Below are positions 1 to 64,000 of a stretch of DNA of 64,000 bases, in pieces (position 1 is the stretch's first letter; each line of letters opens with the position of its first letter). Origin of the DNA: Arthrobacter sp. ERGS1:01. GTDB taxonomy: Bacteria > Actinomycetota > Actinomycetes > Actinomycetales > Micrococcaceae. Under the pieces are notes generated by a model. That model searched no databases, was not told the origin of the DNA, and was given only the letters and a program-made list of their open reading frames with translations. Location: contig NZ_CP012479.1 in NCBI RefSeq assembly GCF_001281315.1, positions 2,046,001 to 2,110,000 of the forward strand. Reading direction: 5' to 3'. Made by a program: the position numbers and the translations under genes.

Positions 1-300
1 TCTGGCGGTCTGACCAATCAGAGCGAAAATACCCCCTCGAAAACGACCTCTGATCGAGCAAGACGACCGTCTTTTCATGGCCAACGATTTGCCAACATCC
101 ATGCCGCGAAACCTGCGAACAGGCCGCCACGAGGCGCTTCGGGGAAATCTGGCGGACACACGTCACGTTTTACTTACGTCTTTGAACGACAAGCCACGCG
201 AAGTGTTGGCATGTCAAAGGGGTCCGACGTCCCGCACTCCCCCGGGAACTAGCGGTTTTTCACGACGATCAGCGAAGATTGACATAAGTTTCCTGAGTTT

Positions 301-334
301 CTCCTGGCCGCCGGTTCGAGTCCGGCCCGGGGCA
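301..334 (+). other. tRNA 3'-end fragment (possible attachment-site remnant)
   Basis: Positions 310-326 form a perfect T-arm (GCCGG, loop TTCGAGT, CCGGC), followed by a 7-base acceptor-like strand CCGGGGC and a discriminator A at 334. The matching 5' acceptor strand (GCCCCGG) is absent from the 80 bases upstream, so only the 3' part of a tRNA is present. Such fragments are left where elements integrate into tRNA genes. No integrase is seen nearby, so the att reading is inference. Confidence 0.5.
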
Positions 335-340
335 CAACAT

Positions 341-377
341 GGCTCTGACCTGCGGTTATGTTCCGCGGGTCAGAGCC
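341..377 (+). terminator. Strong hairpin behind the tRNA fragment
   Basis: A 15-bp stem starting GGCTCTGACC (341-355) pairs with 363-377 with one G-U wobble around a 7-base loop. There is no long T-run after it. Its place just after the tRNA 3' end suggests the old tRNA terminator. Confidence 0.6.
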
Positions 378-932
378 AACTTAGAGGCAAAAACGGCCCT
401 GGTCATCTTTTTCAGCACCTGACGCCCATCATTTTCAACATTCAGTTACGAAAAGTGCCTAGATTCCGCGGTTCTCAATTTCCCGAACGCGGCCAGACAG
501 TTATCGGCAACAAGCGGGCCTTCGATCGCCGTATTCTCTGCACTGAACGCAGTCGGCAAATGATGAGCTGAGGACCGTCCAGACAGGCCCGGCCTATTTC
601 CATCGGGGCTCGCATCAGTTCGTGAAGGCTGGCATACGGGACGGTCACTTCTTGATTGGTAGTGGTGGGTTACGTGTGTGAATAGCCACGATAACTGGCA
701 GTTTTATCACGGCGTTGAATGCTATCCCGGTGCACGCAAGACCATCATGATGTGAGGCGCTGCGGGGGCTGTCGCGTCTAGACCCCCCGTTTTTTGAACC
801 GCTGGATTCATGAGGAACTCGTCGAACACCACGAGTGGCTTGCCCTGGCCCGCTCGGCAAATTCAGCACGAATTGGAGACTGTCGCTAGGAGGACCCCTC
901 GGATAAATGCGCCGGCCTGGGGCGCCGGGGGC
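378..932. other. Intergenic stretch, no supported gene
   Basis: Short open frames exist on both strands but none has a credible ribosome site or a recognisable protein. A peptide-like frame near 810-890 has no start and ends quickly. It may be debris next to the tRNA fragment. Confidence 0.4.
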
Positions 933-2360
933 TCAGGTGCGTTCGATGCCGTCGAACGTCTGGAGGACCTCGCCCGCGTGGGTGGTGGGATCGTAGGGTG
1001 GGCTGCCGATGCCCTTCGTGGTGGGGTCAGTTGTCACTGCGGCCCACAGCTCGTCGATGCGTCCCGAGGCGAGAGTGAGCAGGGCGTCGCGGACGAAGGT
1101 GTCGCGGATGGTCTGCTCCTCGCTGGCGCCTGGGCGTTCCTGGCCGACGATGCCGTACATCTCCGTGCCATGCACGGCGTGCGCTCCCTTGGCGGGGCCG
1201 ATGGCGAGTAGGTGTGCGCTTCCACCGGCTGCGGCGTGCGCGAGTGCTCCGCGGGCGGCGGGGAGGGTGAAGAAGTAGTCGGTGAAGAGGGCTCCGCGAA
1301 CTTCGACCGGAGCGCGATCGTCGACGTCGTACGCGGCGATGATTTTCCGCGCGCGGCTCCGTGGGATGCGGTTCTTGGTGGCGAGTTCGGTGACGAGGTT
1401 CTCGATGCTGCCGGGGTCGAAGTCGTCGCTTTTGTTGATGACCCACCAGTCCGCTTCGTTTGTGGCGCTGCTGAAGAGGACGTCGACGTCGCGGTGCTTA
1501 CCGGTCTCGAGGACCCGCAGCGGCGGTCCAGTGAGCACGGCACCGGGCTGGGTGTGGTCATCGACGATGCCGATGGTGGTGTTGTCGACGCCGTGACGGT
1601 CCCCGATGTCGCGGGGGCTGACCTTGATCAGTGTTTCAGCGAGGAGTTTTCCGTCCAGGGTCAGTAGTTGCTCGGGGTCGTCTTCGATACCGAGTTCGGT
1701 GAGGAACGTGAGCGCGAGCTCTTCTGCCCACCAAGCGGGCACGATGCGTGAGGCTCCGCCGGAGAACGCGGCCAGGTGATGATAGAGTCCGTCGGCTGTA
1801 GGGGCGGCGAGGAGACCGATGGTCGAGTACGCGCCGCCGCTGTGGCCGGTGACCGTGACATTGTTCGGGTCTCCGCCGAACTGGGCGATGTTCTTCCTTA
1901 CCCATTGCAACGCGGTGATGATGTCCTGCAGGCCGAGGTTCGTGGCTTCCTTGAGTGCGCCACCGTAGTGGGAGAGGGAGAGCCATCCAAACGGGCCGAG
2001 CCGGTAGTTCGGGGACACTCCGATCGCCCGTCCGGTGGAGGCGAGACCAGAGGCGTTGGAGGTGGTCTGTGTATTGGCACCCATTTCGAACCCGCCGCCG
2101 TAGATGTAGACGATCACGGGGAGGGGCTTGGCGTTAACGTCTTCAGGCGCCCAGACGTTGAGGTTGAGGCAGTCCTCGCTGAATCCGTTGTCGGCTTCGA
2201 GCCAGCTCGTGTCCCCGGGGTGGAGTGGTGCGGGACCTTTCTGGTCGTACGGCAACTCGGGGTTGAACGGCAGGACGGTGGGGCGGCGGAACCGTTTGGC
2301 AGTGGCGTAGGGGATTCCGAGCCAGGTGCGGACGGCGTTCGTGGGTGCACTATCGGTCAT
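933..2360 (-). CDS. Type-B carboxylesterase (para-nitrobenzyl esterase-like)
   Basis: A 475-residue alpha/beta-hydrolase expected to cleave carboxylic esters. The family signature EDCLNLNVW lies near residues 62-70, the oxyanion-hole motif YGGGF near 87-91, and the nucleophile elbow is GHSGG near 172-176 with Ser174; most family members have GESAGG, so this is a variant elbow. A C-terminal stretch AVHGTEMYG carries the likely catalytic His. The ATG at 2360 is chosen because GGAAGGAAACC precedes it; an in-frame extension upstream would run into rarA. There is no signal peptide, so it is probably cytoplasmic. It follows rarA on the same strand with a 25-base gap. The substrate is unknown. Confidence 0.85.
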   Translation of the reverse strand: MTDSAPTNAVRTWLGIPYATAKRFRRPTVLPFNPELPYDQKGPAPLHPGDTSWLEADNGFSEDCLNLNVWAPEDVNAKPLPVIVYIYGGGFEMGANTQTTSNASGLASTGRAIGVSPNYRLGPFGWLSLSHYGGALKEATNLGLQDIITALQWVRKNIAQFGGDPNNVTVTGHSGGAYSTIGLLAAPTADGLYHHLAAFSGGASRIVPAWWAEELALTFLTELGIEDDPEQLLTLDGKLLAETLIKVSPRDIGDRHGVDNTTIGIVDDHTQPGAVLTGPPLRVLETGKHRDVDVLFSSATNEADWWVINKSDDFDPGSIENLVTELATKNRIPRSRARKIIAAYDVDDRAPVEVRGALFTDYFFTLPAARGALAHAAAGGSAHLLAIGPAKGAHAVHGTEMYGIVGQERPGASEEQTIRDTFVRDALLTLASGRIDELWAAVTTDPTTKGIGSPPYDPTTHAGEVLQTFDGIERT

Positions 2361-2385
2361 AAGGTGGTTTCCTTCCGAGGATGAA

Positions 2386-3708
2386 TTAGCCGGCGTCGAA
2401 TTCGGGAGTGGGGCCGCTGGTGTCGCCGTTCCTGAGCTGGGCCCAGTGGCGCAGCCGTTCGGTGATGGCGCGCTCGTACCCAAGTGTGGTGGGTTCATAG
2501 AATGTCTCCCGGGGCAGGCCGTCGGGGAAGTAGTTTGCGCCAGAGAAACCGGTCTCGGTGTCGGGGTCGTATTGGTAGCCGTCGCCGTAGCCGAGGTCCT
2601 TCATCAGTCGGGTCGGGGCGTTGAGGATGTGTGCAGGGGGCATGAGTGATCCGGTGCGTTTCGCGGCGGCGTGCGCCTTGTTGAATCCGCGGTATACGCC
2701 GATCGATTTCGGTGCGGTTGCGAGGTAGATGACGGCTTGGGCGATGGCGAGTTCTCCCTCGGGTGAACCGAGGCGGTCGTAGACATCCCAGGCTGCGAGG
2801 GCCTGTTGGACGGCGTTCGGGTCGGCCATGCCGATGTCTTCGGTGGCGAATCGGGTGATGCGGCGGGCGATGAACAGGGGGTCTTCGCCGCCGTCGAGCA
2901 TCCGTGCCAACCAGTACAGGGCTGCGTCCGGGTCGGAACCGCGCATCGATTTGTGGAGGGCAGAGATGAGGTTGTAGTGGCCTTCCTGCGCTTTGTCGTA
3001 CAGCGGTGCCCGTTTCTGCACGGCCGCGGCGAGGGCGGCCGGGTTCACGGGTGCGGGCAGGGCTTGCACCTGCTCAATCATGTTCAGCAAGTACCGGCCG
3101 TCACCGTCGGCCATCGCCGTCAGCGCCTCGCGAGCCGCATCAGTAAGCGGAAGCGGTCGACCGATGAGTGCTTCGACACGGGTGATGAGGGCGCCCAGCG
3201 CGGCGTCGTCGAGGCGCTTCAGAACAAAAACCTGGCATCGGGACAACAGCGCGCCGTTGAGTTCAAAGCTTGGGTTCTCCGTGGTCGCGCCGACAAGGAC
3301 GACGGTGCCGTCTTCGACGTAGGGCAGGAACGAGTCTTGCTGGGCGCGGTCGAAGCGGTGGATCTCGTCGACGAACAGCAGGGTACCTTGACCGACCTCG
3401 CGCCGGCGCTGCGCCTGCTGAAAGACTTTACGAAGGTCCGCGACGCCGGAGAAAGTGGCGGAAAGTTGTTCGAACGCAAGGTTGGTCTGTACGGCAAGGA
3501 GCCTTGCGATCGAGGTCTTCCCGCACCCGGGTGGTCCCCACAGCACCATCGATACAAGTCTCTGAGCGTCGACCATGCGCCCGATCGGCGCGTCAGCCCC
3601 GAGAACATGGTCCTGCCCGAGGACCTCGTGCAGGGTGCGCGGCCGGAGCCGATCAGCCAGCGGCCGCGAGGAGTCGTCCACCTCGAATAACGACGGCGTC
3701 TCACTCAC
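2386..3708 (-). CDS. rarA: Replication-associated recombination protein A (AAA+ ATPase)
   Basis: A 440-residue homologue of RarA/MgsA, an ATPase of the clamp-loader group that acts at stalled replication forks. Visible motifs are Walker A GPPGCGKT (about 58-65), Walker B LFVDEI (about 111-116) followed by HRF, and sensor 1 GATTEN (about 140-145). The C-terminal half has the conserved MRGSDPDAALYWLARM and GYGDGYQYDPD segments of the tetramerisation region. Full length for the family. It starts with GTG that overlaps the TGA of the upstream YjbR gene (GTGA), which implies translational coupling. Confidence 0.95.
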   Translation of the reverse strand: MSETPSLFEVDDSSRPLADRLRPRTLHEVLGQDHVLGADAPIGRMVDAQRLVSMVLWGPPGCGKTSIARLLAVQTNLAFEQLSATFSGVADLRKVFQQAQRRREVGQGTLLFVDEIHRFDRAQQDSFLPYVEDGTVVLVGATTENPSFELNGALLSRCQVFVLKRLDDAALGALITRVEALIGRPLPLTDAAREALTAMADGDGRYLLNMIEQVQALPAPVNPAALAAAVQKRAPLYDKAQEGHYNLISALHKSMRGSDPDAALYWLARMLDGGEDPLFIARRITRFATEDIGMADPNAVQQALAAWDVYDRLGSPEGELAIAQAVIYLATAPKSIGVYRGFNKAHAAAKRTGSLMPPAHILNAPTRLMKDLGYGDGYQYDPDTETGFSGANYFPDGLPRETFYEPTTLGYERAITERLRHWAQLRNGDTSGPTPEFDAG

Positions 3709-4064
3709 GACTGCTGCTTCCGGTAGGAGTTGTCGGCGAGGTCATAGGAATCGCATACCAAGTCTCCGATCAGCTTGGTCGTGATCCCGGCGCCGGGGCC
3801 GATAGAGATCCAATGCTGCTTGCTAAAATAGCGGCCAGTGGTGATCGTGTCGAAGTCGCGGCGGAGCGCGTCCCCGCGGTGGGGCTCGGCTTTCACAGTG
3901 ATGATCTGCAGGTTCGGATCGTCGTCGGTCACGATGAGGAAAACCTTCTCATGCACCTTCCACACTTCCAGGTGCGGAGTGAACGGGCGTCCATTGGTGA
4001 CGTTCTCGAGCGATACAGCGGTATCGCGGGCCTGCTGCTGTAACTGCTCTCCCGAAAGGGTCAC
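3705..4064 (-). CDS. MmcQ/YjbR family protein (first paralogue)
   Basis: A 119-residue protein of the MmcQ/YjbR fold, a small double-wing DNA-binding-like domain of unclear cell role. Family traits are the central RYFSKQHWISIGP segment and the C-terminal LIGDLVCDSYDLA helix. It has a GTG start overlapping the stop of the upstream paralogue, and its own stop overlaps rarA, giving a three-gene translationally coupled operon. It shares the same fold and length with its neighbour but low identity, so the pair is an old duplication. Confidence 0.85.
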   Translation of the reverse strand: MTLSGEQLQQQARDTAVSLENVTNGRPFTPHLEVWKVHEKVFLIVTDDDPNLQIITVKAEPHRGDALRRDFDTITTGRYFSKQHWISIGPGAGITTKLIGDLVCDSYDLADNSYRKQQS

Positions 4065-4450
4065 AGGCCCCTCCGGTCGCTGAAGATCTCGGGATCGACG
4101 GGGCGTTTCGCGCGAGGAAGATTCTCGACCACCAGCAGGTAGGACTCGGTGACGAGGTCCTCGACGAGAGCCTTGTGCAGGTCCCCTCCTGGATTCAAGG
4201 TGATCCAGTGCTTCTTGTTCATGTGGTATCCCGGGGTGATGTCCTTCTGGTGCTCGCGGAGAGTTTTGCTGTCTTCCGGGTCGGCCTTGATGATCACGAT
4301 TGGTTCCTCTGTGATGTCGGTGATCAGCATGAAGACCTTGCCGCGGACTTTGAACACCTCCCAGTCGGGCCCAAAGGGGTACCCGAGTTCAGTGCCCGGG
4401 AGCTCATCGACGCGGTTCCGGGCATGCTGCTGCAGCATGTCATCTCTCAT
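4061..4450 (-). CDS. MmcQ/YjbR family protein (second paralogue)
   Basis: A 129-residue protein of the same family as its downstream neighbour, with the signature HMNKKHWITLNPGGD and the helix LVEDLVTESYLLV. The ATG at 4450 is preceded by a near-perfect AGGAGGTGACC site; a longer frame upstream is ignored for that reason. It is the first gene of the yjbR-yjbR-rarA unit and lies divergent from a TetR regulator across an intergenic palindrome, so it is the likely target of that regulator. Confidence 0.85.
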   Translation of the reverse strand: MRDDMLQQHARNRVDELPGTELGYPFGPDWEVFKVRGKVFMLITDITEEPIVIIKADPEDSKTLREHQKDITPGYHMNKKHWITLNPGGDLHKALVEDLVTESYLLVVENLPRAKRPVDPEIFSDRRGL

Positions 4451-4493
4451 GGTCACCTCCTGAGGTCTCTGCGTAAGTAAGGCTATCGCAATG

Positions 4494-4511
4494 TGCGTAC
4501 CATCGTACATA
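4494..4511. promoter_or_regulatory. Palindromic operator between tetR and the yjbR operon
   Basis: TGCGTAC, spacer CATC, GTACATA form an interrupted palindrome (TRYGTAC-N4-GTACRYA). It lies 24 bases before the tetR start and 43 bases from the divergent ATG, where a TetR dimer would repress both directions. Confidence 0.55.
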
Positions 4512-4535
4512 CTTAACCTGGCATCAAAGACAAAC

Positions 4536-5141
4536 ATGGAAGAGAAGACCTTGCGAAAGGGCAAGCCGAACGACCCCCAGCGCCGGGCCAAGATCCTCCA
4601 GGCTGCACTGGAAGTCATCGCTGTGCAAGGCGTGCACGCGGCGTCCTATCGACGTATCGCCGCGCAGGCCGGCGTGCCGCTTGGGTCGACGACGTACTAC
4701 TTCGCGGATCTGGAAACGTTGATCGTCAGCGCGTTCGAGACCCTCCGAGATGAAATTGAACCGCGATACGCGGCACCACTGCGCAACGCCCGCACCGAAA
4801 CTGACGTCGTTGACGCGCTCGTGGCCGCCACGTGCGGCTCAACGGCCCCGACACTCGACGACATCCGGTTGTATGAGGAGATGCACCTCTACGGGGCACG
4901 CAGTCCGCGCGTTGCCGACCTCCTCCGTGATTTTCAGAAGGAGTCTCTCGTGGTCCTCCGCCGCTCCTTATCGGACGGAGCAGCCCGAGCTGTCGACGCA
5001 CTCATGTGGGGGTGGTGGAGCTACCGCGCCCTCCACGATGACAATCCACTCGATGAGGGCACGGTACGCAGCGCCTACCAAGCCCTCATGACCATCGCTG
5101 TCACCGAACAAGCACCACAGAAAGAGCATCCCCCTGCCTGA
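4536..5141 (+). CDS. TetR-family transcriptional regulator
   Basis: A 201-residue regulator. The N-terminal helix-turn-helix is clear (RAKILQAALEVIAVQGVHAA, then YRRIAAQAGVPLGSTTYYF, residues about 15-58). The C-terminal ligand domain is short and Trp-rich near the end (ALMWGWWSYRALHDDN). ATG 4536 is chosen because it starts just before the conserved charged leader; no strong ribosome site is seen. It is divergent from the yjbR operon with a palindrome between them, so autorepression and control of that operon are likely. The ligand is unknown. Confidence 0.85.
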   Translation: MEEKTLRKGKPNDPQRRAKILQAALEVIAVQGVHAASYRRIAAQAGVPLGSTTYYFADLETLIVSAFETLRDEIEPRYAAPLRNARTETDVVDALVAATCGSTAPTLDDIRLYEEMHLYGARSPRVADLLRDFQKESLVVLRRSLSDGAARAVDALMWGWWSYRALHDDNPLDEGTVRSAYQALMTIAVTEQAPQKEHPPA

Positions 5142-5180
5142 CATCAAAGCGGCGAATTCCGGGCCGCCGACTGTCAAGCG

Positions 5181-5522
5181 ATGGTTGTCGTGACCGGCCG
5201 CATCACACCCCGAACCTGCACCGCCTTGCACTCCCACATACTCGGCCTGTACTTCCGTGTCACCCAAGGAGTAGGCCGATTCGGTACCCGGGACGGAAGC
5301 GCCATCTTTGTCCGCCTCGGCGAGATGATCAACACCCCACCCGGTGAGGAGCACTGGCACGCCGCCGCCACCGGCTGCTTCATGGAACACATCGCCATGC
5401 TCCAAAACTTTGAAGACCCGTCCATGACCACCCCGTGGGCCGAGCACATCACAGTCAACGACTACAACGGCCGCCAGGTAAACCAAACGACTGATCAGGG
5501 TTTATCGCTGCCCAGTGTGTAG
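5181..5522 (+). pseudogene. 5'-truncated cupin protein
   Basis: The frame carries most of a small cupin of the mandelonitrile-lyase-like group: HSHILGLYFRVTQGVGR resembles the first cupin motif, and INTPPGEEHWHAAAT is the second motif with its metal-ligand His. The usual N-terminal 25-30 residues are missing and there is no ribosome site, and the start lies 40 bases after the tetR stop. It is probably a remnant truncated when flanking DNA was rearranged; the IS30 element lies 80 bases downstream. Confidence 0.6.
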
Positions 5523-5605
5523 CCGTGCACCAAAGTCCGTGGTGCCCGGAATCGAAGTATCACCGTTTGGGCTGCCAATTATGTCAGTGCCGTAGCGGGG
5601 ACGGC

Positions 5606-5627
5606 GAGTTCAATCGGTCGTCGCACC
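5606..5627 (+). repeat. IS30 left terminal inverted repeat
   Basis: Pairs with 6828-6849; the shared block is CGGTCGTCGCACC plus a TTCA nearer the outer end. Confidence 0.75.
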
Positions 5628-5653
5628 GCCCCATTTATTGTGAGGTGTAGTGC

Positions 5654-6845
5654 ATGCATTCGAAGACGCAACGTATTGCCAAGGAAGCCCGGTTCTGGGT
5701 GCTGATGGCCCAGGGCTCGACGTTGATTGCGGCGTGCAACGTTTTAGGAGTGGATCGACGAACCGGGCGCCGTTGGCGTCAAGCAACCGGCGGGCGGATC
5801 CCGCGGAAGAAACCTGAGCCCTCGGGCCGGTACCTGTCGTTGGATGAGCGACTGCGGATCGCCGACCTTCACCTGTCCGGCTCCAACGCACGGTCAATCG
5901 CGGTGCAGATGAACCGCTCCGCCTCGACGACCAGCAGGGAGCTACGCCGCAACGGCCCTGCGAGGGGCGTGCGGAGCCGTGGGACGTATGCGCCGCATGC
6001 GGCACAAAAGAAAGCCGAGTTGCGCGGGTGCCGGCCCAAGGGCAGCAAGTTCGACGACGTGGAACTGTCCGACCTGATGCAGGCCAAGCTGTGCGTGAAG
6101 TGGAGTCCCAGGCAGATCAGCGACCATCTCACCGCAAGGTTCCCGGACCGGGCCCAGATGCGAGTAAGTCCCGAAACGATCTACTAGGCGCTGTATGTGC
6201 AGGGACGCGGACATTTGCATGCCGACCTGCACCAACACCTGAGGACCAGCCGCGCAATCAGGCGACCGAGACGCTCCGCCGGAAACCGGCCCGGCAAAAT
6301 CCCGGACATGGTCCTGATCAGCGAACGACCCGCCGAGGTCGATGACCGGGCTGTGCCGGGGCACTGGGAGGGGACTTGGTGCTGGGGTCGAACTGCCGCT
6401 CGGCGATCGCCAAGTTGGTGGAACGGCAAAGCAGATACACGCTGCTGGTCCACCTGCCCAACGACCACGGCGCCATCGCCGTCCGGGAGGGGTTGGTGAA
6501 GACCATCAACGCCCGCCGGAGCACCTGCGCAAGTCGCTGACCTGGGACCAGGGTACCGAACTGGCCCAGCACCGGCAGATCACCCTGGCAACGAAAATGG
6601 ACATCTACTTCTGCGAACCGCATTCGCCTTGGCAGCGCGGAACCAACGAGAATACCAACGGGCTCTTGCGCCAGTACTTTCCCAAGGGCACGGATTTGTC
6701 CGTACATTCACCGAAGCGGCTGCTGGAAGTCGCCACCGAGCTCAACGACCGGCCCCGCAAGGTCCTGGGTGGAATCACCCCCGCACAAGCCATGGAACGG
6801 CTACTATCGGAACCAGTGAAACCCCCTGGTGCGACGACCGCCTGA
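5654..6845 (+). pseudogene. IS30-family transposase, nonsense and frameshift mutated
   Basis: The N-terminal helix-turn-helix part (LSLDERLRIADLHLSGSNAR, then IAVQMNRSASTTSRELRRN) is intact to SPETIY, where the usual Gln codon is TAG at 6185-6187. The same frame then continues (LYVQGRGHLHADLH) to PGHWEG near 6370, where one G is missing and the frame shifts. A second shift near 6510 leads into the catalytic end (LTWDQGTELAQH, FCEPHSPWQRGTNENTNGLL) that ends at 6845. With one stop and two shifts the enzyme cannot be made from this copy. Confidence 0.9.
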
Positions 6846-6849
6846 ATTC
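6828..6849 (-). repeat. IS30 right terminal inverted repeat
   Basis: Inverted copy of 5606-5627 with three mismatches. It overlaps the last codons of the transposase frame. Confidence 0.75.
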
Positions 6850-7010
6850 GCAGTTCCCTTACGGAGAAACGGGAAACGTAGCCTCAAGGAATCTACGGCA
6901 TGATCCGGCGACTGGCCGCCGGCCGGCTTATGGAACGGTTTGCCCACGCCAATACGGGACGACGCTGGCCAGGGCACCACTGAATCGATTCTTTGAGGTC
7001 GCACTAAACG

Positions 7011-7051
7011 GAAATCGAAGACCTCAAAGCGAAGCTGCGGTCTTCGATTTC
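7011..7051 (-). terminator. 13-bp perfect inverted repeat
   Basis: GAAATCGAAGACC (7011-7023) is perfectly complementary to 7039-7051 around a 15-base loop. It lies 29 bases behind the stop of the small membrane gene on the minus strand and could end its transcript, though there is no T-run. Confidence 0.5.
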
Positions 7052-7079
7052 ACGTCAGAAATCGTTCAGTAAATCGCAG

Positions 7080-7259
7080 TTACTGATGGAGATTGAGGCC
7101 CTTTTGCAAGCGAATGCGTCTTATCGTGTAGATGATTGCGATGACGCTGAGTATCAACATCAGCGCGCTACTAATGGTTAGGGCCGTGTTTGCGTGGAGG
7201 ATCAGTTCTATCACCGAAATGATTGCCAGTAGCGACCACACAACGAGTAGAAATTTCAC
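7080..7259 (-). CDS. Small two-helix membrane protein
   Basis: A 59-residue protein read from a GTG at 7259 with AGGAACTCT just upstream. The first half is one hydrophobic helix (KFLLVVWSLLAIISVIEL), the second another (ISSALMLILSVIAIIY), followed by a basic tail TIRRIRLQKG. It has no recognised family. It is one of several tiny helical-hairpin proteins in this accessory region. A perfect hairpin follows its stop. Confidence 0.55.
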   Translation of the reverse strand: MKFLLVVWSLLAIISVIELILHANTALTISSALMLILSVIAIIYTIRRIRLQKGLNLHQ

Positions 7260-7429
7260 AGAGTTCCTTTCCCACGGACACAGTCTGAGTATGCGCCACC
7301 TTCAACAACGACGACAAGACGAAACGTGATCAACCCAGCAAGAGCCTCGCAGCCCTGCAGAGGGGATACAACGGCTCATGAGTCATGCCCACCACCTGTG
7401 GACTGGTTCTTTTACACCCAAGGCACCTT

Positions 7430-7445
7430 TCCCGTAAGAGGTTCC
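7430..7445 (+). repeat. Regional repeat, unit 1a
   Basis: TCCCGTAAGAGGTTCC, followed by AGTTGAGAGA. It is tandem with unit 1b and matches the left arm and loop of the regional palindrome. Confidence 0.75.
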
Positions 7446-7455
7446 AGTTGAGAGA

Positions 7456-7516
7456 TCCCGTAAGAGGTTCCTGTTGAGAGACGGTCCACGTCTCAAGCCC
7501 TTGCATGACGGTTCTG
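7456..7516 (+). repeat. Regional repeat, unit 1b with 61-bp extension
   Basis: Starts TCCCGTAAGAGGTTCC and continues TGTTGAGAGACGGTCCAC. The whole 61-bp block matches 11820-11880 at 53 of 61 positions. Confidence 0.8.
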
Positions 7517-7694
7517 CAACGTCCATCGACACACTGCATGCTATTGATTAACTGCCTCAGCGCTTTCCTAGCTGGCGATAGATCCATGGAATCCCTACTG
7601 GAATGCCCTCAGCACAGACCGGTGTCCTGCCAACAAACGGAGCACAGTGCACATAGAATCTCGGGCAAGCGCGTTAACTGCCAATGACAGATGT

Positions 7695-7958
7695 TCAATT
7701 GTGGGCCCGCCGCCAAAGAATGAAGTACTTGATACCCAATCCCAAAAACAGAATCCCGAAAATGAGCCCTAGAATATGGACTTTACCTTCAGAAATAAAA
7801 ATGAAGACGACGAGAACCAAGAAAACGGTGGCAAGAGTAGCAGAACCAAATCCTAGAAAAGCGAAAAAGTGTGGATCCCTTCTACCGTACTGCGGTTCGG
7901 TCAGGCCAAGGAAGTCGGTGAACCGACGTCCACGCCCCACCGGTTTCTCATCTGACAT
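7695..7958 (-). CDS. Small membrane protein
   Basis: An 87-residue protein with an N-terminal charged part and two helices (about 35-56 and 62-80, the second ILGLIFGILFLGLGIKYFI), ending WRRAHN. No family is recognised. Upstream of the ATG at 7958 the box TAGTGT is followed by 7 bases and the start codon, so the mRNA is predicted leaderless. The gene is AT-rich at its 3' half compared with its neighbours, suggesting acquisition. Confidence 0.65.
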   Translation of the reverse strand: MSDEKPVGRGRRFTDFLGLTEPQYGRRDPHFFAFLGFGSATLATVFLVLVVFIFISEGKVHILGLIFGILFLGLGIKYFILWRRAHN

Positions 7959-8231
7959 AAGAAGAACACTACGTAACGTGCATGGACCTGTCTATGCACT
8001 ACTGATGCTCTCAGGGCCTCACAAAGTGACCCGTGCAAGGTTTGATCCGATCGCCGGGGTCAGAACAGATCATGGCGGCCATGGTGTCGGCAAAGTGGCC
8101 AAACGATTGATCCTCTCTTGGGGCTCTCCCGCGAAGGCATGTCCCGCATGCCGGTGGTGCGTGGATCGAACGGCGCCGCAGGCCGGCACGAGCGCAGGGT
8201 GTTGCGGCGCGCTGGTTGCCGGCCCGGGCTT

Positions 8232-8771
8232 TCAGGGGGCCGTCGTTGCCGGGACGGAGGCGAGTTTCGCCGTGATGGCCTGGGCTTCCTTTTGGATTGT
8301 CGCGCCGTAACCACCGCTGAGCGCGGTTGACTTGATCAGGGCCGCGTCCGCGTCGCGGGATGCAGCCGGAGCCGCTTCAAGGGTCGACAAGTCGGTCTTC
8401 AGTTGCGTCGGCAGCTTGGCGAACGCGGCCGGCCGGTGGATGAGGGCAAACGCCACCACATGGGCTCTGTCGCCGTACCCGGTCTTCGCCTGGATGTCGA
8501 TACGCAACTCCTTGCGGAGCAGATGCACCTCCGGGCTTTTGGCGTGATTCTTAGCAGCGGTCTTTAGACCCTGTGTACCGGCCGTGGCGTGCGCTCCGGC
8601 GGCCGGCGCTGACGTGCTGGCCGTTGGCGAGGGTCCGGACGCAAAAGCAGCCGTCCCCCCGAAGATTCCGGCTCCAAGGAGCAGGGCACCGGCGGCCCCG
8701 GCTGCCGTGCGCTTGCGCCACCGCCTCCCGGGCGCCGCAGCAGAGGCCGGCGTGGTGTGGTCAATGTTCAT
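8232..8771 (-). CDS. Secreted protein next to a two-component system
   Basis: A 179-residue protein. The N-terminus has a Tat/Sec-like signal (GRRWRKRTAAGAAGALLLGA, cleavage likely near AFASG), then an Ala/Thr/Ser-rich linker and a helical domain with VHLLRKELRIDIQAKTGYG. The mature part ends near the stop without a membrane anchor, so it is likely secreted. It is divergent from the response regulator across 171 bases, a layout that suggests control by it or a sensing role. The function is unknown. Confidence 0.7.
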   Translation of the reverse strand: MNIDHTTPASAAAPGRRWRKRTAAGAAGALLLGAGIFGGTAAFASGPSPTASTSAPAAGAHATAGTQGLKTAAKNHAKSPEVHLLRKELRIDIQAKTGYGDRAHVVAFALIHRPAAFAKLPTQLKTDLSTLEAAPAASRDADAALIKSTALSGGYGATIQKEAQAITAKLASVPATTAP

Positions 8772-8942
8772 GATTACTCCCTAGTAAATTGCGGAGATTG
8801 CTGTGTCTCGCACTGCGCTTCGGTGGGTGGTGATTTCAGTGTGGCGGACGGGTATCCGTTCCACGTATAAGGAATGTAAGGGCCAGGTAAAGAATGCGCG
8901 GCGTAGCCCCCACACCAGTCTGCACAAGGGTTCAATGGAACC

Positions 8943-9674
8943 ATGGAACAAGGCACCGACCCGGCACCCCCACAGACCCGCGGCCTCGTCTTGATAGTGG
9001 AGGACGACGGCGCAATCGCCGACGTCCAGCGCCTGTACCTGCGCCGGGCAGGCTTTGGCATCCACATCGAGGCAAGCGGAGAAGCGGGACTGGCAGTGAT
9101 CCGCAGCCAGCGGCCGGTGGCCATCGTACTGGACATCGGCCTGCCGGGAATGGACGGGATCGAATTCTGCCGCCTGCTGCGCGCCCAGGACGACTGGACC
9201 CCCATCATCTTTGTCACCGCACGAGACGAGGAAGTGGATAAGATACTGGGTTTGGAGCTAGGCGCCGATGACTACATGACCAAGCCATTTTCTCCTCGCG
9301 AGCTGGTTACCCGAGTCAAGACGGTGCTCCGCCGCGGCCCGGCACGCAGGGGCAGCGGGGTGCTTCGTGTCGGATCCGTGACTCTAGACCCGGGCAACCG
9401 CACCGTCGACGCGGACGGTCTGCCGGTGGAACTGACTGCCCGGGAATTCGATGTCCTGGCCTACCTGTTGGCCACCCCCGGCCACGTCTACAGCCGCGAA
9501 CAGCTCCTCTCCGCGGTCTGGGGGCAGGCCAGCTACACGCCCGGGCGGACCGTTGACGTCCAGATCGCCGCACTCCGGTCCAAACTGGGCGCCGCCAGCC
9601 CGATCCAAACCCTGCGCGGCGTCGGCTACACAGCCCGCAGCCTGCCGGACAGAGACGGCGAGCATGGAAGATAA
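8943..9674 (+). CDS. OmpR-family response regulator
   Basis: A 243-residue protein. The receiver domain (about 14-130) has the acidic pair ED/D at 20-22, phospho-acceptor Asp64 in VLDIGLPGM, the switch Thr in FVTARD and the conserved Lys in MTKPFSP. The C-terminal winged helix (about 145-235) has ELTAREFDVLAYLLATPG and the end motif TLRGVGYTA. It overlaps the frame region of the kinase that follows, so the two form one operon. It probably controls the divergent secreted-protein gene and itself. Confidence 0.92.
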   Translation: MEQGTDPAPPQTRGLVLIVEDDGAIADVQRLYLRRAGFGIHIEASGEAGLAVIRSQRPVAIVLDIGLPGMDGIEFCRLLRAQDDWTPIIFVTARDEEVDKILGLELGADDYMTKPFSPRELVTRVKTVLRRGPARRGSGVLRVGSVTLDPGNRTVDADGLPVELTAREFDVLAYLLATPGHVYSREQLLSAVWGQASYTPGRTVDVQIAALRSKLGAASPIQTLRGVGYTARSLPDRDGEHGR

Positions 9675-9728
9675 CGGCCGCGCACGCCCAGTCCCCCTAA
9701 CCGCAGACCGCCCCTCCACCCCGAGGGC

Positions 9729-11123
9729 GTGGTTTCACTCGGTGGGCGGGGCATCACGCTGGTGACGGCCGCCGTCGCCATTCTGGCCGTACTGGTCACC
9801 GGCCTCGTTGCCTTTCCGCTCATCCGGGCCGCTACCGTAGACTCGGCACGGCAGCAGCTTGCCAGGCAAGCGGATGCCTACGCGGCGGCCCCCGCGGCCT
9901 CGCGCGCCCTTGATGTCAGGGAGCGCTCCGTGCTGGGGCCGCAAACATACAAGCTCTCCACCATCACCGCTTCCGGAACCGTCACGGGACCCGCGCAGCA
10001 CCTCCTGGCACCGGCAGAGATCGGGCAGGTGCTCACCGGGCAGAACCTCTCCCGGACACTGTCCACCAATGGCGGGGAGCTACTGCTGGAGGCCCGTGCG
10101 CTTAAACGAGGCGGCGGCATTGTGTTGACCCGATCCCTTCAGGACATCAACGCAGAGTCAGCCCAATTACTAACACGAACCCTTCTGGCCCTCGGCATCG
10201 GGCTACTGATTGCAGTCCTGGCCGGCACCCTGCTGGCCCGGCGGCTCTCCCGGCCCCTGGTGCGGACCGCAGCTGTCGCGCGCCGGATCGCTGCTGGTGA
10301 GCGAACAGTAGAGCTGGCGCCCTCCGGGATGACGGAGGTGCGGGCGATCGGCGAGGCAATCACCACCTTGGACCAAGCCCTTATAGCCAGCGAGGACCGC
10401 CAGCACGAATTCCTGCTCTCTATCACCCACGAGATCCGCACGCCGCTGACGGCGGTGCGCGGCTACGCAGAAGCCATGGTGGACGGACTCGTCCTGCCGG
10501 AAGACGTGGCACGCGTGGGGCAGGTCCTGGCCGCCGAAACAGACCGGCTGGACGGGTTTGTCCGCGATCTGCTGGCGCTAGCCCGCCTGGAGGCCGAGGA
10601 TTTCGCCTTGGAAGTTGGGCCCGTGAATGTTGAGGGAATTCTAAAACAGGTGCAGGAAGCCTGGCACGGTGCCGCCGCCCAAGCCGGCGTGCCGCTTCAA
10701 CTCCGCCTGCCAGCAAATGGCGAAGTCGTTGCTGTCACCACGGACGGACAGCGTTTGCGGCAGATCATCGACGCCCTGGTGGGTAATGCGCTGCGGGTGA
10801 CGCCGGCAGGAAAACCCCTGGTAATTGAAGTCAGACTGGAGTATTCGGCGGCAGCCCCGGCAGGCCTGCCCGACGTCGTCGCGGTTGACGTGCGGGACAA
10901 CGGCCCCGGACTGACCGCCCAGGACGCGGCCGTGGCGTTCGAACGAGGAGTGCTTCACCGCCGCTATGCTGGCCAGCGGCCGGTGGGCAGCGGGCTCGGT
11001 CTCTCCATCGCCGCCCGATTGGCACAACGGCTCGGAGTGCAGCTCTCGGTAGAGCCGACAGTCTCCACCGACGACGGCGCGTGCTTTTGCATCCGACTAC
11101 CGCGCAGCCCCCAGGAACAATGA
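9729..11123 (+). CDS. Sensor histidine kinase
   Basis: A 464-residue membrane kinase starting at a GTG. TM1 is near 9-31, an extracytoplasmic sensor of about 115 residues follows, and TM2 is near 149-170. A HAMP segment leads to the H-box EFLLSITHEIRTPL with phospho-His about 234, the N-box ALVGNALRVTP, the G1 box VRDNGPGL and the G2 box VGSGLGLSIA. It is the partner of the regulator upstream. The sensor part shows no known fold. Confidence 0.9.
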   Translation: MVSLGGRGITLVTAAVAILAVLVTGLVAFPLIRAATVDSARQQLARQADAYAAAPAASRALDVRERSVLGPQTYKLSTITASGTVTGPAQHLLAPAEIGQVLTGQNLSRTLSTNGGELLLEARALKRGGGIVLTRSLQDINAESAQLLTRTLLALGIGLLIAVLAGTLLARRLSRPLVRTAAVARRIAAGERTVELAPSGMTEVRAIGEAITTLDQALIASEDRQHEFLLSITHEIRTPLTAVRGYAEAMVDGLVLPEDVARVGQVLAAETDRLDGFVRDLLALARLEAEDFALEVGPVNVEGILKQVQEAWHGAAAQAGVPLQLRLPANGEVVAVTTDGQRLRQIIDALVGNALRVTPAGKPLVIEVRLEYSAAAPAGLPDVVAVDVRDNGPGLTAQDAAVAFERGVLHRRYAGQRPVGSGLGLSIAARLAQRLGVQLSVEPTVSTDDGACFCIRLPRSPQEQ

Positions 11124-11562
11124 ACCGCCAGCAGCACAAGTCATGCTACCTGCGGACGCGCACCCAGTGAGCGGCCGGTGATGGACCCGGAGAGCGACCG
11201 GTACACCGCAAAGATGCTGAAACTGGCACGAACAGTGATACCCACTGTTTGGCTATGGCTATTGTGGCAAGCCCCCCCCTTGCATCAGTGAGGGCAACAC
11301 ACCCCGGATGCGTATTTTGTTCGCGAGGACGACGCGGCACCCGGTGGAGATTTCAGACACATAGTCGCCGGCAGTCCAGGGCACAAGCCATTCCCAATAC
11401 CCGTCCCACAGGTGGCTCGGTGTCCGGTACACAGGATTCGCCATTCTGGAATGATCATCGCCCAACTCATCGTGGGCACTTCAGAGCCATCCGGGCTAGG
11501 ATGCCTTCCACAGGTGGCATTGCAATTACTCGCCGCAGATCCGAGGAATCGGGGCAAATACA
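11124..11562. other. Intergenic stretch between kinase and small gene
   Basis: A 68-codon minus-strand frame (11259-11465) with several Trp reads like protein but has no ribosome site or leaderless promoter. It may be a gene fragment. Nothing else is supported. Confidence 0.35.
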
Positions 11563-11715
11563 TTGATCTGGATTCAGGCAGCGATCGTTTTTTGCGGCAT
11601 CGTGCTGGCCATAGCGAGCGAGTCTTGGCTTGGGCGGATTGCAGGCATTCTCCTGTCAGTGTCAGGAATTATCGGGTTGCTGCTTACTTTGAAGAGACGA
11701 AAATCAGAGCCATAG
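11563..11715 (+). CDS. Putative 50-residue two-helix membrane protein
   Basis: Read from TTG at 11563 with GAGGAATCGGGG upstream. The peptide has a helix AAIVFCGIVLAIA, a short turn ESWLG and a second helix IAGILLSVSGIIGLLLTL, and ends KRRKSEP. Size, helical hairpin and basic tail match the small protein at 7080-7259. The start codon is uncertain and no family is recognised. Confidence 0.4.
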   Translation: MIWIQAAIVFCGIVLAIASESWLGRIAGILLSVSGIIGLLLTLKRRKSEP

Positions 11716-11819
11716 CCGATTGGAAGCTGCCTGAAGCTCTCTAGCGAGACGTCTGAATACAGCTAGTCTGCCGGAATGGCTGCGATTCCGGTGCATAGGG
11801 TATCTGGCATCCTTCAACT

Positions 11820-11880
11820 TCCCGCAAACCGTTCCTGTTGAGAGACGGTCCACTTCTCAAGCGCTTGAATGACGGTTCTC
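11820..11880 (+). repeat. Regional repeat, unit 2 (61-bp form)
   Basis: TCCCGCAAACCGTTCC then TGTTGAGAGACGGTCCAC. Same direction as unit 1b and 53 of 61 identical. It ends exactly at the stop codon of the minus-strand gene 11880-12098. Confidence 0.8.
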
Positions 11881-12098
11881 TAGTCTCCGTCTGACCGTCG
11901 TTTGCGTTCACGAGCGGCGGCCCTACCTAGCGGTATTGTCACCAACAACAGCAGGAGTACCGGAACCCCCATTGTGATGAATGGACTGAGGCGGAGAGAT
12001 ATCGCTATTAGCCCACCTATGAATATGGACGCCATGCCCCCAATCCAGACGATTCGGGTGTAACGCTTCGCCGCGGGCCCCACGTTGCGCGCTTCCAT
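11880..12098 (-). CDS. Small two-helix membrane protein
   Basis: A 72-residue protein with helices IVWIGGMASIFIGGLIAI (about 16-34) and FITMGVPVLLLLLVTIPL (about 40-57), ending in a basic tail AARERKRRSDGD. The ATG at 12098 follows TAGAGT plus exactly 6 bases, so a leaderless transcript is predicted. It sits alone between repeat unit 2 and unit 3, like a single-gene cassette. Its function is unknown. Confidence 0.65.
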   Translation of the reverse strand: MEARNVGPAAKRYTRIVWIGGMASIFIGGLIAISLRLSPFITMGVPVLLLLLVTIPLGRAAARERKRRSDGD

Positions 12099-12152
12099 GG
12101 GTCAACTCTAGTGACGGAATTGGAAGTACGATGATTTGAACCTCAGACATAA

Positions 12153-12182
12153 CTGCCCACAGAGGGTTCCCGTGTGGGGCAG
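12153..12182 (+). repeat. Regional repeat, unit 3
   Basis: CTGCCCACA, loop GAGGGTTCCCG, TGTGGGGCAG; one bulged base in the stem. Confidence 0.7.
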
Positions 12183-12320
12183 CCCGGTCTACGGGACACC
12201 TCGGAAAGGGACTGCCCGGTTTTGCCTGTTTGGGAATCATGGGAGCCAATTTCATTGGTCGAGCGGCACCGCGTGTGCAACGAGGATGCCCATCACCGCT
12301 ATCTTTGAGAGGCTCGACTC

Positions 12321-12809
12321 ATGAACGCACTCAGGGACCTCCGCGGATACGCCATCCGGTCGGCGCTCAATGAGACCGTCGGCGCAGACGTGTTGATTGA
12401 TACTGCCGTGCGCGCACTCTTGGAAGGCGTAGACTCGCCGTCCCTCCCCCTCCTGGCCGGGCTCTCGCGCAGAGAGGAAGGCGAAGCGCAAGAACTCTTC
12501 CGCGCGGTCACCACTGAATTGGATCTCGCTCCCCCATCGCCCATCGACTCACAGAGTACGCGTTGGCGCTTGGTCCGTTGGCTGTGCGAGGCCATCGTCG
12601 ATGGAAGTGCCCAGCCAGAAGTCGCCGGAAAGTTCATCTGGGACCGCTGGGACGAGCTGGGCTATCCGAAATCACTCCAACCCCTTGTTGGCCGGGTCAG
12701 CGAATGGGACGACTGGCACCCCTCATGGGATGTAGAACGCGAACACTTTCAGGGGCTTATCGTCGATGAAGCCAAGACCCTCCTCAGCGGGACGTGGCCA
12801 CCTAGCTAG
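12321..12809 (+). CDS. Hypothetical protein, single gene between two repeats
   Basis: A 162-residue soluble, acidic, helical protein with no known domain recognised. Trp-rich C-terminal half (WRLVRWLCEAIVDGS, FIWDRWDELGYP, WDDWHPSWDVE). The pattern resembles small immunity-type proteins of actinobacteria but no family can be named. ATG 12321 has GAGAGG nine bases upstream. It fills the interval between repeat units 3 and 4 almost completely, with its own promoter region after unit 3. Confidence 0.7.
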   Translation: MNALRDLRGYAIRSALNETVGADVLIDTAVRALLEGVDSPSLPLLAGLSRREEGEAQELFRAVTTELDLAPPSPIDSQSTRWRLVRWLCEAIVDGSAQPEVAGKFIWDRWDELGYPKSLQPLVGRVSEWDDWHPSWDVEREHFQGLIVDEAKTLLSGTWPPS

Positions 12810-12867
12810 AGGAACCGCCCAGAAATCTGAACTGGGTCCAAAGCATCGGCATAATAGCCTCTTCCTC

Positions 12868-12894
12868 GCCCCAGTCGAGGTTCCTCTGTGGGAC
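12868..12894 (+). repeat. Regional repeat, unit 4
   Basis: GCCCCAGTC, GAGGTTCC, TCTGTGGGAC; a degenerate copy with the same loop and direction, 59 bases after the preceding gene's stop. Confidence 0.55.
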
Positions 12895-13017
12895 GATCTG
12901 TCACTGACTTTACTCGCTTGTGTCTCCGAGGCTCTGTGTATCGATGTCCGACCGGTCTACGGCAGGTGCACAGGGCGGCGCATCTCGTTGAGGGTGAGGA
13001 TGCTACGTGCGGGCAGT

Positions 13018-13383
13018 TTAGTTGAGTTCGCGGAGTTCGGCTGTCATGTTGCCGCCGGTGTTGCCTGTGTTTACTGTTCCTACCGGTTCTATGAGCAGTG
13101 CATGTACTTCCCCCTTCGCTTTCGGGCAGTGTTCAATGCCTTTGGGTACGACGTAGATATCGTTCGGTCCGAGGGTGATGTCGCGGTCTCGGAGCTGGAT
13201 GGTGAGCTCGCCTGCGAGGACCAAGAACAGTTCGTCTGTTTCTGGGTGGCTGTGCCAGACGAATTCGCCTTGGATCTTTACGACTTTCACGTCGTAGTCG
13301 TTGATGTTGGTGAGCCGGTGTGGTTGCCAGTGTTCTGTGATGCTGGCAAGTGCTGCGGTGATATTGCGGACATCCTCGGTCAT
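13018..13383 (-). CDS. Small cupin protein
   Basis: A 121-residue single-domain cupin. Motif 1 is HSHPETDELFLVLAGELTIQ with the metal-binding His residues and Glu, motif 2 PNDIYVVPKGIEHCPKA. Such proteins are often small isomerases or ligand-binding domains. Its ATG overlaps the stop of the FadR-type regulator upstream (ATGA), so the two are co-translated. With the divergent leuA they form a dedicated locus, which suggests a role in handling an acid made or used there (inference). Confidence 0.8.
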   Translation of the reverse strand: MTEDVRNITAALASITEHWQPHRLTNINDYDVKVVKIQGEFVWHSHPETDELFLVLAGELTIQLRDRDITLGPNDIYVVPKGIEHCPKAKGEVHALLIEPVGTVNTGNTGGNMTAELRELN

Positions 13384-14078
13384 GATGGTGTTCCATTCTG
13401 ATGGTGAGTGACTCCGTCGCGGAGGGCGACGAGGTGGGTGCGACTTAGTTCGGAGGCAGCGCCTGCATCTCGGGTTGCGATTGCCTCGACGATTGCCTGG
13501 TGGGTGAATTGGTCGTGTTCGGTGCCTGGTTCGTTGTTGAGCTTGAGCATCAGGATCATCGCATCGCGGCTCCGTGCGGCGAAGGTATCGAAGAGTTCGG
13601 TGAGAACTTCGTTATGGCTTGCAACAACGATGCTTCGGTGCAACGCGGTGTCGGAGTCCACCCTGACCTCGATCGTGATGCGGTCGGCATCACGAAGCTT
13701 GAGTGCCGCGCGAATGGCGAGCATGTCCTCGTGCGTATGGCGTTCAGCGGCTAGCGCTGCTGCTTCGCATTCGATGGCGATGCGTGCCTCAAGGATGGAC
13801 GTGATGTTCGTCCGGGTCACCAGCGCGTCCCAGTCCTCAGCCGGGTTGACTGCGTGCAGGAACACACCAGCACCTTGGCGGGTCAGCAGAACACCTTGTC
13901 CGCATAGCTGACGGATCGCCTCCCTTACCGTTGAGCGGCCCACACCAAGCTGTGGGCCTAACGTCGTCTCTCCTGGCAATTTCTGCCCAACCTCCCACTC
14001 TCCCGCTTGAATTCGTTCGAGGAGGAGACGTGCTACCTGGTCGGAAAGTGATTCACGATGAACTGAACTCATATCCAT
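13380..14078 (-). CDS. FadR-type GntR transcriptional regulator
   Basis: A 232-residue regulator. The N-terminal winged helix is typical (SDQVARLLLERIQAGEW, LPGETTLGPQLGVGRSTVRE). The C-terminal FCD-type helical ligand domain carries likely metal ligands in LRDADRITIEVRVDSDTALH-like order and HDQFTHQAIVEAI. The start is ATG 14078 or ATG 14072. It is divergent from leuA with a perfect 9-bp palindrome between them, and overlaps the cupin downstream. It is likely to repress the divergent leuA in response to an organic or keto acid. Confidence 0.85.
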   Translation of the reverse strand: MDMSSVHRESLSDQVARLLLERIQAGEWEVGQKLPGETTLGPQLGVGRSTVREAIRQLCGQGVLLTRQGAGVFLHAVNPAEDWDALVTRTNITSILEARIAIECEAAALAAERHTHEDMLAIRAALKLRDADRITIEVRVDSDTALHRSIVVASHNEVLTELFDTFAARSRDAMILMLKLNNEPGTEHDQFTHQAIVEAIATRDAGAASELSRTHLVALRDGVTHHQNGTPS

Positions 14079-14089
14079 AAACAAAGCAT

Positions 14090-14112
14090 ACTCCTCAGCT
14101 TGTCTGAGGAGT
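14090..14112. promoter_or_regulatory. Palindromic operator between the GntR gene and leuA
   Basis: ACTCCTCAG and CTGAGGAGT form a perfect 9-bp inverted repeat with a 5-base spacer. It lies 12 bases from the regulator start and 17 from leuA, fitting an FadR-type operator. A hairpin in the leuA leader is the alternative. Confidence 0.6.
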
Positions 14113-14129
14113 TGTGTTATCGTTTCGGG

Positions 14130-15959
14130 ATGATCTTCTCCGACTCTCCTCTGTCCACGCCGGCAGGTCCGGTTCCTAGCTCTTCGCCGCACTGGAATCG
14201 GCAGCGCCATTCCCAGATGCCCTCGTCCCGGTATGAAGATCTCTTCGCACGGGTGGAGGTGCCCATTCTCGGCCGCGAGTGGCCAACCCGGCGCCTGACG
14301 GAAGCCCCGCTCTGGGTCCCCGTCGACCTCCGCGATGGGAATCAGGCATTGGCCGAGCCGATGGACCCGAGCAGGAAGCGGGTCTTCTTCGAGCTCATGG
14401 TTTCGATGGGGTACAAGGAAATCGAAGTCGGGTACCCGTCCGCGTCGCAGACAGACTATGACTTCGTGCGGCTGATCGCCGAGAGTGACATCGCACCCGA
14501 AGACGTCACTATCGTAGTGTTCACCCCTGCACGTCGTGACCTCATCGAACGCACGGTGGAATCGATCCGGGGCATCCGCAACCAAGTGGTCATCCACATG
14601 TACACGCCGACAGCCCCACTCTGGCGGGATGTCGTGCTCGGCCATGATCGTCCATCGTTGCGGGAACTGATCCTCGGCGGCGGTCGTGACGTGCTTGACT
14701 TCGCTGGCGACCTCGACGGCGTGCGATTCGAGTTCTCGCCAGAAGTCTTCAACCTCACCGAACCCGACTACGCCCTCGAACTCTGCAACGCCATCACAGG
14801 CCTCTGGGATGCCTCCCCTGATCGCCCCGTGATCCTCAACCTCCCAGCGACTGTCGAGGCAGCGACTCCGAACGTGTATGCGGACCAGATCGAGTACATG
14901 CACCGGAACCTCGACAGGCGTTCCGCGGTAATCCTTTCAGTTCATCCCCACAACGACCGCGGCACTGGCATCGCGTGCGCCGAACTCGCCGTCCTCGCTG
15001 GCGCTCAACGGGTGGAGGGCTGCATCTTCGGCAACGGCGAGCGAACAGGCAACGTCGACATGGCGACCCTGGCCCTGAACCTCCATGCGCAAGGCATTGA
15101 CCCGATGATCGATTTTTCCGACATTGACCACATCCGCCGCGTCGTCGAGCACAGCAACCGCATCGAGGTCCACCCTCGGCACCCCTACGTCGGAGACCTG
15201 GTCCACACCGCGTTCTCGGGCACCCACCAGGATGCGATCAAGAAAGGCTTCGCCGAACATCGCTCCCGCGCAGAAGCAACAGGCATTTCCGCTGATCAAC
15301 TCCCGTGGCGGGTACCTTACCTCCCCATCGACCCCGGAGATCTTGGCCGCAGCTACGAGGCCGTCATCAGGGTAAACTCCCAATCGGGCAAGGGCGGCAT
15401 CGCCTACCTGCTCGAGCGGGACTACGGCATCGAAATGCCACGTCGGCTCCAAATCGACTTCTCCCGTCACGTTCAGCAGCACGCCGACGACACCGGCCTT
15501 GAACTCAACGCCGCGCAGTTACTCAGGGTCTTCGAACGCAGCTACCTCACCGCGAATGCCCCGGCGATCGAGCTACTCGAACTTGAAATCACTACGACCG
15601 GCGGCACGACTCGGACCGCGCTCCGGGTCGAGATCGATGGCACCGAACATGCGGCCACATTCAGCGACGTCGGGCTGGTGGAAGCGACGACACTCCTGCT
15701 CAGCACCGGCGGCATGCCTATCGAGATCGTGTCACTGCACCAGACATCGCTCGCTGCCGGCAACGACAGTGATGCTCTCACCCTCCTCGAATATCAGCAC
15801 GGGTCCGAGACGAACTGGGCCGCGGGGCGCCATCGCTCAGTGCTAGACGCCACCGTCCTCGCCGTGCTCAACGCCGCGGCAACAGGGAAAGATCGGGAGC
15901 GGTCCGGCGGGAGTGGCACCAATCTGCCAGCCAGCCCTGGGCCGGCCAATATCTATTAG
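14130..15959 (+). CDS. leuA: 2-isopropylmalate synthase, long (type 2) form
   Basis: A 609-residue enzyme of the LeuA family that condenses acetyl-CoA with 2-oxoisovalerate in leucine synthesis. The TIM barrel has VDLRDGNQALAEP, GYKEIEVGYPSASQTD, the metal site VHPHNDRGTG and NGERTGNVD. The C-terminal part (from about residue 460) is the allosteric LeuA dimer domain. ATG 14130 is preferred; a TTG at 14100 lies inside the palindrome. No other leucine genes are nearby, and a regulator plus cupin sit divergent, so this may be a second, specially controlled copy or a homologue acting on another 2-oxoacid. Confidence 0.88.
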   Translation: MIFSDSPLSTPAGPVPSSSPHWNRQRHSQMPSSRYEDLFARVEVPILGREWPTRRLTEAPLWVPVDLRDGNQALAEPMDPSRKRVFFELMVSMGYKEIEVGYPSASQTDYDFVRLIAESDIAPEDVTIVVFTPARRDLIERTVESIRGIRNQVVIHMYTPTAPLWRDVVLGHDRPSLRELILGGGRDVLDFAGDLDGVRFEFSPEVFNLTEPDYALELCNAITGLWDASPDRPVILNLPATVEAATPNVYADQIEYMHRNLDRRSAVILSVHPHNDRGTGIACAELAVLAGAQRVEGCIFGNGERTGNVDMATLALNLHAQGIDPMIDFSDIDHIRRVVEHSNRIEVHPRHPYVGDLVHTAFSGTHQDAIKKGFAEHRSRAEATGISADQLPWRVPYLPIDPGDLGRSYEAVIRVNSQSGKGGIAYLLERDYGIEMPRRLQIDFSRHVQQHADDTGLELNAAQLLRVFERSYLTANAPAIELLELEITTTGGTTRTALRVEIDGTEHAATFSDVGLVEATTLLLSTGGMPIEIVSLHQTSLAAGNDSDALTLLEYQHGSETNWAAGRHRSVLDATVLAVLNAAATGKDRERSGGSGTNLPASPGPANIY

Positions 15960-16086
15960 AGAGAATGACATAGGAGAATTTCTGAAGGCGTCTGCACAGC
16001 TCTCCAGTCCACGACTAATTTAGGTGCAACTACTACTCGGGTGTCATGCACACCCACGCGACATTGGCTACATCTATACTTTGGAC

Positions 16087-16731
16087 ATGTTTGTCCTCGA
16101 GCCTTCGCAAGAACCACGCGGCATCGTTCTCTTCGGACCAGGCGCGGGAGGCGAGCCAAGGCGATATAGAGGATTGCTCGATGGATTTCTCGATGCCGGG
16201 TTTGTGGTGCTTGCCCCCAGGCACGAACGATTCGATCCGCGCACTGTAACCACGCAGCAACTTCAAGAACGTGTGGTCGGCCTGAAGACAATGCTTTCGG
16301 ACTATGGAGACGATCATCTTCCGGTAGTCGCCGCTGGTCATTCGGTCGGAGGCTGGGCAGCGCTGTGTCTCGCTGGCGGGCAACCGTGGACTCGAGACGG
16401 CCAAGCGATCGCGGTCACGACAGAGGAACGAGTGTCACGATTGGTATTGTATGCACCGACCGTGGGATGGTTCCGAGCGCCAGACGCACTAGCGCAAGTT
16501 CACCAACCGATCATCGTCCACTCCGGAGCGAATGACGCCATCACTCCTGCTGCGACGGCCGAGTTGTTGCGGACGGCGCCCGCCTCGGTGAGTTTCCGGG
16601 TTCATGAGAATGTCGGACACTACGATTTCATGACGGAACTTCCGCCGGGCATTGCACCAACGACCGGGCTAGACCACCGGGTATTCCTTAGCGAGCTGGT
16701 CGAATCTGCCGCTTCTGATCTAGCGAGCTAA
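16087..16731 (+). CDS. Alpha/beta hydrolase
   Basis: A 214-residue dienelactone-hydrolase-like alpha/beta protein. It has the early strand RGIVLFGPGAGGEPRRY, the nucleophile elbow GHSVGG (Ser near 88), an acidic residue after IIVHSGANDAITP and a C-terminal His in HENVGHYDFM. No signal peptide, so cytoplasmic. TATACT ends exactly 6 bases before ATG 16087, so the mRNA is predicted leaderless and the longer upstream frame is discarded. The substrate is unknown. Confidence 0.75.
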   Translation: MFVLEPSQEPRGIVLFGPGAGGEPRRYRGLLDGFLDAGFVVLAPRHERFDPRTVTTQQLQERVVGLKTMLSDYGDDHLPVVAAGHSVGGWAALCLAGGQPWTRDGQAIAVTTEERVSRLVLYAPTVGWFRAPDALAQVHQPIIVHSGANDAITPAATAELLRTAPASVSFRVHENVGHYDFMTELPPGIAPTTGLDHRVFLSELVESAASDLAS

Positions 16732-16903
16732 GGAATCCTGCCCAGATCGCGCGTTAGACGTTCCCCAATGGGACCGGCTTACGGTACGCGCAAGCGGAGT
16801 GCACACTTCTTTGGTACCCAATTCAGTTGCTTTCGAAAAATGAGAAAGTCAGAAGTCCAAACCTTTAGAGTCCGTTACCGGCCTGTATGGCTAGAGACGC
16901 CCC

Positions 16904-17893
16904 CTACGGTACGGTCACAACTACTTTGCCGGTGTGGCTTCCTTTTTCCAGATACGCGTATGCGTCTGAAATCTGGTCGAAAGGGAATGTCCGATCAACG
17001 GTCGGATTGAGCGCACCAGAGGCAATGCCGTCGTTGATGAATGCGACAGCCTTGGCGAGGCGATCATCGTCACCGACAACCTCCACCATGTCGAACCCGC
17101 GGATCGTAAGTCTCTTCTGTAGGAGCGAGAGCACCGGCAGCTCGGTTGGTTCGCCGCTCAGTGCCCCATAGATCACAATCGTTGCGTACTGCGCGGTCGA
17201 GGCCGCGAGGGCCCCCAACAGCGCTCCGCCCACCGGATCAAAGATCACATTCACCCCCTCGGGGGCGACTTCCTGCAATCGTTCCGTGACTTCTTCTTCC
17301 TCCGTCGCGATGACGTCTGCGGCCCCGGCTTGAAGCAGCAGGTCGCGCTTTGCAGAGGTACGGGACAAGGCGACAGGACGCGCCCCCACCATGTTTGCGA
17401 TCTGGATCGCGGCCAGGCCGACACTGCTCGAAGCCGCCGGGATGACAACAACGTCCCCGGCCCGCAGCCCGGCAACATCGATCAAGCCACCATAGGCGGT
17501 CGAGTAAGCCATCCACAGGGCCGCTGCACCTTCCCAAGACAGCTCCGCCGGATGTTTTACAACGGCACGGGCAGGGGCGATAACCAGCTCTCCGTGGAGG
17601 TTGTAATCCGGCACGGGAAACGCGGGGGCCACACTCACGGCATCGCCCACAGCGAGCCCAGTCACGCCCTGGCCAACCGACTCGATAAGCCCGGCGGCTT
17701 CAAGACCTTGCCCTTGTGGGAACTTGGGGACGAAGAAGTGGTTGCCGGTGCGGAACATGACGTCGGCCTGATTCAGGCCAAGCGCGCGAGGCTTGATACG
17801 CACTTCGCCAGGTCCGGCCTGCGGGACCTCTACATTGTCGATGGTGAGGACTTCGGGTCCTCCGGTGTGGTGGAAGCGGATAACTCTGTTCAT
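16904..17893 (-). CDS. Zinc-independent quinone oxidoreductase (MDR family)
   Basis: A 329-residue medium-chain dehydrogenase/reductase of the QOR type, which uses NAD(P)H. Seen are the GroES-like N-domain (GPGEVRIKPRALGLNQADVM) and the Rossmann part with VVVIPAASSSVGLAAIQIA as nucleotide-binding loop. No structural-zinc Cys cluster. ATG 17893 follows GAGAGGGCGTTCC. It is divergent from an ArsR regulator, a pairing typical for inducible detoxification of electrophiles or quinones. Confidence 0.85.
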   Translation of the reverse strand: MNRVIRFHHTGGPEVLTIDNVEVPQAGPGEVRIKPRALGLNQADVMFRTGNHFFVPKFPQGQGLEAAGLIESVGQGVTGLAVGDAVSVAPAFPVPDYNLHGELVIAPARAVVKHPAELSWEGAAALWMAYSTAYGGLIDVAGLRAGDVVVIPAASSSVGLAAIQIANMVGARPVALSRTSAKRDLLLQAGAADVIATEEEEVTERLQEVAPEGVNVIFDPVGGALLGALAASTAQYATIVIYGALSGEPTELPVLSLLQKRLTIRGFDMVEVVGDDDRLAKAVAFINDGIASGALNPTVDRTFPFDQISDAYAYLEKGSHTGKVVVTVP

Positions 17894-18043
17894 GGAACGC
17901 CCTCTCGAAAAAACCAGGTGATCGCACCCAGTCTGATTCGTAATGCCGATGGATGTCAAACTTCGATGACCATCGACAGTAGAGACGGGAAGACGTTAAG
18001 CTGGACCCTGGCAGAACGATCTTTATTAAATGGAGGGGTATCG

Positions 18044-18382
18044 GTGTCGCAGTCGAGTGGCCGGGTGCCGGAGCACCCTACGACGGAGGAAATTACGCTG
18101 CAACGTGTCCTGGAGGCGTTGGTCGACCCGGTGCGGCGCAGCATCGCCGTCCAGCTCCACCAATCCCAAGGGGATATCCGGTGCGGCGGATTCGACCTGC
18201 CGGTGGCCCGTTCGACGGCGACCCATCACTTCAACGTGCTCCGCGACGCTGGGGTCATCCGGCAGTATTACGTCGGAACCTCACGGATGAACGCCCTGCG
18301 TAGCGACGATCTCAACGCGCGTTTCCCAGGCCTCCTCATCGCCTGCACCTATGAAACGACGGGCGCGAAACAGCCCAGCTGA
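18044..18382 (+). CDS. ArsR-family regulator
   Basis: A 112-residue winged-helix repressor read from GTG 18044 with GGAGGGG eight bases upstream. The core ALVDPVRRSIAVQLHQ and the recognition helix STATHHFNVLRDAGVIRQY are typical. No Cys-rich metal site is seen (a single Cys near residue 48 and one near the end), so it may sense a redox or organic signal rather than a metal. It is divergent from the quinone oxidoreductase and probably controls it. Confidence 0.85.
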   Translation: MSQSSGRVPEHPTTEEITLQRVLEALVDPVRRSIAVQLHQSQGDIRCGGFDLPVARSTATHHFNVLRDAGVIRQYYVGTSRMNALRSDDLNARFPGLLIACTYETTGAKQPS

Positions 18383-18463
18383 CCACGCGCACCCAACCTA
18401 ACGGGAACACTCCAACCGCGGTCACCACTATCAGTCACAAATGCACCACATGCCGCTTCACTC

Positions 18464-18489
18464 GTCCCGCAGAGGGTTCCCTACCGGAC
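18464..18489 (+). repeat. Regional repeat, unit 5
   Basis: GTCCCGCAGAGGGTTCC followed by CTACCGGAC; arms pair around the AGGGTTCC loop. Confidence 0.8.
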
Positions 18490-18530
18490 AGCGCCAAAGT
18501 CAGGCAAACAAGGTGCCGTAGAATCGGGAC

Positions 18531-19013
18531 GTGAATGAGAAATGGCCCTTGTCGTTGCGAGAAGCAATTGAGTTGGAGAACCCTGGAGCACTCTCCGCAT
18601 CGCGCAACGCGTTAGTTGACCGCTGGATCTTCCTTCCTCCGGACAAACGAACCGCGCTCAGGCTCGCATTCATTGAATGGTTGTCCTGCAGTGAACCTGA
18701 CTTCCTGACCGGCTTACCCGACTACAACTACGAAAAATCTCTTTTCCCCGAGCTGTTTGCCTTCCTCACATCGAATGCTGAGATTGACACTACGGTTCGG
18801 TTCGTCCTGGGTTGGATGTCTAAGGAGTTCCCATGGTGTTGCGGTTGCGGTCCGACTATCTGGGAGTCTGTTGGCCACAGGCTGTGGTCCGAGTTCGAGG
18901 CAAGTGGCGATCTGGACATATCGGAGTTCTCGGACGATAGCGAGTACGGCGTCTACTTCACCCACATCTACACCTCCATCCAGAAGAAGCGACTGCCTGA
19001 CACCCGCGACTAG
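18531..19013 (+). CDS. Hypothetical protein, single gene between two repeats
   Basis: A 160-residue soluble protein, acidic toward the C-terminus (SEFSDDSEYGVYF), with a CCGCG motif near residues 104-108 that could bind metal. No family is recognised; the size and Trp/acidic pattern would suit an immunity protein. TAGAAT plus 6 bases precedes GTG 18531, so a leaderless mRNA is predicted. Its stop is 2 bases before repeat unit 6, and unit 5 lies 41 bases before its start, so the gene fills one repeat-bounded interval. Confidence 0.7.
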   Translation: MNEKWPLSLREAIELENPGALSASRNALVDRWIFLPPDKRTALRLAFIEWLSCSEPDFLTGLPDYNYEKSLFPELFAFLTSNAEIDTTVRFVLGWMSKEFPWCCGCGPTIWESVGHRLWSEFEASGDLDISEFSDDSEYGVYFTHIYTSIQKKRLPDTRD

Positions 19014-19015
19014 AA

Positions 19016-19044
19016 CTGCCCGCTGAAGGTTCCACTGCGCGACG
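19016..19044 (+). repeat. Regional repeat, unit 6
   Basis: CTGCCCGCTGAAGGTTCC then ACTGCGCGAC; it begins 2 bases after the preceding stop codon. Confidence 0.65.
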
Positions 19045-19075
19045 GACTAGCCCTGCTTCCTGATTCAACTACACG

Positions 19076-19576
19076 TCAGCCGGACGTGGGCGGGCGATCG
19101 CTGCCTGTTGCCCCGCCCAGGCCAGTCGACCGCCCCTGCGCAAGCGCCGCCCTTACCCGTGCATGCGCACTGTCCCGGTCCACACCCGCATCCTCCAGTG
19201 CCCGATCCAGGCGGTCGCCATGGACACTCAGCACCCCGAACAACAGGTGCTTGATCCCGACGTGATCCGAAGGAAACTCCCGCGAGGCGCGCTGCGCGGC
19301 CATGAGGGCGTCTAAAGCCTCGGGGGTGAACGGGAATGATGCTGAGGTGTCCAGCGGACCAGGGGAGGCGAAACGCATTATCGCCTCACGCACGTCATCG
19401 GGCCAGACGCCCAGTGCCGTCTGCACCGCGTCCGGTTCAGCGTGCACAAGCCCCAACAGCAAATGCTCGGGACCGATGTACGCGTCATGCATCATCACCC
19501 TTGCCTCTTCCTGGGCCAGGACCACCACCCGCACAGCCCTGTCGGTGTGGTTGCCAAACTCCGTCGAACGGCCCAT
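19076..19576 (-). CDS. Clp N-terminal-domain protein
   Basis: A 166-residue protein with two Clp-N repeats and no ATPase. Repeat 1 has VVVLAQEEARVMMHD with YIGPEHLLLGLVH, repeat 2 VGIKHLLFGVLSV. Such stand-alone domains may act as adaptor or decoy for ClpC. A longer in-frame extension to 19768 would overlap the divergent VOC gene. ATG 19576 is chosen because TACCCT stands 6 bases before it, a leaderless layout seen repeatedly here. Confidence 0.75.
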   Translation of the reverse strand: MGRSTEFGNHTDRAVRVVVLAQEEARVMMHDAYIGPEHLLLGLVHAEPDAVQTALGVWPDDVREAIMRFASPGPLDTSASFPFTPEALDALMAAQRASREFPSDHVGIKHLLFGVLSVHGDRLDRALEDAGVDRDSAHARVRAALAQGRSTGLGGATGSDRPPTSG

Positions 19577-19767
19577 GCCCCTAGGGTAGTCTTCGCGGCG
19601 GGCCAGCACCACGGGCGCGCCTCCCGATGCGCGGAAGAGCGCACGTCCCGCAGGAGGTTCGACATACGGCAATCGGACGTACCGCAGCGTCGGCACGCAT
19701 TCAAATGGTCCCAACGAATTTCGGGGATTCCTGCTCGTGTGAAACTTGTGAGATGGAAGATGAATCA

Positions 19768-20157
19768 ATGGGCGCCTTGCACCATGTAGAGCTGTGGGTG
19801 CCGAGTCTTGGACGTGCCAGGGATGAGTGGGGCTGGATTCTGACGAGTTTGGGATACACGATCTATCAGAATTGGGACCGGGGTACTAGCTGGCGGCGAG
19901 GTGTCACCTACATCGTTGCGGAGGAGTCGCCGGCGTTGACTAGCGAAGATCATCAGCGAACCGCGGCCGGATTGAATCACCTAGCATTTCATGCCGGAAG
20001 TGAACAACACGTTGATGCACTGCTGGAGGAGAGCCAACTCCATGGTTGGCAGCCGCTATTTGCGGAGAAATATCCCTACGCAGGTGGACCCGAAAACTAC
20101 GCCGCCTACCTGGTGAACTCCGACGGATTCGAAATCGAACTCATCGCCAGCAAGTGA
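19768..20157 (+). CDS. VOC-family (glyoxalase-like) protein
   Basis: A 129-residue vicinal-oxygen-chelate protein with the paired beta-alpha-beta modules (HHVELWVPSLGRA at the start, LNHLAFHAGSEQHVDALL in the middle, DGFEIELIAS at the end). Metal ligands expected at His5-6 and the final Glu. Whether it is a lyase, an isomerase or a drug-binding protein cannot be told. ATG 19768 has GGAAGA upstream; ATG 19753 is an alternative. It shares one repeat-bounded interval with the Clp-N gene. Confidence 0.78.
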   Translation: MGALHHVELWVPSLGRARDEWGWILTSLGYTIYQNWDRGTSWRRGVTYIVAEESPALTSEDHQRTAAGLNHLAFHAGSEQHVDALLEESQLHGWQPLFAEKYPYAGGPENYAAYLVNSDGFEIELIASK

Positions 20158-20176
20158 CCCGAAACCTTTCCACCGA

Positions 20177-20205
20177 TGTCCCGTAGCCCGTTCGGTAATC
20201 GGGCA
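20177..20205 (+). repeat. Regional repeat, unit 7, with extended outer arms
   Basis: TGTCCCGTA, loop GCCCGTTCGG, TAATCGGGCA. Outer arms TTTCCACCGAT (20167-20177) and 20211-20221 also pair, extending the hairpin to about 55 bases. Confidence 0.75.
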
Positions 20206-20285
20206 GGGGCGATCGTGGAAACGACGTCGGAAAACGGCGACTCGGCAATGCAGACCCGTTGTTCCAGGCAGTCCAGTGGCTATCG

Positions 20286-21008
20286 TCAGCCGACGTCGGC
20301 GTAGCGGGCGAAGGCTCCGAGTAGTGCATTGGCACGGCCGATTCGGGCAAAGGCGCGTCCGTTGCGTCCACTGATCGGCAACGGCATCTCCAGCAAGTGA
20401 CCACTGCCCTTGTGTACTACCTGCATGGTCAGCACAGGGAAGCTCCTTCGGCCGTTGAAGATGACAAAGTGGTCCGGGTGAACGTAAGCGATATCGCCCC
20501 ACCGTACGGTGACGCGCGGTCTACCGGCGCGTCGAGGCCCCCATAATTCGATTCCTTCTGGTCCAACCGTGACCGCCGGTTGCAGGCCAAGGCGCGGTTG
20601 GTCAATGCCAATTGCCTTCAGTACGGCCAGGAGCTCGGGCGTGCGCTGGGTGATGAACGCAGTCGCACCGGGTCGCAGGACTATCGCGGCTGCTTGCTTA
20701 CCGCGCATGTAGATACTTATGAGCAGGACGATCAGGGCCAGCACCAGTACTACCGCCAGGATTGTGGCACCAACGACGGCGAAGAACGTCAATTTCTCCT
20801 CCGTCGCCGCGTCTGCGGTTGCTACGGGCAAAACGACGGCCACGGCAAAAATCACGAGCAGGAATCCAACAAGCCCCCACAACTTCAGCTGTTGCTTTCT
20901 CCTGGCGCCGGGGATCTCCACGAATTGCGGTGTGTCCCGCATCGAAGAGCCCGGTACGGCGTGTGTGACTAAGTCATTTGGATCCGGCGTTCGCGTTCGC
21001 TTCGACAT
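20286..21008 (-). CDS. Membrane protein with a C-terminal PH-like domain
   Basis: A 240-residue protein. Two helices (about 42-64 and 75-100, rich in Val/Ile/Leu) are followed by a beta-rich C-terminal domain with PAVTVGPEGIELWGPRRAG and the strand pattern of bacterial PH-like domains. No exact family is named. ATG 21008 has TACGCT 7 bases upstream, so it may be leaderless; an in-frame GTG at 21032 is an alternative. It is the only gene between repeat units 7 and 8. Confidence 0.68.
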   Translation of the reverse strand: MSKRTRTPDPNDLVTHAVPGSSMRDTPQFVEIPGARRKQQLKLWGLVGFLLVIFAVAVVLPVATADAATEEKLTFFAVVGATILAVVLVLALIVLLISIYMRGKQAAAIVLRPGATAFITQRTPELLAVLKAIGIDQPRLGLQPAVTVGPEGIELWGPRRAGRPRVTVRWGDIAYVHPDHFVIFNGRRSFPVLTMQVVHKGSGHLLEMPLPISGRNGRAFARIGRANALLGAFARYADVG

Positions 21009-21250
21009 GTTCATGAGCGTATACGAGCTCACCTGAACTGGGTCTGCCCCGTGCCGCCTGACACGTCGGTGCCGCCATCGACTCGATGGGCGGGCGGTTC
21101 ATCATGGCGTACACAACCCTGGCAACGACGGCGTCGCGCGCCGGAAAGACCAGCCCGTGCACAACATAGCCGCGACCTATTCCCCTCGCGCGCCTCTTGG
21201 GCAGCAACCCGACACCGAACCGGTCAGCCATCGTCTTCTGGGCTCTGAAA

Positions 21251-21281
21251 CCGTCCCGCAGGAGGTTCCTCTGCCGGACGG
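21251..21281 (+). repeat. Regional repeat, unit 8 (best-paired copy)
   Basis: CCGTCCCGCAG pairs with CTGCCGGACGG with one mismatch around GAGGTTCCT. Outer bases TGAAACCG/CGGTTCA also pair. CCAAATTCCAATGGTTC follows at 21303-21319. Confidence 0.85.
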
Positions 21282-21302
21282 GCGGACGCTGGCGGTTCAC
21301 AC

Positions 21303-21319
21303 CCAAATTCCAATGGTTC
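21303..21319 (+). repeat. 17-bp exact repeat, copy A
   Basis: CCAAATTCCAATGGTTC occurs again at 32727-32743, in both cases starting 22 bases after the end of the palindrome. Confidence 0.75.
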
Positions 21320-21442
21320 GGTGCCGCGGAATCCGACCGTCTTGCAGGACTGTTTGTGAATTCAGGACGCGAGTCTGAACCACCACTACTTGAGAGCTTT
21401 GCGCAGTGGGCAACTCACCCGATCACACCGGTTTCACCGGCA

Positions 21443-21733
21443 TCATAGCCCCCGGCCCCGCCGATCCCAATCATCTCTTGTGGCCTCTTCCTCATCCCAG
21501 AAATGGCCATCATGATGACGAACGTACAAAAGGAAAACCAGGAAGACTACCCCGAGGATCAACGCGGCGAGGACCAGGTAATCCACCGGATCCCAAACAG
21601 ACCCCATGCCCAGACGAATGACGAGTACTACTAGCTGAAGCCCCGTCCAAATCGACCACAGGACAAATTGAAAGCGAAAGCCACCCCGGGTCATCTTGGG
21701 TTGTAATCTTCTGGGCCCCTCAGCCTCGCTCAT
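21443..21733 (-). CDS. Small two-helix membrane protein
   Basis: A 96-residue protein with helices FQFVLWSIWTGLQLVVLVI (about 21-40) and YLVLAALILGVVFLVFLLYV (about 52-71), ending in an acidic/basic tail DEEEATRDDWDRRGRG. No family is recognised. ATG 21733 follows TAGCGT plus 6 bases (leaderless), and that box lies in a 7-bp inverted repeat TGACGCT/AGCGTCA at 21738-21757 that may be an operator. Alone between repeat units 8 and 9. Confidence 0.65.
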   Translation of the reverse strand: MSEAEGPRRLQPKMTRGGFRFQFVLWSIWTGLQLVVLVIRLGMGSVWDPVDYLVLAALILGVVFLVFLLYVRHHDGHFWDEEEATRDDWDRRGRGL

Positions 21734-21868
21734 GCGCTGACGCTACAAGCAGCGTCAGTATTTGGGAAGGGGTCAGGCACACACGAGCTCGCAGTTCCCG
21801 ATGCTGCCGCCGTTACTCGCTGCATCTGATCCGATTTTGGCATTCACGCGTCCAAAGTGCCGTATTTC

Positions 21869-21900
21869 GTCCGGTCAAGGTTCCCAATAGGGAATGCGGG
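21869..21900 (+). repeat. Regional repeat, unit 9 (degenerate)
   Basis: GTCCGGTCAAGGTTCCC then AATAGGGAATGCGGG. The loop is conserved and the arms are weaker. Confidence 0.5.
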
Positions 21901-22006
21901 CTGCACCGAACACAATCCGCTACGACAACGAGGTGCTCGTTGTCTAAGGCGCCGGTCCCTTGGAAATAACCGGCGGTCCTAGGTAGCCTGTCGGCGAGGT
22001 TCTGAG

Positions 22007-22708
22007 TTAACTTTCATAGGGAATCGGGCCGGCTGCAATGCTGACACTGAGTCCCGTCGGCCCGTAAGTTTTCAGCAGGTAGTCGGTCTGGGCCGCCGTC
22101 CCGTTGATGAGCGTGACCAGAACGGTGGCTCCGTCCTCAACAAGTCCTGTGGTGCTGATGATTATTCCCTGCTTAGTGAGGGCAGCCGTGTCGGCACTAA
22201 GGCGGGCTTGCAGTGTTTCACCCTCGGCCGCGGATCGCGTAACAGTGATGAAATTGATCGGCGCCCCATTTGCCACAGATAGCGCAGCAGCCCTGTCAGT
22301 GACGGTCACAGTCTTGTAGGCGATGAAGATGTCCGCAGACATGGAGTTGTAGTTCAATCGGGTTTGATTGACCGCGTAACCGTCCTTAACAAGGCTGGCT
22401 TTAGCCGCTTCGGTATTCTGCAACAGTGCCGCATGTGTACCACCGCCAGCATCTCCTAGCGGAACACCCAAGGCCTGCTGAAACTCTTCTGGTGTTTGTC
22501 CCTGCGGGACCGGCTTAGCCCGTTGCGGCACGATGTGAGGAGGCGGAGGAAGATTGGGCGACAGCGACAGTGCTGCCTCGGTGAGTGACGAAGCGGACTG
22601 ATCCGCACCGCGCGCGGATATACCTTCGGCCTGCACGGGCGGCCCAATGAGAGCTGGGCCCGTCATGCTTCCAAGGATGATGCTGGCAAGAACTATTCGA
22701 TTGCGCAT
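22007..22708 (-). CDS. Secreted protein of an ECF-sigma operon
   Basis: A 233-residue protein with a signal peptide (IVLASIILGSMTGPALIG, cleavage likely at VQAEG), a Pro-rich linker (LPPPPHIVPQRAKPVPQG) and a C-terminal domain with two similar halves (VTVTDRAAALSVANGAPINF and a later VLVTLINGTAAQTDYLL). No known family. GAGG precedes ATG 22708. It lies 83 bases behind the anti-sigma-like gene, in the same direction, so it is likely a target or a partner of that system at the cell surface. Confidence 0.68.
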   Translation of the reverse strand: MRNRIVLASIILGSMTGPALIGPPVQAEGISARGADQSASSLTEAALSLSPNLPPPPHIVPQRAKPVPQGQTPEEFQQALGVPLGDAGGGTHAALLQNTEAAKASLVKDGYAVNQTRLNYNSMSADIFIAYKTVTVTDRAAALSVANGAPINFITVTRSAAEGETLQARLSADTAALTKQGIIISTTGLVEDGATVLVTLINGTAAQTDYLLKTYGPTGLSVSIAAGPIPYES

Positions 22709-22791
22709 TGAGATGGCCTCAATTCGATGTCAGGGCACGTGGTGGACACGGCGGGTAGAGAGTGCCGTGAAACAGTCGGTACCACGAAGGG

Positions 22792-23304
22792 TTATTGGGT
22801 CATTGGTTGGAGATCAAGTGTGTGGCACAGTGCCGCGGGTGTCGGTGGCGTTCCCGTGCGTGTTGTGAGCGGGAATACGGCAATGACCCCGTCGGGTTGA
22901 AGGCAGACAGCAAACGCAGAATTAGGGGCTTCATCGCCTTGTTTGCTTGCTTCGTACATGTGCTTTGCTTTCGTTTTTTCATAGTTCGGAGTCGTCCCGC
23001 AGCTGGTGATGGCCGCAGAATTGCTCAGTGGGTTATGCCCGTCCGGTAGGGGCACAGTTGAATACTCGGACGTCGTGGATTCTCCGATGTAGCAGCGAAT
23101 GGTGGCTAGCGACTGCTGGTGCGTTGCCGGAAGAATGAATGCACCAACGGTGACGCCCAGGGTCAGGACCGTAGCGCCGGCCAACAGGGACACTTTGCGT
23201 CGGCGGGCGTTGCGGACCCGGCGGGAAATGCCTGTCTGGGTTGCGTCCCACATGCGGTTCTTGTCGGTTTCTGAAGGCCACGAACCTTTTTCTATGTCTG
23301 TCAT
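22792..23304 (-). CDS. Single-pass membrane protein, putative anti-sigma factor
   Basis: A 170-residue protein with a cytoplasmic N-terminus of about 35 residues, one helix (VSLLAGATVLTLGVTVGAFIL) and an outside domain with four Cys. No zinc motif HxxxCxxC is seen, so it is not a classic ZAS anti-sigma factor; the call comes from position directly behind an ECF sigma gene (11 bases) and topology. The outside Cys could form disulfides. Confidence 0.6.
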   Translation of the reverse strand: MTDIEKGSWPSETDKNRMWDATQTGISRRVRNARRRKVSLLAGATVLTLGVTVGAFILPATHQQSLATIRCYIGESTTSEYSTVPLPDGHNPLSNSAAITSCGTTPNYEKTKAKHMYEASKQGDEAPNSAFAVCLQPDGVIAVFPLTTRTGTPPTPAALCHTLDLQPMTQ

Positions 23305-23315
23305 CGTTCCTCCTT

Positions 23316-23894
23316 TTATGCCCTCGCGGTGAGAAAGGCTCGAAGTTTTAGTTTCAAGCGAGAGAGCCTGTTGCGAACCACCGACCGGGTGACTCCCAAA
23401 GTTTCGGCCGCACCGTCATAGCTGAACCCTTCGACCAGACAGAGCCGGAAAATCTCTGCATCGATTGTCGACATCTTAGAAATCTCGTGGTCCATGCTCC
23501 GGATCAAGGCTGCATCAACGGCTCGGTCCTCCAGTGATTTCTCACCGTTAGCAAGGTGCAGGACGCTGTCGAGTGGAATGTGTCGACGCCGGGCCTCCTT
23601 CTTTTGTATGTTCCGGCACTGCAGCCGACAGACCGTTGCAAGCCACGGCATCAGCGAAGTGTCGGCGAGCACCACCTCGTTGGACCTCTGCCAGAACACG
23701 ATAAACGTTGCTTGCACAGCGTCCTCGCTGAATTCTCTCGACCCGAGGAAACGTAAGGCAGCCAGTGCCACGGCATCAACATGGCGGTCATAGATGGATC
23801 GAAATGCCTGCTGGTCGCCGGTTTGAACGAGAGTCAGCAAGTCGACGTCAGGCACCATCTCCGGCCCCATCTGAACTCCTGCACCCTGCGACAT
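23316..23894 (-). CDS. ECF RNA polymerase sigma factor
   Basis: A 192-residue sigma-70 family factor. Region 2 is FRSIYDRHVDAVALAALRFL with DAVQATFIVFWQRS, and region 4 is LCLVEGFSYDGAAETLGVTR followed by VVRNRLSRLKLKLR. No region 3. ATG 23894 has TAGGGGGAT just upstream. It is first in an operon with the membrane protein and the secreted protein. It probably directs its own operon; no target promoter was proven. Confidence 0.9.
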   Translation of the reverse strand: MSQGAGVQMGPEMVPDVDLLTLVQTGDQQAFRSIYDRHVDAVALAALRFLGSREFSEDAVQATFIVFWQRSNEVVLADTSLMPWLATVCRLQCRNIQKKEARRRHIPLDSVLHLANGEKSLEDRAVDAALIRSMDHEISKMSTIDAEIFRLCLVEGFSYDGAAETLGVTRSVVRNRLSRLKLKLRAFLTARA

Positions 23895-24076
23895 ATCCCC
23901 CTAATTCCTGATCAACGCGTTGTTCCTACGACTACTTATGTCCGCTGAATCGAAATCGTCTCAGAATCTTTAGGACTTTGCCCCATCGCCGCGACAGCGC
24001 TCTACGATCGAGGTTGAGTCAGGGGCACGCAGGAGACTGGGACGCGGGCGCTTCCCAGTCTCAGGTGCTTGTAGGG

Positions 24077-24478
24077 CTAAAGCCGAAGCTGTTGCTCCTG
24101 AAGGTGCCGCGCTGCTTCGCTAGTTGTCCAACTGACTGTTTCTCCAGGCAATATTTTGCTGACTCCGACGCCAGGAATTCCCCAATTCACAACCAAATAC
24201 TCAGCGTGTTGGGACCCACAGACAGACATTAGATGTTGGCTTTGGACGGCTCCTACTTCTCCGATTCTTTGCGTAGACCCATCAGGGAGAACGATAGAAG
24301 ACCCTTGCAGATTGCAGCCTGGTTCTCCAAGGTCGGACAATCGTTCGGCCTCGAACACTTCTGGCGGACATTGAGGAAGGTCTACATAACCCACTGGAAT
24401 TCTCACACCTCCGGGCGAACACGAGCAAAGAAGCAGGCTTGCAAGTGCAAGGACGGCCACAGCTGAAGCGGTTCGCAT
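24077..24478 (-). CDS. Lipoprotein
   Basis: A 133-residue protein with a lipoprotein signal (VAVLALASLLLCSCSPGG; lipobox LCSC with lipidated Cys near 20). The mature part has four more Cys and the segment VLPDGSTQRIGEVG. No family is recognised. ATG 24478 follows TAGCAT plus 6 bases, a leaderless layout. Confidence 0.68.
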   Translation of the reverse strand: MRTASAVAVLALASLLLCSCSPGGVRIPVGYVDLPQCPPEVFEAERLSDLGEPGCNLQGSSIVLPDGSTQRIGEVGAVQSQHLMSVCGSQHAEYLVVNWGIPGVGVSKILPGETVSWTTSEAARHLQEQQLRL

Positions 24479-24964
24479 GCCCCAATGCTAGCAACCGGCA
24501 ACCTCGCGATGTTTCCAATGTCGACGGGCAGTCAATCTTGCGGAGCCTGCATAGAAACGGGCTCACCCAGGTCGACGGACTCGAACCGTCCCAACGTAGT
24601 GAGGTCAATCGCTGTGATGGGACCAAGATGATCACCAGGTTCAGCAAATTGCACTGACCGGAGGCCTCAGCGTCGATGTTCAGGCGAAGGCGAAGCGGGA
24701 ATCTGGGCACTCGTCGCCAAAAGGGAGTCATATTCTCCTCACGTTGAACCGTCAAAGATTTTCGCCTGCCGCCCCGATCCACTCGAGACAACCTAGAGAC
24801 GTAAAAATGCCCCGTAAAGGGTTCCCCTTCGGGCGCTGAAACTTTACTCAGTAGCCCGTTGGTTTATGGGCGGGAGTAGGTCAGGATGTAATCATGGGTT
24901 CAGCGGTTCCGGTGGCCAATTTCCTGGCTAGACCGGCCTCACCGGGATTCCAGGGAAGATCGCG
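24479..24964. other. Intergenic stretch with repeat unit 10 and a coding remnant
   Basis: On the minus strand around 24540-24660 a peptide-like frame (EPGDHLGPITAIDLTTLGRF) has no start and is cut by stops, probably a gene remnant. The T-arm-like sequence in it is judged a coincidence. Repeat unit 10 lies at 24809-24834. Confidence 0.4.
24809..24834 (+). repeat. Regional repeat, unit 10
   Basis: GCCCCGTAAAGGGTTCC then CCTTCGGGC. Outer bases GTAAA (24801-24805) and TTTAC (24843-24847) pair as well. Confidence 0.75.
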
Positions 24965-25597
24965 ATGAGCGGGATAGATGACCTTCTGGCTGAGGCGAAT
25001 GACCGCTGGTCACGGGCCATGAACAATGCCCGGGACGTTGAAGACCTCGGCATGGGTGAGGCGGTAAAAACGTACTACCTCCGGTATTTTCCGGCCGGCG
25101 CGCTTGTCTTGGTAGCGGCTGGCACTGTGCTCGGCACAATAGTATTCAGGGGAGACGGTTCCTCCTGGTCCTTAAATCTGGCCTTTGGGCTCCTCTTTGC
25201 CATGGCTGGCGCCCTCGTTGGCGGGCTCGTCTACATCGCCAAGAAAGTATCGCCTGCGGCACTCACCTATAGGAGCGACGTCCTGCTCCCGTTGGAGAAT
25301 CTGGAGCGAAAACACGTCACCCGCCAGATTGCTGGGAAGGCCCCCATCGAGAGAGAACACCTATCGGTGGCCCGGGCGGGCGCCGTGCAGCAGCGTAAAA
25401 GTCTGGCCAGGCAACTTGTGCTCGCGCCTGCGTACGTGTTCCTCTTCACGGCCCAAGCAACCAACTGGGCCGGACAGGAAAAACCACTAGCTTGGATCAT
25501 GTTGATGCTAGTGGCAGTTTGGCTGATATCGATTGTGCTTCTTGTCCGCGACTTTCGTCGGGCAGGCCGCTTCCTAGTATCGACATCTGAAGATTGA
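24965..25597 (+). CDS. Multi-pass membrane protein
   Basis: A 210-residue protein with a soluble N-terminus of about 38 residues and four helices in two pairs (about 42-60 and 68-90; about 148-163 and 177-195). A charged loop of about 55 residues lies between the pairs. No family is recognised. ATG 24965 has AGGGA about eight bases upstream. It is the first gene after repeat unit 10. Confidence 0.65.
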   Translation: MSGIDDLLAEANDRWSRAMNNARDVEDLGMGEAVKTYYLRYFPAGALVLVAAGTVLGTIVFRGDGSSWSLNLAFGLLFAMAGALVGGLVYIAKKVSPAALTYRSDVLLPLENLERKHVTRQIAGKAPIEREHLSVARAGAVQQRKSLARQLVLAPAYVFLFTAQATNWAGQEKPLAWIMLMLVAVWLISIVLLVRDFRRAGRFLVSTSED

Positions 25598-25795
25598 TCC
25601 GCGCCCGAGGCATCGATTACTCGCTGTCCAAGCCCGCCGGCAAACAGCGTGCCGAACGGAACACTGGAAAAAGTCCCGAAGAGCATTCCGCGATTGAAGC
25701 AGAGACGCCCTGGCAAGATTCTGGGGGCAGGGAAATCCCGGGCGAGTCCCCTCCGAAACGGTTCTCCGTGCCCCTGGACTCGTTAAGGACAGACT

Positions 25796-26170
25796 ATGTT
25801 GCCTATGATCTTCGATGCCCAGATTGGACTCAACGTGACACTAACTCCTGAAAATGAACCCCCGCCGCTTCCTTCTGAGCTGTTTCGCGTAGGACAGGCT
25901 GTTGCCCTGCTTGGGGATGACATCAATGTTGACCGCCGAGAAGGAGAGCCTCTTTTTTTCTACCGAGGGCATCCTGGGCGAATCACCGATCCCAACGGCA
26001 TGCACATCCTCACAGAGTGGGTCGGGTTTGAAGAATCCCCGTGGAGCTTCGCCTTTGGCTTCACCGCGTTCCACGATGGAACGTGTCGAGGGCTGACGGC
26101 CATCACCGAGGAGGAATACGCGATCCGAGCCAAAGCAATCGCCGAAGGCAAACGCCCAACCACCGACTAG
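25796..26170 (+). CDS. Hypothetical soluble protein
   Basis: A 124-residue protein, probably beta-rich (FFYRGHPGRITDPNG, then WSFAFGFTAFHDGTCRGL) with an acidic helix at the end (EEEYAIRAKAIAEGK). No family is recognised. ATG 25796 has AAGGA six bases upstream. A remnant of another coding frame and a strong terminator follow. Confidence 0.6.
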   Translation: MLPMIFDAQIGLNVTLTPENEPPPLPSELFRVGQAVALLGDDINVDRREGEPLFFYRGHPGRITDPNGMHILTEWVGFEESPWSFAFGFTAFHDGTCRGLTAITEEEYAIRAKAIAEGKRPTTD

Positions 26171-26179
26171 CAATCGCGG

Positions 26180-26272
26180 GTGGCAATCGTTGCAGATCAG
26201 CATCGGTTCATCACCCTCGATGATACGGAGCGGCCGGCCCCTGCACTCACCGACAAGCTGAACGAAAAGTAA
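26180..26272 (+). pseudogene. Possible 3' remnant of a gene
   Basis: A 30-codon frame reads AIVADQHRFITLDDTERPAP and ends TAA at 26270-26272, directly at the base of a strong terminator. Its place suggests the C-terminal end of a lost gene with its own terminator. No start signal; low certainty. Confidence 0.3.
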
Positions 26273-26310
26273 GCCGCACCCCGGAAGGCTGTCTGCGACC
26301 GGGGTGCGGC
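26273..26310 (+). terminator. Rho-independent terminator
   Basis: GCCGCACCCCGG pairs perfectly with CCGGGGTGCGGC (12 bp) around a 14-base loop and is followed by TTGTT. Confidence 0.85.
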
Positions 26311-26538
26311 TTGTTAAAAACCTAGACGGCAAAACTAGGAGCCGGCATGGTCGGGACTGCCTAAGTCCCCTTAGTTCGCAGATTCAGGGTCTTCAACCGT
26401 CCCGATGACCGTTGGAGAGCGGGACATGCTAGTGGGAGAGTTCGACTTCGGTGCACGTCCCCGGGGTCCGGATGGTGCGGCCGCACCATCCGGACGGGTG
26501 CTAGGCTCCGACCGTTCCCGAAGGCTGGATGCTGTTCG

Positions 26539-26706
26539 ATGTACAGTATCGGTATCATCTACGAGGCGATCAGGTCCGTTGCGACGCTCAAGCTCGTTGG
26601 CGGGATCACCTCGGATTTGGCGGCCTTCCGAGACCTCCCGGACGACCTCGAACCGGGACTCGCTCTCGCAGACAAGGTAAATCCGCATCCCACAGGAGCC
26701 ACATGA
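26539..26706 (+). CDS. Possible small protein coupled to the OYE gene
   Basis: A 55-residue frame (IGIIYEAIRSVATLKLVGGI, then DLPDDLEPGLALAD) whose stop overlaps the OYE start as ATGA. No ribosome site is evident, so it could be a leader, a truncated gene or chance. No family is recognised. Confidence 0.3.
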   Translation: MYSIGIIYEAIRSVATLKLVGGITSDLAAFRDLPDDLEPGLALADKVNPHPTGAT

Positions 26707-27782
26707 CGTATCTGTCCGACCCACTGGATCTGCGCCATGGGCACCCTCTGCCCAATCGCCTGGTCCTCGCGCCCATGACCAATCAGCAGAGCAATCCGGA
26801 CGGGACCCTCTCAGATGACGAGCTCGCCTGGCTGGTCGCCCGCGCCGAGGGAGGGTTCGGCCTTTTGCAGACCGCGGCCGCATATGTGCACCCGGCAGGC
26901 CAGGTCTGGCCCGGCCAGCTCAGTATCTCCTCCGACGAGCACCTCCCCGGGCTGGAACGCCTTGCCGCCGCCGTCTCCGCCGCCGGTGCGCGATCCTCCG
27001 TGCAACTCCACCACGGAGGCGTGCGTGCGGAAAAGGCGCTGTCCGGCCAGGAGGTCATGGGTCCGTGGGATGATGCGCAGACCGGGGTGCGAGGCATGAC
27101 GACCGGTGAAGTGCAGCAAGCGGTCGAGGACTTCGCCGAGGCCGCAGCACGCGCCGAGAAAGCCGGCATCGACGGCATCGAAGTACACGGAGGCCACGGC
27201 TACCTGGTCGGCCAGTTCCTCGACGCCTCAAACAACCTCCGAGCGGACGGGTACGGGACTGATCCCACCGGGCGAGCCCGGTTCGTGAAAGAGGTTGTAC
27301 ATGCGGTCCGGGAACGCACTGGCCCGGGCTTTCACATCGGGCTCCGACTCTCCGTCGAACGCTACGGCTTGGTCTTGACGGACATGGTCCAACTCGTCGG
27401 CGAGCTTTTCGCCAGTGGGGACATTGACATCCTGGATCTGTCGTTGTGGGACGTTGCGAAGCCTCCCACCAATGCCCCGGAAGGCGGCAGAACGCTCCTC
27501 GAGCACTTCCTCGACCTGCCACGCCACGGAACAGCCCTCGGTGTCGCTGGGCACCTAACTAGCGCAGCGGCGGTAAAGCGGGTACTCGACCAGGGGGCTG
27601 ACCTCGCCTACATCGGCAAGGCAGCCATCGCCGACCACGCCTTCTCCCTTCGGGCCATTGCCGACCCCGGCTATCGCGCACCGTCATTCCCCGTGACACG
27701 GGACCACCTCCGCTCAGAAAAACTCGCAGATCCGTTCGTGTCATACTTCGCAACCAACTGGCCTCAGCTAGTGCAAGACTGA
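26703..27782 (+). CDS. Old Yellow Enzyme-type NADH:flavin oxidoreductase
   Basis: A 359-residue FMN TIM-barrel enzyme that reduces activated alkenes with NAD(P)H. Seen are the FMN-binding start PNRLVLAPMTNQQS, the substrate His region IDGIEVHGGHGYLVGQFLD with DASNNLRADGYG (a variant of the usual HGAHGYLL/SPxxNxRxDxYG), and a C-terminal phosphate-binding ADLAYIGKAAI. ATG 26703 has AGGAG six bases upstream. It stands alone between small unknown genes. Confidence 0.88.
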   Translation: MTYLSDPLDLRHGHPLPNRLVLAPMTNQQSNPDGTLSDDELAWLVARAEGGFGLLQTAAAYVHPAGQVWPGQLSISSDEHLPGLERLAAAVSAAGARSSVQLHHGGVRAEKALSGQEVMGPWDDAQTGVRGMTTGEVQQAVEDFAEAAARAEKAGIDGIEVHGGHGYLVGQFLDASNNLRADGYGTDPTGRARFVKEVVHAVRERTGPGFHIGLRLSVERYGLVLTDMVQLVGELFASGDIDILDLSLWDVAKPPTNAPEGGRTLLEHFLDLPRHGTALGVAGHLTSAAAVKRVLDQGADLAYIGKAAIADHAFSLRAIADPGYRAPSFPVTRDHLRSEKLADPFVSYFATNWPQLVQD

Positions 27783-27840
27783 CGCCACTCAACTCCTCCA
27801 CGAGCCAGACACTATCGACAGCTATCGATGGATCACAATG

Positions 27841-27866
27841 TCCCGTATGCCGTTCCGTATTCGGGA
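27841..27866 (+). repeat. Regional repeat, unit 11, with extended outer arms
   Basis: TCCCGTA, loop TGCCGTTCCG, TATTCGGGA. Outer CACAATG (27834-27840) pairs with CATTGTG (27873-27879). Confidence 0.8.
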
Positions 27867-27942
27867 TCACTACATTGTGCCGGCACGGATTGTCGGCGAC
27901 GAATGTCGAGAATTTCTCCGGACTCGGTTGCGACAGGGCTGG

Positions 27943-28833
27943 CTACCTCACCGGCCGGTTGGGAATGTCGGCGTCCCAAGTCAGGTCCGCACCCTCCTGC
28001 AGTGGGAGTGCTTCGATGGTCGGGTCTTGCACGAGCGCTGATATGAGCTCAGGGCTGCCAGCGATCACCGTAGAGTCGAAGTCGATTTCTGTCACTAAGA
28101 CCCACTGTCCGTCCGTAGGCCACAGAATGTTCGGTGACTGCGGCCATCCCGGGGAATGGTGCCAGGGCACATGGTTCACCCAGTCAGAATCTATGTAAAA
28201 CTGTGGCGCAGCATTGAACAAGTAGTAGGCGCGCCCCGGCAGGTCAAGTGTTTCTCCGTTGACTACCTCCGCTTGCAGCAGGCCCGACCCCGGTCCGCTG
28301 CCTAGAGTCGCGGCAGCGACCTTATTTTCCAGGTGAACGCCGTCGCTGGAAACAGCAAGCTCGGCGTATCCGGCGGAACTTGTCAGGCCTCCCCACCCTT
28401 CCCAGACGGCGGACACGCCCTGATCGGGTGTGGACGTGTGCTTGCCGAGGTGGACGGCAGCCGCCGCCAGTGTTTCCGGTGCAAGGTTGCCGGTCCGGGG
28501 TGCCGAATAGCGCCAGCCCGCGGCATCCAAAATTTCTTGCCCATTCGATTCCGTGCCAAGGACGCGGTGAAATTGAGCCAGCGGGTGCATATGGGTGCCG
28601 AATGCCTGCGCCACTGCTGCCCAAGAAACCTTTTCACATTCAAGAGGGTAGACATCCGTTCGGGCATGACCGTGCCAGGTTCCGGTGTCTTTCGGACGGT
28701 CTCGCTCAACCGGATGGAAGATCCTCGCGTAGGCAAGGAAGCCTCGCGGAACGACCGTGTGCATGTCATGCCACTTGGTATCAAGGAGCGACCTGAGCCA
28801 TTCACCAGGATCAGCATTGGTCAAGGATTCCAT
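27943..28833 (-). CDS. Hypothetical protein, 296 residues
   Basis: A soluble protein with many Trp and His (GTWHGHARTDVYPLECEKVS, YYLFNAAPQFYIDSDWVNHV, HVPWHHSPGWPQSPN). The last third reads like a ligand- or sugar-binding beta domain. No family name can be given. ATG 28833 follows TATGCT plus 6 bases (leaderless), which excludes the 66 extra in-frame codons upstream. Divergent from the phosphotransferase-like gene across 161 bases. Confidence 0.68.
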   Translation of the reverse strand: MESLTNADPGEWLRSLLDTKWHDMHTVVPRGFLAYARIFHPVERDRPKDTGTWHGHARTDVYPLECEKVSWAAVAQAFGTHMHPLAQFHRVLGTESNGQEILDAAGWRYSAPRTGNLAPETLAAAAVHLGKHTSTPDQGVSAVWEGWGGLTSSAGYAELAVSSDGVHLENKVAAATLGSGPGSGLLQAEVVNGETLDLPGRAYYLFNAAPQFYIDSDWVNHVPWHHSPGWPQSPNILWPTDGQWVLVTEIDFDSTVIAGSPELISALVQDPTIEALPLQEGADLTWDADIPNRPVR

Positions 28834-28994
28834 GACGCCAGCATAGTAGCCGGACGATCGATCCAGTGCAGGGCTATACCCGCACCGCTGTGCCGCACGG
28901 GGTTCCTGTTCCGGGGTGGAAGCAGAAGGCGACTCTGTGAGCGATAGCCACCTTTTGGCTCCAGCTGCGGAGTCCCTGTTTGTAGAATCAAACG

Positions 28995-29930
28995 ATGGAG
29001 ACACCGGAGCTACCCGTCCCAGTTGGGGCATGGTGTTTTCGTGCGCTCGGTCCCGGCACCCTCACGCCGTTGCAGGCCGACGCTGGCGGTGAAATGTCCA
29101 CCCAGTTTCGCTACGATTCCAACGAGCTCGGCATTGTTGCCGTCAAAGTACGGGCGGATTCCATCGACAGGATCAACCGATGCCTTCAACTTCAGCGCAT
29201 CGCGGCAGATGCCGGTTTCCCGTGTGCCCGGCCCGTCACAGACGCGGACCAGCTCGGGCCCGGCCTGGTAGTCAGCGCTGAGACATGGCGACCCGGCGGT
29301 ACGATGCATGCCGGCGGCGGTCGTCCCTTCGCGGCTCGATCTGCCGAACTCTTAGCGAACTTGACGGGAATTCTTGAAACACAGTCTCCAACCGGACTTG
29401 GCCCACCCCCGCCGTGGATGCACTGGAATCCCCCAACAGGCCGCTTATGGCCGCCCAATCCAGCAATCGACGCAATGGACCAGGACCTGGTGCCTGATCG
29501 CGTGCACGCCACTGCCCGTGCCGTCTCCGAACGCCTAGCACGGGCAGAGTTGCCCCTGGTTGTCGGGCACGGTGACTGGGAGAGCCAAAACTTACGCTGG
29601 AACGACGATCACCCCTGGGCGGTCCATGATTGGGACAGCCTTGTCGCACTCCCGGAAGCGGCCATTGTCGGAGCAGCATCCGGCGCCTTTGCCAGCACCA
29701 CCATCCCGACACTGGCACCCATCGAATGGTCGGAGGAATTCATCGGCTCCTTCCAGCTGGCGCGGGGCAGGTCGTTTACCGAGGAGGAGCGTGAAGTTGC
29801 CTGGGCTGCGAGCCTGTGGCCCGCACTGCACAACGCCCGCGGCGAAAGCCTCTTCCACTCCCCGCCGGTCACGCTGGACGCGCTCACCCGGCAGGGAAGG
29901 GAACGACTTCACCGCGCAGGCGTCCGGTAA
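28995..29930 (+). CDS. Aminoglycoside-phosphotransferase-fold protein
   Basis: A 311-residue APH-like kinase. The catalytic loop is LVVGHGDWESQNLRW (HGDxxxxN) and the metal motif is AVHDWDSL; the N-lobe has VAVKVRADS with the ATP-contacting Lys. Such proteins phosphorylate aminoglycosides, homoserine, choline or other small molecules; nothing here decides which. TAGAAT plus 6 bases precedes ATG 28995 (leaderless). Its stop lies inside repeat unit 12. Confidence 0.8.
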   Translation: METPELPVPVGAWCFRALGPGTLTPLQADAGGEMSTQFRYDSNELGIVAVKVRADSIDRINRCLQLQRIAADAGFPCARPVTDADQLGPGLVVSAETWRPGGTMHAGGGRPFAARSAELLANLTGILETQSPTGLGPPPPWMHWNPPTGRLWPPNPAIDAMDQDLVPDRVHATARAVSERLARAELPLVVGHGDWESQNLRWNDDHPWAVHDWDSLVALPEAAIVGAASGAFASTTIPTLAPIEWSEEFIGSFQLARGRSFTEEEREVAWAASLWPALHNARGESLFHSPPVTLDALTRQGRERLHRAGVR

Positions 29931-29946
29931 AGGTTCCCGAAATGAC
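29921..29946 (+). repeat. Regional repeat, unit 12 (degenerate)
   Basis: CGTCCGGTAAAGGTTCCCG then AAATGAC; overlaps the stop codon of the preceding gene. Confidence 0.45.
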
Positions 29947-29991
29947 ATAACCAGCGGGCTCAGGTTGCCCCGGCTCGATCTCGGCCACCAG

Positions 29992-30527
29992 TTACGGCGT
30001 GCTTCCTTCGATGAGTGGCTGTGCCACCCGTGTGATTCCAACGCCTGGGAGTTGGCGGTTCTTCAGCAAGGCTTGAATGCTTGACAGCGTGGTCCGCTCC
30101 GCGGAAAACCTGGCGGAAGTCTTATATATGCACCTTTGCTCAGCCTCACGCTCATCCTCGTCGAAATCGACCTCCGCATTAAACAGGTCAGTGATGGTCC
30201 TGTGGTCGTGACCGATCGACGGTTGAAAATTGACCACATCTCCCGTGATGGGGCAATCAATGTAGTTTGTTGGCGGCGTACCGTCACTGATCTCCTTGAT
30301 GTCAATACCAATGTAGAGCGTCATTCTGTTGCCGTACCGGTCTTTGGTGAGGCTGTAGACCCAGGAGATTTCCTCAAATTCCAGCATCCAGGTTATGGAT
30401 CCTACTTTTTTTGAAACCGGCCAGTTTCATCTCTTCGCGGAAGATTCGACGCATGTCGTTGATGGTCATCGGGTCCGAGTGTCCAGGTCCCCGTCCTGGA
30501 TGCGCATGCTGCTGTCCCGCGTTCATG
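29992..30527 (-). pseudogene. DUF4304-like protein interrupted at an A7 run
   Basis: Two frames join at a run of seven A (30406-30412 as T on the plus strand). The upstream frame starts at ATG 30527 and carries INDMRRIFREEMKLAGFKK; with six A it would continue in the frame VGSITWMLEFEEISWVYSLT and on to the stop at 29992. The combined protein of about 178 residues resembles DUF4304-type proteins (N-terminal helix, a GFK motif, then a beta-sheet). It could be a phase-variable gene, a real loss or a sequencing indel. The next gene is an immunity-like protein. Confidence 0.55.
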
Positions 30528-30802
30528 GTGCCTGCTTTCAAAGACGGTTAAGTTGTCGACATTAGCGCCCAGGCCGACGGATCAGATGCGGGCATGTCCG
30601 CCTCATGGCCACGACACTTCAGGAGTCGGCTTCCCAGCCAGCAGGACGAGCCTGACTCGAGAACCGGATACTGAGTTCACCCTATAGCCTGACGCAACGC
30701 GTGAGCAGGCCGGCGGACCCCTTAAAGGACCCCGTGCTCGGCCGCGCATCTCTAGCGTCTCGGAGCATCAGGAGTCCTGCAGGCCGCCGATAAATCGTTG
30801 GG

Positions 30803-31150
30803 TCAATCGTGGACAATCGCTGCATCGAACCAAATGTCCTCGTGGCCAGGGGCAAGCAGAAACCGTGACCCTGGAGGCAGAGCCAGATAGTCAATCACTT
30901 GCGGGCACCAATTCGCCAAGTGGGAGACATGCAACGGAACAAAGAAATCACTGTCCTCCGACAGTTCCTCCCCTGCCCAAATGTACCAACCCGTCGTATC
31001 CCCCACCGGAATATGCCGCAGGCCATTGATCGGCACTACGCCGTCTTGAACATTCCGGGAAATCCCGACTTTCATAGCCGAAGGACTAGCCAGAGGCTCA
31101 GCACCGACACGTACACAAACATCGAGCTGCTGGTTGGACACACCGTTCAT
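30803..31150 (-). CDS. Immunity-protein-like protein (Imm33-type, tentative)
   Basis: A 115-residue protein. The C-terminal half GWYIWAGEELSEDSDFFVPL with LANWCPQVIDYLALPP and DIWFDAAIV matches a pattern known from small proteins often annotated as Imm33-domain immunity proteins of polymorphic toxin systems. ATG 31150 has GGGGAT upstream. No toxin gene is nearby, so it may be an orphan immunity gene protecting against other strains' toxins (inference). Confidence 0.6.
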   Translation of the reverse strand: MNGVSNQQLDVCVRVGAEPLASPSAMKVGISRNVQDGVVPINGLRHIPVGDTTGWYIWAGEELSEDSDFFVPLHVSHLANWCPQVIDYLALPPGSRFLLAPGHEDIWFDAAIVHD

Positions 31151-31343
31151 CTGATCCCCACGTTTCGATACAAATTCTCGATTGCATACCCAAGCTTGCC
31201 ACGGTGGTCTCGACAAGAGACAGACCTTGTCCGATTCCGGACAGGAAGCACCTCCAGCCTGACAATCGACTACCTAGACCGTCATGCGTGGCCGGCAGTG
31301 GACAATGCCAAATTTGACTGGATTGGCACCGCAGCGTGGGATC

Positions 31344-31370
31344 GTCCCGCAGAGGGTTCCGGCTACGGAC
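31344..31370 (+). repeat. Regional repeat, unit 13
   Basis: GTCCCGCAGAGGGTTCC then GGCTACGGAC; the first 17 bases equal unit 5. Confidence 0.8.
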
Positions 31371-31592
31371 TGCCCCGTTCTAGACGGCCGCCTCTGTCCA
31401 ACGAAGTAAGGTACCAATCGCGGCAGCACCAACCAACCCGCCTCAGCCATTGTGGTAATGCCATGACGCAACCTGCCACTGCACCTGAGTCCCGTCCCAT
31501 TTGGCACAGACCGTGGGGGCGGCAGTCGTCGCCGGCGCGTCCTTACGGCTTACTTGGTGATCTCATACGTCAGCACATACCAACTCACGGGT

Positions 31593-31679
31593 CTACTTTT
31601 TGCGTCGATTGAACATAAACAATACGATAAGAGCGCATAAAACACCGACAATTCCGCCCAATATTATTGCTGTAGACAA
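31593..31679 (-). CDS. 28-residue single-pass membrane peptide
   Basis: Read from TTG 31679 with CAGGAGACTC upstream. The peptide is one hydrophobic helix (AIILGGIVGVLCALIVLFMF) followed by NRRKK, the look of a type-I toxin or a small regulator of a membrane partner. It lies 21 bases behind a second mini-gene. AT-rich compared with the surroundings. Confidence 0.45.
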   Translation of the reverse strand: MSTAIILGGIVGVLCALIVLFMFNRRKK

Positions 31680-31700
31680 TTTGAGTCTCCTGAGAGGTGT

Positions 31701-31805
31701 TTAACTAGTCAGCTGCATAAATGTATTTGCTACGGCCTCGGAATCCGCTCCTCCGACAAGACAACATGACAGTCCAATGACGGCGACCCATCGTCCTTTG
31801 CGCAT
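31701..31805 (-). CDS. 34-residue secreted or membrane peptide
   Basis: Starts at ATG 31805 with GTGAGGC six bases upstream. The N-terminus KGRWVAVIGLSCCLVGGADS looks like a signal or short anchor with two adjacent Cys; the rest is EAVANTFMQLTS. It is followed closely by the 28-residue membrane peptide, so the two may form an operon. No family is recognised; a truncated secreted protein is an alternative. Confidence 0.4.
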   Translation of the reverse strand: MRKGRWVAVIGLSCCLVGGADSEAVANTFMQLTS

Positions 31806-32175
31806 GATTGCCTCACACCCATTTAGGCTTTGTGCGGTGTCAAGAAATTGACCTAAAGCGAACCCTACGCATGCTTATGGGCAGGTGTCTACGGCTTTCC
31901 AAAGAAAGTGCAATGATGCAAACTGGGCCACCAAGAGTGCAGGCCCTTCGGGGCAAGTTCAGGTGGTGTCCCGCAGCAGGTTCGTACTGCGGGACGAGCG
32001 GATCTAGGCTACCTTGGGGCTCCCAGAGATCCGTTACATCTAGCCCGACTTGGCCCCCAACTGTGGACAGTTCCTTGGGCTTTGAGGTCCAAAGGAAATC
32101 ATCCAGGGAAGGCTCCCGCCGATACCCCAGCCTCTTCAGAAGGTACCCATGGGTCATGAAGCTAGGCTGATGCTT
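31806..32175. other. Intergenic stretch with repeat unit 14
   Basis: Apart from the palindrome at 31968-31995 nothing is supported; a minus-strand frame of 169 codons here is the shadow of the gene starting at 32176. Confidence 0.4.
31968..31995 (+). repeat. Regional repeat, unit 14 (perfect 9-bp stem)
   Basis: GTCCCGCAG, loop CAGGTTCGTA, CTGCGGGAC. Perfectly paired. Confidence 0.85.
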
Positions 32176-32655
32176 ATGGACCCGAAGGAAGACGAGAACG
32201 GTACCAAGTACGACTGGCAATCCCGACCGTCTGATTCGTTGGAGGGCATGCCTCCAAAACGAAGGCGACTGGTTGTTTGGGGACTGTGGTGGTTCTTTGT
32301 CTTGGGTTTGCTGCAGGGCGCCGCACTGGATGCTTTGGACGTTCCACAACCTTGGCGCCTCCTCGTGACAGTCGCAGGATTGGCTGCTGTGTTCGGTCCA
32401 TTGATCCGAGGGGCAGTGATTGAAGCCCGCGGACTCCGTGCCGAAGGCATCGCCCTACCGTCCTATCCGGTCACCCCGAAGTCCTTGATTTCCATCGCCA
32501 TCATCACCTCTGTTCTTTGGGCCGTTTTCGCCTTCCTCATCGCTGAAGGCAGACCCACGTTCCCTCTCCTGCCAATCATTGGCACGATTTGGGTGACCTA
32601 CAACTTGCTCCGACTTCGATCACGACAGCGTAAGGGGACTGCCCGGGAGCCATAG
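32176..32655 (+). CDS. Membrane protein, 159 residues
   Basis: Four helices are likely (about 31-52, 58-80, 101-122, 128-143) after a polar N-terminus of 30 residues; the end is basic (RLRSRQRKGTAREP). No family is recognised. TAGGCT is followed by 7 bases and ATG 32176, a leaderless layout; the earlier ATG at 32149 is not favoured. It is the only gene between repeat units 14 and 15. Confidence 0.65.
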   Translation: MDPKEDENGTKYDWQSRPSDSLEGMPPKRRRLVVWGLWWFFVLGLLQGAALDALDVPQPWRLLVTVAGLAAVFGPLIRGAVIEARGLRAEGIALPSYPVTPKSLISIAIITSVLWAVFAFLIAEGRPTFPLLPIIGTIWVTYNLLRLRSRQRKGTAREP

Positions 32656-32677
32656 ACTCCCAAGCAAGGCCGAGGCC

Positions 32678-32705
32678 GTCCCGCTATCGGTCCCCCTAGG
32701 GATGC
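32678..32705 (+). repeat. Regional repeat, unit 15
   Basis: GTCCCGCTATCGGTCCC then CCTAGGGATGC; 22 bases later the 17-bp repeat copy B follows. Confidence 0.6.
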
Positions 32706-32726
32706 GCTGCTGCGGCTGATTCATGT

Positions 32727-32743
32727 CCAAATTCCAATGGTTC
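32727..32743 (+). repeat. 17-bp exact repeat, copy B
   Basis: CCAAATTCCAATGGTTC, identical to 21303-21319 and at the same 22-base distance from the palindrome. Confidence 0.75.
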
Positions 32744-32786
32744 CGCGCCCCGAACCCCGGCCCCGCCTGACGAGACGATTCAGCAA

Positions 32787-33005
32787 CTACGGTTCACCAC
32801 GATGACTTCGGTCATTGCTGAAAAAGAACATGGCCAGACCTACTATGCCGATGAACGACACTATGAGAACAAGCCAGTTCGATTTTGCTGCGGCGAGGTA
32901 GATCCCAAATATCAACAAGACAATGAGCGGTATCCCCCAGAGCACGCTGAGGAACCTGCCTCTTTCACGATAAGTCCAGATCTGTCCCTTTTTCGGAAAC
33001 ATCAT
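32787..33005 (-). CDS. Small two-helix membrane protein
   Basis: A 72-residue protein with helices FLSVLWGIPLIVLLIFGIYL and WLVLIVSFIGIVGLAMFFF and a short polar tail NDRSHRGEP. No family is recognised. ATG 33005 follows TAGATT plus 6 bases (leaderless); a GTG just upstream is part of that spacer. It occupies alone the interval between units 15 and 16. Confidence 0.65.
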   Translation of the reverse strand: MMFPKKGQIWTYRERGRFLSVLWGIPLIVLLIFGIYLAAAKSNWLVLIVSFIGIVGLAMFFFSNDRSHRGEP

Positions 33006-33030
33006 CACTACAATCTAGAACACATCGGCT

Positions 33031-33060
33031 AGCCGGCCAAGGTTCCCAGAAGGAACTGCT
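33031..33060 (+). repeat. Regional repeat, unit 16 (degenerate)
   Basis: GCCGGCCAAGGTTCCC then AGAAGGAACTGC; loop kept, arms altered. Confidence 0.45.
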
Positions 33061-33202
33061 AACGGCCAGCCGGCTCGGGTAGCAGTTGCCCGTTCTTGGA
33101 GATCGACAACGTGGACGGGCCAAGCTCAGACTGTAGTAGCTTGCGCACCCGCCGATACTGGTCTGTATTTCCTTCGAGGTTGGCTAGAGGAATCGGCTCC
33201 AT
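33059..33202 (-). CDS. Possible 47-residue protein or gene fragment
   Basis: A frame from ATG 33202 reads IPLANLEGNTDQYRRVRKLL then SELGPSTLSISKNGQLL and ends next to repeat unit 16. It looks like protein but has no ribosome site and no family. It may be the 3' end of a lost gene. Confidence 0.3.
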   Translation of the reverse strand: MEPIPLANLEGNTDQYRRVRKLLQSELGPSTLSISKNGQLLPEPAGR

Positions 33203-33705
33203 TGCCGGCGTGTGCGTTAGTAGCTCCCTTGCCGTCCTTGGTCTGGGGTGGTCTACCGTCGGGTGGGACCGACGGCAGACCCCAGCCCATACCCTCATCT
33301 CTTGCTCACACCATGGCCGTGCTACGGGAAGCGGCCTTCGCCGCGCTGGCCGACGTGAACCCAAACCCGGCCTCCTTAGGCAACAAGACCAGGCACTGAC
33401 TCAATCGCCACGGCCACCGACGACTGAACAGGGCACTGTGCTCAATCTCTCGATCCCGAATTATGTTTGACGAGCGCATCAAGAAATACGTCGGGCGACG
33501 CACCTCCGAATGCACGAGTAGCAAGTTTATCCACCGTTACCTCTGGAGATTCATCGCCCGACAATTGTTCAGGAAGCATCAAACCCCTCTAGCATAAACC
33601 ATAGAAGATTCGCCTAGCACCGCTTATATCAAGGACCTATTGTTCCACGAGGTTGTAACAAAAATCTAATATGGACTGCAAGGCAACCGAGTCTTGAAGA
33701 AAATG
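33203..33705. other. Intergenic, AT-rich toward the right
   Basis: Short frames only. From about 33590 the base composition becomes clearly AT-richer, marking the start of the foreign-looking block that holds the next two genes. Confidence 0.4.
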
Positions 33706-34902
33706 CTAGTAGCAGCCACCGGGCCTCGAAGGTACTTGAAGGGTAGCTGGCGTAGTCCCAAAATTAGGTGAATCCCAGCATAGGTTCGGCGCAGCGACCC
33801 AATTCTTGGTTTCGTTCAACGTCATTCTGGCCAATGGCTGACTCGTCGGAAGGGATGTCAATCCCATGCAGTCTGTAAGTGCCATCCAAAAGAAGGCGAA
33901 ACATGCCGAATCAGAAACCTGCTGAACCAAACCGCCTACTTTGCTTGAAGGCATATCTCCGTTGGGAGCATCAATAATAAGCGTAATTGAATAGATGCTA
34001 TTATTTCCCTGCGGAATGCCTCTCGGATATCGAATGCCAATTGCCATCGAATTCCGATTGCACGGATCGGAAAGATCATTATAGTCCGCATACGGCTGTA
34101 CAGCGTTCAATCGCTGTGCAGGATTGCTGATCGCAATCCAATTCCAGCCATAATTTTTTGCAATGAAGTGGTCTTTGTAGTTTCCGTTGCATGCTGGCCG
34201 AGCATCGGACGTAGCTGTGTTGTACAGGTTTACCTCAAATTCAAGACCGGCACCATCTTGGACATTCGCTGGAGACGCCCCGGCACTCCATGAGGCCCGC
34301 TGTATCAGCCATGTACGTGCGCCGAATCTTTGAACTTGGACTTCAACGTTGTTTGGTCGCCATTCCGCTGAGGCCGCAGCCATAGGGGCAACACCTGAAA
34401 CCTTGGCCTGCGGCACCATGATTTCCGATTGTGTTGCGTCGGGGCTGTATTTGGCAACCGCCGCCGCACTCATCGCATTGAGAGGCGCCACGGGCTTTCC
34501 GGTCGCAAGGGTGCGCGACGTTAACGTGGGACGTTTTGTTGTCGCATCGAGGGGCGACATGACGGAGATGCCAATAAAAGACGGCACTGTCCCGTAATTT
34601 TCCTTGAATTTGGCAAGAAAGTCGGTCGGCGTCTGACCGCCACCTGTTCCATATTCGCCAACCTGAGTTTGAGTCTCGAATTTGTAGCTGACAATATTCT
34701 TCATTTTAGTACCTATGGCCACAGACACAGCATCGGCAAGTGAAACACGGTGATCAAATGGGAAGTACACAGCAGTGGATGTTGCTTGGATGGTTGATGG
34801 CGGTATGGGCGTTTCCGCATTGGCCGAACTGGCTAAACTGCCTAAACTGCCTAAAACCAGCGATGTTGCCGCGAAACATGCTAAAAGAATTCTATGTTTC
34901 AT
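33706..34902 (-). CDS. Large secreted protein, AT-rich gene
   Basis: A 398-residue protein with a signal peptide (LLACFAATSLVLGSLGSLAS, cleavage likely at ANAE). The mature protein has an N-terminal part with VGEYGTGGGQTPTDFLAKF and a C-terminal beta-rich domain with six Cys (ARPACNGNYKDHF, SDPCNRNSMAIGIRYP, DSACFAFFWMALTDCMGL). No family is recognised. The gene is AT-richer than its neighbours. It lies 24 bases behind a membrane-protein gene in the same direction, so both may be co-transcribed and work at the cell surface. Confidence 0.7.
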   Translation of the reverse strand: MKHRILLACFAATSLVLGSLGSLASSANAETPIPPSTIQATSTAVYFPFDHRVSLADAVSVAIGTKMKNIVSYKFETQTQVGEYGTGGGQTPTDFLAKFKENYGTVPSFIGISVMSPLDATTKRPTLTSRTLATGKPVAPLNAMSAAAVAKYSPDATQSEIMVPQAKVSGVAPMAAASAEWRPNNVEVQVQRFGARTWLIQRASWSAGASPANVQDGAGLEFEVNLYNTATSDARPACNGNYKDHFIAKNYGWNWIAISNPAQRLNAVQPYADYNDLSDPCNRNSMAIGIRYPRGIPQGNNSIYSITLIIDAPNGDMPSSKVGGLVQQVSDSACFAFFWMALTDCMGLTSLPTSQPLARMTLNETKNWVAAPNLCWDSPNFGTTPATLQVPSRPGGCY

Positions 34903-34926
34903 TTTCCCCCATTATTAATGATTGCT

Positions 34927-35283
34927 TTAATTCTTTAGTCTTTTGAAAGTAATTATGATCCCAAGAAGTGCAAGCAGAATGCCGATACACAAAAAGAATG
35001 TGTAAGCCCATCCCGGATCATATGTCTTATACGTTCCGAGATCTGAATAAAAGTACTTGCACGCCGTACCTAACGGCAACCAGCTGAATTCACCAACCGG
35101 AAGGTGAGTATCGTCCGCACCGGGAAGTATTGGTCCGAAATCCGTCCAGCAGTAGGCGTCCAACCCTCGTCGTTGCTCGATAAACAGCATTAGAAACGTC
35201 AACGTCGTTGTGATGGCGCCAGCTAGGATCATAATGATTCCAGGCGTGAAGCTCTTCCTGTCTGACCATTCGTCAGCCTCCAT
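34927..35283 (-). CDS. Two-helix membrane protein
   Basis: A 118-residue protein with helices IIMILAGAITTTLTFLMLF (about 17-35) and YTFFLCIGILLALLGIIITF (about 93-112) and an outside loop of about 55 residues holding two Cys (DAYCWTDFG and TACKYFY). ATG 35283 has AGGGGGATC just upstream. First gene of a likely operon with the secreted 398-residue protein. Confidence 0.65.
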   Translation of the reverse strand: MEADEWSDRKSFTPGIIMILAGAITTTLTFLMLFIEQRRGLDAYCWTDFGPILPGADDTHLPVGEFSWLPLGTACKYFYSDLGTYKTYDPGWAYTFFLCIGILLALLGIIITFKRLKN

Positions 35284-35659
35284 GATCCCCCTCGGCCTAG
35301 CTTGTTGGCACCGATCTCTTTGAATCAGTTCTGCCGCGCTACTCGCCCCTTGCGACACAAGGGAAAGTTATGCGCTCAAAGCGCACAATTAGATAAACAC
35401 ATAACAATAACCACATTAGCACCATTCTCGGCACTCTCCGTTGCGTGTCGAATACAAGCTCGCCTAGTTATCCCCAAACTTTCATGGTGTGGGGTTTCTG
35501 GCTGGTCAGAGCTGACCGTCTGCCTGTCTATTCCTATCTGGGCATTTGGGTCTGACATTCTGTCCGCTGACCGTGTGGCCATTTTCGGCGACGGGTTCCG
35601 CGCCGGTCACGGTGGCGCTGGATTTGTTCCTGTGTGGGTGCGGATGGCTGAGGTTTGCA
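35284..35659. other. Intergenic, no supported gene
   Basis: Long plus-strand frames here are shadows of transposase remnants on the other strand or have no start signal. Confidence 0.4.
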
Positions 35660-36051
35660 CCTATGGCGGACTCGGCACCGTGATCCAATTCAGCCCTGTG
35701 CGCAGTGGCTCCACTTACGGTGCTGTGGAGACGAGATGGAGGGTTGCGTGGCGGGCGTGGGCGGCGATTTTCCGGCCGATCTTAACCGCCTGGGCCGGAG
35801 TTTCTTGGGTTCCCAGGGCCCGGCTTTCTTGCCGGTGACGGTAATCATTTAGGCCAGGAGGTGGTCTCAGCGGCGCCCATGACCACGTGGCACCAAAGCT
35901 CGCTGCCAGCGTAGAACTGCAAGGGCAGCTCGGCCAGGCCGATGTCCCTGAAGTTTCGGATCCGGTCCTCTCTGCGGACCCCAAGCCTGTGGCGGACTTC
36001 CCGAGCAGCCAGCTGGCCCTTTTCCTGGTTCGTCGTGATCGCCGTACTCAT
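35660..36051 (-). pseudogene. IS1380-family transposase, C-terminal remnant
   Basis: On the minus strand the frame from 36051 has REDRIRNFRDIGLAELPLQF then SELWCHVVMGAAETTSW, the pattern EDRIRxxKxTGLxxLP...W seen near the C-terminus of IS1380 transposases. It stops at 35845; a shifted frame continues with AGPWEPKKLRPRRL and another with KIGRKIAAHARHATLHL, both matching the end of that family. The N-terminal two thirds and terminal repeats are missing. Confidence 0.6.
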
Positions 36052-36307
36052 GGCCCAACAACGCCGGCGATCAACGGATTTGCCCCAAAACAGCAAACAA
36101 CCCGACGCCGAAGCTTCCAACAATCACCCTACGTAGGTCGGCAAGTTCGCCTCAAACCCCCATGCCCGAAAAGAGGCGCTGCACGTCCAAGCCCGACCGC
36201 TTTCAATCTGACCAGCCAGATGTCAGGCCCGTCCCAGACGCGGAAACTTCAACTAGAGGCCTCGGCCTGTGACGTCTATTTGTAACGCTGCCAAGACTGC
36301 AGGAGAA

Positions 36308-36643
36308 CTACTTGCCATACAATGCCGCAAGTCGGGCATGCGCTGCTGGAACTTGTGCTAACGCTATATATCTGACCTCACGCTCAAGTTGCAGCCGCTG
36401 AATCTCGAGAGCCGCACCTCCCGGGGCCTTGGACAGGATGGCACGTTCAACTAATTGCGTGAGCGGTGCTCCGATCGCCTTTCGGAAGTCGAATCCGAGC
36501 AGCTGAAGGACGTTAACCTTCTCAATCGACAGAAAGGGTTTGATGGATTCCATCATCTGGGCTGTTTTCTCCGAGTCGCCGTCCTGCGAGGAGCCAGCTA
36601 GCTTCTCGACGAGTGGAACCATGGTTTCAGTAATGTATTGCAC
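36308..36643 (-). CDS. Hypothetical protein, possibly 5'-truncated
   Basis: A helical protein of 111 residues if read from GTG 36643. The same frame is open for about 45 more codons upstream (ANKNDLTRIAQAYQAELVAQ) with no start codon, through the tRNA-like segment, so the gene is probably the 3' part of a longer one cut at an island edge. The visible part has VNVLQLLGFDFRKAIGAPLT and ends AAHARLAALYGK. No family is recognised. Confidence 0.45.
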   Translation of the reverse strand: MQYITETMVPLVEKLAGSSQDGDSEKTAQMMESIKPFLSIEKVNVLQLLGFDFRKAIGAPLTQLVERAILSKAPGGAALEIQRLQLEREVRYIALAQVPAAHARLAALYGK

Positions 36644-36737
36644 GTCGCCTCTGGAGAGACGTTGAGCGACCAGTTCTGCTTGATATGCCTGAGCGATACG
36701 CGTGAGATCGTTCTTGTTTGCGATCAGGGGTTTAGCA

Positions 36738-36785
36738 TGCCCAAGGTGGGATTCGAACCAGCTTACAGTCCTTGCAAAACCTGGG
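36738..36785 (-). other. tRNA 3'-half-like segment
   Basis: On the minus strand GCTGGTTCGAATCCCAC (imperfect T-arm) is followed by CTTGGGCA, like a tRNA acceptor end with discriminator A; TTTTGCAAG about 20 bases earlier resembles an anticodon loop. The 5' half is missing. A plus-strand frame reads VGFEP, a peptide typical of antisense tRNA. It may be an integration remnant. Confidence 0.4.
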
Positions 36786-37028
36786 AATTAATGACTACCT
36801 GCGGACGCCCGGCCATATACACCACAATATCGACCAGTCCGGACAGGGAAGTGTTCCTGCCTTGAACTCTGTCATCGAAACTGCCCTCGGTTCGTTTTCC
36901 ACGGTCCCACGAGTGGCCTAATAGGCCGAATTGTGCCGTCATGGAGTGTTAATATTGGTAGCACTTTCCGTCGAGATCTTGATATGCCATTGCCTCCACA
37001 CGTCTCACAGCGAGGAATAGTACCGTCG
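36786..37028. other. Intergenic before the stress region
   Basis: No gene supported. It separates the tRNA-like segment from the universal stress protein gene. Confidence 0.4.
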
Positions 37029-37553
37029 CTAGAACCTCAGTCCTGGCCGGCCTGCTGTTGCCGCGGCTTTTGCGGCATTCGCAGCGAGCACCTTGCCGCC
37101 CCGCTTCAAGACCGAATCTGCTCCTCCTGTCTGGGCCGGTGGCATGATCAGGACGGGGCACTTCACGTTATAAACCAGCCGGTGGGCCAGCAGTGGCGAC
37201 CGGGACATGACCCAGGTGCGGGGAGCGTCCACCACCAGGAGGCAGGCCTGGGCGGATTCGTCCACCAGGACTTTGCCGGGAGCTCCCCGCACCAGCTTGC
37301 ACCTGACATCCGCCCCGGTCCCCAAGGTCTCGGCCACCCGAGCCTTGAGCTCATCCTCCGCTTGCGCGAATGCGGCAACGTTGTCAAGGGTCACCCCGGG
37401 CGGACGGCCGCCGGGCGCCGCGGGCGCCCTTGGTGTGCGCCAAGCCTGGACAGCCACGAGCCCGACGCCGCGCCATCTCGCTTCTGACGCTGCGCACCTC
37501 AGTGCTTCCGGGGAACCGCTGGTAGCACTGACTCCGACCACAACATTGTTCAC
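37029..37553 (-). CDS. Universal stress protein
   Basis: A 174-residue UspA-fold protein. The start VVVGVSATSGSPEALRCAA and the motif GAPGKVLVDESAQACLLVV follow the family, but the ATP loop GxxGxxxxxG(S/T) near the C-terminus is replaced by APRTWVMSRSPLLAHRL, so ATP binding is uncertain. GTG 37553 has GAAAGGA eight bases upstream. It lies 51 bases behind the MFS transporter in the same direction. Confidence 0.82.
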   Translation of the reverse strand: MNNVVVGVSATSGSPEALRCAASEARWRGVGLVAVQAWRTPRAPAAPGGRPPGVTLDNVAAFAQAEDELKARVAETLGTGADVRCKLVRGAPGKVLVDESAQACLLVVDAPRTWVMSRSPLLAHRLVYNVKCPVLIMPPAQTGGADSVLKRGGKVLAANAAKAAATAGRPGLRF

Positions 37554-37604
37554 TGTGCTGTCCTTTCTCACGGCTCTTTGCGTGCCGACCGCTCTAACTG
37601 GGCG

Positions 37605-39086
37605 TCAGCGGTTGGCAGTCTGTTCTTGTGTCCCGCCGGTCGGTCGCTGGACCTTTGACAAGGGATCCGCGATGGACTCCAACGATTGCCGCTCGGCGTT
37701 GATGCCAAAGAACAAGGCAATGAATCCGCCGACGATCATGACTCCCGCGCCAAGGTAGTAGCCCGCGGCCAGAGGTCCCCGCGAGGAGCCGTCCCCGATC
37801 AAAGCGCCATACAAGGCGGGGGCAAAGGCGCCAACAGCCTGGCCGATGGCAAAGAAGTAGGAGATCGCCTGGCCCCGCAGCTCCAGGGGGAAGATTTCAC
37901 TCACAGTCAGGTAGGCCGAGGAGGCTCCAGCGGAGGCGAAGAAGAAGGAGACGCACCAGAATATTGTCTGGGTGAGCGCGGTCAGCGCCCCTGCCTGGAA
38001 AAGGGCGGCCGATACGGCCAGAACGATTCCCGACAGCGCGTAGGTGGCAAATATCATCTTCCGTCGACCGATAGTGTCGAAAAGGGGACCAAGAATAAGT
38101 GGTCCGGCCAGGTTACCGAGCGCAAACGGGAAGAAGTAAAACGTGATGCCGCTCAGTGAAATATGGTAAAAGTTCTGCAACACCAGTGCATAGGTGAAGA
38201 AGATGGCGTTGTAGAGGAATGACTGGGTGATCATCATACTCAGACCCAGAAAGGTCCTCCTGGGGTATTTTCGGACGAACGTATGGAACACCTGCCGGAA
38301 GGGGACGCTCTTGATGGGGATGACCTCCAGAGCCAGGTCGTCGTCGACCTCGTCAAGTTCGTGCCCGTCGGCCACAATGCCGGCCTCGATCATGTCGACA
38401 GTCTCTTCGGCTTCCTTCTCCCGCCCGTGCGTCATCAACCAGCGGGGGCTTTCCGGGATGTGGCGGCGAAGATAGATGATGATCAGGCCGAGGAACGGAC
38501 CGATGAAGAACCCGATGCGCCATCCCCAACTGTTGGCGAACCCGGGGTCTGCCAGGAGGAAGAGGTTGGCTGTGGCGCCAATGGCGGCGCCAGCCCAGTA
38601 GGTTCCGTTAACTGCGATGTCGACCCGCCCACGGTAGTGCGACGGGATCAACTCGTCAATAGCGGAATTGATGGCCGTGTATTCCCCGCCAATGCCGAGG
38701 CCGGCGACAAAGCGGAAGATCCACAGGAACCACATGGCCGGGGCCAGACCGGCAATACCGCTGCCCACCAGATAGATCGCCAAGGTCAGGATGAACAGCC
38801 TTTTCCGCCCCAGCTTGTCCGCGAGCCGGCCAAAATACAGGGCTCCGACGACTTCGCCAACGAGGTAGATGGTGCCGGTAAGGCCAACCTGGGCTGTGGA
38901 CATGTGCAATGCGTGCTGGTACCCGGCGGTGGCGACAATCTGAATTTCCAGGCCATCAAGAATCCATGAGACACCTAGGCCAATGATGACCGACCAATGG
39001 AATTTCGTCCATGGCAGCCGGTCCATGCGGGCAGGCACCAAGCTTCTCACCGGTTGCGATGCGGCATTGTGGGCAGTAGTGGTCAC
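37605..39086 (-). CDS. MFS transporter, sugar/aromatic-acid porter type
   Basis: A 493-residue transporter with 12 helices. Family motifs are GRLADKLGRKRLFI after TM2, IGGEYTAINSAIDEL in TM4, RGRVDIAVNG, PESPRWLMTHGREKEA before the central loop, and DTIGRRKM after TM8. Substrate could be a sugar, an aromatic acid or a compatible solute. GTG 39086 is preceded by GGGGTGAACC. The region 80-145 bases upstream carries an element shared with the second sugar MFS gene at 62.1 kb. The universal stress gene follows in the same operon. Confidence 0.88.
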   Translation of the reverse strand: MTTTAHNAASQPVRSLVPARMDRLPWTKFHWSVIIGLGVSWILDGLEIQIVATAGYQHALHMSTAQVGLTGTIYLVGEVVGALYFGRLADKLGRKRLFILTLAIYLVGSGIAGLAPAMWFLWIFRFVAGLGIGGEYTAINSAIDELIPSHYRGRVDIAVNGTYWAGAAIGATANLFLLADPGFANSWGWRIGFFIGPFLGLIIIYLRRHIPESPRWLMTHGREKEAEETVDMIEAGIVADGHELDEVDDDLALEVIPIKSVPFRQVFHTFVRKYPRRTFLGLSMMITQSFLYNAIFFTYALVLQNFYHISLSGITFYFFPFALGNLAGPLILGPLFDTIGRRKMIFATYALSGIVLAVSAALFQAGALTALTQTIFWCVSFFFASAGASSAYLTVSEIFPLELRGQAISYFFAIGQAVGAFAPALYGALIGDGSSRGPLAAGYYLGAGVMIVGGFIALFFGINAERQSLESIADPLSKVQRPTGGTQEQTANR

Positions 39087-39166
39087 GGTTCACCCCGAAA
39101 GATAGGACATCTTCGTCGGCGGGGTAGCCTCCATGCTCGGCCCAAGTGCCGTCGCGCGGGTACCGC

Positions 39167-39232
39167 CTTGCTGACGTGAACACCAAGCATCTGCTCAGCT
39201 GGCGTGAACACTGTCAAATTTACTCCGGTGCA
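39167..39232 (-). promoter_or_regulatory. Shared upstream element, copy 1
   Basis: About 65 bp matching 62119-62186. It contains two spaced copies of GCTGRCGTGAACA (TGTTCACG on the minus strand). It lies upstream of the sugar MFS start at 39086 and probably holds promoter or operator sites. Confidence 0.6.
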
Positions 39233-39389
39233 GGGGGACCCGCAATACATCAACGAGACACCGGATTCATCCTCGCGAAAGCGGTACGAACCTCTGCGCT
39301 GTTTGTCCCTGAAAGGCCCGTCATGACGACCAATTCGGCGACAAGGCACAATTCATCCACGGCGAAGTCCCAGTCGAAAGAGCTCCGCG

Positions 39390-40235
39390 TCACCCCCGCA
39401 TGTCCAGATACCGGGCCTTGACCATAAGATAAAGACCGTAGCAGATGAGTCCCGCCCCCACGAACGACAGAACGTACACGCCATAGGGCTGCGCCCGCAG
39501 GGCCTTGAGCGCACCATCCACTCCCGTCGATTCCCGGGGCTTAGCCTGAAGCGAGGACATGACCAGCAATAGCCCAACCAGCAACAAGACGATTCCCTTT
39601 GCCACATAGCCAACCATGCCCAGGACGGTAACAAACTTCCGGACAGGTCCGGCAGGAGGCAGGGAAAGTTCCTTGCGGAAGGAGCGGATGAGCCCCCGGA
39701 TAACAAAAACGACGCCGACGATCGCCACTATTCCGCCGAGCCCGATCACAATCTTTGGGCCCCACGGAAGTTTCATGAGTTCAGCGGTCCAGTCGCTGGT
39801 CGACTTGCTGCTGTTGCTCCCGTGACCCAAGGCAAACGCCACGAAGGTGCCGGCCACGAGGGCAAAAGCAATTCCTTGGGCCAGTGAAGAAAGGGCCCGC
39901 CCTGCGCCGCCCTTCCGCCTTTGGCGCCCCCTGCCCTTGAGCGGACCGTGGTCGAGGAGAGCGTTGGCCAAATGCCACAGGCACAGGACAGAACACGCGG
40001 CGCCGGCCACCCACAACATCACCTGCCCGCCAGTTTGGGCGGCGATCCCGCCCACGGCACCACTGAGGTCTGCCTGCGCGCCAGTCGCCCCCAACGCAAT
40101 CCGAATGGCGAGATAGCCGATCAGGATGTGGAGGAGCCCGCTGACTGCGAAGCCGCTCCGCGCGGCCACCGTGAAGAGGGTGGACCGTTTGACGCGTTCG
40201 GCAGTCTCTGTGGCGTCCTCCAGGTCCCCTTTCAT
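39390..40235 (-). CDS. DUF1206 membrane protein
   Basis: A 281-residue protein with six helices arranged as three DUF1206 pairs (first GFAVSGLLHILIGYLAIRIA, last YVLSFVGAGLICYGLYLMVK). The family is common in actinobacteria and has no proven role; cold or envelope stress has been suggested. It lies between a 52-residue membrane peptide upstream and the MFS operon downstream. Confidence 0.88.
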   Translation of the reverse strand: MKGDLEDATETAERVKRSTLFTVAARSGFAVSGLLHILIGYLAIRIALGATGAQADLSGAVGGIAAQTGGQVMLWVAGAACSVLCLWHLANALLDHGPLKGRGRQRRKGGAGRALSSLAQGIAFALVAGTFVAFALGHGSNSSKSTSDWTAELMKLPWGPKIVIGLGGIVAIVGVVFVIRGLIRSFRKELSLPPAGPVRKFVTVLGMVGYVAKGIVLLLVGLLLVMSSLQAKPRESTGVDGALKALRAQPYGVYVLSFVGAGLICYGLYLMVKARYLDMRG

Positions 40236-40257
40236 CGTTCAGCCTTGTCCGGTGCCA

Positions 40258-40416
40258 CTACCGATGCAGCGCGTTTCGGCGGGTCCATCCAATGGCCCCT
40301 GTGGCAATGAACAGCACAATGCCAATAATCGCCAGCCAGAACAACCCCTTTAAAGTGAATCCCAAAACTGCCACAATCGCCCAGACGACAAGCAGCAGGA
40401 CAATGAGTCCAACCAT
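40258..40416 (-). CDS. 52-residue hydrophobic membrane protein
   Basis: Starts at ATG 40416 with a very strong GGAGGTGGG. Two helices (GLIVLLLVVWAIVAVLGFTL and LFWLAIIGIVLFIATGAIGW) and the tail TRRNALHR. This tiny protein resembles hydrophobic stress peptides of actinobacteria. Its stop is 22 bases before the DUF1206 start, so the two form an operon. Confidence 0.75.
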   Translation of the reverse strand: MVGLIVLLLVVWAIVAVLGFTLKGLFWLAIIGIVLFIATGAIGWTRRNALHR

Positions 40417-40817
40417 TTTTCCCACCTCCACTGCGTTCGCACCATCCTTGCCGGCGCGTTGACGCTAATGCTTCACTAAGATTCGCCTCGAGTGTCCTCA
40501 TCCATTTGCCGGACCATAGCCCTGTAGCCGCCGTTTGTGTGCAATTGGACCCAACCGGCCAGGGAGCTGTGCAGCATTGAAGTAACACTTGAGGTCGCTA
40601 TCGGGGGCTGCTTCCCGGGTTGCAAGAATTCCGGTGAAACACCAAGGAACGGATTCCCCGGCAATGGCCGGCAACTCTTCACCGCATCCGCGGCTAGCTT
40701 TTAACGCTATGCCCAAACGACGCCATGCGCAATGATTGCGGACATCGCTTGTCTCTCGGCGCCCGTTTAGTTTGGTCTTGTCCTCCCTGTCAGGGAGCAG
40801 GTCATCGACCGGCATGC
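40417..40817. other. Intergenic stretch
   Basis: A 105-codon minus-strand frame fills it but lacks a ribosome site and family. A short hairpin CCTCCCTGTCAGGGAG (40782-40797) may end transcription of the FUSC-like gene. Confidence 0.35.
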
Positions 40818-41930
40818 TCAGCTTCCAGTGGGGTTCTGGACCCGGCGACGCAACGCAACCAGGATTCGCTGCACATCCAGTGCGACGGAGGCCCCCGGAT
40901 TAAGCGTGAATGCCTGGTTGCGGTCTGCGGTCACAAGGGCGGCGGTGAGGTTCCGCAGGGCGTCATTGGCGTCGTCGAACGAGCCCTCTCCCAGCCTGCC
41001 ATCCTCCCATTCTTGTAGCAGCCCGGCGACAGAGGTCAGGCAGTTGCCGACCGGCTCGACCAGTTCCGTTTTGAGGTGAACGTCAAGGGGTCCTGACCAG
41101 ATGACACCGGCGAGTACCTCAGTGACATCGCGAACATAGACAGTGATGTTTTCCACTACCTTCATGTCACCGATGCTCTCCCTGACCCTCCGATGCCGCG
41201 AGCGGCGGTAGGCACGCGGATTCGCCTTGTGGCTTTCGCTGGCGCCGTGGACGGCACCACGGATCTCGCTCACGGATGATTCGAGGACCTGATGGCGGCT
41301 CGCCCAATCCTCATGTTCCGGCGGCCAGTGTTCTGAAAGCGCTTTGGCCATGTCTTCGAGTTGGTTGATGAGCACCTTGCGGCCTCGTGAAATGCGCAGC
41401 CGCGCTGCATCAAGGGTCAGCGGCGGAAAGATGATTACGTTGATGACCAATCCCACCATGACGCCCAGACCCATTTGTATTGCGTAGCCAGCCGAAAAGG
41501 CGTCTGCGTTTCGCCCGCCAAGAATTAAGACCAAAAGCGTCGCGACCGGCACATATTCCCGTCCGGCCCCCAAACGGGGCTGGCCCGCCAAGAGCACCCC
41601 CGCGCCCACGGCGAGGGAGATCGTGAGGATGTTGGGACTTCCCAGAATCAAGACTGCCGCGGCGAGTACGATGCCCAGCGACAAGCCAATCAGGGTCTGG
41701 AAACCCGCTCGTACCGAACCCATGAAGGTCGGGTACATGCTGACCAAAGCCCCCAGTGGGGCATAGTAGGGATACTTGTCGGCGGCACCAGGGACATGAG
41801 TGCCGAGAAACCATGCGACACCGACAGCCAATGCAGTCTTGGCGGCCAGAAGCATTCGCTGGCCGGTGACCGTCGACTTCACCCACACCTTGAGGCTCGC
41901 CAAGGCCTTGCCCTTGGGGATTATGGGCAC
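40818..41930 (-). CDS. FUSC-like aromatic-acid exporter family protein
   Basis: A 370-residue protein with about six N-terminal helices (MLLAAKTALAVGVAWFLGTH first, VMVGLVINVIIFPPLTLDAA last) and a long cytoplasmic helical domain with basic stretch RRSRHRRVRESIGD. Layout fits the FUSC/ArAE family, which exports aromatic acids or related anions. Alone on its strand side, 24 bases behind the single-helix coiled-coil gene. Confidence 0.78.
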   Translation of the reverse strand: MPIIPKGKALASLKVWVKSTVTGQRMLLAAKTALAVGVAWFLGTHVPGAADKYPYYAPLGALVSMYPTFMGSVRAGFQTLIGLSLGIVLAAAVLILGSPNILTISLAVGAGVLLAGQPRLGAGREYVPVATLLVLILGGRNADAFSAGYAIQMGLGVMVGLVINVIIFPPLTLDAARLRISRGRKVLINQLEDMAKALSEHWPPEHEDWASRHQVLESSVSEIRGAVHGASESHKANPRAYRRSRHRRVRESIGDMKVVENITVYVRDVTEVLAGVIWSGPLDVHLKTELVEPVGNCLTSVAGLLQEWEDGRLGEGSFDDANDALRNLTAALVTADRNQAFTLNPGASVALDVQRILVALRRRVQNPTGS

Positions 41931-41954
41931 CCGCCTGTACTCGGAGGGTCTAGC

Positions 41955-42329
41955 CTACGCATCGCCGTCGTTCTTCCGATCGACGTCGGGGTCGATGGCA
42001 TCGGCATGGCGACGAGCACGGGTGGACTCTTCGGTTTGGGCACTGGCGGCCGTGCGATGTTCCTCGGCCTCGATCCGCAACCGTTCGGCGTCAATCTCTG
42101 CCTGTTCGGCCTCGGCCGAAGTGCCCGCGGCAGAGGCCTGGGACTCGCGCGCATCCAACTCCGTGTCCCTGGCAGCCGTCCGCAGGGTTGCGGCCTGCTG
42201 CCGATCCGCTGCCTGCTGGTGTACCGCTGAAACACGGCCACGCCTGCGGCCGAGCGCAGAGAGAATCCCAACGATGACCAACAAGACGATGATCCCGACA
42301 ATAATCCAAATCAACTGCATCGATGACAT
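41955..42329 (-). CDS. Single-helix protein with a coiled coil
   Basis: A 124-residue protein with one N-terminal helix (LIWIIVGIIVLLVIVGILSA) and a long charged Ala/Glu/Arg-rich coiled coil (ESQASAAGTSAEAEQAEID). The end is acidic. No enzyme motif. Its start overlaps the stop of the acetyltransferase-like gene upstream (TGATG), so both are co-translated. Confidence 0.72.
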   Translation of the reverse strand: MSSMQLIWIIVGIIVLLVIVGILSALGRRRGRVSAVHQQAADRQQAATLRTAARDTELDARESQASAAGTSAEAEQAEIDAERLRIEAEEHRTAASAQTEESTRARRHADAIDPDVDRKNDGDA

Positions 42330-42781
42330 CAGTGGTCTTCCTTTCCATGCGATAGCACCAAAGTGCGATGCTTCACGGCGGGCTCCGGCTCATTCAGCCG
42401 GAAGCGGTCACGAACGGCGCCCGGAACCAAGACTATGTAGCCGGGGTTTGCGCGCATGAATTCGCGAGTGATGGTGCAGTACGGGTGGACGGCAATCCGC
42501 CGCCGCGTGGCGTCGTCAAGGACGTCACGGATGAGGGCGTCAGTTGTGTGCGAATCGGACATTTGAGTCAGATGTGTGAACAACAGCCACATATCCGCGC
42601 CACGCATGGTGTACCGAGTGAACCCGGCCAGCTGGCCCGCGCGATACACCTCGATCTGCGACAACTGCTGGTTGTGGGAAAAAGCTAGTTCAGGCCTCGC
42701 CCATGATGAGGGTCGCTGTGCCGCCAGGGTGTACGCCGACGAGAGAGACGTTGCAGTGTAAGTGAGTGCAGAGGTTTCCAT
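42329..42781 (-). CDS. Degenerate YjdJ-type GNAT protein
   Basis: A 150-residue protein with the pattern of small YjdJ-like N-acetyltransferases: strand QIEVYRAGQLAGFTRYTMRG, MWLLFTHLTQM, a helix LIRDVLDDATRRRIAVHPYC and the end NPGYIVLVP. The acetyl-CoA loop, normally G(R/K)GxGxxL, reads DSHTTDAL here, so the protein may not bind acetyl-CoA. ATG 42781 is chosen because upstream codons are poor. Confidence 0.65.
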   Translation of the reverse strand: METSALTYTATSLSSAYTLAAQRPSSWARPELAFSHNQQLSQIEVYRAGQLAGFTRYTMRGADMWLLFTHLTQMSDSHTTDALIRDVLDDATRRRIAVHPYCTITREFMRANPGYIVLVPGAVRDRFRLNEPEPAVKHRTLVLSHGKEDH

Positions 42782-42914
42782 GACATGCCCATCAGTAGTT
42801 GGGTTGGTGGTCCTCTGCTCGACCACCTCCAGCCTACAAAGCTGCCGGGCACAAAACAAGGGTGCGTGTTGACCCATGCCGGAAGCTCACAGGTAATTCA
42901 AGCCCTGTAAGCCA

Positions 42915-43724
42915 TCAGTCAAAATGTGTTGCGACGTTGACCTGACTGAGATTCGCCAACATCTCCTGGGCAACATCACGCACTTTCTGGTTTCTTGAGG
43001 ATGCAGCCCTACTGAGAATCTCAAACGCCACAGTTTGTGAGCAACGCTGCTGACCCATAATGACCCCCACCGCCAAATCAATCGTGGTTCGCGATTTCAT
43101 GGCTTCCTGAAGGTCGTCCGCTGTTTGCTGCTTGACGCCGATCCGGACAGCCAATCGCAGAGCCATCTGGACTTGGCCGGCATACTGCTCAGCACTGGCT
43201 ACTATGCCTTCGTCAAACGCATCCGGAACGGAGGAAAAGAAATTGATCGAGGCGGCAGCCCCTTCGTCAAGGATCAAGGGAACGGCCAAGACACTGTGGA
43301 CGTTTTCCTTGAACAGTTCCTGGGCGTACTCCGGCCAACGTCCGTCCGTGAGCGTTTCTCGGATCACCACAGTGCGTTCTTCCTGGAGTGCCGTCAAGCA
43401 GGGGCCCTGTCCCATGCGTTCCTGGAGCTCATTGAGCATGTGCGCCCGGGCGGTGTTTCCTGTTCCTGTCAGTGCCCTTCGACGCCGGTACAACGTCACG
43501 GCGCAGTCCAAGGCAGGACCACCATCGACCATGGCCAGCGCGGCGGAGTATTCGCAAAGTTCACGCAAGAAATCTGCTACATCGACACTTTCAATGACGA
43601 GCCCCTGCAGCTGCTCCGAGACGGTCACATCAGGCCCGTCAGGCTCCGATTCCTGAATGGTGGCAGCGAAGGCGGGTGTGGGAATGCCGTCGGGCCGTTC
43701 GTCATCGGATACGTTCGTCGTCAT
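42915..43724 (-). CDS. GAF-ANTAR regulator (first)
   Basis: A 269-residue protein. The GAF domain (about 45-190) has MGQGPCLTALQEERTVVIRE, WPEYAQELFKENVHSVLAVP and LILDEGAAASINFFS; the ANTAR domain (about 205-262) has RTTIDLAVGVIMGQQRCSQ and ends with helical RNQKVRDVAQEMLANL. ANTAR binds stem-loops in nascent RNA and blocks termination; GAF would sense a ligand or light. ATG 43724 has AAAGGATC upstream. Confidence 0.88.
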   Translation of the reverse strand: MTTNVSDDERPDGIPTPAFAATIQESEPDGPDVTVSEQLQGLVIESVDVADFLRELCEYSAALAMVDGGPALDCAVTLYRRRRALTGTGNTARAHMLNELQERMGQGPCLTALQEERTVVIRETLTDGRWPEYAQELFKENVHSVLAVPLILDEGAAASINFFSSVPDAFDEGIVASAEQYAGQVQMALRLAVRIGVKQQTADDLQEAMKSRTTIDLAVGVIMGQQRCSQTVAFEILSRAASSRNQKVRDVAQEMLANLSQVNVATHFD

Positions 43725-43927
43725 CAATGATCCTTTGTACGGCGTCCGTGGAAGTATCCGTGGACACTCGGTGCCGAGTACTTCTGCCACCAAATAGGCT
43801 TCCACCCATCTCACGGCAAAGGCCCCGGATTTTCAGGCTTCCGCTGCTTGGACGCCTATCTATATTCTAGGCGCATTCAATACTTCCAGCATCGAAATGA
43901 AAGTAACACGCTGACGCGACCGGGCAA

Positions 43928-44197
43928 TTAAGGATCTTGTTCCTCATCCGGGTCCGAGGAGTACGGGATCCTGACCTCAACGGGCAGGCTCATGAATTGT
44001 TCATTGAACGCCTGCGCCAGCAGGTCGCGTTCGAGGGGCGGAAACGAATGCACCGCACATATATACGCTTCCAACTCAAACTGACCCGCGGAGCCGCCAA
44101 GTGCAAAATATTTCAGCCAGAGTTCACCCACGGTCAACTCTGCAAGGGCCAAGGCCCACCGAAGTTCCGCGAACTTTTCTTCATCGCCAATCCCCAT
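43928..44197 (-). CDS. Small acidic protein between two GAF-ANTAR genes
   Basis: An 89-residue helical protein (LRWALALAELTVGELWLKYF and LERDLLAQAFNEQFMSLPVE) with an acidic tail SDPDEEQDP. No family is recognised. It follows the second GAF-ANTAR gene by 15 bases and precedes the other, so all three are probably one operon and the protein may be an accessory factor. Confidence 0.7.
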   Translation of the reverse strand: MGIGDEEKFAELRWALALAELTVGELWLKYFALGGSAGQFELEAYICAVHSFPPLERDLLAQAFNEQFMSLPVEVRIPYSSDPDEEQDP

Positions 44198-44212
44198 TGC
44201 CGATCCCAGCCG

Positions 44213-44944
44213 CTACTTGACGTGCCGGACAGCCGCCTCTACTAGCCGCACCGCCGTATCCCTGAGCGTCGCGCGATCCGCGACGGCCAGTCTCATCAAC
44301 CTCTGCATGGCGTCCTCTTCGCCCACCCCATCGCGCTCCATGACAAGGCCCTTGGCCATGCCAATCAGGTCACGCGAACGCAGGGCGTGTTGCAAATCCT
44401 GGCTAAGACGGTGGGCACCTTCCGCCGTCTGCGCATGCTCCAGGAGGACCGTGGCCTGGGCCACCAACAGCTCCAGAACCCTCCGGGCACTGGTATTAAA
44501 CGCCCAGGCTGTATCCGAATACACCTTAACCGCACCAAAGGATTGCCCCCCAGACTTCATGGGCACACTGATGCAGGCAGTTACCGCCAAGGTGGCAACG
44601 CTTTGGGACCACCGCGGCCAGCGCGGATCGGTGGCGACGTCATCGACCACCACAGTCTCCCCCGTAGCCCAAGCCGTAAGGCACGGTCCTTCTTCCAGGG
44701 CGTACTGCAGGGCGTCGGCCTCCTCGACGATGGGATCGGAGGCAGCCATACTTATCTTGCGAGCATTTTCATCAATAAGCGTTACCCCGGCCCCCACTGC
44801 GTCAGGGAAGCTGAGTTTGGCTGCTTCGGTGATGAGCTTGAGGGTTTCGGCGACGGTTTTTTCACTCAGGAGAAGCCCGGAGGCTCGGGCGGCAACCGCG
44901 GCAAGCTCGTTGGCGAGTGGCAGTGCCTCTTCTGCGTTGATCAC
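44213..44944 (-). CDS. GAF-ANTAR regulator (second)
   Basis: A 243-residue protein with GAF (about 20-175: EEGPCLTAWATGETVVVDDV, SVATLAVTACISVPMKSGG) and ANTAR (about 182-240: ALRSRDLIGMAKGLVMERDG, EEDAMQRLMRLA). GTG 44944 has AGGAGGAGCTCACC upstream. First gene of the operon with the 89-residue protein. Target RNAs are unknown. Confidence 0.9.
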   Translation of the reverse strand: MINAEEALPLANELAAVAARASGLLLSEKTVAETLKLITEAAKLSFPDAVGAGVTLIDENARKISMAASDPIVEEADALQYALEEGPCLTAWATGETVVVDDVATDPRWPRWSQSVATLAVTACISVPMKSGGQSFGAVKVYSDTAWAFNTSARRVLELLVAQATVLLEHAQTAEGAHRLSQDLQHALRSRDLIGMAKGLVMERDGVGEEDAMQRLMRLAVADRATLRDTAVRLVEAAVRHVK

Positions 44945-45162
44945 GGTGAGCTCCTCCTGTCGGGACGCTCGTGGAGCATCGCACCTTCATCAATCCCTAC
45001 TCCAAGACTACACACGGCCGGGCACTTTTGTTCCCCGTAGACGGCGCCTTCCCATGACGGAAAAGAGCGGTGAGGTGGGAGTTGCGCCCCACCGGAGCGC
45101 GGCATTAAAGATGGCGACCCGGTTGGACCCGCCACCCCACTCATGCTTGCCCCTATTCGCGC

Positions 45163-45373
45163 TTAGATGCTGCGTGCGCCGCCCTCGGTGTCGTCGCTGT
45201 GACGGTCCACCACCTCATCCTTCAAGCGCGCCTTGGTGTCTGCAACCTTGCCCTTGGCATGCTCAATCTTGCCTTCCATTTCCTGGGACCTTTCCCCGGG
45301 CCTTGCCAACGATCTCTTTGACCTTCCCAGTGACCTTGTCCTTTGCAGCGTCCATCTTGTCGCCGATACCCAT
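45163..45373 (-). pseudogene. CsbD-family stress protein, frameshifted
   Basis: From ATG 45373 (AAGGA eight bases upstream) the frame reads GIGDKMDAAKDKVTGKVKEI then VGKARGKVPGN and stops early; the next frame continues EMEGKIEHAKGKVADTKARL to 45163. Together they make a normal 60-70-residue CsbD protein, a general-stress hydrophilin-like family. A one-base loss near the CCCGGGG run around 45298 would explain it. Confidence 0.75.
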
Positions 45374-45459
45374 TGCATTCATCCTTGTTTAACCCCTGTT
45401 CATAGGTGGCTCCCGCGTTGCTACCGTGCCGTCGACAGACGGGCGTTGAGGAACGTTGG

Positions 45460-45933
45460 TCATTCCTTGGCCTGACCCGCATCCTTGACGTAGCTCTTGC
45501 CATCCTCGCCCGTGTAGAGAACATAGTCCGGAGCTTTCTGGTCATCCTTGGATTTCACCGCACAGCCGGTTGGAGGGCCATCAATGGGAGAGCGTTCGGC
45601 ATCACCGAACACGGCACCCAGCCCCTTCGAGTCCCGGGTGGTCTCCCCTGGACGAATGATCTCGCCGTGTCCGCGAGAGTTATCTGACTCTTCCATCATG
45701 GTCTGTCCGGTGGCTGCAAAGGCTTGCACTTCCGTGCGCCACCAGCTGAGGTTGACCTTGGCAGAACCGTCCGCCGACGTTTCGACGGATGTTTCAATCT
45801 CGTCCTCGGCGGCACCCATTTCCCACAGCTTGTGCTGGTAGGACCCGACCAATTCGGTCAACGTTTCCGGGGTCCATTCGCCCGGGCCCATCCGCGTCGA
45901 AATCTCCACGGGTTCACTATCGCTTTCGTCCAT
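45460..45933 (-). CDS. Hypothetical acidic protein, 157 residues
   Basis: A soluble protein starting MDESDSEPVEISTRMGPGEW, with a middle beta-type segment VETSADGSAKVNLSWWRTEV and a low-complexity polar C-terminus. No family is recognised. It lies 28 bases behind the Rho-N-domain gene and shares its direction. Confidence 0.68.
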   Translation of the reverse strand: MDESDSEPVEISTRMGPGEWTPETLTELVGSYQHKLWEMGAAEDEIETSVETSADGSAKVNLSWWRTEVQAFAATGQTMMEESDNSRGHGEIIRPGETTRDSKGLGAVFGDAERSPIDGPPTGCAVKSKDDQKAPDYVLYTGEDGKSYVKDAGQAKE

Positions 45934-45961
45934 CGCATTCTCCTGGTCCGGTAAGAAGCCA

Positions 45962-46228
45962 CTACGAGTCGCGCAGCGACTCGATGAGTTCCTGCTTGCG
46001 TTGTTTCGAATAGCCGCTCAAGCCAATTTGCTTGGCCTTTGCCCTGAGTTCTTGTAACGTCCAGTCCTCGTAGGCGTCTGATCTTCCGCCCCTGCGAGCC
46101 ACTGAGGTCCGACCATCCCTGGCTGCCGCATTTGATATTCTGGCGGCCTTCTGGGCCGAGGCTCCATCCTCACGCAGGGCCTCATACATCTCGGGGTCTT
46201 TTATGCTGGAACTTTTCTCCTGTGGCAT
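45962..46228 (-). CDS. Rho N-terminal-domain protein (DUF7218-like)
   Basis: An 88-residue protein: a DUF7218-type start (DPEMYEALREDGASAQKAAR, ISNAAARDGR) and a C-terminal Rho-N/SAP-like helical domain (YEDWTLQELRAKAKQIGLSG, then RKQELIESLR). It likely binds nucleic acid. Common beside stress genes in actinobacteria. Confidence 0.82.
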   Translation of the reverse strand: MPQEKSSSIKDPEMYEALREDGASAQKAARISNAAARDGRTSVARRGGRSDAYEDWTLQELRAKAKQIGLSGYSKQRKQELIESLRDS

Positions 46229-46718
46229 GTCATTGTCCTTTCCTGCAGCGCATCGTCCGAGGCTTTACTCCAGGCCGGCGCACCAAGTTCCCTTCCGTCC
46301 TCGCGATGAATTGACGGCGATAGCGACATGAACCGGCATGTTTTGCCCTATATGTTCTTTAGTCTTGGCACCCGCAAAGGGGGAAAAGTGGACCATCCAA
46401 ATTGTGCTGTGAGCTATTGGAAACCTACGGGCCGGAACTGTGCTCCACGGGCCGATGGCTGCTTCATCCGCTACTTCCGACTGTAGCGACTTCTGGCGGG
46501 AATTGCCATGCCCATGTCCCGCCCCGGAAGGCGTCTGCCGAGGTCGACGAGGGCCGCAAGGGCGTCGGCACCGTATTTGCCCCCAAGGACTTGAGCTGGC
46601 CGTGGACGCACACCGACGGGCTCGCTAGCATGGGCAATAGAGAGGCATTTTTGCCGATGATTGGACAAATCCTCAGCATTCCGCCGAAATCACCCGCGAT
46701 CAACGAAAGGCTTGAGCG
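46229..46718. other. Intergenic stretch
   Basis: A 106-codon plus-strand frame (46402-46722) overlaps the next start but lacks a ribosome site and family; it is not supported. No other feature is seen. Confidence 0.35.
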
Positions 46719-46898
46719 ATGAACGACCAACAGCCAACCGATCCGGAGCGTCCCGTTCCCGAACCGTTCCCGACAAGCCCTGATCCCACGGTGCCGGATG
46801 GACCCCTCGGCCCGCTCGAACCCAAAGTGCCCGAACCTGAGCCCGGCACAATCCCTCCCCCGGACCCATTCCTCCCCGCCGCCCCACCCGTCATCTAA
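46719..46898 (+). CDS. Proline-rich 59-residue protein
   Basis: ATG 46719 has GAAAGG nine bases upstream. The peptide is almost only Pro, Glu, Asp, Gly and Leu (RPVPEPFPTSPDPTVPDGPL), intrinsically disordered. Similar short Pro-rich hydrophilic proteins occur in stress regions of these bacteria. No family is recognised. Confidence 0.6.
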   Translation: MNDQQPTDPERPVPEPFPTSPDPTVPDGPLGPLEPKVPEPEPGTIPPPDPFLPAAPPVI

Positions 46899-46989
46899 TG
46901 CCATGGCGACGCAAAGTGAAGTGATGGGCATGCCCCTGCGCAAATAGTCTGCACACCCATATCAAGGAGCACCGCTTGGCGAGATCCGG

Positions 46990-47780
46990 GGGCGTTCCGA
47001 TTCCACGAAAGCCCTGCACAAGGTGGGAGCCACTGTGCTCTTTGCGCTATTTATAACTTTTTGGTGGCGGTGGCTAAAACGGTGGCCTCACTCACAACGG
47101 GTTCGGGTTCCATGGTGGTCGAGTCGGAGCACTCCTGGGCGAACACGGGTAACCAGATATCCCTCTTCTTTGCCGAGCGGAGTTCGCGGTGGCCAATGTG
47201 GTACTGGGCGTCGCCTTTTTCCTGGAGAGTCTCTCCTCTCGCCAGGCCCTGCGGCAGGATCAAGGCGATGCTCGGAAACACGGTCGAGACGGATTTGAGC
47301 AGGTACTGAACAGTTCGGACACCACAACCCGAGCCGTGTTTGCCGAGGACGGGGCGGACCTGACGGGCATCCTTTTGGCATTTGCCGGGATCTTGGCCCG
47401 CCAATTGACAGGCGCCCCCGTGCCGGACGCACTGGGATCCATTAAGGTGGGGACTGCTGTTGGGGTGTATCGCCGTAGTGCTGATCCAGGAAAGCAGGCG
47501 CTTCCTGGTGGGCCCAGCTGTCACCGCCGAAGTTAGAGGGGCCCTAACGCGTCAGTTGCTAGAGGATACGGAAAGAGTCCACATCACCTACCTGCACCTG
47601 GAATTCATTGGATCGCGCAAGCTCTGCCTGGTAGGCGCCGTCGACCTCGCCGGGAACCGCCCCGAATCCGAGGTGGCCACCAATTTGCGCACCGTCGAGA
47701 GGCAAGCTGAAAAGCACGATGGCATCGAAGACGTTATTATGACCCCTTCGACCGCCGATGAACCTTCCCTAAACTTTTGA
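46990..47780 (+). pseudogene. Cation diffusion facilitator, broken
   Basis: Three frames together spell a CDF transporter: STKALHKVGATVLFALF, then AKTVASLTTGSGSMVVESEH with SWANTGNQISLFFAE, then a deletion of about 50 residues, then VVLGVAFFLESLSS, TTRAVFAEDGADLTGILLAF, and after another shift LIQESRRFLVGPAV and YLHLEFIGSRKLCLVGAVDL. Start region, internal part and frame are all damaged, so no working metal efflux protein is made. Confidence 0.82.
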
Positions 47781-47940
47781 CGGGCTCCGAGAGCGGACCC
47801 AGGGTCCATGGAAGGGGGCACCTCATGAGGTCGACACTTTTGTATGAGAAAGGTGGGCTTCTTGTTCGTCACGTGTCGGCGTGAACGGGCACCGCTGAGG
47901 TGAGCCGGCCATAGCCATTCACGGTCCGGCCTTGCCTCGC

Positions 47941-49026
47941 TTATCGTTCGGGATCGCTAGGGTCCGCCGGGGCGGCTTTTCTCTGGCTGCGCAGCCGACG
48001 TCCCACCGAAATCTCTTCGGCGTCCTTCCAAAGCCGTTTCACGCTCCCCTTGCTATCGCGGGGCGGCAACTGGATGGTTTCCTCTGCGGCGATACCCGCC
48101 ACTAGTTCTCGTCCGCGCTCCAGCTCGGCGTCAAACTCGGCGCCAAATAGGAGCGACATGTTCAGAATCCATAGCCACAGAAGCAGAACGATGGCCCCGC
48201 CAATGGTGCCGTAGGTCTTGTTATAGTGGGCAAAATTGGCGACATAGAAGCCGAAACCTACGGAGATCACGACAAAGACAACGAGGCTGATGACCGATCC
48301 CAGGCTGATCCAGCGGAATTTGGGTTGCCGTACGTTCGGGGTTGCATGGAATAGCAACGCGATGACGACTATGGCGAGGATGGCGATCACGGGCCATTTG
48401 GCCACGTTCCAGATCGCCACGGTCGTGCCGCCCATGCCGGCGGCGTCCCCGACCGCTTGGGCCACGGGCCCGGAAAGGACCAACATCAAAACCATTAACG
48501 CCACCAGAAGGACGGCGACGAGTGTCACCAAGAGCATCACCGGGCGCAGTTTCCACGCGGGCCGACCCTCATCGATTTCGTAGATCCTGTTCATGGCCCG
48601 CCCAAACGATCCCACGTAACCGGACGCTGAAAGCAACGCCACCACAATGCCTGCAGCGAAGGCAAAACCCGCACCGTTGGCGTGCGTCATCTGCTCAATG
48701 GGGCCTTTCAAAACCGCCACGGAGTCCGGTGCCACGTTTCTTACCGCGTCAAGTAGCGTCGCCGTCGTTCTTTCACCCTGCCCGACCAATCCCAGCAGTG
48801 ATACCAAGGCAAGCATGGCTGGAAAGATGGACAACACTCCGTGGTAGGTAAGCGCTGCGGCCATGTCCGGGCAGGCGTCCTTGGTGAATTCGCGAACCGT
48901 CCGTTTCGCCACGTACCGCCACTTCGATAGGTGCGTGTCCACAGGTGTGCCCGGCTTTGGGTCGTCGCCAGGGAGCCCGGATTCGTGCTCTAGTTCACTT
49001 GGGACGTGGTTCTTTTCCTTCGCCAT
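47941..49026 (-). CDS. YihY/BrkB-family membrane protein
   Basis: A 361-residue protein with six helices after a soluble N-terminus (CPDMAAALTYHGVLSIFPAM begins the domain; IGGAIVLLLWLWILNMSLLF is the hallmark near the end). The family is widespread; role unclear. The C-terminus is basic. ATG 49026 has GAAGGTGG upstream, and 22 in-frame codons before it are rejected. Confidence 0.88.
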   Translation of the reverse strand: MAKEKNHVPSELEHESGLPGDDPKPGTPVDTHLSKWRYVAKRTVREFTKDACPDMAAALTYHGVLSIFPAMLALVSLLGLVGQGERTTATLLDAVRNVAPDSVAVLKGPIEQMTHANGAGFAFAAGIVVALLSASGYVGSFGRAMNRIYEIDEGRPAWKLRPVMLLVTLVAVLLVALMVLMLVLSGPVAQAVGDAAGMGGTTVAIWNVAKWPVIAILAIVVIALLFHATPNVRQPKFRWISLGSVISLVVFVVISVGFGFYVANFAHYNKTYGTIGGAIVLLLWLWILNMSLLFGAEFDAELERGRELVAGIAAEETIQLPPRDSKGSVKRLWKDAEEISVGRRLRSQRKAAPADPSDPER

Positions 49027-49113
49027 CGCAGCCACCTTCGAGTCTTCGGGATCAGAACGATGTTGCAGGCCGCTCTTCGCTCCGGCCTGCAACAGTTCCG
49101 GGAAATGGTTTGT

Positions 49114-49383
49114 CTAAGCCCTGCTCTTCGAGCGTCCCGTAATTGCCCCATACACGCCTGCGACCACTACACCGCCGATGATGGCCAGAATCCACGAACC
49201 TAGGTTCCAGAATCTCATGTCTCCGGATCCGAAAATCAGGTTACCGATCCACCCACCAACGATTGCGCCGACGACGCCCAGGATGAGGCTGGTGATCCAG
49301 CCTCCACCGACACGTCCGGGCATAATGGCCTTGACAATGGCGCCCACAATCAGGCCGAGAATAATCCATCCGATGAAGCCCAC
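49114..49383 (-). CDS. GlsB/YeaQ/YmgE-family membrane protein
   Basis: An 89-residue protein with three helices (GFIGWIILGLIVGAIVKAIM, TSLILGVVGAIVGGWIGNLI, LGSWILAIIGGVVVAGVYGA), the pattern of transglycosylase-associated proteins linked to stress. GTG 49383 directly follows AGGAGGATTC, so the longer in-frame reading is dropped. Confidence 0.88.
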   Translation of the reverse strand: MGFIGWIILGLIVGAIVKAIMPGRVGGGWITSLILGVVGAIVGGWIGNLIFGSGDMRFWNLGSWILAIIGGVVVAGVYGAITGRSKSRA

Positions 49384-49701
49384 GAATCCTCCTGGAGAAA
49401 CGTTGTATTTTATGTGGATGTTTTCAATTTTGGGAGAAGGCTGTCCCCATTTGGCCTCAAGCGTTGAGTGAGAGTCACAGAATTTTATAGTTTCTCCGGA
49501 AGTTTTATGGGGAACCATTCACACTCCTCGCAGGGCGGCAAATATTGAGCGGCCACTTCCTTCCCACCATAAAGAAGGTACCGTCGGAATTCAACCACAG
49601 TTCGCGCAACGCCCTGCACCGCGCAAATTCCCGCAAGCCAAATTCGGGCCTCATGCCCCTTGGTCGTGGCGCCTGCCTTGGGACTTATGCAATGGGTATC
49701 G

Positions 49702-50430
49702 CTATTGGCCGACAAGGACGGTGTTGACCAGCTTGACGAGTTCGTTGCTCGCGGCCGATGTAATTGCAGCACCGGCCTTAACGACCGTCGCCGCCAGATT
49801 GCCCTTGACAGCAGTCACGGTGAGTGAGGTGACTTTCTGGCCAGTCGGCGCCGTCTCGCTGGTCAGAGCACCCAATGACTTGTCTCCGTTCGTGGAAACC
49901 TGGACCGGAGTAACCTTGACGGTGGACTTCTTCCCCGCCACGGACTCCGTCACCGTTGAACATTGCGAGGCTGCCTTCTCGCTTGCTGCCAACTGGGCAG
50001 ACATGGCCGATGCATCCTTGACGGCGAACACAGTAACGGTAATGGTGGTTTTGTCTGCTGCTGAAAGGCTCGCCCCGGCCGCGTAGGTGCTGCCTTCAGG
50101 AACCTGGGCATTGTTGGTCGACACCACTGCGCAAGCTTTTGGTGTAATCACCGCAGTTTTGAGCAGCGTCCTTGCCACTTCCAGCCCTTGATCAATCTGG
50201 GCGGCTGGAATTACCGTAAACGCCCTACCGCTGGGGTCTTTGAGCTTCGCAATGATCGCGGCCAGCTCATTATTGGTGTAGTCCTTTTCCGTGGGGGAAG
50301 CCATGGCCGACGTTGTTGCCGCAGTACTCCCAGACGTCGTGGAACCAGCCACTGTACCGGCTTGGCCGCAACCTGCCAGAGCCATCGCTGCGACAATTGC
50401 GATGCTGTATGGAACGATTCGATTTTTCAT
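49702..50430 (-). CDS. Lipoprotein, 242 residues
   Basis: Signal KNRIVPYSIAIVAAMALAGC with lipobox LAGC, then a Ser/Thr-rich linker. The mature domain (about 55-240) is beta-rich with two Cys (KACAVVSTNNAQ and ASQCSTV) and repeated TVTVFAVKD / SLTVTAVKG strands. No family is certain; similar actinobacterial lipoproteins of unknown role exist. Confidence 0.72.
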   Translation of the reverse strand: MKNRIVPYSIAIVAAMALAGCGQAGTVAGSTTSGSTAATTSAMASPTEKDYTNNELAAIIAKLKDPSGRAFTVIPAAQIDQGLEVARTLLKTAVITPKACAVVSTNNAQVPEGSTYAAGASLSAADKTTITVTVFAVKDASAMSAQLAASEKAASQCSTVTESVAGKKSTVKVTPVQVSTNGDKSLGALTSETAPTGQKVTSLTVTAVKGNLAATVVKAGAAITSAASNELVKLVNTVLVGQ

Positions 50431-50651
50431 GTGGCGCCTCAATCAGAGAAGGATTCCGGTGGTCTCCCATATTTTTACTCTAGTGTTGATTTTGGGCGTT
50501 AAGTTGAAAATCTCATGCAATATATTACCGTCGTATGATTGAGGCCAAAGTGGCTTTTACCCGGAATCGCTGGCGGCAATTTCTGGGAAAGTTGCCCTTT
50601 CATGCCACCCGCTGAACTGGACCACCTGGACGACCGGAGAAAGCTAAGCTG

Positions 50652-50911
50652 CTATCCGTCCTTGGCGTTCGCCTCCAACCTCACCGCTGCCTTCTTCCCA
50701 AGCCGCTGGGTGACGACCCGGTAACGGCCCCGGAAACTGCGGTTACCAGCGCAAACACCAACACACCGGCCATGGGGTTGCGTAAATCCGTGGCTTCGTT
50801 GGGAGGTTTGTTCCCGGTACCTTTGCGCCAGACAGCCCCCAACGCCCTGCGGGCCCCGGCGCCCACCGCGAGGCTTGCGCCGACACCCAAAAGCTTGATC
50901 AGGATTTTCAT
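50652..50911 (-). pseudogene. DUF4235 protein, frameshifted
   Basis: From ATG 50911 (GGAGG upstream) the frame gives KILIKLLGVGASLAVGAGAR, then ALGAVWRKGTGNKPPNEATD and LVFALVTAVSGAV, all typical of DUF4235; then it leaves the family. One base away a frame continues RVVTQRLGKKAAVRLEANAK to 50652. A single indel near 50735 joins them. Confidence 0.72.
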
Positions 50912-51264
50912 GGCATGGCCTCCATTTCTGCTCAGAACGATGTTGCCTTCACCACCCACTGTTCCGAACCGAGGAGGCTTTCGCAAGCTGCCGCATGTGG
51001 TTACAGTGGAATCAACGGTCCAGCCGTTCAGGCCTGAATTGCTTCACGCGGCAGGCCCGCCCCAGGGTGGCCCGTCCTGCACCCCGTCGCCAGCAACACG
51101 CGGCACATGGCCCCAAGCAGCGGGGGTTCCCGGCCCACATCAGGGCTTTTCAGCCTGGCCGTAGCCAGCCTGCGCTTAGAGGCCCCTTACAGCAGCGAAT
51201 CCATCCCGGCGTGACCGCTCACGTCATGACCATTCGAGTCGAGCAACAATCGAAGGAGAACTCC
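50912..51264. other. Intergenic stretch
   Basis: Open plus-strand frames are extensions of the next gene without a start. A GAAGGAG site at its end belongs to the gene at 51265. Confidence 0.4.
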
Positions 51265-51717
51265 ATGAATAGCGACGACGCCACCAATGGCGAAAACGAC
51301 CCCACCAAAGCTGAAGGCGGCTACGGAGCCCCGCTTCCCGAGGACGAAGTGCCCGGAAGCGCAGACACCAACCCCGGATCACCGGATCCGACCCTGCGTG
51401 ATCAAGAAAGCGATGTCGAATCCTTGACCAGCGACGGAAGCTTGGGAGCCCCGGAGAAGAATTTCTTTGACGATGAGGATGCAGGCAGCGATGGCGAGCC
51501 CGAAGCGGGGAGGTTCGGCGGAGCTGACGAACAGTTCCGCGACGAGCTTGCCACAGCGGATGCCCTCGGTGCCCGTGTGGACCCCAGCGATGAATCCCCG
51601 ATTGAAGCACCCTCCACTGATGCGCCCCTGGATGACGGAAATACCGAGCCCGCCCGTAACGACCGGGAGTCCTTCTCCTCTGAATCGGACGCCGACGCAT
51701 CAGGTGGCAGCGCCTAA
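51265..51717 (+). CDS. Acidic disordered protein, 150 residues
   Basis: ATG 51265 follows GAAGGAGAACTCC. The protein is almost all Asp, Glu, Ser, Gly, Pro and Ala (NFFDDEDAGSDGEPEAGRFG) with no hydrophobic core, like hydrophilin-type stress proteins. It has no recognised domain. Confidence 0.7.
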   Translation: MNSDDATNGENDPTKAEGGYGAPLPEDEVPGSADTNPGSPDPTLRDQESDVESLTSDGSLGAPEKNFFDDEDAGSDGEPEAGRFGGADEQFRDELATADALGARVDPSDESPIEAPSTDAPLDDGNTEPARNDRESFSSESDADASGGSA

Positions 51718-51795
51718 CCGGCGTCGTCCAAGCCCACACACCCCAATAACATGAGGATCCGGTTTCATTTCCACTGAAGTTCACAGCGAAACCAT

Positions 51796-52916
51796 ATGAC
51801 GCGGAAACCGCGAGGCGCCGGCCCCCCGGGCGTGAGCTCCCGCAGCATGGTGGAGTGCTCTTGGATGCGTCAACATTGCGCGGGGCGGGCCAAGCACAGG
51901 CCAGGCTCGATGACCTACACCCCTCTGCAGAGCGATCCAACGGGGACGTGGCCGCCACGCTTGAGCTGGCACGGACAATGGGGCCTTCACCCCCCGACCC
52001 CAGAAGGCGAAACCTTGTCCCTCTGGCAGGAGTTGGCAACCCTGGGTGCGGCCGGATTGAGCGCTGCGCGCATCATCGAACCCCACCTTGATGCCTTGTC
52101 AATCCTTGCCCAAGCGGGACAGGGGGACCTCAACATTGCAGGGTCCACATGGGGCGTGTTCGCCGCACAGGCTCCGGGAGAGGTGCTGACCGCCTCTGAC
52201 AGCCACGGCTAGCACCTGACCGGGGACAAGCCCTCTGGTGCTCACTTGCGGACAGCCTGAGCCAAGCCCTAGTCACTGCACGAAACGGACAATTGGTCCA
52301 ACTTTTCGCCGCGGATCTGCGCAGCCACGGAATCACCCGGGACCAACGGCCCTGGCTGACGTTGGGCCTGCCCACAATTCCCAGCGCAGGATTGTCCTTC
52401 AACAACGTCCCGGCAGTGCCGGTAGGAGCACCTGGTTCGTATCTCAGCAGGCCCGGATTTGCCTGGGTAGGGGCCAGGGTTGCCGCCATTTGGCACGGTG
52501 CCGCGTTAGCAGTGGCCAGGCGCTCGCACGAGCATTCTCGCTCACGGAACCCAGACCAAGTTGCACTCTGGCACCTGGGCCGGATGGACCAAGCGGTGTG
52601 GTCCGCCCAGGCGGCATTCCAGGCGGCGGCCGTCACTGCTGATGCCAGCAAAGGTGCTGACGAGGATGCCATCCCAGCTGGCATAAGGTCCGCCTGTCTG
52701 CGGGCCACGGTCGTTGGTGCCGCCGAAGCCGTGCTGTCGGTGGCCGCCCACGGCATGGGCCCGGAGCCGCTGGCCTTCGAAGGCGCCCACCTCCAGCGCG
52801 TGGCTGACCTCGAGCTCTATCTCCGACAGGACCATGCTGAGCGGTCCTTGGCAGCGCACGGAGCCGCACTGCTGGCGCTCAACCCGGGCGGATCACCCCA
52901 GGAGTCACCATGGTGA
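51796..52916 (+). pseudogene. Acyl-CoA dehydrogenase-like gene, broken
   Basis: Fragments in several frames spell one protein: LWQELATLGAAGLSAARIIE with PHLDALSILAQAG, ending GEVLTASDSHG at a stop, then SLSQALVTARNGQLVQLFAA in another frame and on through VPVGAPGSYLSRPGFAWVGA and AWSAQAAFQAAAVTADASKG-like helical parts to 52916. The N-terminus is also shifted. The last frame's stop overlaps the PIG-L start, so they once formed an operon. Confidence 0.7.
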
Positions 52917-53830
52917 AGTTCACGCACAACCAGGACTCCGCACTTGAATCCGATTGGTTGAGAAGCACCGCACTTGCCGCCATGCCAGCCCTGGACATCG
53001 GTTGGGGATCCCTTGCGCGTCTGGTGGTCGTGGCTGCACATCCTGACGACGAGACGCTGAGCGCAGCCGGGCTGCTCAAACGGGCAACGGACCACAGCGT
53101 CGCCACGGACGTATTGGTGGCCACGCTGGGCGAACGATCGCACCCCGGCTCTCCAACGCACTCCTCCGCAGACCTCGCCAAACTGCGATCCGACGAGTTG
53201 CAAAAAGCCCTGGCAATTGTGGCTCCCGGGGCTCATCACCGGGTTTTGGGCATCCCCGATGGAGACGTCGCCGCTCATGCCTTGGAACTGGAAGCGGAAA
53301 TTGCGGCAACGGCCGGGGGTCCCGGCACCACCTTGATCGTGGCACCTTGGTCAAATGACGGCCACACGGACCACGATGGCGCCGGTGTCGCGGCCGCACG
53401 AGCCGCCCAAGCAACAGGCAGCCTGTTCCTGGAGTACCCCATATGGATATGGCATTGGGCCTTGCCTATCACTGCCGACGGCGACCGTACCAATGATCAA
53501 GTTCCGTGGCCTGCGCTACGCCGGCTGGAGCTCAAAGACGGCGAGCGGTCCGCGATGCGTGGCAAAGAACAACAAGGGCGAAGGCGCCAGTTCAGCCGCC
53601 GCCTACTTTTTGGCGGCCGATGTACCGCTCTTGTGGCTCGGTGGCTCGTCGTGCCGGAGGTTGCCGCCGTCGTTCTCCAGATGTGCGCGCATGAACCACT
53701 GAAAGAGTTCAAGCTTCGCTGTCTGGCCGATCAGCATGTCCTCGGTGACGGGGTCGAGATCCCCTGTGGCGGCAATGGCGTCCCGGTGGCTGGCGACGAT
53801 GCCGTCGTAAACGATGTCCAGCGCGGATAA
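52910..53830 (+). pseudogene. PIG-L family deacetylase, C-terminally truncated
   Basis: Starts at ATG 52910 with CAGGAG upstream. The zinc motif AHPDDET (about 43-49) and the second site WSNDGHTDHDG are intact, as in LmbE/PIG-L enzymes that remove N-acetyl groups from sugars. After about residue 215 (LRRLELKDGERSAMRG) the protein leaves the family and runs antisense into dps. The usual downstream methyltransferase/glycosyltransferase genes are missing, so a deletion joined this gene to dps. Residual activity is possible. Confidence 0.7.
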
Positions 53831-54166
53831 GTGCTCGGTGGTCGAAGCCCGGCCTACGGAGTAGTCGTCCCAGGACCTCTCCTTAACCATGGCACCGGGA
53901 AGCCCGTTCGGGGACACCCCCAGGGTGGCGATGCGCTCGGCGGTTTCATCAATCATGGCCCGGACGAGTTCAATTTGGGGATCGAGCATTTCGTGGACAC
54001 CGATAAAGTCCTTGCCCACTACATTCCAGTGTGCATGCTTGAGTGTAAGTTGTAGGTCATTCAGGGCGTACAACCTACCCTGCAGGATCTTTGCCACGTG
54101 ATGTCCATCCTTCAGGGACAGACCCGGGACAGTAAATTTGGCGGTGGAAGTCTTCTTGGAAACCAT
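53603..54166 (-). CDS. dps: Dps family ferritin-like protein
   Basis: A 187-residue Dps. The ferroxidase helix motif HAHWNVVGKDFIGVHEMLD and the paired MIDETAERIATLGVSPNG are intact; the C-terminus is Lys/Ser-rich and might bind DNA. It stores iron and protects DNA against peroxide and starvation. ATG 54166 has GAGGAG six bases upstream. A short GCCGCC/GGCGGC hairpin lies at its 3' end. Confidence 0.92.
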   Translation of the reverse strand: MVSKKTSTAKFTVPGLSLKDGHHVAKILQGRLYALNDLQLTLKHAHWNVVGKDFIGVHEMLDPQIELVRAMIDETAERIATLGVSPNGLPGAMVKERSWDDYSVGRASTTEHLSALDIVYDGIVASHRDAIAATGDLDPVTEDMLIGQTAKLELFQWFMRAHLENDGGNLRHDEPPSHKSGTSAAKK

Positions 54167-54409
54167 TGGAACTCCTCTCAAAGCGGCCAATTTCAATTGA
54201 CCGTCCTACTTTCCACCGTAACGAGTGCACCACCGCATTGCCACCGCACTGCGGGGCGGAATTCGGCCACAGGCCGTGCGGTTGCTGGGATCCAACCAAT
54301 TTAATTGCCTCTCCATGGCTGTCGTGGGGCATTGCCTAAGCAACACGATTCCCAAAGCTGCACCATGACGTACTTGTGCTTGGCCCGCGCACCACGGGGC
54401 CGTCCGACG

Positions 54410-54736
54410 TCACGGGGCCCCGTAGTAGGCCACCAGTTCCCGGGCTTCGTCTCCAGTGAGCACGCCGTCCCGGTTCTGCCGCGGAGCCGCTTCGATCTTC
54501 TCCCTTGAAAAAGTCACATATAGAGCCAGACCGTCGATCCAGGCACTATCCAGCGGGATAAAAGTCTCAGACGTCGAGAACAACCCGGGGGCCAGCGTTA
54601 CCCATGCCGCCTCGTGGGTACCGTCGGGCACGTAAAACCTTCCCAGTGTGCCGATCTGTTCACCTGAGCGGTCGTGGACGGTGCCACCGTTCTGGATCAG
54701 GGGATTGAGGTCATCCTGATGGATCAAGTTGTTCAT
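54410..54736 (-). CDS. PRC-barrel domain protein
   Basis: A 108-residue protein with the PRC-barrel pattern (GGTVHDRSGEQIGTLGRFYV, then AAWVTLAPGLFSTSETFIPL and a DGLALYVTFSREKI strand-helix), plus a short tail TGDEARELVAYYG. Found beside stress genes in many actinobacteria; may bind partners at the membrane. Confidence 0.8.
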   Translation of the reverse strand: MNNLIHQDDLNPLIQNGGTVHDRSGEQIGTLGRFYVPDGTHEAAWVTLAPGLFSTSETFIPLDSAWIDGLALYVTFSREKIEAAPRQNRDGVLTGDEARELVAYYGAP

Positions 54737-54767
54737 GGCCGTTTCCTTTCGCTGGAGAGTTTCCGGG

Positions 54768-55346
54768 CTACAGGGGCAGATGCATGCCCGAGGCCAGGTT
54801 GAGTACGGTCGCGAATGTCAGGTACATCAGCCATAGGCCCGTGACAATGTGAAAAAGGCCCAGGGCGCGCTCTCCGGCTTTTACACCGATGCTGTGCACA
54901 AAGTCGCTGACATACACGGCAGTCAATCCGCAAAATAGTAGGGCAACGGGCCAGTCTCCGGCTTTGAAGAACACCACGAGGCCCAGAACTGAGATCAGGG
55001 TGAAGGCCACGGACATTCCCGCATTGGGGCGGGGATCGCTGCCTTGCCAACGGTTGAAGCCCAAGGCGAACCAGTGGATTCCATACGCGGAGAAGGCGAG
55101 GGCGGCCATGTAGAGGGGCGGGTCCTTGAATACCTGGAACCAGGTCAGGCCGACAAAGAGGTAGATGCCGGTGAGGAGTTGGCAAAAGCCGGGCATCCAA
55201 ATGCCCCAGATTCCGGTGGATTTGTCCACGGCCACGTCGCGTTTGGGCCAATGGAAGATTTCCTGGGGTCCGTAGATCAGGTAGCCGGTGCCGAGTCCAA
55301 AGAACCCGAGCGCCAGGGGGACGAATGTGGATGTTTCAAATGACAT
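54768..55346 (-). CDS. GPR1/FUN34/YaaH-like transporter
   Basis: A 192-residue protein with six helices (FVPLALGFFGLGTGYLIYGP first, VALLFCGLTAVYVSDFVHSI fifth). Layout and Gly/Phe pattern fit the acetate/succinate uptake family, but the usual NPAPLGL start is replaced by STFVPLALG, so the call is tentative; an urea/amide channel-like fold is an alternative. It lies 27 bases behind the FdhF gene in the same direction. Confidence 0.6.
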   Translation of the reverse strand: MSFETSTFVPLALGFFGLGTGYLIYGPQEIFHWPKRDVAVDKSTGIWGIWMPGFCQLLTGIYLFVGLTWFQVFKDPPLYMAALAFSAYGIHWFALGFNRWQGSDPRPNAGMSVAFTLISVLGLVVFFKAGDWPVALLFCGLTAVYVSDFVHSIGVKAGERALGLFHIVTGLWLMYLTFATVLNLASGMHLPL

Positions 55347-55373
55347 CTCTGAAACCTTTGGCGAGTATGCGAA

Positions 55374-57725
55374 TCAATGGTGACCAGTCGCAAAGGACGG
55401 GGCGGCGACCTTTTCAAGCCGAACGACGACTGATTTGGAAATGGGCGTATTGCTCACTTCGGCCACATCGTCCAGTGCGACGAGGACATTTGCCTCGGGA
55501 AAATAGGCTGCGACACAGCCGCGGGCCGTCGGGTAGCTGATGATGCGCTGTTGGGTCATGACCCGGTCTACGCCGTCGGCCGCCTCGCCATGAACATCCA
55601 CATAGTCGCCGTCAGCCAAACCCAATTCCGCGAGGTCCTCGGGGTTGACCAGGAGCACGTGCCTGCCCTTCTTCACCCCGCGGTACCGATCGTTGAGACC
55701 GTACATGGTGGTGTTGAATTGGTCGTGTGAGCGGATGGTTTGGAGCAGCAGGCGGCCCTCCCGAACCTCGATGGTCTCCAGCTCATTGACGGTGATCATG
55801 GCCTTTCCGGTAGCGGTGGGGAAGGTTCGGGTGTCGCGGGGAGGATGCGGGAGCACGAAACCGTCAGGCTGGCGGACCTTGGCGTTATAGTCTTCGCAGC
55901 CGTCGCAAACATGGGAGATGTGTTCGCGCAGGGTGTCGTAACTGGCCTCGAAGCCGGCCCAGTTCACCGGGTGGTCCGAGCCGAGGACGGCGCGGGCAAG
56001 CCGGGAGACGATGGCGACCTCGGAGAGGACCGCCGTCGAAATGGGTTCGATCCGCCCGGCGGACCCGTGCACGGCACAGACGGTGTCTTCCACCGTGACG
56101 AATTGCGGTCCGCCGGCCTGCAGGTCGATCTCGCTACGGCCAAGCGTCGGCAGGATCAGTGCCTGATCTCCAACAAACGCATGGGAGCGGTTGAGTTTCG
56201 TGGAGACCTGCACGGACAGGATGGTTTTCAGCATGGCCGCCTGCGCGACGTCGGTATCCGAAACTGCCGAAACGAGATTGCCACCCATGGCGAAGAGGAT
56301 CTTGACCTTGCCGTCACGCATGGCGCGGATACTGTCGACGACGTCCAGGCCCGGCTCCCGTGGTGGATTGAAACCAAACTCACTTTGCAGTGCGTCCAGA
56401 AACTCTGGCGGCATCTGCTCCCAGATGCCCATGGTGCGATCGCCCTGGACGTTGCTGTGGCCTCGGATGGGCGACGGTCCGGCCCCGGGCTTGCCGATGT
56501 TGCCTCGCAGCAACATCAGATTAACAATCTCCTTGATCGTGGGGACCGCCTTCTTGTGCTGGGTCAGGCCCATCGCCCACGTGATAATAACCTTCTCCGC
56601 CTTCAAGTAGCGGTTCGCCAGCTCGTCAATTTCCTTGGTTTCCAAGCCGGTGGCAGCCAGTACATCAGCCTCGTCAAGGTCCTCCAGATACGTGCGGAAT
56701 TCTTCCAGTCCATCGCAATGCTTGGCGAGGAATGCGTGGTCAAGGACCGTCCCCGGGGCGGCCTTTTCGGCGTCGAGGACGCGCTTGGAGACCGCCTGCA
56801 TCAGGGCCATGTCCCCGGCAAGGCGGATCTGCAGGTATTGGTCCGCGAGATCGGTGCCCTTTCCAATTAAGCCACGGGGCCGCTGCGGGTTCCGGAAATT
56901 GATCAGCCCGGCCTCCAGGAGCGGATTGACCGCGACGATGCTCGTGCCGCCGCGTTTGGCTTCCTCCAGTGCAGTCAGCATCCGCGGATGGCAGGTACCG
57001 GGGTTCTGGCCCATAATGATGATCAGGTTCGCCTTGGCGAAGTCCGTGTAGGAAATCGCGGACTTGCCAACGCCGATGACCTCTCCCATGGCGGCACCGG
57101 TGGATTCATGGCACATGTTCGAACAATCCGGCAGGTTGTTGGTGCCGAAAGCCCTGGCAAACAGCTGGTATTCGAAGGCCGCCTCGTTGCTGGTGCGCCC
57201 GCTCGTGTAGAACGTTGCCTCGTCGGGTGAATCAAGGGCTTTCAACTCCCTGGCGATGACGGCGAAGGCATCGTCCCAGCCGATCGGCCGGTAGTGGTCC
57301 TCCCCCGAGGCTTTGTACATCGGCTCGACTAAACGGCCTTGCTGGCCAAGCCAGTATTCGCTACGGTCGCGCAGCGATGAGACCGTGTGGTCCGTCCAGA
57401 ACGACGCCGGGACTTTCAGCAGGTCTGCCTCCCAGCTGATAGCTTTTGCCCCGTTTTCACAAAATTCCGCCACCTTGCGATGTGGCGGGTCCGGCCACGC
57501 ACAGCTCATGCAGTCAATGCCGCGGTTCTGATTGAGGGCCGTTAGCGTCTTGAACGACCGATCCACCCCCATCTCGGTCAACGCAAGCGGCAGGGATTCG
57601 TATAGGCTGGGCCAGCCGGCCGCCCACCGCTTCGGCTCGCTCACCTGCAATTCGGCATCGGTCGGGTCTGCTACTGGTGGTTTGCTGCCTTTCATGCCAG
57701 GCACCTTCTTCACTGGAGGCTCCAC
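55374..57725 (-). CDS. FdhF/YdeP-family molybdopterin oxidoreductase
   Basis: A 783-residue enzyme of the bis-MGD family, formate-dehydrogenase-like, of the YdeP group. Visible parts: NRGIDCMSCAWPDPPHRK, which has only two Cys where a 4Fe-4S cluster would need four; GRTSNEAAFEYQLFARAFG; SNMCHESTGAAMGEVIGVGK with the Cys that may bind Mo; and the C-terminal beta domain GLADGDYVDVHGEA. YdeP-type enzymes are linked to acid resistance or oxidation of small molecules. GTG 57725 is the likely start. Two adjacent palindromes lie 117-155 bases upstream. Confidence 0.88.
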   Translation of the reverse strand: MEPPVKKVPGMKGSKPPVADPTDAELQVSEPKRWAAGWPSLYESLPLALTEMGVDRSFKTLTALNQNRGIDCMSCAWPDPPHRKVAEFCENGAKAISWEADLLKVPASFWTDHTVSSLRDRSEYWLGQQGRLVEPMYKASGEDHYRPIGWDDAFAVIARELKALDSPDEATFYTSGRTSNEAAFEYQLFARAFGTNNLPDCSNMCHESTGAAMGEVIGVGKSAISYTDFAKANLIIIMGQNPGTCHPRMLTALEEAKRGGTSIVAVNPLLEAGLINFRNPQRPRGLIGKGTDLADQYLQIRLAGDMALMQAVSKRVLDAEKAAPGTVLDHAFLAKHCDGLEEFRTYLEDLDEADVLAATGLETKEIDELANRYLKAEKVIITWAMGLTQHKKAVPTIKEIVNLMLLRGNIGKPGAGPSPIRGHSNVQGDRTMGIWEQMPPEFLDALQSEFGFNPPREPGLDVVDSIRAMRDGKVKILFAMGGNLVSAVSDTDVAQAAMLKTILSVQVSTKLNRSHAFVGDQALILPTLGRSEIDLQAGGPQFVTVEDTVCAVHGSAGRIEPISTAVLSEVAIVSRLARAVLGSDHPVNWAGFEASYDTLREHISHVCDGCEDYNAKVRQPDGFVLPHPPRDTRTFPTATGKAMITVNELETIEVREGRLLLQTIRSHDQFNTTMYGLNDRYRGVKKGRHVLLVNPEDLAELGLADGDYVDVHGEAADGVDRVMTQQRIISYPTARGCVAAYFPEANVLVALDDVAEVSNTPISKSVVVRLEKVAAPSFATGHH

Positions 57726-57841
57726 GCACAGGTGCCTTGGCGGTTGCGCGGCAGACCTTGGTGCGAAAGTTGTGCTTAGTTTCGGTATAGCAGCCCCCCT
57801 TGGATGGCCGCAATGGTTGCCGGGAATTCAACCAAAAAGAT

Positions 57842-57880
57842 TTGCGATTCGCAACTATCACAAAGTCGCAATCTTTGCGA
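57842..57880. promoter_or_regulatory. Tandem palindromic operator upstream of the FdhF gene
   Basis: TTGCG-ATT-CGCAA (57842-57854) and TCGCAA-TCT-TTGCGA (57866-57880) are two closely spaced palindromes, centres 25 bp apart, upstream of the oxidoreductase start. They share the half-site TTGCG and would suit a dimeric regulator. Confidence 0.6.
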
Positions 57881-58038
57881 AATAGTCCCTACCCTGTTAT
57901 TTTCGCTCGGTCAGGACAGCTCGAAACACCTCCGCAATGGGTCGGTTGGCTCAAGCCAGAGCCAAGCCATCTGAGCCAACGGCTCAGCCGGGTCAAGACG
58001 GCAATCCTTTCATCGCCCGGCGGCCTCAAGGCTTACGG

Positions 58039-58263
58039 CTACTCAGCATCGTCAGTGGCCCACATGACGTGAACCCACCGCTTTCCATCGCTGTCCCAGG
58101 ACTCGGTGTGACCCAAGAGCGCTATGGCTTCAAAAGACATGTCGATTCCATGCGCGCCCAAAATCTCGTGCAGTTCTATCGTGGCCTCCCGAATGGCGCT
58201 GATTACTGCGGCATCTGAGATGACCGGCCGTGAGGCCGTATACAGTTCACTCATGGACGCCAT
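58039..58263 (-). CDS. Hypothetical protein, start uncertain
   Basis: From ATG 58263 a 74-residue protein (SRPVISDAAVISAIREATIE, LHEILGAHGIDMSFEAIALL, ESWDSDGKRWVHVMWATDD). The frame is open to 58683 and the upstream part (RRICADLAATAEWLGILGL) also looks coding, so a longer protein of up to 214 residues is possible. No family is recognised and no good ribosome site is present. Confidence 0.45.
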   Translation of the reverse strand: MASMSELYTASRPVISDAAVISAIREATIELHEILGAHGIDMSFEAIALLGHTESWDSDGKRWVHVMWATDDAE

Positions 58264-58722
58264 TGTGCTCGCCCAACCCGCAAAAGGAAACAATGCCGCC
58301 CGGGTGAGACCCAAAATGCCCAACCATTCGGCGGTTGCTGCAAGGTCCGCGCATATTCGTCTTTCCATGGACCTCGCCCGCTTGTGAAACAGCACTACCC
58401 ACCCGCGGACGGATTCCCGCGCTGTTAGCTTGGACCGGTCGCGGTAGTTGAATCCCGCAATAATTGCGGTCCTGCAAGCTCTAGTCACAGCGCAGCCGGA
58501 GCGATAGTCTAAAAGTGATGAATTAGAGCCCAGCAGGCAGGCCGATCCAACGCAATTCGACGGGCCTGCCATGATGAACTCCAGCAATAAGTCAGTGATG
58601 CCAGCCATCGGGATACCGTGGAGTGCTCGGGGATGGCCAGTGGCCGGACATGGGCTGCGCGCAGGTGTGCAGCCCACTCCCATAGGTGAAAATCCGGAAT
58701 GCCCGCTGGGCGATGATGCCCC

Positions 58723-59394
58723 GTGAATCTGTATATGCGGCTATGGCTTGCGGCCTTTAAGTCAATGGCAGTCATGGGAGCATGTTTGGCAGCCGTTGCC
58801 TATCCGCTTTCATCGACGATGACACTTTTGTGTACCGGAGCCGCCGGGGGTGCCGTGGTTTCGTACTGCACCACCCCTGTAGGACCCGCCAAGACACTCA
58901 CGCGAAGCCCTCACCGCCGGGCGGCCATCCATGCCCTATCCGCTGGCGTCGGGTTCCTCGCTGTCGCTGGATTCGACACCGTTCTCGGCGCGTGGCTTTG
59001 GCCTCTGATACTGGCGTTTTTCCTCACTTCTCCCTTGACCGTGAACTTCATTATCAGCAGGACAGCCCATCTTCCACTGGCGGCCCCCTCCACCCCCGAA
59101 CCGGAATCCACTCCCAGGGTCCCTGTTGAGGCGGCCGTCTTCGCACCGCCCATCAAGGCTTACGACAACCATGACCTCTGCCAGGCCTGGAGCCGCAGCT
59201 ACGGATGGCTGGAGGGCGCGGAATCCCTGGCGCTGCAGGCCTACATCGTGACCCTTCGCCAAGCCTATCTTGACGAACTGGAATTCCGTGATCCTGCGGG
59301 ATTACGGGCTTGGCTCGATTCGGGCCCGCGACCCCGCGGTGGCCCGGAAAGATTCTTGCACCGCGGCACCGGCGGACATCAATTGTCTGCCTGA
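58723..59394 (+). CDS. Membrane protein, 223 residues
   Basis: Four helices in the N-terminal half (ACLLAVAY-like start, VGFLAVAGFDTVLGAWLWPL and ILAFFLTSPLTVNFIIS), a Pro-rich linker and a soluble C-terminal domain with YDNHDLCQAWSRSYGWLEGA and LRQAYLDELEFRDPAGLRAW. No family is named. GTG 58723 or ATG 58735 may be the start. The last 20 codons look like a frameshifted end (GSGPRPRGGPERFL-like). Confidence 0.65.
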   Translation: MNLYMRLWLAAFKSMAVMGACLAAVAYPLSSTMTLLCTGAAGGAVVSYCTTPVGPAKTLTRSPHRRAAIHALSAGVGFLAVAGFDTVLGAWLWPLILAFFLTSPLTVNFIISRTAHLPLAAPSTPEPESTPRVPVEAAVFAPPIKAYDNHDLCQAWSRSYGWLEGAESLALQAYIVTLRQAYLDELEFRDPAGLRAWLDSGPRPRGGPERFLHRGTGGHQLSA

Positions 59395-59495
59395 ATTTGG
59401 TCTGCCTGAAGTCACCGCCCGGGGAGCGGAAGGATGCGGCACCGCCAACAAACCCCGCACCGGGACCGGCTGGCCGTGAGGACGGCGCATCGGCG

Positions 59496-60422
59496 TCATG
59501 GCCAGAATTTCCTTACCAGCAGTGCCCCCGCATCAATTGTCAGGATCACATGTGACACATCGCCGAGGGGGTCTCCGTCCAACTGGAGGGCTTGTGGTTT
59601 GGCTAGGGATATTTCGGCCTTCTTGCCGCGGAAGTACTGGATGGAAGGGTCCTTGCTTCGTCCGCGGCTCAGCAGCCCGGCAAGCACACCCATCCAGCCA
59701 AACGTCCCACTGGGGGCGAGGGTCATTAGGTCAAAGCTGCCGTCGTCGAACCGTGCACCCGGGAAGATTTCAACCCCTCCTTGGAGTTTCCCGCAGTTGC
59801 CGCTCATGATGCCTCGCAACCGGTGGGCCGACGCCGGTCCGCCATCGATGCTGATCGATGCCTTTACGGGCCGGCCAGGCAGCTTGCGAATCCCGGCCTC
59901 GATGTACGCCAGCCACCCAAGCGACTCCTTGAGATTGACATTGGTATCCGCCATGACCGCTGCATCGAATCCCAGACCGGCCATCACAACGAACAGCTGC
60001 TGCGCCTTGTCCTGATCCAGGATCGCCCCGATCACGTCGATGGGATGATCGCTTCCCCTGAGCGCCTCTCGGGCAGCGGCCCCCGGGTTGCTGATATTTA
60101 GGCCTAGATTCCTAGCGAGCAGGTTTCCCGTTCCGAGGGGAATGAGGCCCAATGCGGTGCCCGTATTCTGCAAGGCCTGTGCCACGCAACGAACCGTGCC
60201 GTCGCCCCCGGCGGCGATCACCAGATCCACCCCTTCGGACAGGGCGTGTCGTGTTTGGGCCACTCCAGGGCTATCGGCAGTGGTTTCCAGGAACAGCGAC
60301 TCCGCCCATCCCTCCCCGGTACATGCCGTGCTCACTATCTGCCGCACATCGATGGTTTTGCACTTTAGCGGATTGACGATGAGAGCCGCGCGATTGGGCC
60401 GGACGGCCCTTGGTTGTGACAT
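59496..60422 (-). CDS. Diacylglycerol/sphingosine kinase family lipid kinase
   Basis: A 308-residue DAGK-catalytic-domain protein. The nucleotide motif AAGGDGTVRCVAQAL (about 69-83) and GLIPLGTGNLLARNLGL are intact. It phosphorylates diacylglycerol or a related lipid, using ATP. Full-length for the bacterial YegS/BmrU group. It lies 81 bases behind the sugar transporter in the same direction. Confidence 0.88.
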   Translation of the reverse strand: MSQPRAVRPNRAALIVNPLKCKTIDVRQIVSTACTGEGWAESLFLETTADSPGVAQTRHALSEGVDLVIAAGGDGTVRCVAQALQNTGTALGLIPLGTGNLLARNLGLNISNPGAAAREALRGSDHPIDVIGAILDQDKAQQLFVVMAGLGFDAAVMADTNVNLKESLGWLAYIEAGIRKLPGRPVKASISIDGGPASAHRLRGIMSGNCGKLQGGVEIFPGARFDDGSFDLMTLAPSGTFGWMGVLAGLLSRGRSKDPSIQYFRGKKAEISLAKPQALQLDGDPLGDVSHVILTIDAGALLVRKFWP

Positions 60423-60503
60423 CAGTGATTCTCCTGCCGATCGAAGACCTTTAGTGGGGACTCATGCCGAGAGCTGGAAAGACCGGTCCGGGGTGGCATG
60501 TTC

Positions 60504-61958
60504 CTAGCTGTGCCGGAGCAATTTGTTTTTGTCCTCAAGTTCCAAGCCCTTGATCTCGGGAAGCAGGGATTTCACGAACCAGTAGGACAGTGCGGCAAAC
60601 AGGGCGAATCCGGCGTAAACAAATCCGAGTCCCACTGCCTGGCTCAGGATCGGGAAGAGCAGGGTGACCAGGAAGTTGAAGACCCAGTTGAAGGCGGTGG
60701 CTATCCCTAAGGCCAGACCCCGCATCTTGTTTGGGAAGATCTCGCCAAGGACCACCCACATTACCGGGCCCCACGTGGCGGCGAAGAAGATCACGAACAG
60801 GTTGGCTCCGACCAGGGCGACAGCCCCCCATGGCGATGGCAGTGTAATGGAGGTTCCGGAACCGGTGGCTTGGGCGAAGGAGACGGCAGCCGCGACGAGG
60901 CCCACAAACATGCCGACGGACCCGACCAGGAGCAGCTTCTTGCGTCCGACCTTGTCAACGAACAAGATGGCGACGAACGTTAGCACCACATTGATCGTGG
61001 CCGTGATGACGGAAGTGGTGAACGAGTCCTGCTGGCTGAATCCGACAGACTGCCACAACGTGGTGGAGTAGTAGAAGATGGCGTTGATGCCTACAAGCTG
61101 TTGGAATGCCGCCATGCTAATTCCAATCCACAGAACGGGCTGGATGCCGAGGGCGGGACCGCGTAAGTCCCGATAGCTGGAATGGCGTTGATTTTCCAGG
61201 GTTTCCTTGATCTCCTCCACACGCTGAGGCGGATTCGGCGAACCGGTGGTGTGTTGGATGACCCTCAGCGCATCCTGGTCCCGGCCCTTACGAATGAGGA
61301 ACTGTGGTGACTCTGGAATGGTCAGGGACAGTGCCCCGTATATAAGCGCGGGGAGGACCCCAACCAAGAGCATCCACCGCCATGCCGGCAATCCCCACCA
61401 AAGAACATCACCCGCGCCACCGGCGGACCGTTCAAAAGTTGCGTCGGATAGCAAAGCAATGAAAATGCCAAGGGTGATTGCCAGTTGTTGCAGGGAACTC
61501 AGGGCACCGCGCCTGTTGGCCGGCGCAATCTCACCTATGTAGGCCGGGGCGATGACGGAAGCGATTCCGATGGCCAGCCCCCCGATCGTGCGCCACAGCA
61601 TGAGGTCCCACACCGCGAATGCGTAACCGGATCCGATGGAGCTGATCACGAACAATGAGGCGCTGAGTACCATAACCGGCTTTCGGCCCCATACATCGGC
61701 CAGCTGGCCGGCAAACCAGGCCCCGATGGCGCATCCGATCAAGGTGACGGCCACGGTGAATCCAAGGACCGCCGGACTGAGGGCAAAGGTGGCTTGGATG
61801 GAATTTACTGCCCCGTTGATGACCGATGTATCGAACCCAAACAGCAACCCACCTAGGGCTGCAGCAACAGTCACCCCCACTACTTTCCCCTGCTTTGAAG
61901 ACTTTGAGGACGAACTGGCGCTGGGGTGCCCCGGGCGCGCAGATGAAGAAGTAGCCAT
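60504..61958 (-). CDS. Sugar-porter family MFS transporter
   Basis: A 484-residue proton symporter of the XylE/GalP type. Motifs: LFGFDTSVINGAVNSI in TM1, GRKPVMVLSA after TM2, RTIGGLAIGIASVIAPAYIG, PESPQFLIRKGRDQDALRVI, the TM7 sugar signature QQLVGINAIFYYSTTLW, and GEIFPNKMRGLALG after TM10. All sugar-binding residues look standard. The region 160-230 bases upstream shares an element with the other sugar MFS gene at 39.1 kb. Confidence 0.92.
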   Translation of the reverse strand: MATSSSARPGHPSASSSSKSSKQGKVVGVTVAAALGGLLFGFDTSVINGAVNSIQATFALSPAVLGFTVAVTLIGCAIGAWFAGQLADVWGRKPVMVLSASLFVISSIGSGYAFAVWDLMLWRTIGGLAIGIASVIAPAYIGEIAPANRRGALSSLQQLAITLGIFIALLSDATFERSAGGAGDVLWWGLPAWRWMLLVGVLPALIYGALSLTIPESPQFLIRKGRDQDALRVIQHTTGSPNPPQRVEEIKETLENQRHSSYRDLRGPALGIQPVLWIGISMAAFQQLVGINAIFYYSTTLWQSVGFSQQDSFTTSVITATINVVLTFVAILFVDKVGRKKLLLVGSVGMFVGLVAAAVSFAQATGSGTSITLPSPWGAVALVGANLFVIFFAATWGPVMWVVLGEIFPNKMRGLALGIATAFNWVFNFLVTLLFPILSQAVGLGFVYAGFALFAALSYWFVKSLLPEIKGLELEDKNKLLRHS

Positions 61959-62383
61959 TTCCCTACCGGCTTTCTAATCCGATCGTTGGCACTTCAGCAA
62001 GGCTGGGCCGCCGTGGCATGTGGAGCACGGGAGGTGGCATTCCGTTCCGTGAGGTTGCGAAACTTCGTGGGCGGAGCGGCTTCCGATCCCGGCACTCGTG
62101 CCGTCCGGTGGATGCGCCCTTGCTGGCGTGAACATCACCAGACATCTGCTCAACTGGCGTGGACACATCAAACATACTCCGGCACAAAGAAGCCCGCAAT
62201 GATCGCTTTTCAGCGCAAAGTCCATTGCGTCCAGGGGAAATGGCATGGCAATTTTGGCTGGATTTTCGTTGCGGATCAGTGCAGCAATGATGCGGGATTT
62301 TGGTGGTGTTTTGGTCCCTTTGGGTGGTGGGGGCGCTCCGCAAGCTCTTGCGCTATCGCAATCATTGCGCTTACGGTGGAAAT
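61959..62383. other. Intergenic between divergent sugar genes
   Basis: It holds the shared upstream element (62119-62186) and the promoters of the transporter and the GH15 gene. No other gene is supported. Confidence 0.5.
62119..62186 (-). promoter_or_regulatory. Shared upstream element, copy 2
   Basis: Matches 39167-39232: GCTGGCGTGAACA near the left end, ACATCTGCTCA in the middle, CTGGCGTGGACAC, then ACTCCGG. Same orientation relative to its MFS gene. Probably operator or promoter. Confidence 0.6.
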
Positions 62384-64000
62384 ATGTCGGCAACAACGCA
62401 AAGCCCCCAATCCCCGCACGTGCTGCGTGAATATGCCATGATTGCCGACGGCGAACGGTCGGCATTAATCGGCCCCCGCGGGGATGTCGCCTGGATGTGC
62501 GCCCCTCGGTGGGACAGTGCGGCGTCCTTTTCCTCCCTGATTGGTGGCAGCGGCAGTTTCGCGGTGACGCCTGCCTGTGACCGGTACGTCTGGGGCGGCA
62601 GTTACCAGGAAGGGACACTGATTTGGAAGAGCCGCTGGGTTACCACCGATGGAATCATTGAATGCCGGGAGGCCCTGGCACAACCAGCCGACCCGCATCG
62701 GGCAGTGTTGTTGCGACGCGTGCATGCGGTCTCGGGTCCGGCGGAAATGAATGTGGTCTTTGAAGTTGCGGCCGGGTTTGGCCGGCACGCCATGACACGG
62801 CTCAAATGTGCGGACGGGATCTGGACGGCTCGTAGCGGCCCCTTGCACATCCGCCTGAGCGGGGCCCCAGAGGCCACGGTGTGTGAGGGCGTGCTTCACC
62901 TTCGTCTCGAGGTGGCCCCCGGCGAGGCTCATGATTTCGTTTTGGAATTGTCCGAGCTGCCGTTCACCTCGGCACCGGTGGATGCCCGCGTCGCTTGGGC
63001 TGAAACAGAAGCCAGCTGGCATGATGCCGTCCCAATGCTGTCGGAAACCATAGCGCCCGACGATGCCCGCCAGTCCTATGCCGTGTTGCGTGGCATGACC
63101 GCAGCCAGTGGGGCCATGGTCGCGGCAGCCACACTTGGCTTGCCCGAACGTGCCCAGGAGAAACGCAACTACGACTACCGTTACGCGTGGATCCGCGACC
63201 AGTGCTACGCGGGCCAGGCGATTGCCGCATGCGGGGACTATTCGCTCCTTGATGACTCCGTCCGTTTCATCACCGCCAGGCTCCTGGAGGATGGGCCCGG
63301 CCTGAAACCGGCCTACACAGTCAGCGGGGGGCGGGTTCCGGACGAAACCTCACTCGCTCTGCCCGGCTATCCGGGCGGGTCCGCGAAAGTTGGGAATTGG
63401 GTCAATGAACAATTCCAGCTGGATGCCTTCGGCGAATCCCTGTTGCTCCTTGCGGCCGCAGCGGGCTACGACCACTTGGATCTGGAAAACTGGCGGGCCG
63501 CCGAGGTGGCGGTGCAAGCCATTTCGGACCGCTGGCAGGAGCCCGACGCCGGAATTTGGGAGCTCAACAATGACCATTGGGCCCACTCACGGTTGACCTG
63601 TGCCGCGGGCCTGCGGGCCATGGCTGTCCATGCCCCGCCGGCCCAGGGCGTGCCATGGACATCGTTGGCTGACACGATTGTTGCCGCCACGGCCGCCGAT
63701 TGCCTGCACCCGAGCGGCCGGTGGCAGCGCAGCCCGAACGACGACCGGGTCGATGCGGCCCTGCTGCTGCCAACGTTGCGGGGCGCCATCCCGGTGGCTG
63801 ACCCCCGCAGTCTGGCCACGGTGGAGGCCGTCCGGTCCGAGCTGAGCCGCGACGGCTATGTCTACAGGTTCAGACAGGATGCACGTTCCCTCAATCAGGC
63901 GGAAGGTGCATTTCTCCTTTGTGGCTTCGACATGGCGATGGCCGCACACCAGCAAGGCCGTGAAGCGGAGGCAATGCGTTGGTTTGAACGCAACCGCGCC
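62384..64000 (+). CDS. GH15 glycoside hydrolase, 3' end beyond the window
   Basis: An open frame from ATG 62384 runs to the window end (539 residues so far). It has the GH15 N-terminal beta-sandwich (REYAMIADGERSALIGPRGD, VAWMCAPRWDSAASF) and the helical catalytic domain with NYDYRYAWIRDQCYAGQAI, NEQFQLDAFGESLLLL, and EGAFLLCGFDMAMAAHQQG with the likely catalytic Glu. The family cleaves glucose ends of starch, dextrin or trehalose. It is divergent from the sugar transporter and so may feed it. GTGGAA precedes the start. Confidence 0.9.
   Translation, partial: MSATTQSPQSPHVLREYAMIADGERSALIGPRGDVAWMCAPRWDSAASFSSLIGGSGSFAVTPACDRYVWGGSYQEGTLIWKSRWVTTDGIIECREALAQPADPHRAVLLRRVHAVSGPAEMNVVFEVAAGFGRHAMTRLKCADGIWTARSGPLHIRLSGAPEATVCEGVLHLRLEVAPGEAHDFVLELSELPFTSAPVDARVAWAETEASWHDAVPMLSETIAPDDARQSYAVLRGMTAASGAMVAAATLGLPERAQEKRNYDYRYAWIRDQCYAGQAIAACGDYSLLDDSVRFITARLLEDGPGLKPAYTVSGGRVPDETSLALPGYPGGSAKVGNWVNEQFQLDAFGESLLLLAAAAGYDHLDLENWRAAEVAVQAISDRWQEPDAGIWELNNDHWAHSRLTCAAGLRAMAVHAPPAQGVPWTSLADTIVAATAADCLHPSGRWQRSPNDDRVDAALLLPTLRGAIPVADPRSLATVEAVRSELSRDGYVYRFRQDARSLNQAEGAFLLCGFDMAMAAHQQGREAEAMRWFERNRA

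Follow-up and report, generated by a model that had tools for sequence, protein, structure and literature searches.

The window analyzed here is a 64,000-nucleotide stretch of DNA from Arthrobacter sp. ERGS1:01, which carries a row of imperfect inverted repeats of approximately 28 bp with TT at the centre. Sites were called at a cutoff of 13 with a weight matrix (PWM) whose 272 training sites came from other genomes; these training sites are not fully independent, because they were found with a window-seeded matrix. At this cutoff the window contains 20 matches on the plus strand and one on the minus strand (16776), whereas 60 sequences simulated with a first-order Markov model gave on average 0.1 and 0.22 (0.3 expected overall). 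The single minus-strand match has a GT centre and overlaps the plus-strand site at 16747..16774. Of the 17 copies listed in the initial annotation, 16 score above the cutoff and one, at 33031 (7.7), does not; four copies were added, with the first G of GGTTCC (the anchor of a site) at 16759, 19656, 26410, and 28901. A degenerate pattern was rejected as a site finder, as it was too unspecific (448 plus-strand and 423 minus-strand matches versus 853 and 857 for a reversed control), and once it had been dropped, sites were found with weight matrices and the sequence-only models R1 and R2. The sites in the window are listed below, all on the plus strand.

7428..7455, +, cassette site (anchor 7440; PWM 21.6)
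7454..7481, +, cassette site, tandem 26-bp duplicate of 7428..7455 (anchor 7466; PWM 18.4)
11818..11845, +, cassette site, start of c07 (anchor 11830; PWM 20.5)
12153..12180, +, cassette site, start of c08 (anchor 12165; PWM 25.3)
12867..12894, +, cassette site (anchor 12879; PWM 20.5); identity to contig C2 at 32355 ends after GGTTC
16747..16774, +, probable cassette site (anchor 16759; PWM 16.5), without breakpoint evidence
18463..18490, +, cassette site (anchor 18475; PWM 26.7)
19016..19043, +, cassette site, start of c00 (anchor 19028; PWM 22.1)
19644..19671, +, cassette site, added (anchor 19656; PWM 28.2); left-shared breakpoint with C2 33677 and G011 13611
20177..20204, +, cassette site (anchor 20189; PWM 19.8)
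21252..21279, +, cassette site, top score of the window (anchor 21264; PWM 34.8)
21867..21894, +, cassette site (anchor 21879; PWM 21.6)
24808..24835, +, cassette site (anchor 24820; PWM 26.3)
26398..26425, +, cassette site, added (anchor 26410; PWM 14.8); a 75% match in G003 stops 26 bp beyond
27839..27866, +, cassette site (anchor 27851; PWM 25.4)
28889..28916, +, cassette site, added, left end of c03, common to G019 and G001 (anchor 28901; PWM 19.6)
29920..29947, +, cassette site, right end of c03 (anchor 29932; PWM 13.4)
31343..31370, +, cassette site (anchor 31355; PWM 30.0)
31967..31994, +, cassette site (anchor 31979; PWM 20.3)
32677..32704, +, cassette site with TC centre (anchor 32689; PWM 13.9)
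33029..33056, +, weak site-like copy of the initial list, not accepted (anchor 33041; PWM 7.7)

The following cassettes in the window, bounded by site anchors and given without a strand, have relatives elsewhere.

11830..12165, c07, related unit in G001 (450 bp)
12165..12879, c08, with an ORF at 12321-12809 (+); 96% copy on contig C2 at 31641-32355
19028..19656, c00, with a Clp_N-domain gene on the minus strand; relatives on C2 and in G006, G007, and G011 (81-98%)
19656..20189, c09, with a glyoxalase-family gene; 77% copy in G008
28901..29932, c03, with an APH-family gene at 28995-29930; the 1031-bp unit is also found in G001 and G019 (76-77%)

Cassettes run from one site centre to the next, measure roughly 0.5-2 kb, and usually contain one main gene in either direction (longest ORFs, 156 forward and 113 reverse). 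Most of the single-gene intervals proposed earlier agree with the longest-ORF reading, and all accepted copies do point one way, with genes on both strands in between. Acetyltransferases are prominent among cassette genes. The two arms of a site are copies of one motif, with a half-site of the TCCCGYARRRGG type, and the only near-invariant part of the site is GTTC. In a scan blind to the centre, 250 of 293 array-strand sites had TT there. The tandem duplicates at 7428..7455 and 7454..7481 belong to the D5 repeat family.

The region that the sites cover is a row of mobile gene cassettes, in which units are swapped whole at the site centre. Across 28 array regions, 90 of 273 intervals belong to 39 families of recurring whole intervals, and their neighbours are scrambled: among 67 pairs of homologous cassettes in different arrays, the left neighbour is common in four and the right neighbour in four. 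For 40 site pairs shared on the left and 40 shared on the right, identity switches between positions 1 and 4 of the site (G-TT-C), and this switch, together with recurrence among scrambled neighbours, identifies the intervals as mobile gene cassettes. Of 682 segments common to the array regions, 161 start at −30 to +9 of a site and 176 end at 0 to +19, while 396 starts and 371 ends lie at least 200 bp from any detected site, a count that takes in flanks outside the arrays. One array contains a site that is exactly what recombination between two sites of a different array would yield: the site at 49965 in G019 joins the left half of the G018 site at 21193 to the right half of that at 27122, and the six G018 intervals between them are absent. 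The flanks of the window's own locus are poorly conserved in the genus (empty-site comparison), so exchange is demonstrated at other arrays. Comparison between species, rather than between strains as the initial annotation proposed, showed whole intervals at other places and in another order, their breakpoints falling in the central GTTC. This is contrary to the absence of gain or loss at the repeats that would have spoken against a cassette array.

Site matches are present in all 23 genomes of the genus (23/23). They are clustered and mostly unidirectional within an array, not spread evenly over the genome in both directions, the distribution that had been named as contrary to a cassette array. 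Exceptions to the one-way order comprise 15 reversed TT sites, seven of them in G007a, whose forward-facing block gives way to a reversed one, and three loci (L154, L155, and L161) with sites in both directions. At a Cryobacterium locus (L171), a run of eight TT sites with a common direction ends beside a divergent recombinase. Beyond the order, a class-level search gave matches in 99 of 296 genomes at an E value of ≤0.1, mostly single ones; there are no clusters among the matches listed, and these were not taken as arrays. A megablast comparison of the array with PLSDB plasmids returned one partial match (73.9%, Nonomuraea) and no array.

The initial annotation correctly recognized the repeat and its common direction, but its compensating arm changes and individually promoted genes found no support. 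Complementarity between arms does not exceed that of shuffled partners (273 intervals, 323 sites; z = 0.3 within an interval and 0.8 at array junctions), and RNAalifold found no common structure among site copies; a folded-stem model was rejected on both counts. The window has four sigma-70-like matches versus about seven in shuffled sequence, a pattern that actinobacterial promoters may not fit. Neither tRNA genes nor Rfam families were found in the window. Intrinsic terminators have a G+C stem and a T run oriented with a gene, whereas the direction of the sites is independent of the genes.

Small serine recombinases (PF00239) are enriched near the sites: 19 of 77 lie within 10 kb, whereas 3.8 were expected and the maximum in 2000 draws was 11. 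This count takes in all rows; without 12 weak rows it becomes 17/65, or 19/65 if four sites on contig C1 from another search are included, and the conclusion is unchanged. Among relatives of the type-A recombinase, 47 of 76 loci have the site motif 100-170 bp before the start codon (35 distinct sequences in 25 independent upstream groups), and 32 of the 47 upstream sites are TT centred and face outward; the motif is absent in 29/76 at the cutoff used, and five control windows gave no matches. Type-A recombinases of the host genus lie next to a site with an AC/GT rather than a TT centre. In 18 of 28 regions the first TT site has a res-like AC site ahead of it; in two, such a site comes after the last TT site. 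The motif in the recombinase's own upstream region is also seen in an alignment of 17 head regions, and additional copies of the half-site lie upstream of the recombinase gene. Simple insertion at the head site is not expected, as its centre is AC rather than TT, and direct insertion there was accordingly not favoured. Four proteins, two beside host-genus arrays and one beside the Cryobacterium array, combine the PF00239 catalytic domain with a C-terminal HTH_7 domain, and the nearest solved structures are those of DNA invertases and the gamma-delta/Tn3 resolvases. Several small serine recombinase subfamilies adjoin arrays, among them type A (C2), type C (G018), and type D (G001); of 47 complete proteins of this kind, 24 lie more than 10 kb from any strong site.

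Together with the dyad form of the site, its TT centre, and the identity switch inside GTTC, these associations suggest that cassettes are moved by resolvase-type small serine recombinases, with a probability of roughly 75%. Each half-site would be bound by a recombinase of the resolvase/invertase type, with the site acting as duplex DNA; cutting at the central dinucleotide would leave a 2-bp overlap, and cassettes would be exchanged between sites, presumably through excised circles. Since the complement of TT is AA, two sites would pair one way round only, and would therefore share one orientation whatever the direction of the genes. Neither PF00239 nor PF00589 has a match in the window, in line with the earlier remark that no integrase is seen, and its array may be served in trans. 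Some cassettes contain a built-in candidate second binding site 69-71 bp inside, which would suggest topological control of insertion.

The arrays could instead be fossils of past resolvase side reactions at sequences like res site I, with no dedicated capture system working today. The mismatch between AC head sites and TT centres would fit such an origin, as would a 15-site array without a PF00239 match (G016) and the absence of a recombinase from the window. However, cassettes with 96-99% identity occupy different positions, both in a single genome and in different species, which indicates recent movement, and the site motif is maintained in hundreds of copies, making this explanation improbable.

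It is also rather unlikely that a tyrosine recombinase (integron-like, Xer/dif-like, or other) moves the cassettes and that the serine recombinases are mere neighbours on the same plasmids or islands. PF00589 genes are present in all 23 genomes of the genus, one PF00589 fragment is found some 5 kb away from the C1 array, and arrays on plasmid-like contigs could draw resolvases for other reasons. If this fragment and the C1 sites are counted, 4/64 among the matches listed lie within 10 kb of a site (1.4 expected). Nevertheless, without them the figure is 3/60 PF00589 genes among the matches listed (1.3 expected; chance maximum, 7). The co-occurrence of a tyrosine recombinase with the repeat, proposed as a check, therefore shows no clear enrichment, and small serine recombinases co-occur instead. 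Tyrosine recombinases have overlaps of 6-8 bp, for which GTTC, the sole near-invariant part of the site and the place of the identity switch, is too short. The motif also occupies a fixed place upstream of a serine recombinase gene, and the arms lack covariation of the attC kind.

Ordinary dispersed REP-like elements or intrinsic terminators, with intervals shared through the homologous recombination that is common in repeats, are a very improbable explanation: although the sites are short imperfect palindromes between genes and terminator-like matches overlap two of 21 copies (28901 and 33041), such matches in the window occur about as often as by chance (7 versus 9.6 and 14 versus 11.1), and the sites are clustered rather than even, lie mostly on one strand per array whatever the gene direction, have no coevolving stem, and, unlike REP/BIME palindromes dispersed both ways without exchange units, bound units exchanged exactly at the centre of a 28-bp repeat.

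The arrays can be compared with several known systems. Tn3-family resolvases and Gin-type invertases resolve cointegrates or invert segments. They share with the present system a small serine recombinase with PF00239 and HTH_7 domains, a dyad crossover-like site with a central dinucleotide, and extra half-sites upstream of the recombinase gene; the difference is that in the arrays unrelated genes are separated by tens of single sites, which set the limits of the exchanged units. In the pdif modules of Acinetobacter, plasmid genes are likewise partitioned by short recombinase sites, but pdif sites alternate in orientation and use the tyrosine recombinases XerC/XerD, whereas the array sites run mostly one way and have a TT centre.

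Integrons are a main route of gene collection and shuffling in bacteria. Integrons and their relatives (IntI-attI-attC, superintegrons, and CALINs) resemble the arrays in forming long, mostly one-directional rows in which recombination sites bound cassettes that mostly carry a single gene, in having a recombinase nearby in some cases and not in others, in having acetyltransferases prominent among cassette genes, and, in one layout (L171; G000 C2 and C1; G003), in a recombinase reading away from the array. Mobile units likewise lie between like-oriented sites, with the orientation exceptions above. The recombinase class differs, however (serine, as the associations suggest, rather than tyrosine), and the sites are short duplex inverted repeats with the crossover at the centre and without an attC-like fold, between cassettes whose longest ORFs run in both directions. 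The GTTCC core departs from the R-box consensus, as the initial annotation observed for attC core sites. The PF00589 profile finds no IntI-type gene beside the array in the window, which also lacks any Rfam match, and the conserved res-like site ahead of most arrays, set beside attI, has an AC rather than a TT centre. The lack of an attC-like fold and of a clear link to a tyrosine recombinase indicates that this is not an integron, and interval exchange and site breakpoints support the original reading of a gene-cassette array of a non-integron recombination system. On balance, it is probably an integron-independent platform for gene capture in Micrococcaceae and Cryobacterium, perhaps with a common gene pool, that combines a serine recombinase of the resolvase type with a res-like head region and an open-ended row of cassettes lying between TT sites, and takes the integron role where integrons are very rare. 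A large survey reports no complete integron in Actinobacteria and only very occasional integrons there (PMC9024848). No such cassette system was found in searches of the open-access literature. If confirmed, the arrays would serve as an inventory of the mobile genes of soil actinobacteria and supply new recombination sites with a defined direction, and the conversion of a resolvase into a gene-capture enzyme would become testable. Beside the integron, they would constitute a second, apparently unrelated cassette system, and the cassette-array principle would have arisen more than once.

The intervals between copies of the repeat (cassettes, measured from one site centre to the next) are, at a probability of roughly 95%, mobile units bounded by a directional site in duplex DNA. 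The site has two half-sites carrying one motif in inverted order, with the consensus TGTCCCGCAGAAGG-TT-CCCCTTACGGA (position 0 is the first G of GGTTCC, which places the central TT at 2-3). Of 17 palindrome copies proposed in the initial annotation between 7430 and 33060, 16 scored ≥13 with a weight matrix and one, at 33031, fell short (7.7); four further copies were recovered at the same cut (16759, 19656, 26410, and 28901). The window contained 20 matches at this cut on the + strand and 1 on the − strand, whereas 60 simulated sequences averaged 0.1 and 0.22, respectively. The 272 training sites of the matrix come from other genomes; the matrix descends from a window-seeded one and thus is not wholly independent of the window; the listed copies were also read directly in the sequence, and the breakpoint evidence does not rest on the matrix alone. 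The array and its surroundings contain the following features.

5603-6865: one ORF with a sub-threshold rve_3 match; 86% copy within an array of contig C2 of genome G001; may be an insertion sequence adjoining the array
7.4-32.7 kb, + strand: the window array
7430-7481: tandem duplication of the site, period of 26 bp
60 bp from 7456, and 11820-11879: 88% identical, so that the two intervals have their first part in common
12165-12879: 96% identical to an interval of C2, a contig of the host's own genome
16776, − strand: the single GT-centred match inside the array
19028-19656: 98% identical to part of the host's C2 and 96% identical to G011
28901-29932: 1,031-bp unit found again in G001 and G019
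35469-36046: ~580-bp stretch with copies of 71 to 76% identity across several genomes of the genus (G011 has three), possibly belonging to an insertion sequence

Array-versus-array alignment (segments of ≥150 bp at ≥60% identity, both directions counted) gave 682 same-strand segments, 161 of which started at −30 to +9 of a site and 176 of which ended at 0 to +19; 396 starts and 371 ends were ≥200 bp from any site, in regions that include flanks outside the arrays. Thirty-nine interval families had at least two copies (90 intervals; 183 were single), and among 67 homologous interval pairs in different arrays, the left neighbour was kept in four and the right in four. Only the left flank was common to 118 site pairs and only the right to 125. 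In the 40 left-shared and 40 right-shared pairs passing a filter of 85% identity without shift, identity to the left parent extended as far as position 1-2, and identity to the right parent began at position 3-5. Cassette family c13 adjoins c15 in G019, and six more intervals separate them in G018; the G019 junction is a hybrid of two G018 sites, with its left half from one and its right half from the other, as would be expected of site-specific excision or the reverse. Cassettes common to these arrays (loci L068-L070 and L078-L081) lie mostly in the 3' part and the 5' parts differ, hinting, in this one pair, at polarity of insertion.

Twenty-eight array regions, each turned with its main array reading forward, contained 313 sites on the + strand and 57 on the − strand at a score of 13 (maximum of 37 per region). 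The matrix inflates the count of TT centres (303 of 323 sites), for which 250/293, from a scan with the centre left out, is a fairer value. In this centre-blind scan, TT was found 250 times on the + strand and 15 times on the − strand, the remaining − matches being chiefly centred on AA (the same dyad seen in reverse) or on GT. A TT centre also accounts for one-way arrays. Seven of the 15 reverse TT sites are in G007a, in which a forward block (10-18 kb) precedes a reverse block (20-31 kb), and three are in G002a. Contig C1 of G007 (L087-L088, 2.55-2.59 Mb) departs from the one-way pattern, with a reverse block of TT sites after a forward one. The 273 intervals of 150 to 3,500 bp had a median length of 801 bp (10 to 90% range, 471 to 2,147 bp), and an ORF of ≥60 codons was present in 269, pointing forward in 156 and in reverse in 113. 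With cargo taken as the longest ORF per cassette, some of which may not be genes, acetyltransferases were the commonest class among 138 scanned proteins (Acetyltransf_1 in 15), followed by AAA domains, polyketide cyclase, Clp_N, Abi_2, methyltransferase, glyoxalase, and APH, among the best 25 of 66 families. Defence-model matches were few (AbiD, 1; mad1, 2; mad2, 2; mad6, 1; weak others).

Clusters of matches to the sequence-only model R1 are found elsewhere in the host genome, at C2 31-38 kb (+), C3 2.136-2.142 Mb (+) and 3.119-3.121 Mb (+), ~1.50 Mb (−), and C1 712-731 kb (−), with weak matches also scattered outside them; C2 is probably circular, as its ends overlap by 1.6 kb at 99%. All 23 genus genomes had R1 matches at an E value of ≤1 (4 to 58 each; ~1 per genome by chance), many, among the matches listed, in one-strand clusters. 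In the family, 57/149 genomes matched at an E value of ≤0.1 (~15 expected), and genomes of genera g1, g18, g23, g24, and g28 contained several matches each. In the order, a second model, R2, matched 90/297 genomes at an E value of ≤0.1 (~30 expected), with clusters in G374 (12 matches) and G280 (4), both of one genus in another family. Matches in the class were mostly single. Arrays are present at Cryobacterium loci L154, L161, and L171.

Judged by motif and place, small serine recombinases are quite probably the agent of cassette movement. Near-invariant positions of the site are limited to G-TT-C; serine recombinases use a central dinucleotide, and tyrosine recombinases need 6 to 8 matching bases between the cuts. 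On 19 contigs of known length with at least 93 sites, 19/77 serine recombinases (PF00239) were within 10 kb of listed sites (3.8 expected; maximum of 11 in 2,000 random placements). For tyrosine recombinases (PF00589), the values among the matches listed were 3/60 (1.3 expected; maximum of 7), or 4/64 versus 1.4 expected with the host genome's additional matches and C1 sites. PF00239 was found in 22/23 genus genomes (1 to 14 each), with no match in G016, in which a 15-site array (L097) was observed. The regions examined contained 47 complete small serine recombinases, 24 of which lacked a strong site within 10 kb. Some of the 47 point away from an array starting upstream of them (e.g., C2 26293, C1 ~732 kb, and G003 7053), others point towards the array (G001 44697 and G018 10134), and for two, at an array end, the recombinase's own upstream site is a TT site (G001 8291 and G002 24908).

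Relatives of the host's C2 recombinase (type A; 79 named, 76 with enough upstream sequence) were scanned with a matrix trained without their loci, and 47/76 had a site 100 to 170 bp before the start codon (0.57 expected; 0 in five control windows): 32 TT facing outward, 6 TC, 5 GT facing the gene, and 4 other. Because many are copies of one element, these represent 35 distinct sequences and 25 independent upstream groups. In two type-A relatives (L131 and L135; 2898 and 9882), another site on the same strand lies ~7 kb from the recombinase's own, which would fit a recombinase carried within a larger unit of this type.

An AC-centred site (GT on the other strand) with the same half-sites precedes the first TT site in 18/28 regions (17 within 5 kb) and follows the last in 2/28. 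Seventeen head regions, including one at the 3' side of its array and that of G019 inside its region, align over the central site, and several regions have a second sub-site ~97 to 109 bp from it. The head site is present even beside a recombinase of another subfamily and, since its AC centre differs from TT, probably does not serve as a simple entry site. AC-centred partners also lie 69 to 71 bp downstream of 17/296 TT sites of the 28 array regions (e.g., L039 10161 and L072 16950), within the cassette that follows, several in mutually related cassettes, and 20 of 25 partner matches within 300 bp either side fall at this spacing, the constancy of which suggests putative accessory recombinase binding sites. 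The window array has no AC-centred site at either end, and neither PF00239 nor PF00589 was matched within the 64-kb window; it resembles a cluster of cassettes that lacks a recombinase of its own and would be served, if at all, by recombinase copies elsewhere in the genome.

The proposal of a cassette array of a system other than an integron agrees with intervals that move between arrays, breakpoints at G-TT-C, and the lack of attC-like arms. The system is not an integron, with no attC-like fold and, among the matches listed, no clear link to tyrosine recombinases. The compensating arm changes initially described were not borne out, as arm bases do not predict the partner arm (z = 0.3 between the ends of an interval and 0.8 at array junctions). 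No description of such a cassette system appeared in searches of an open-access library, which includes no preprints and few subscription papers. Whereas attC is recognized as a folded strand, the arms here do not covary, which speaks for duplex half-sites, each probably bound by protein. The half-site motif is repeated nearer the start codon in the recombinase upstream region, which in this resembles res with its sub-sites.
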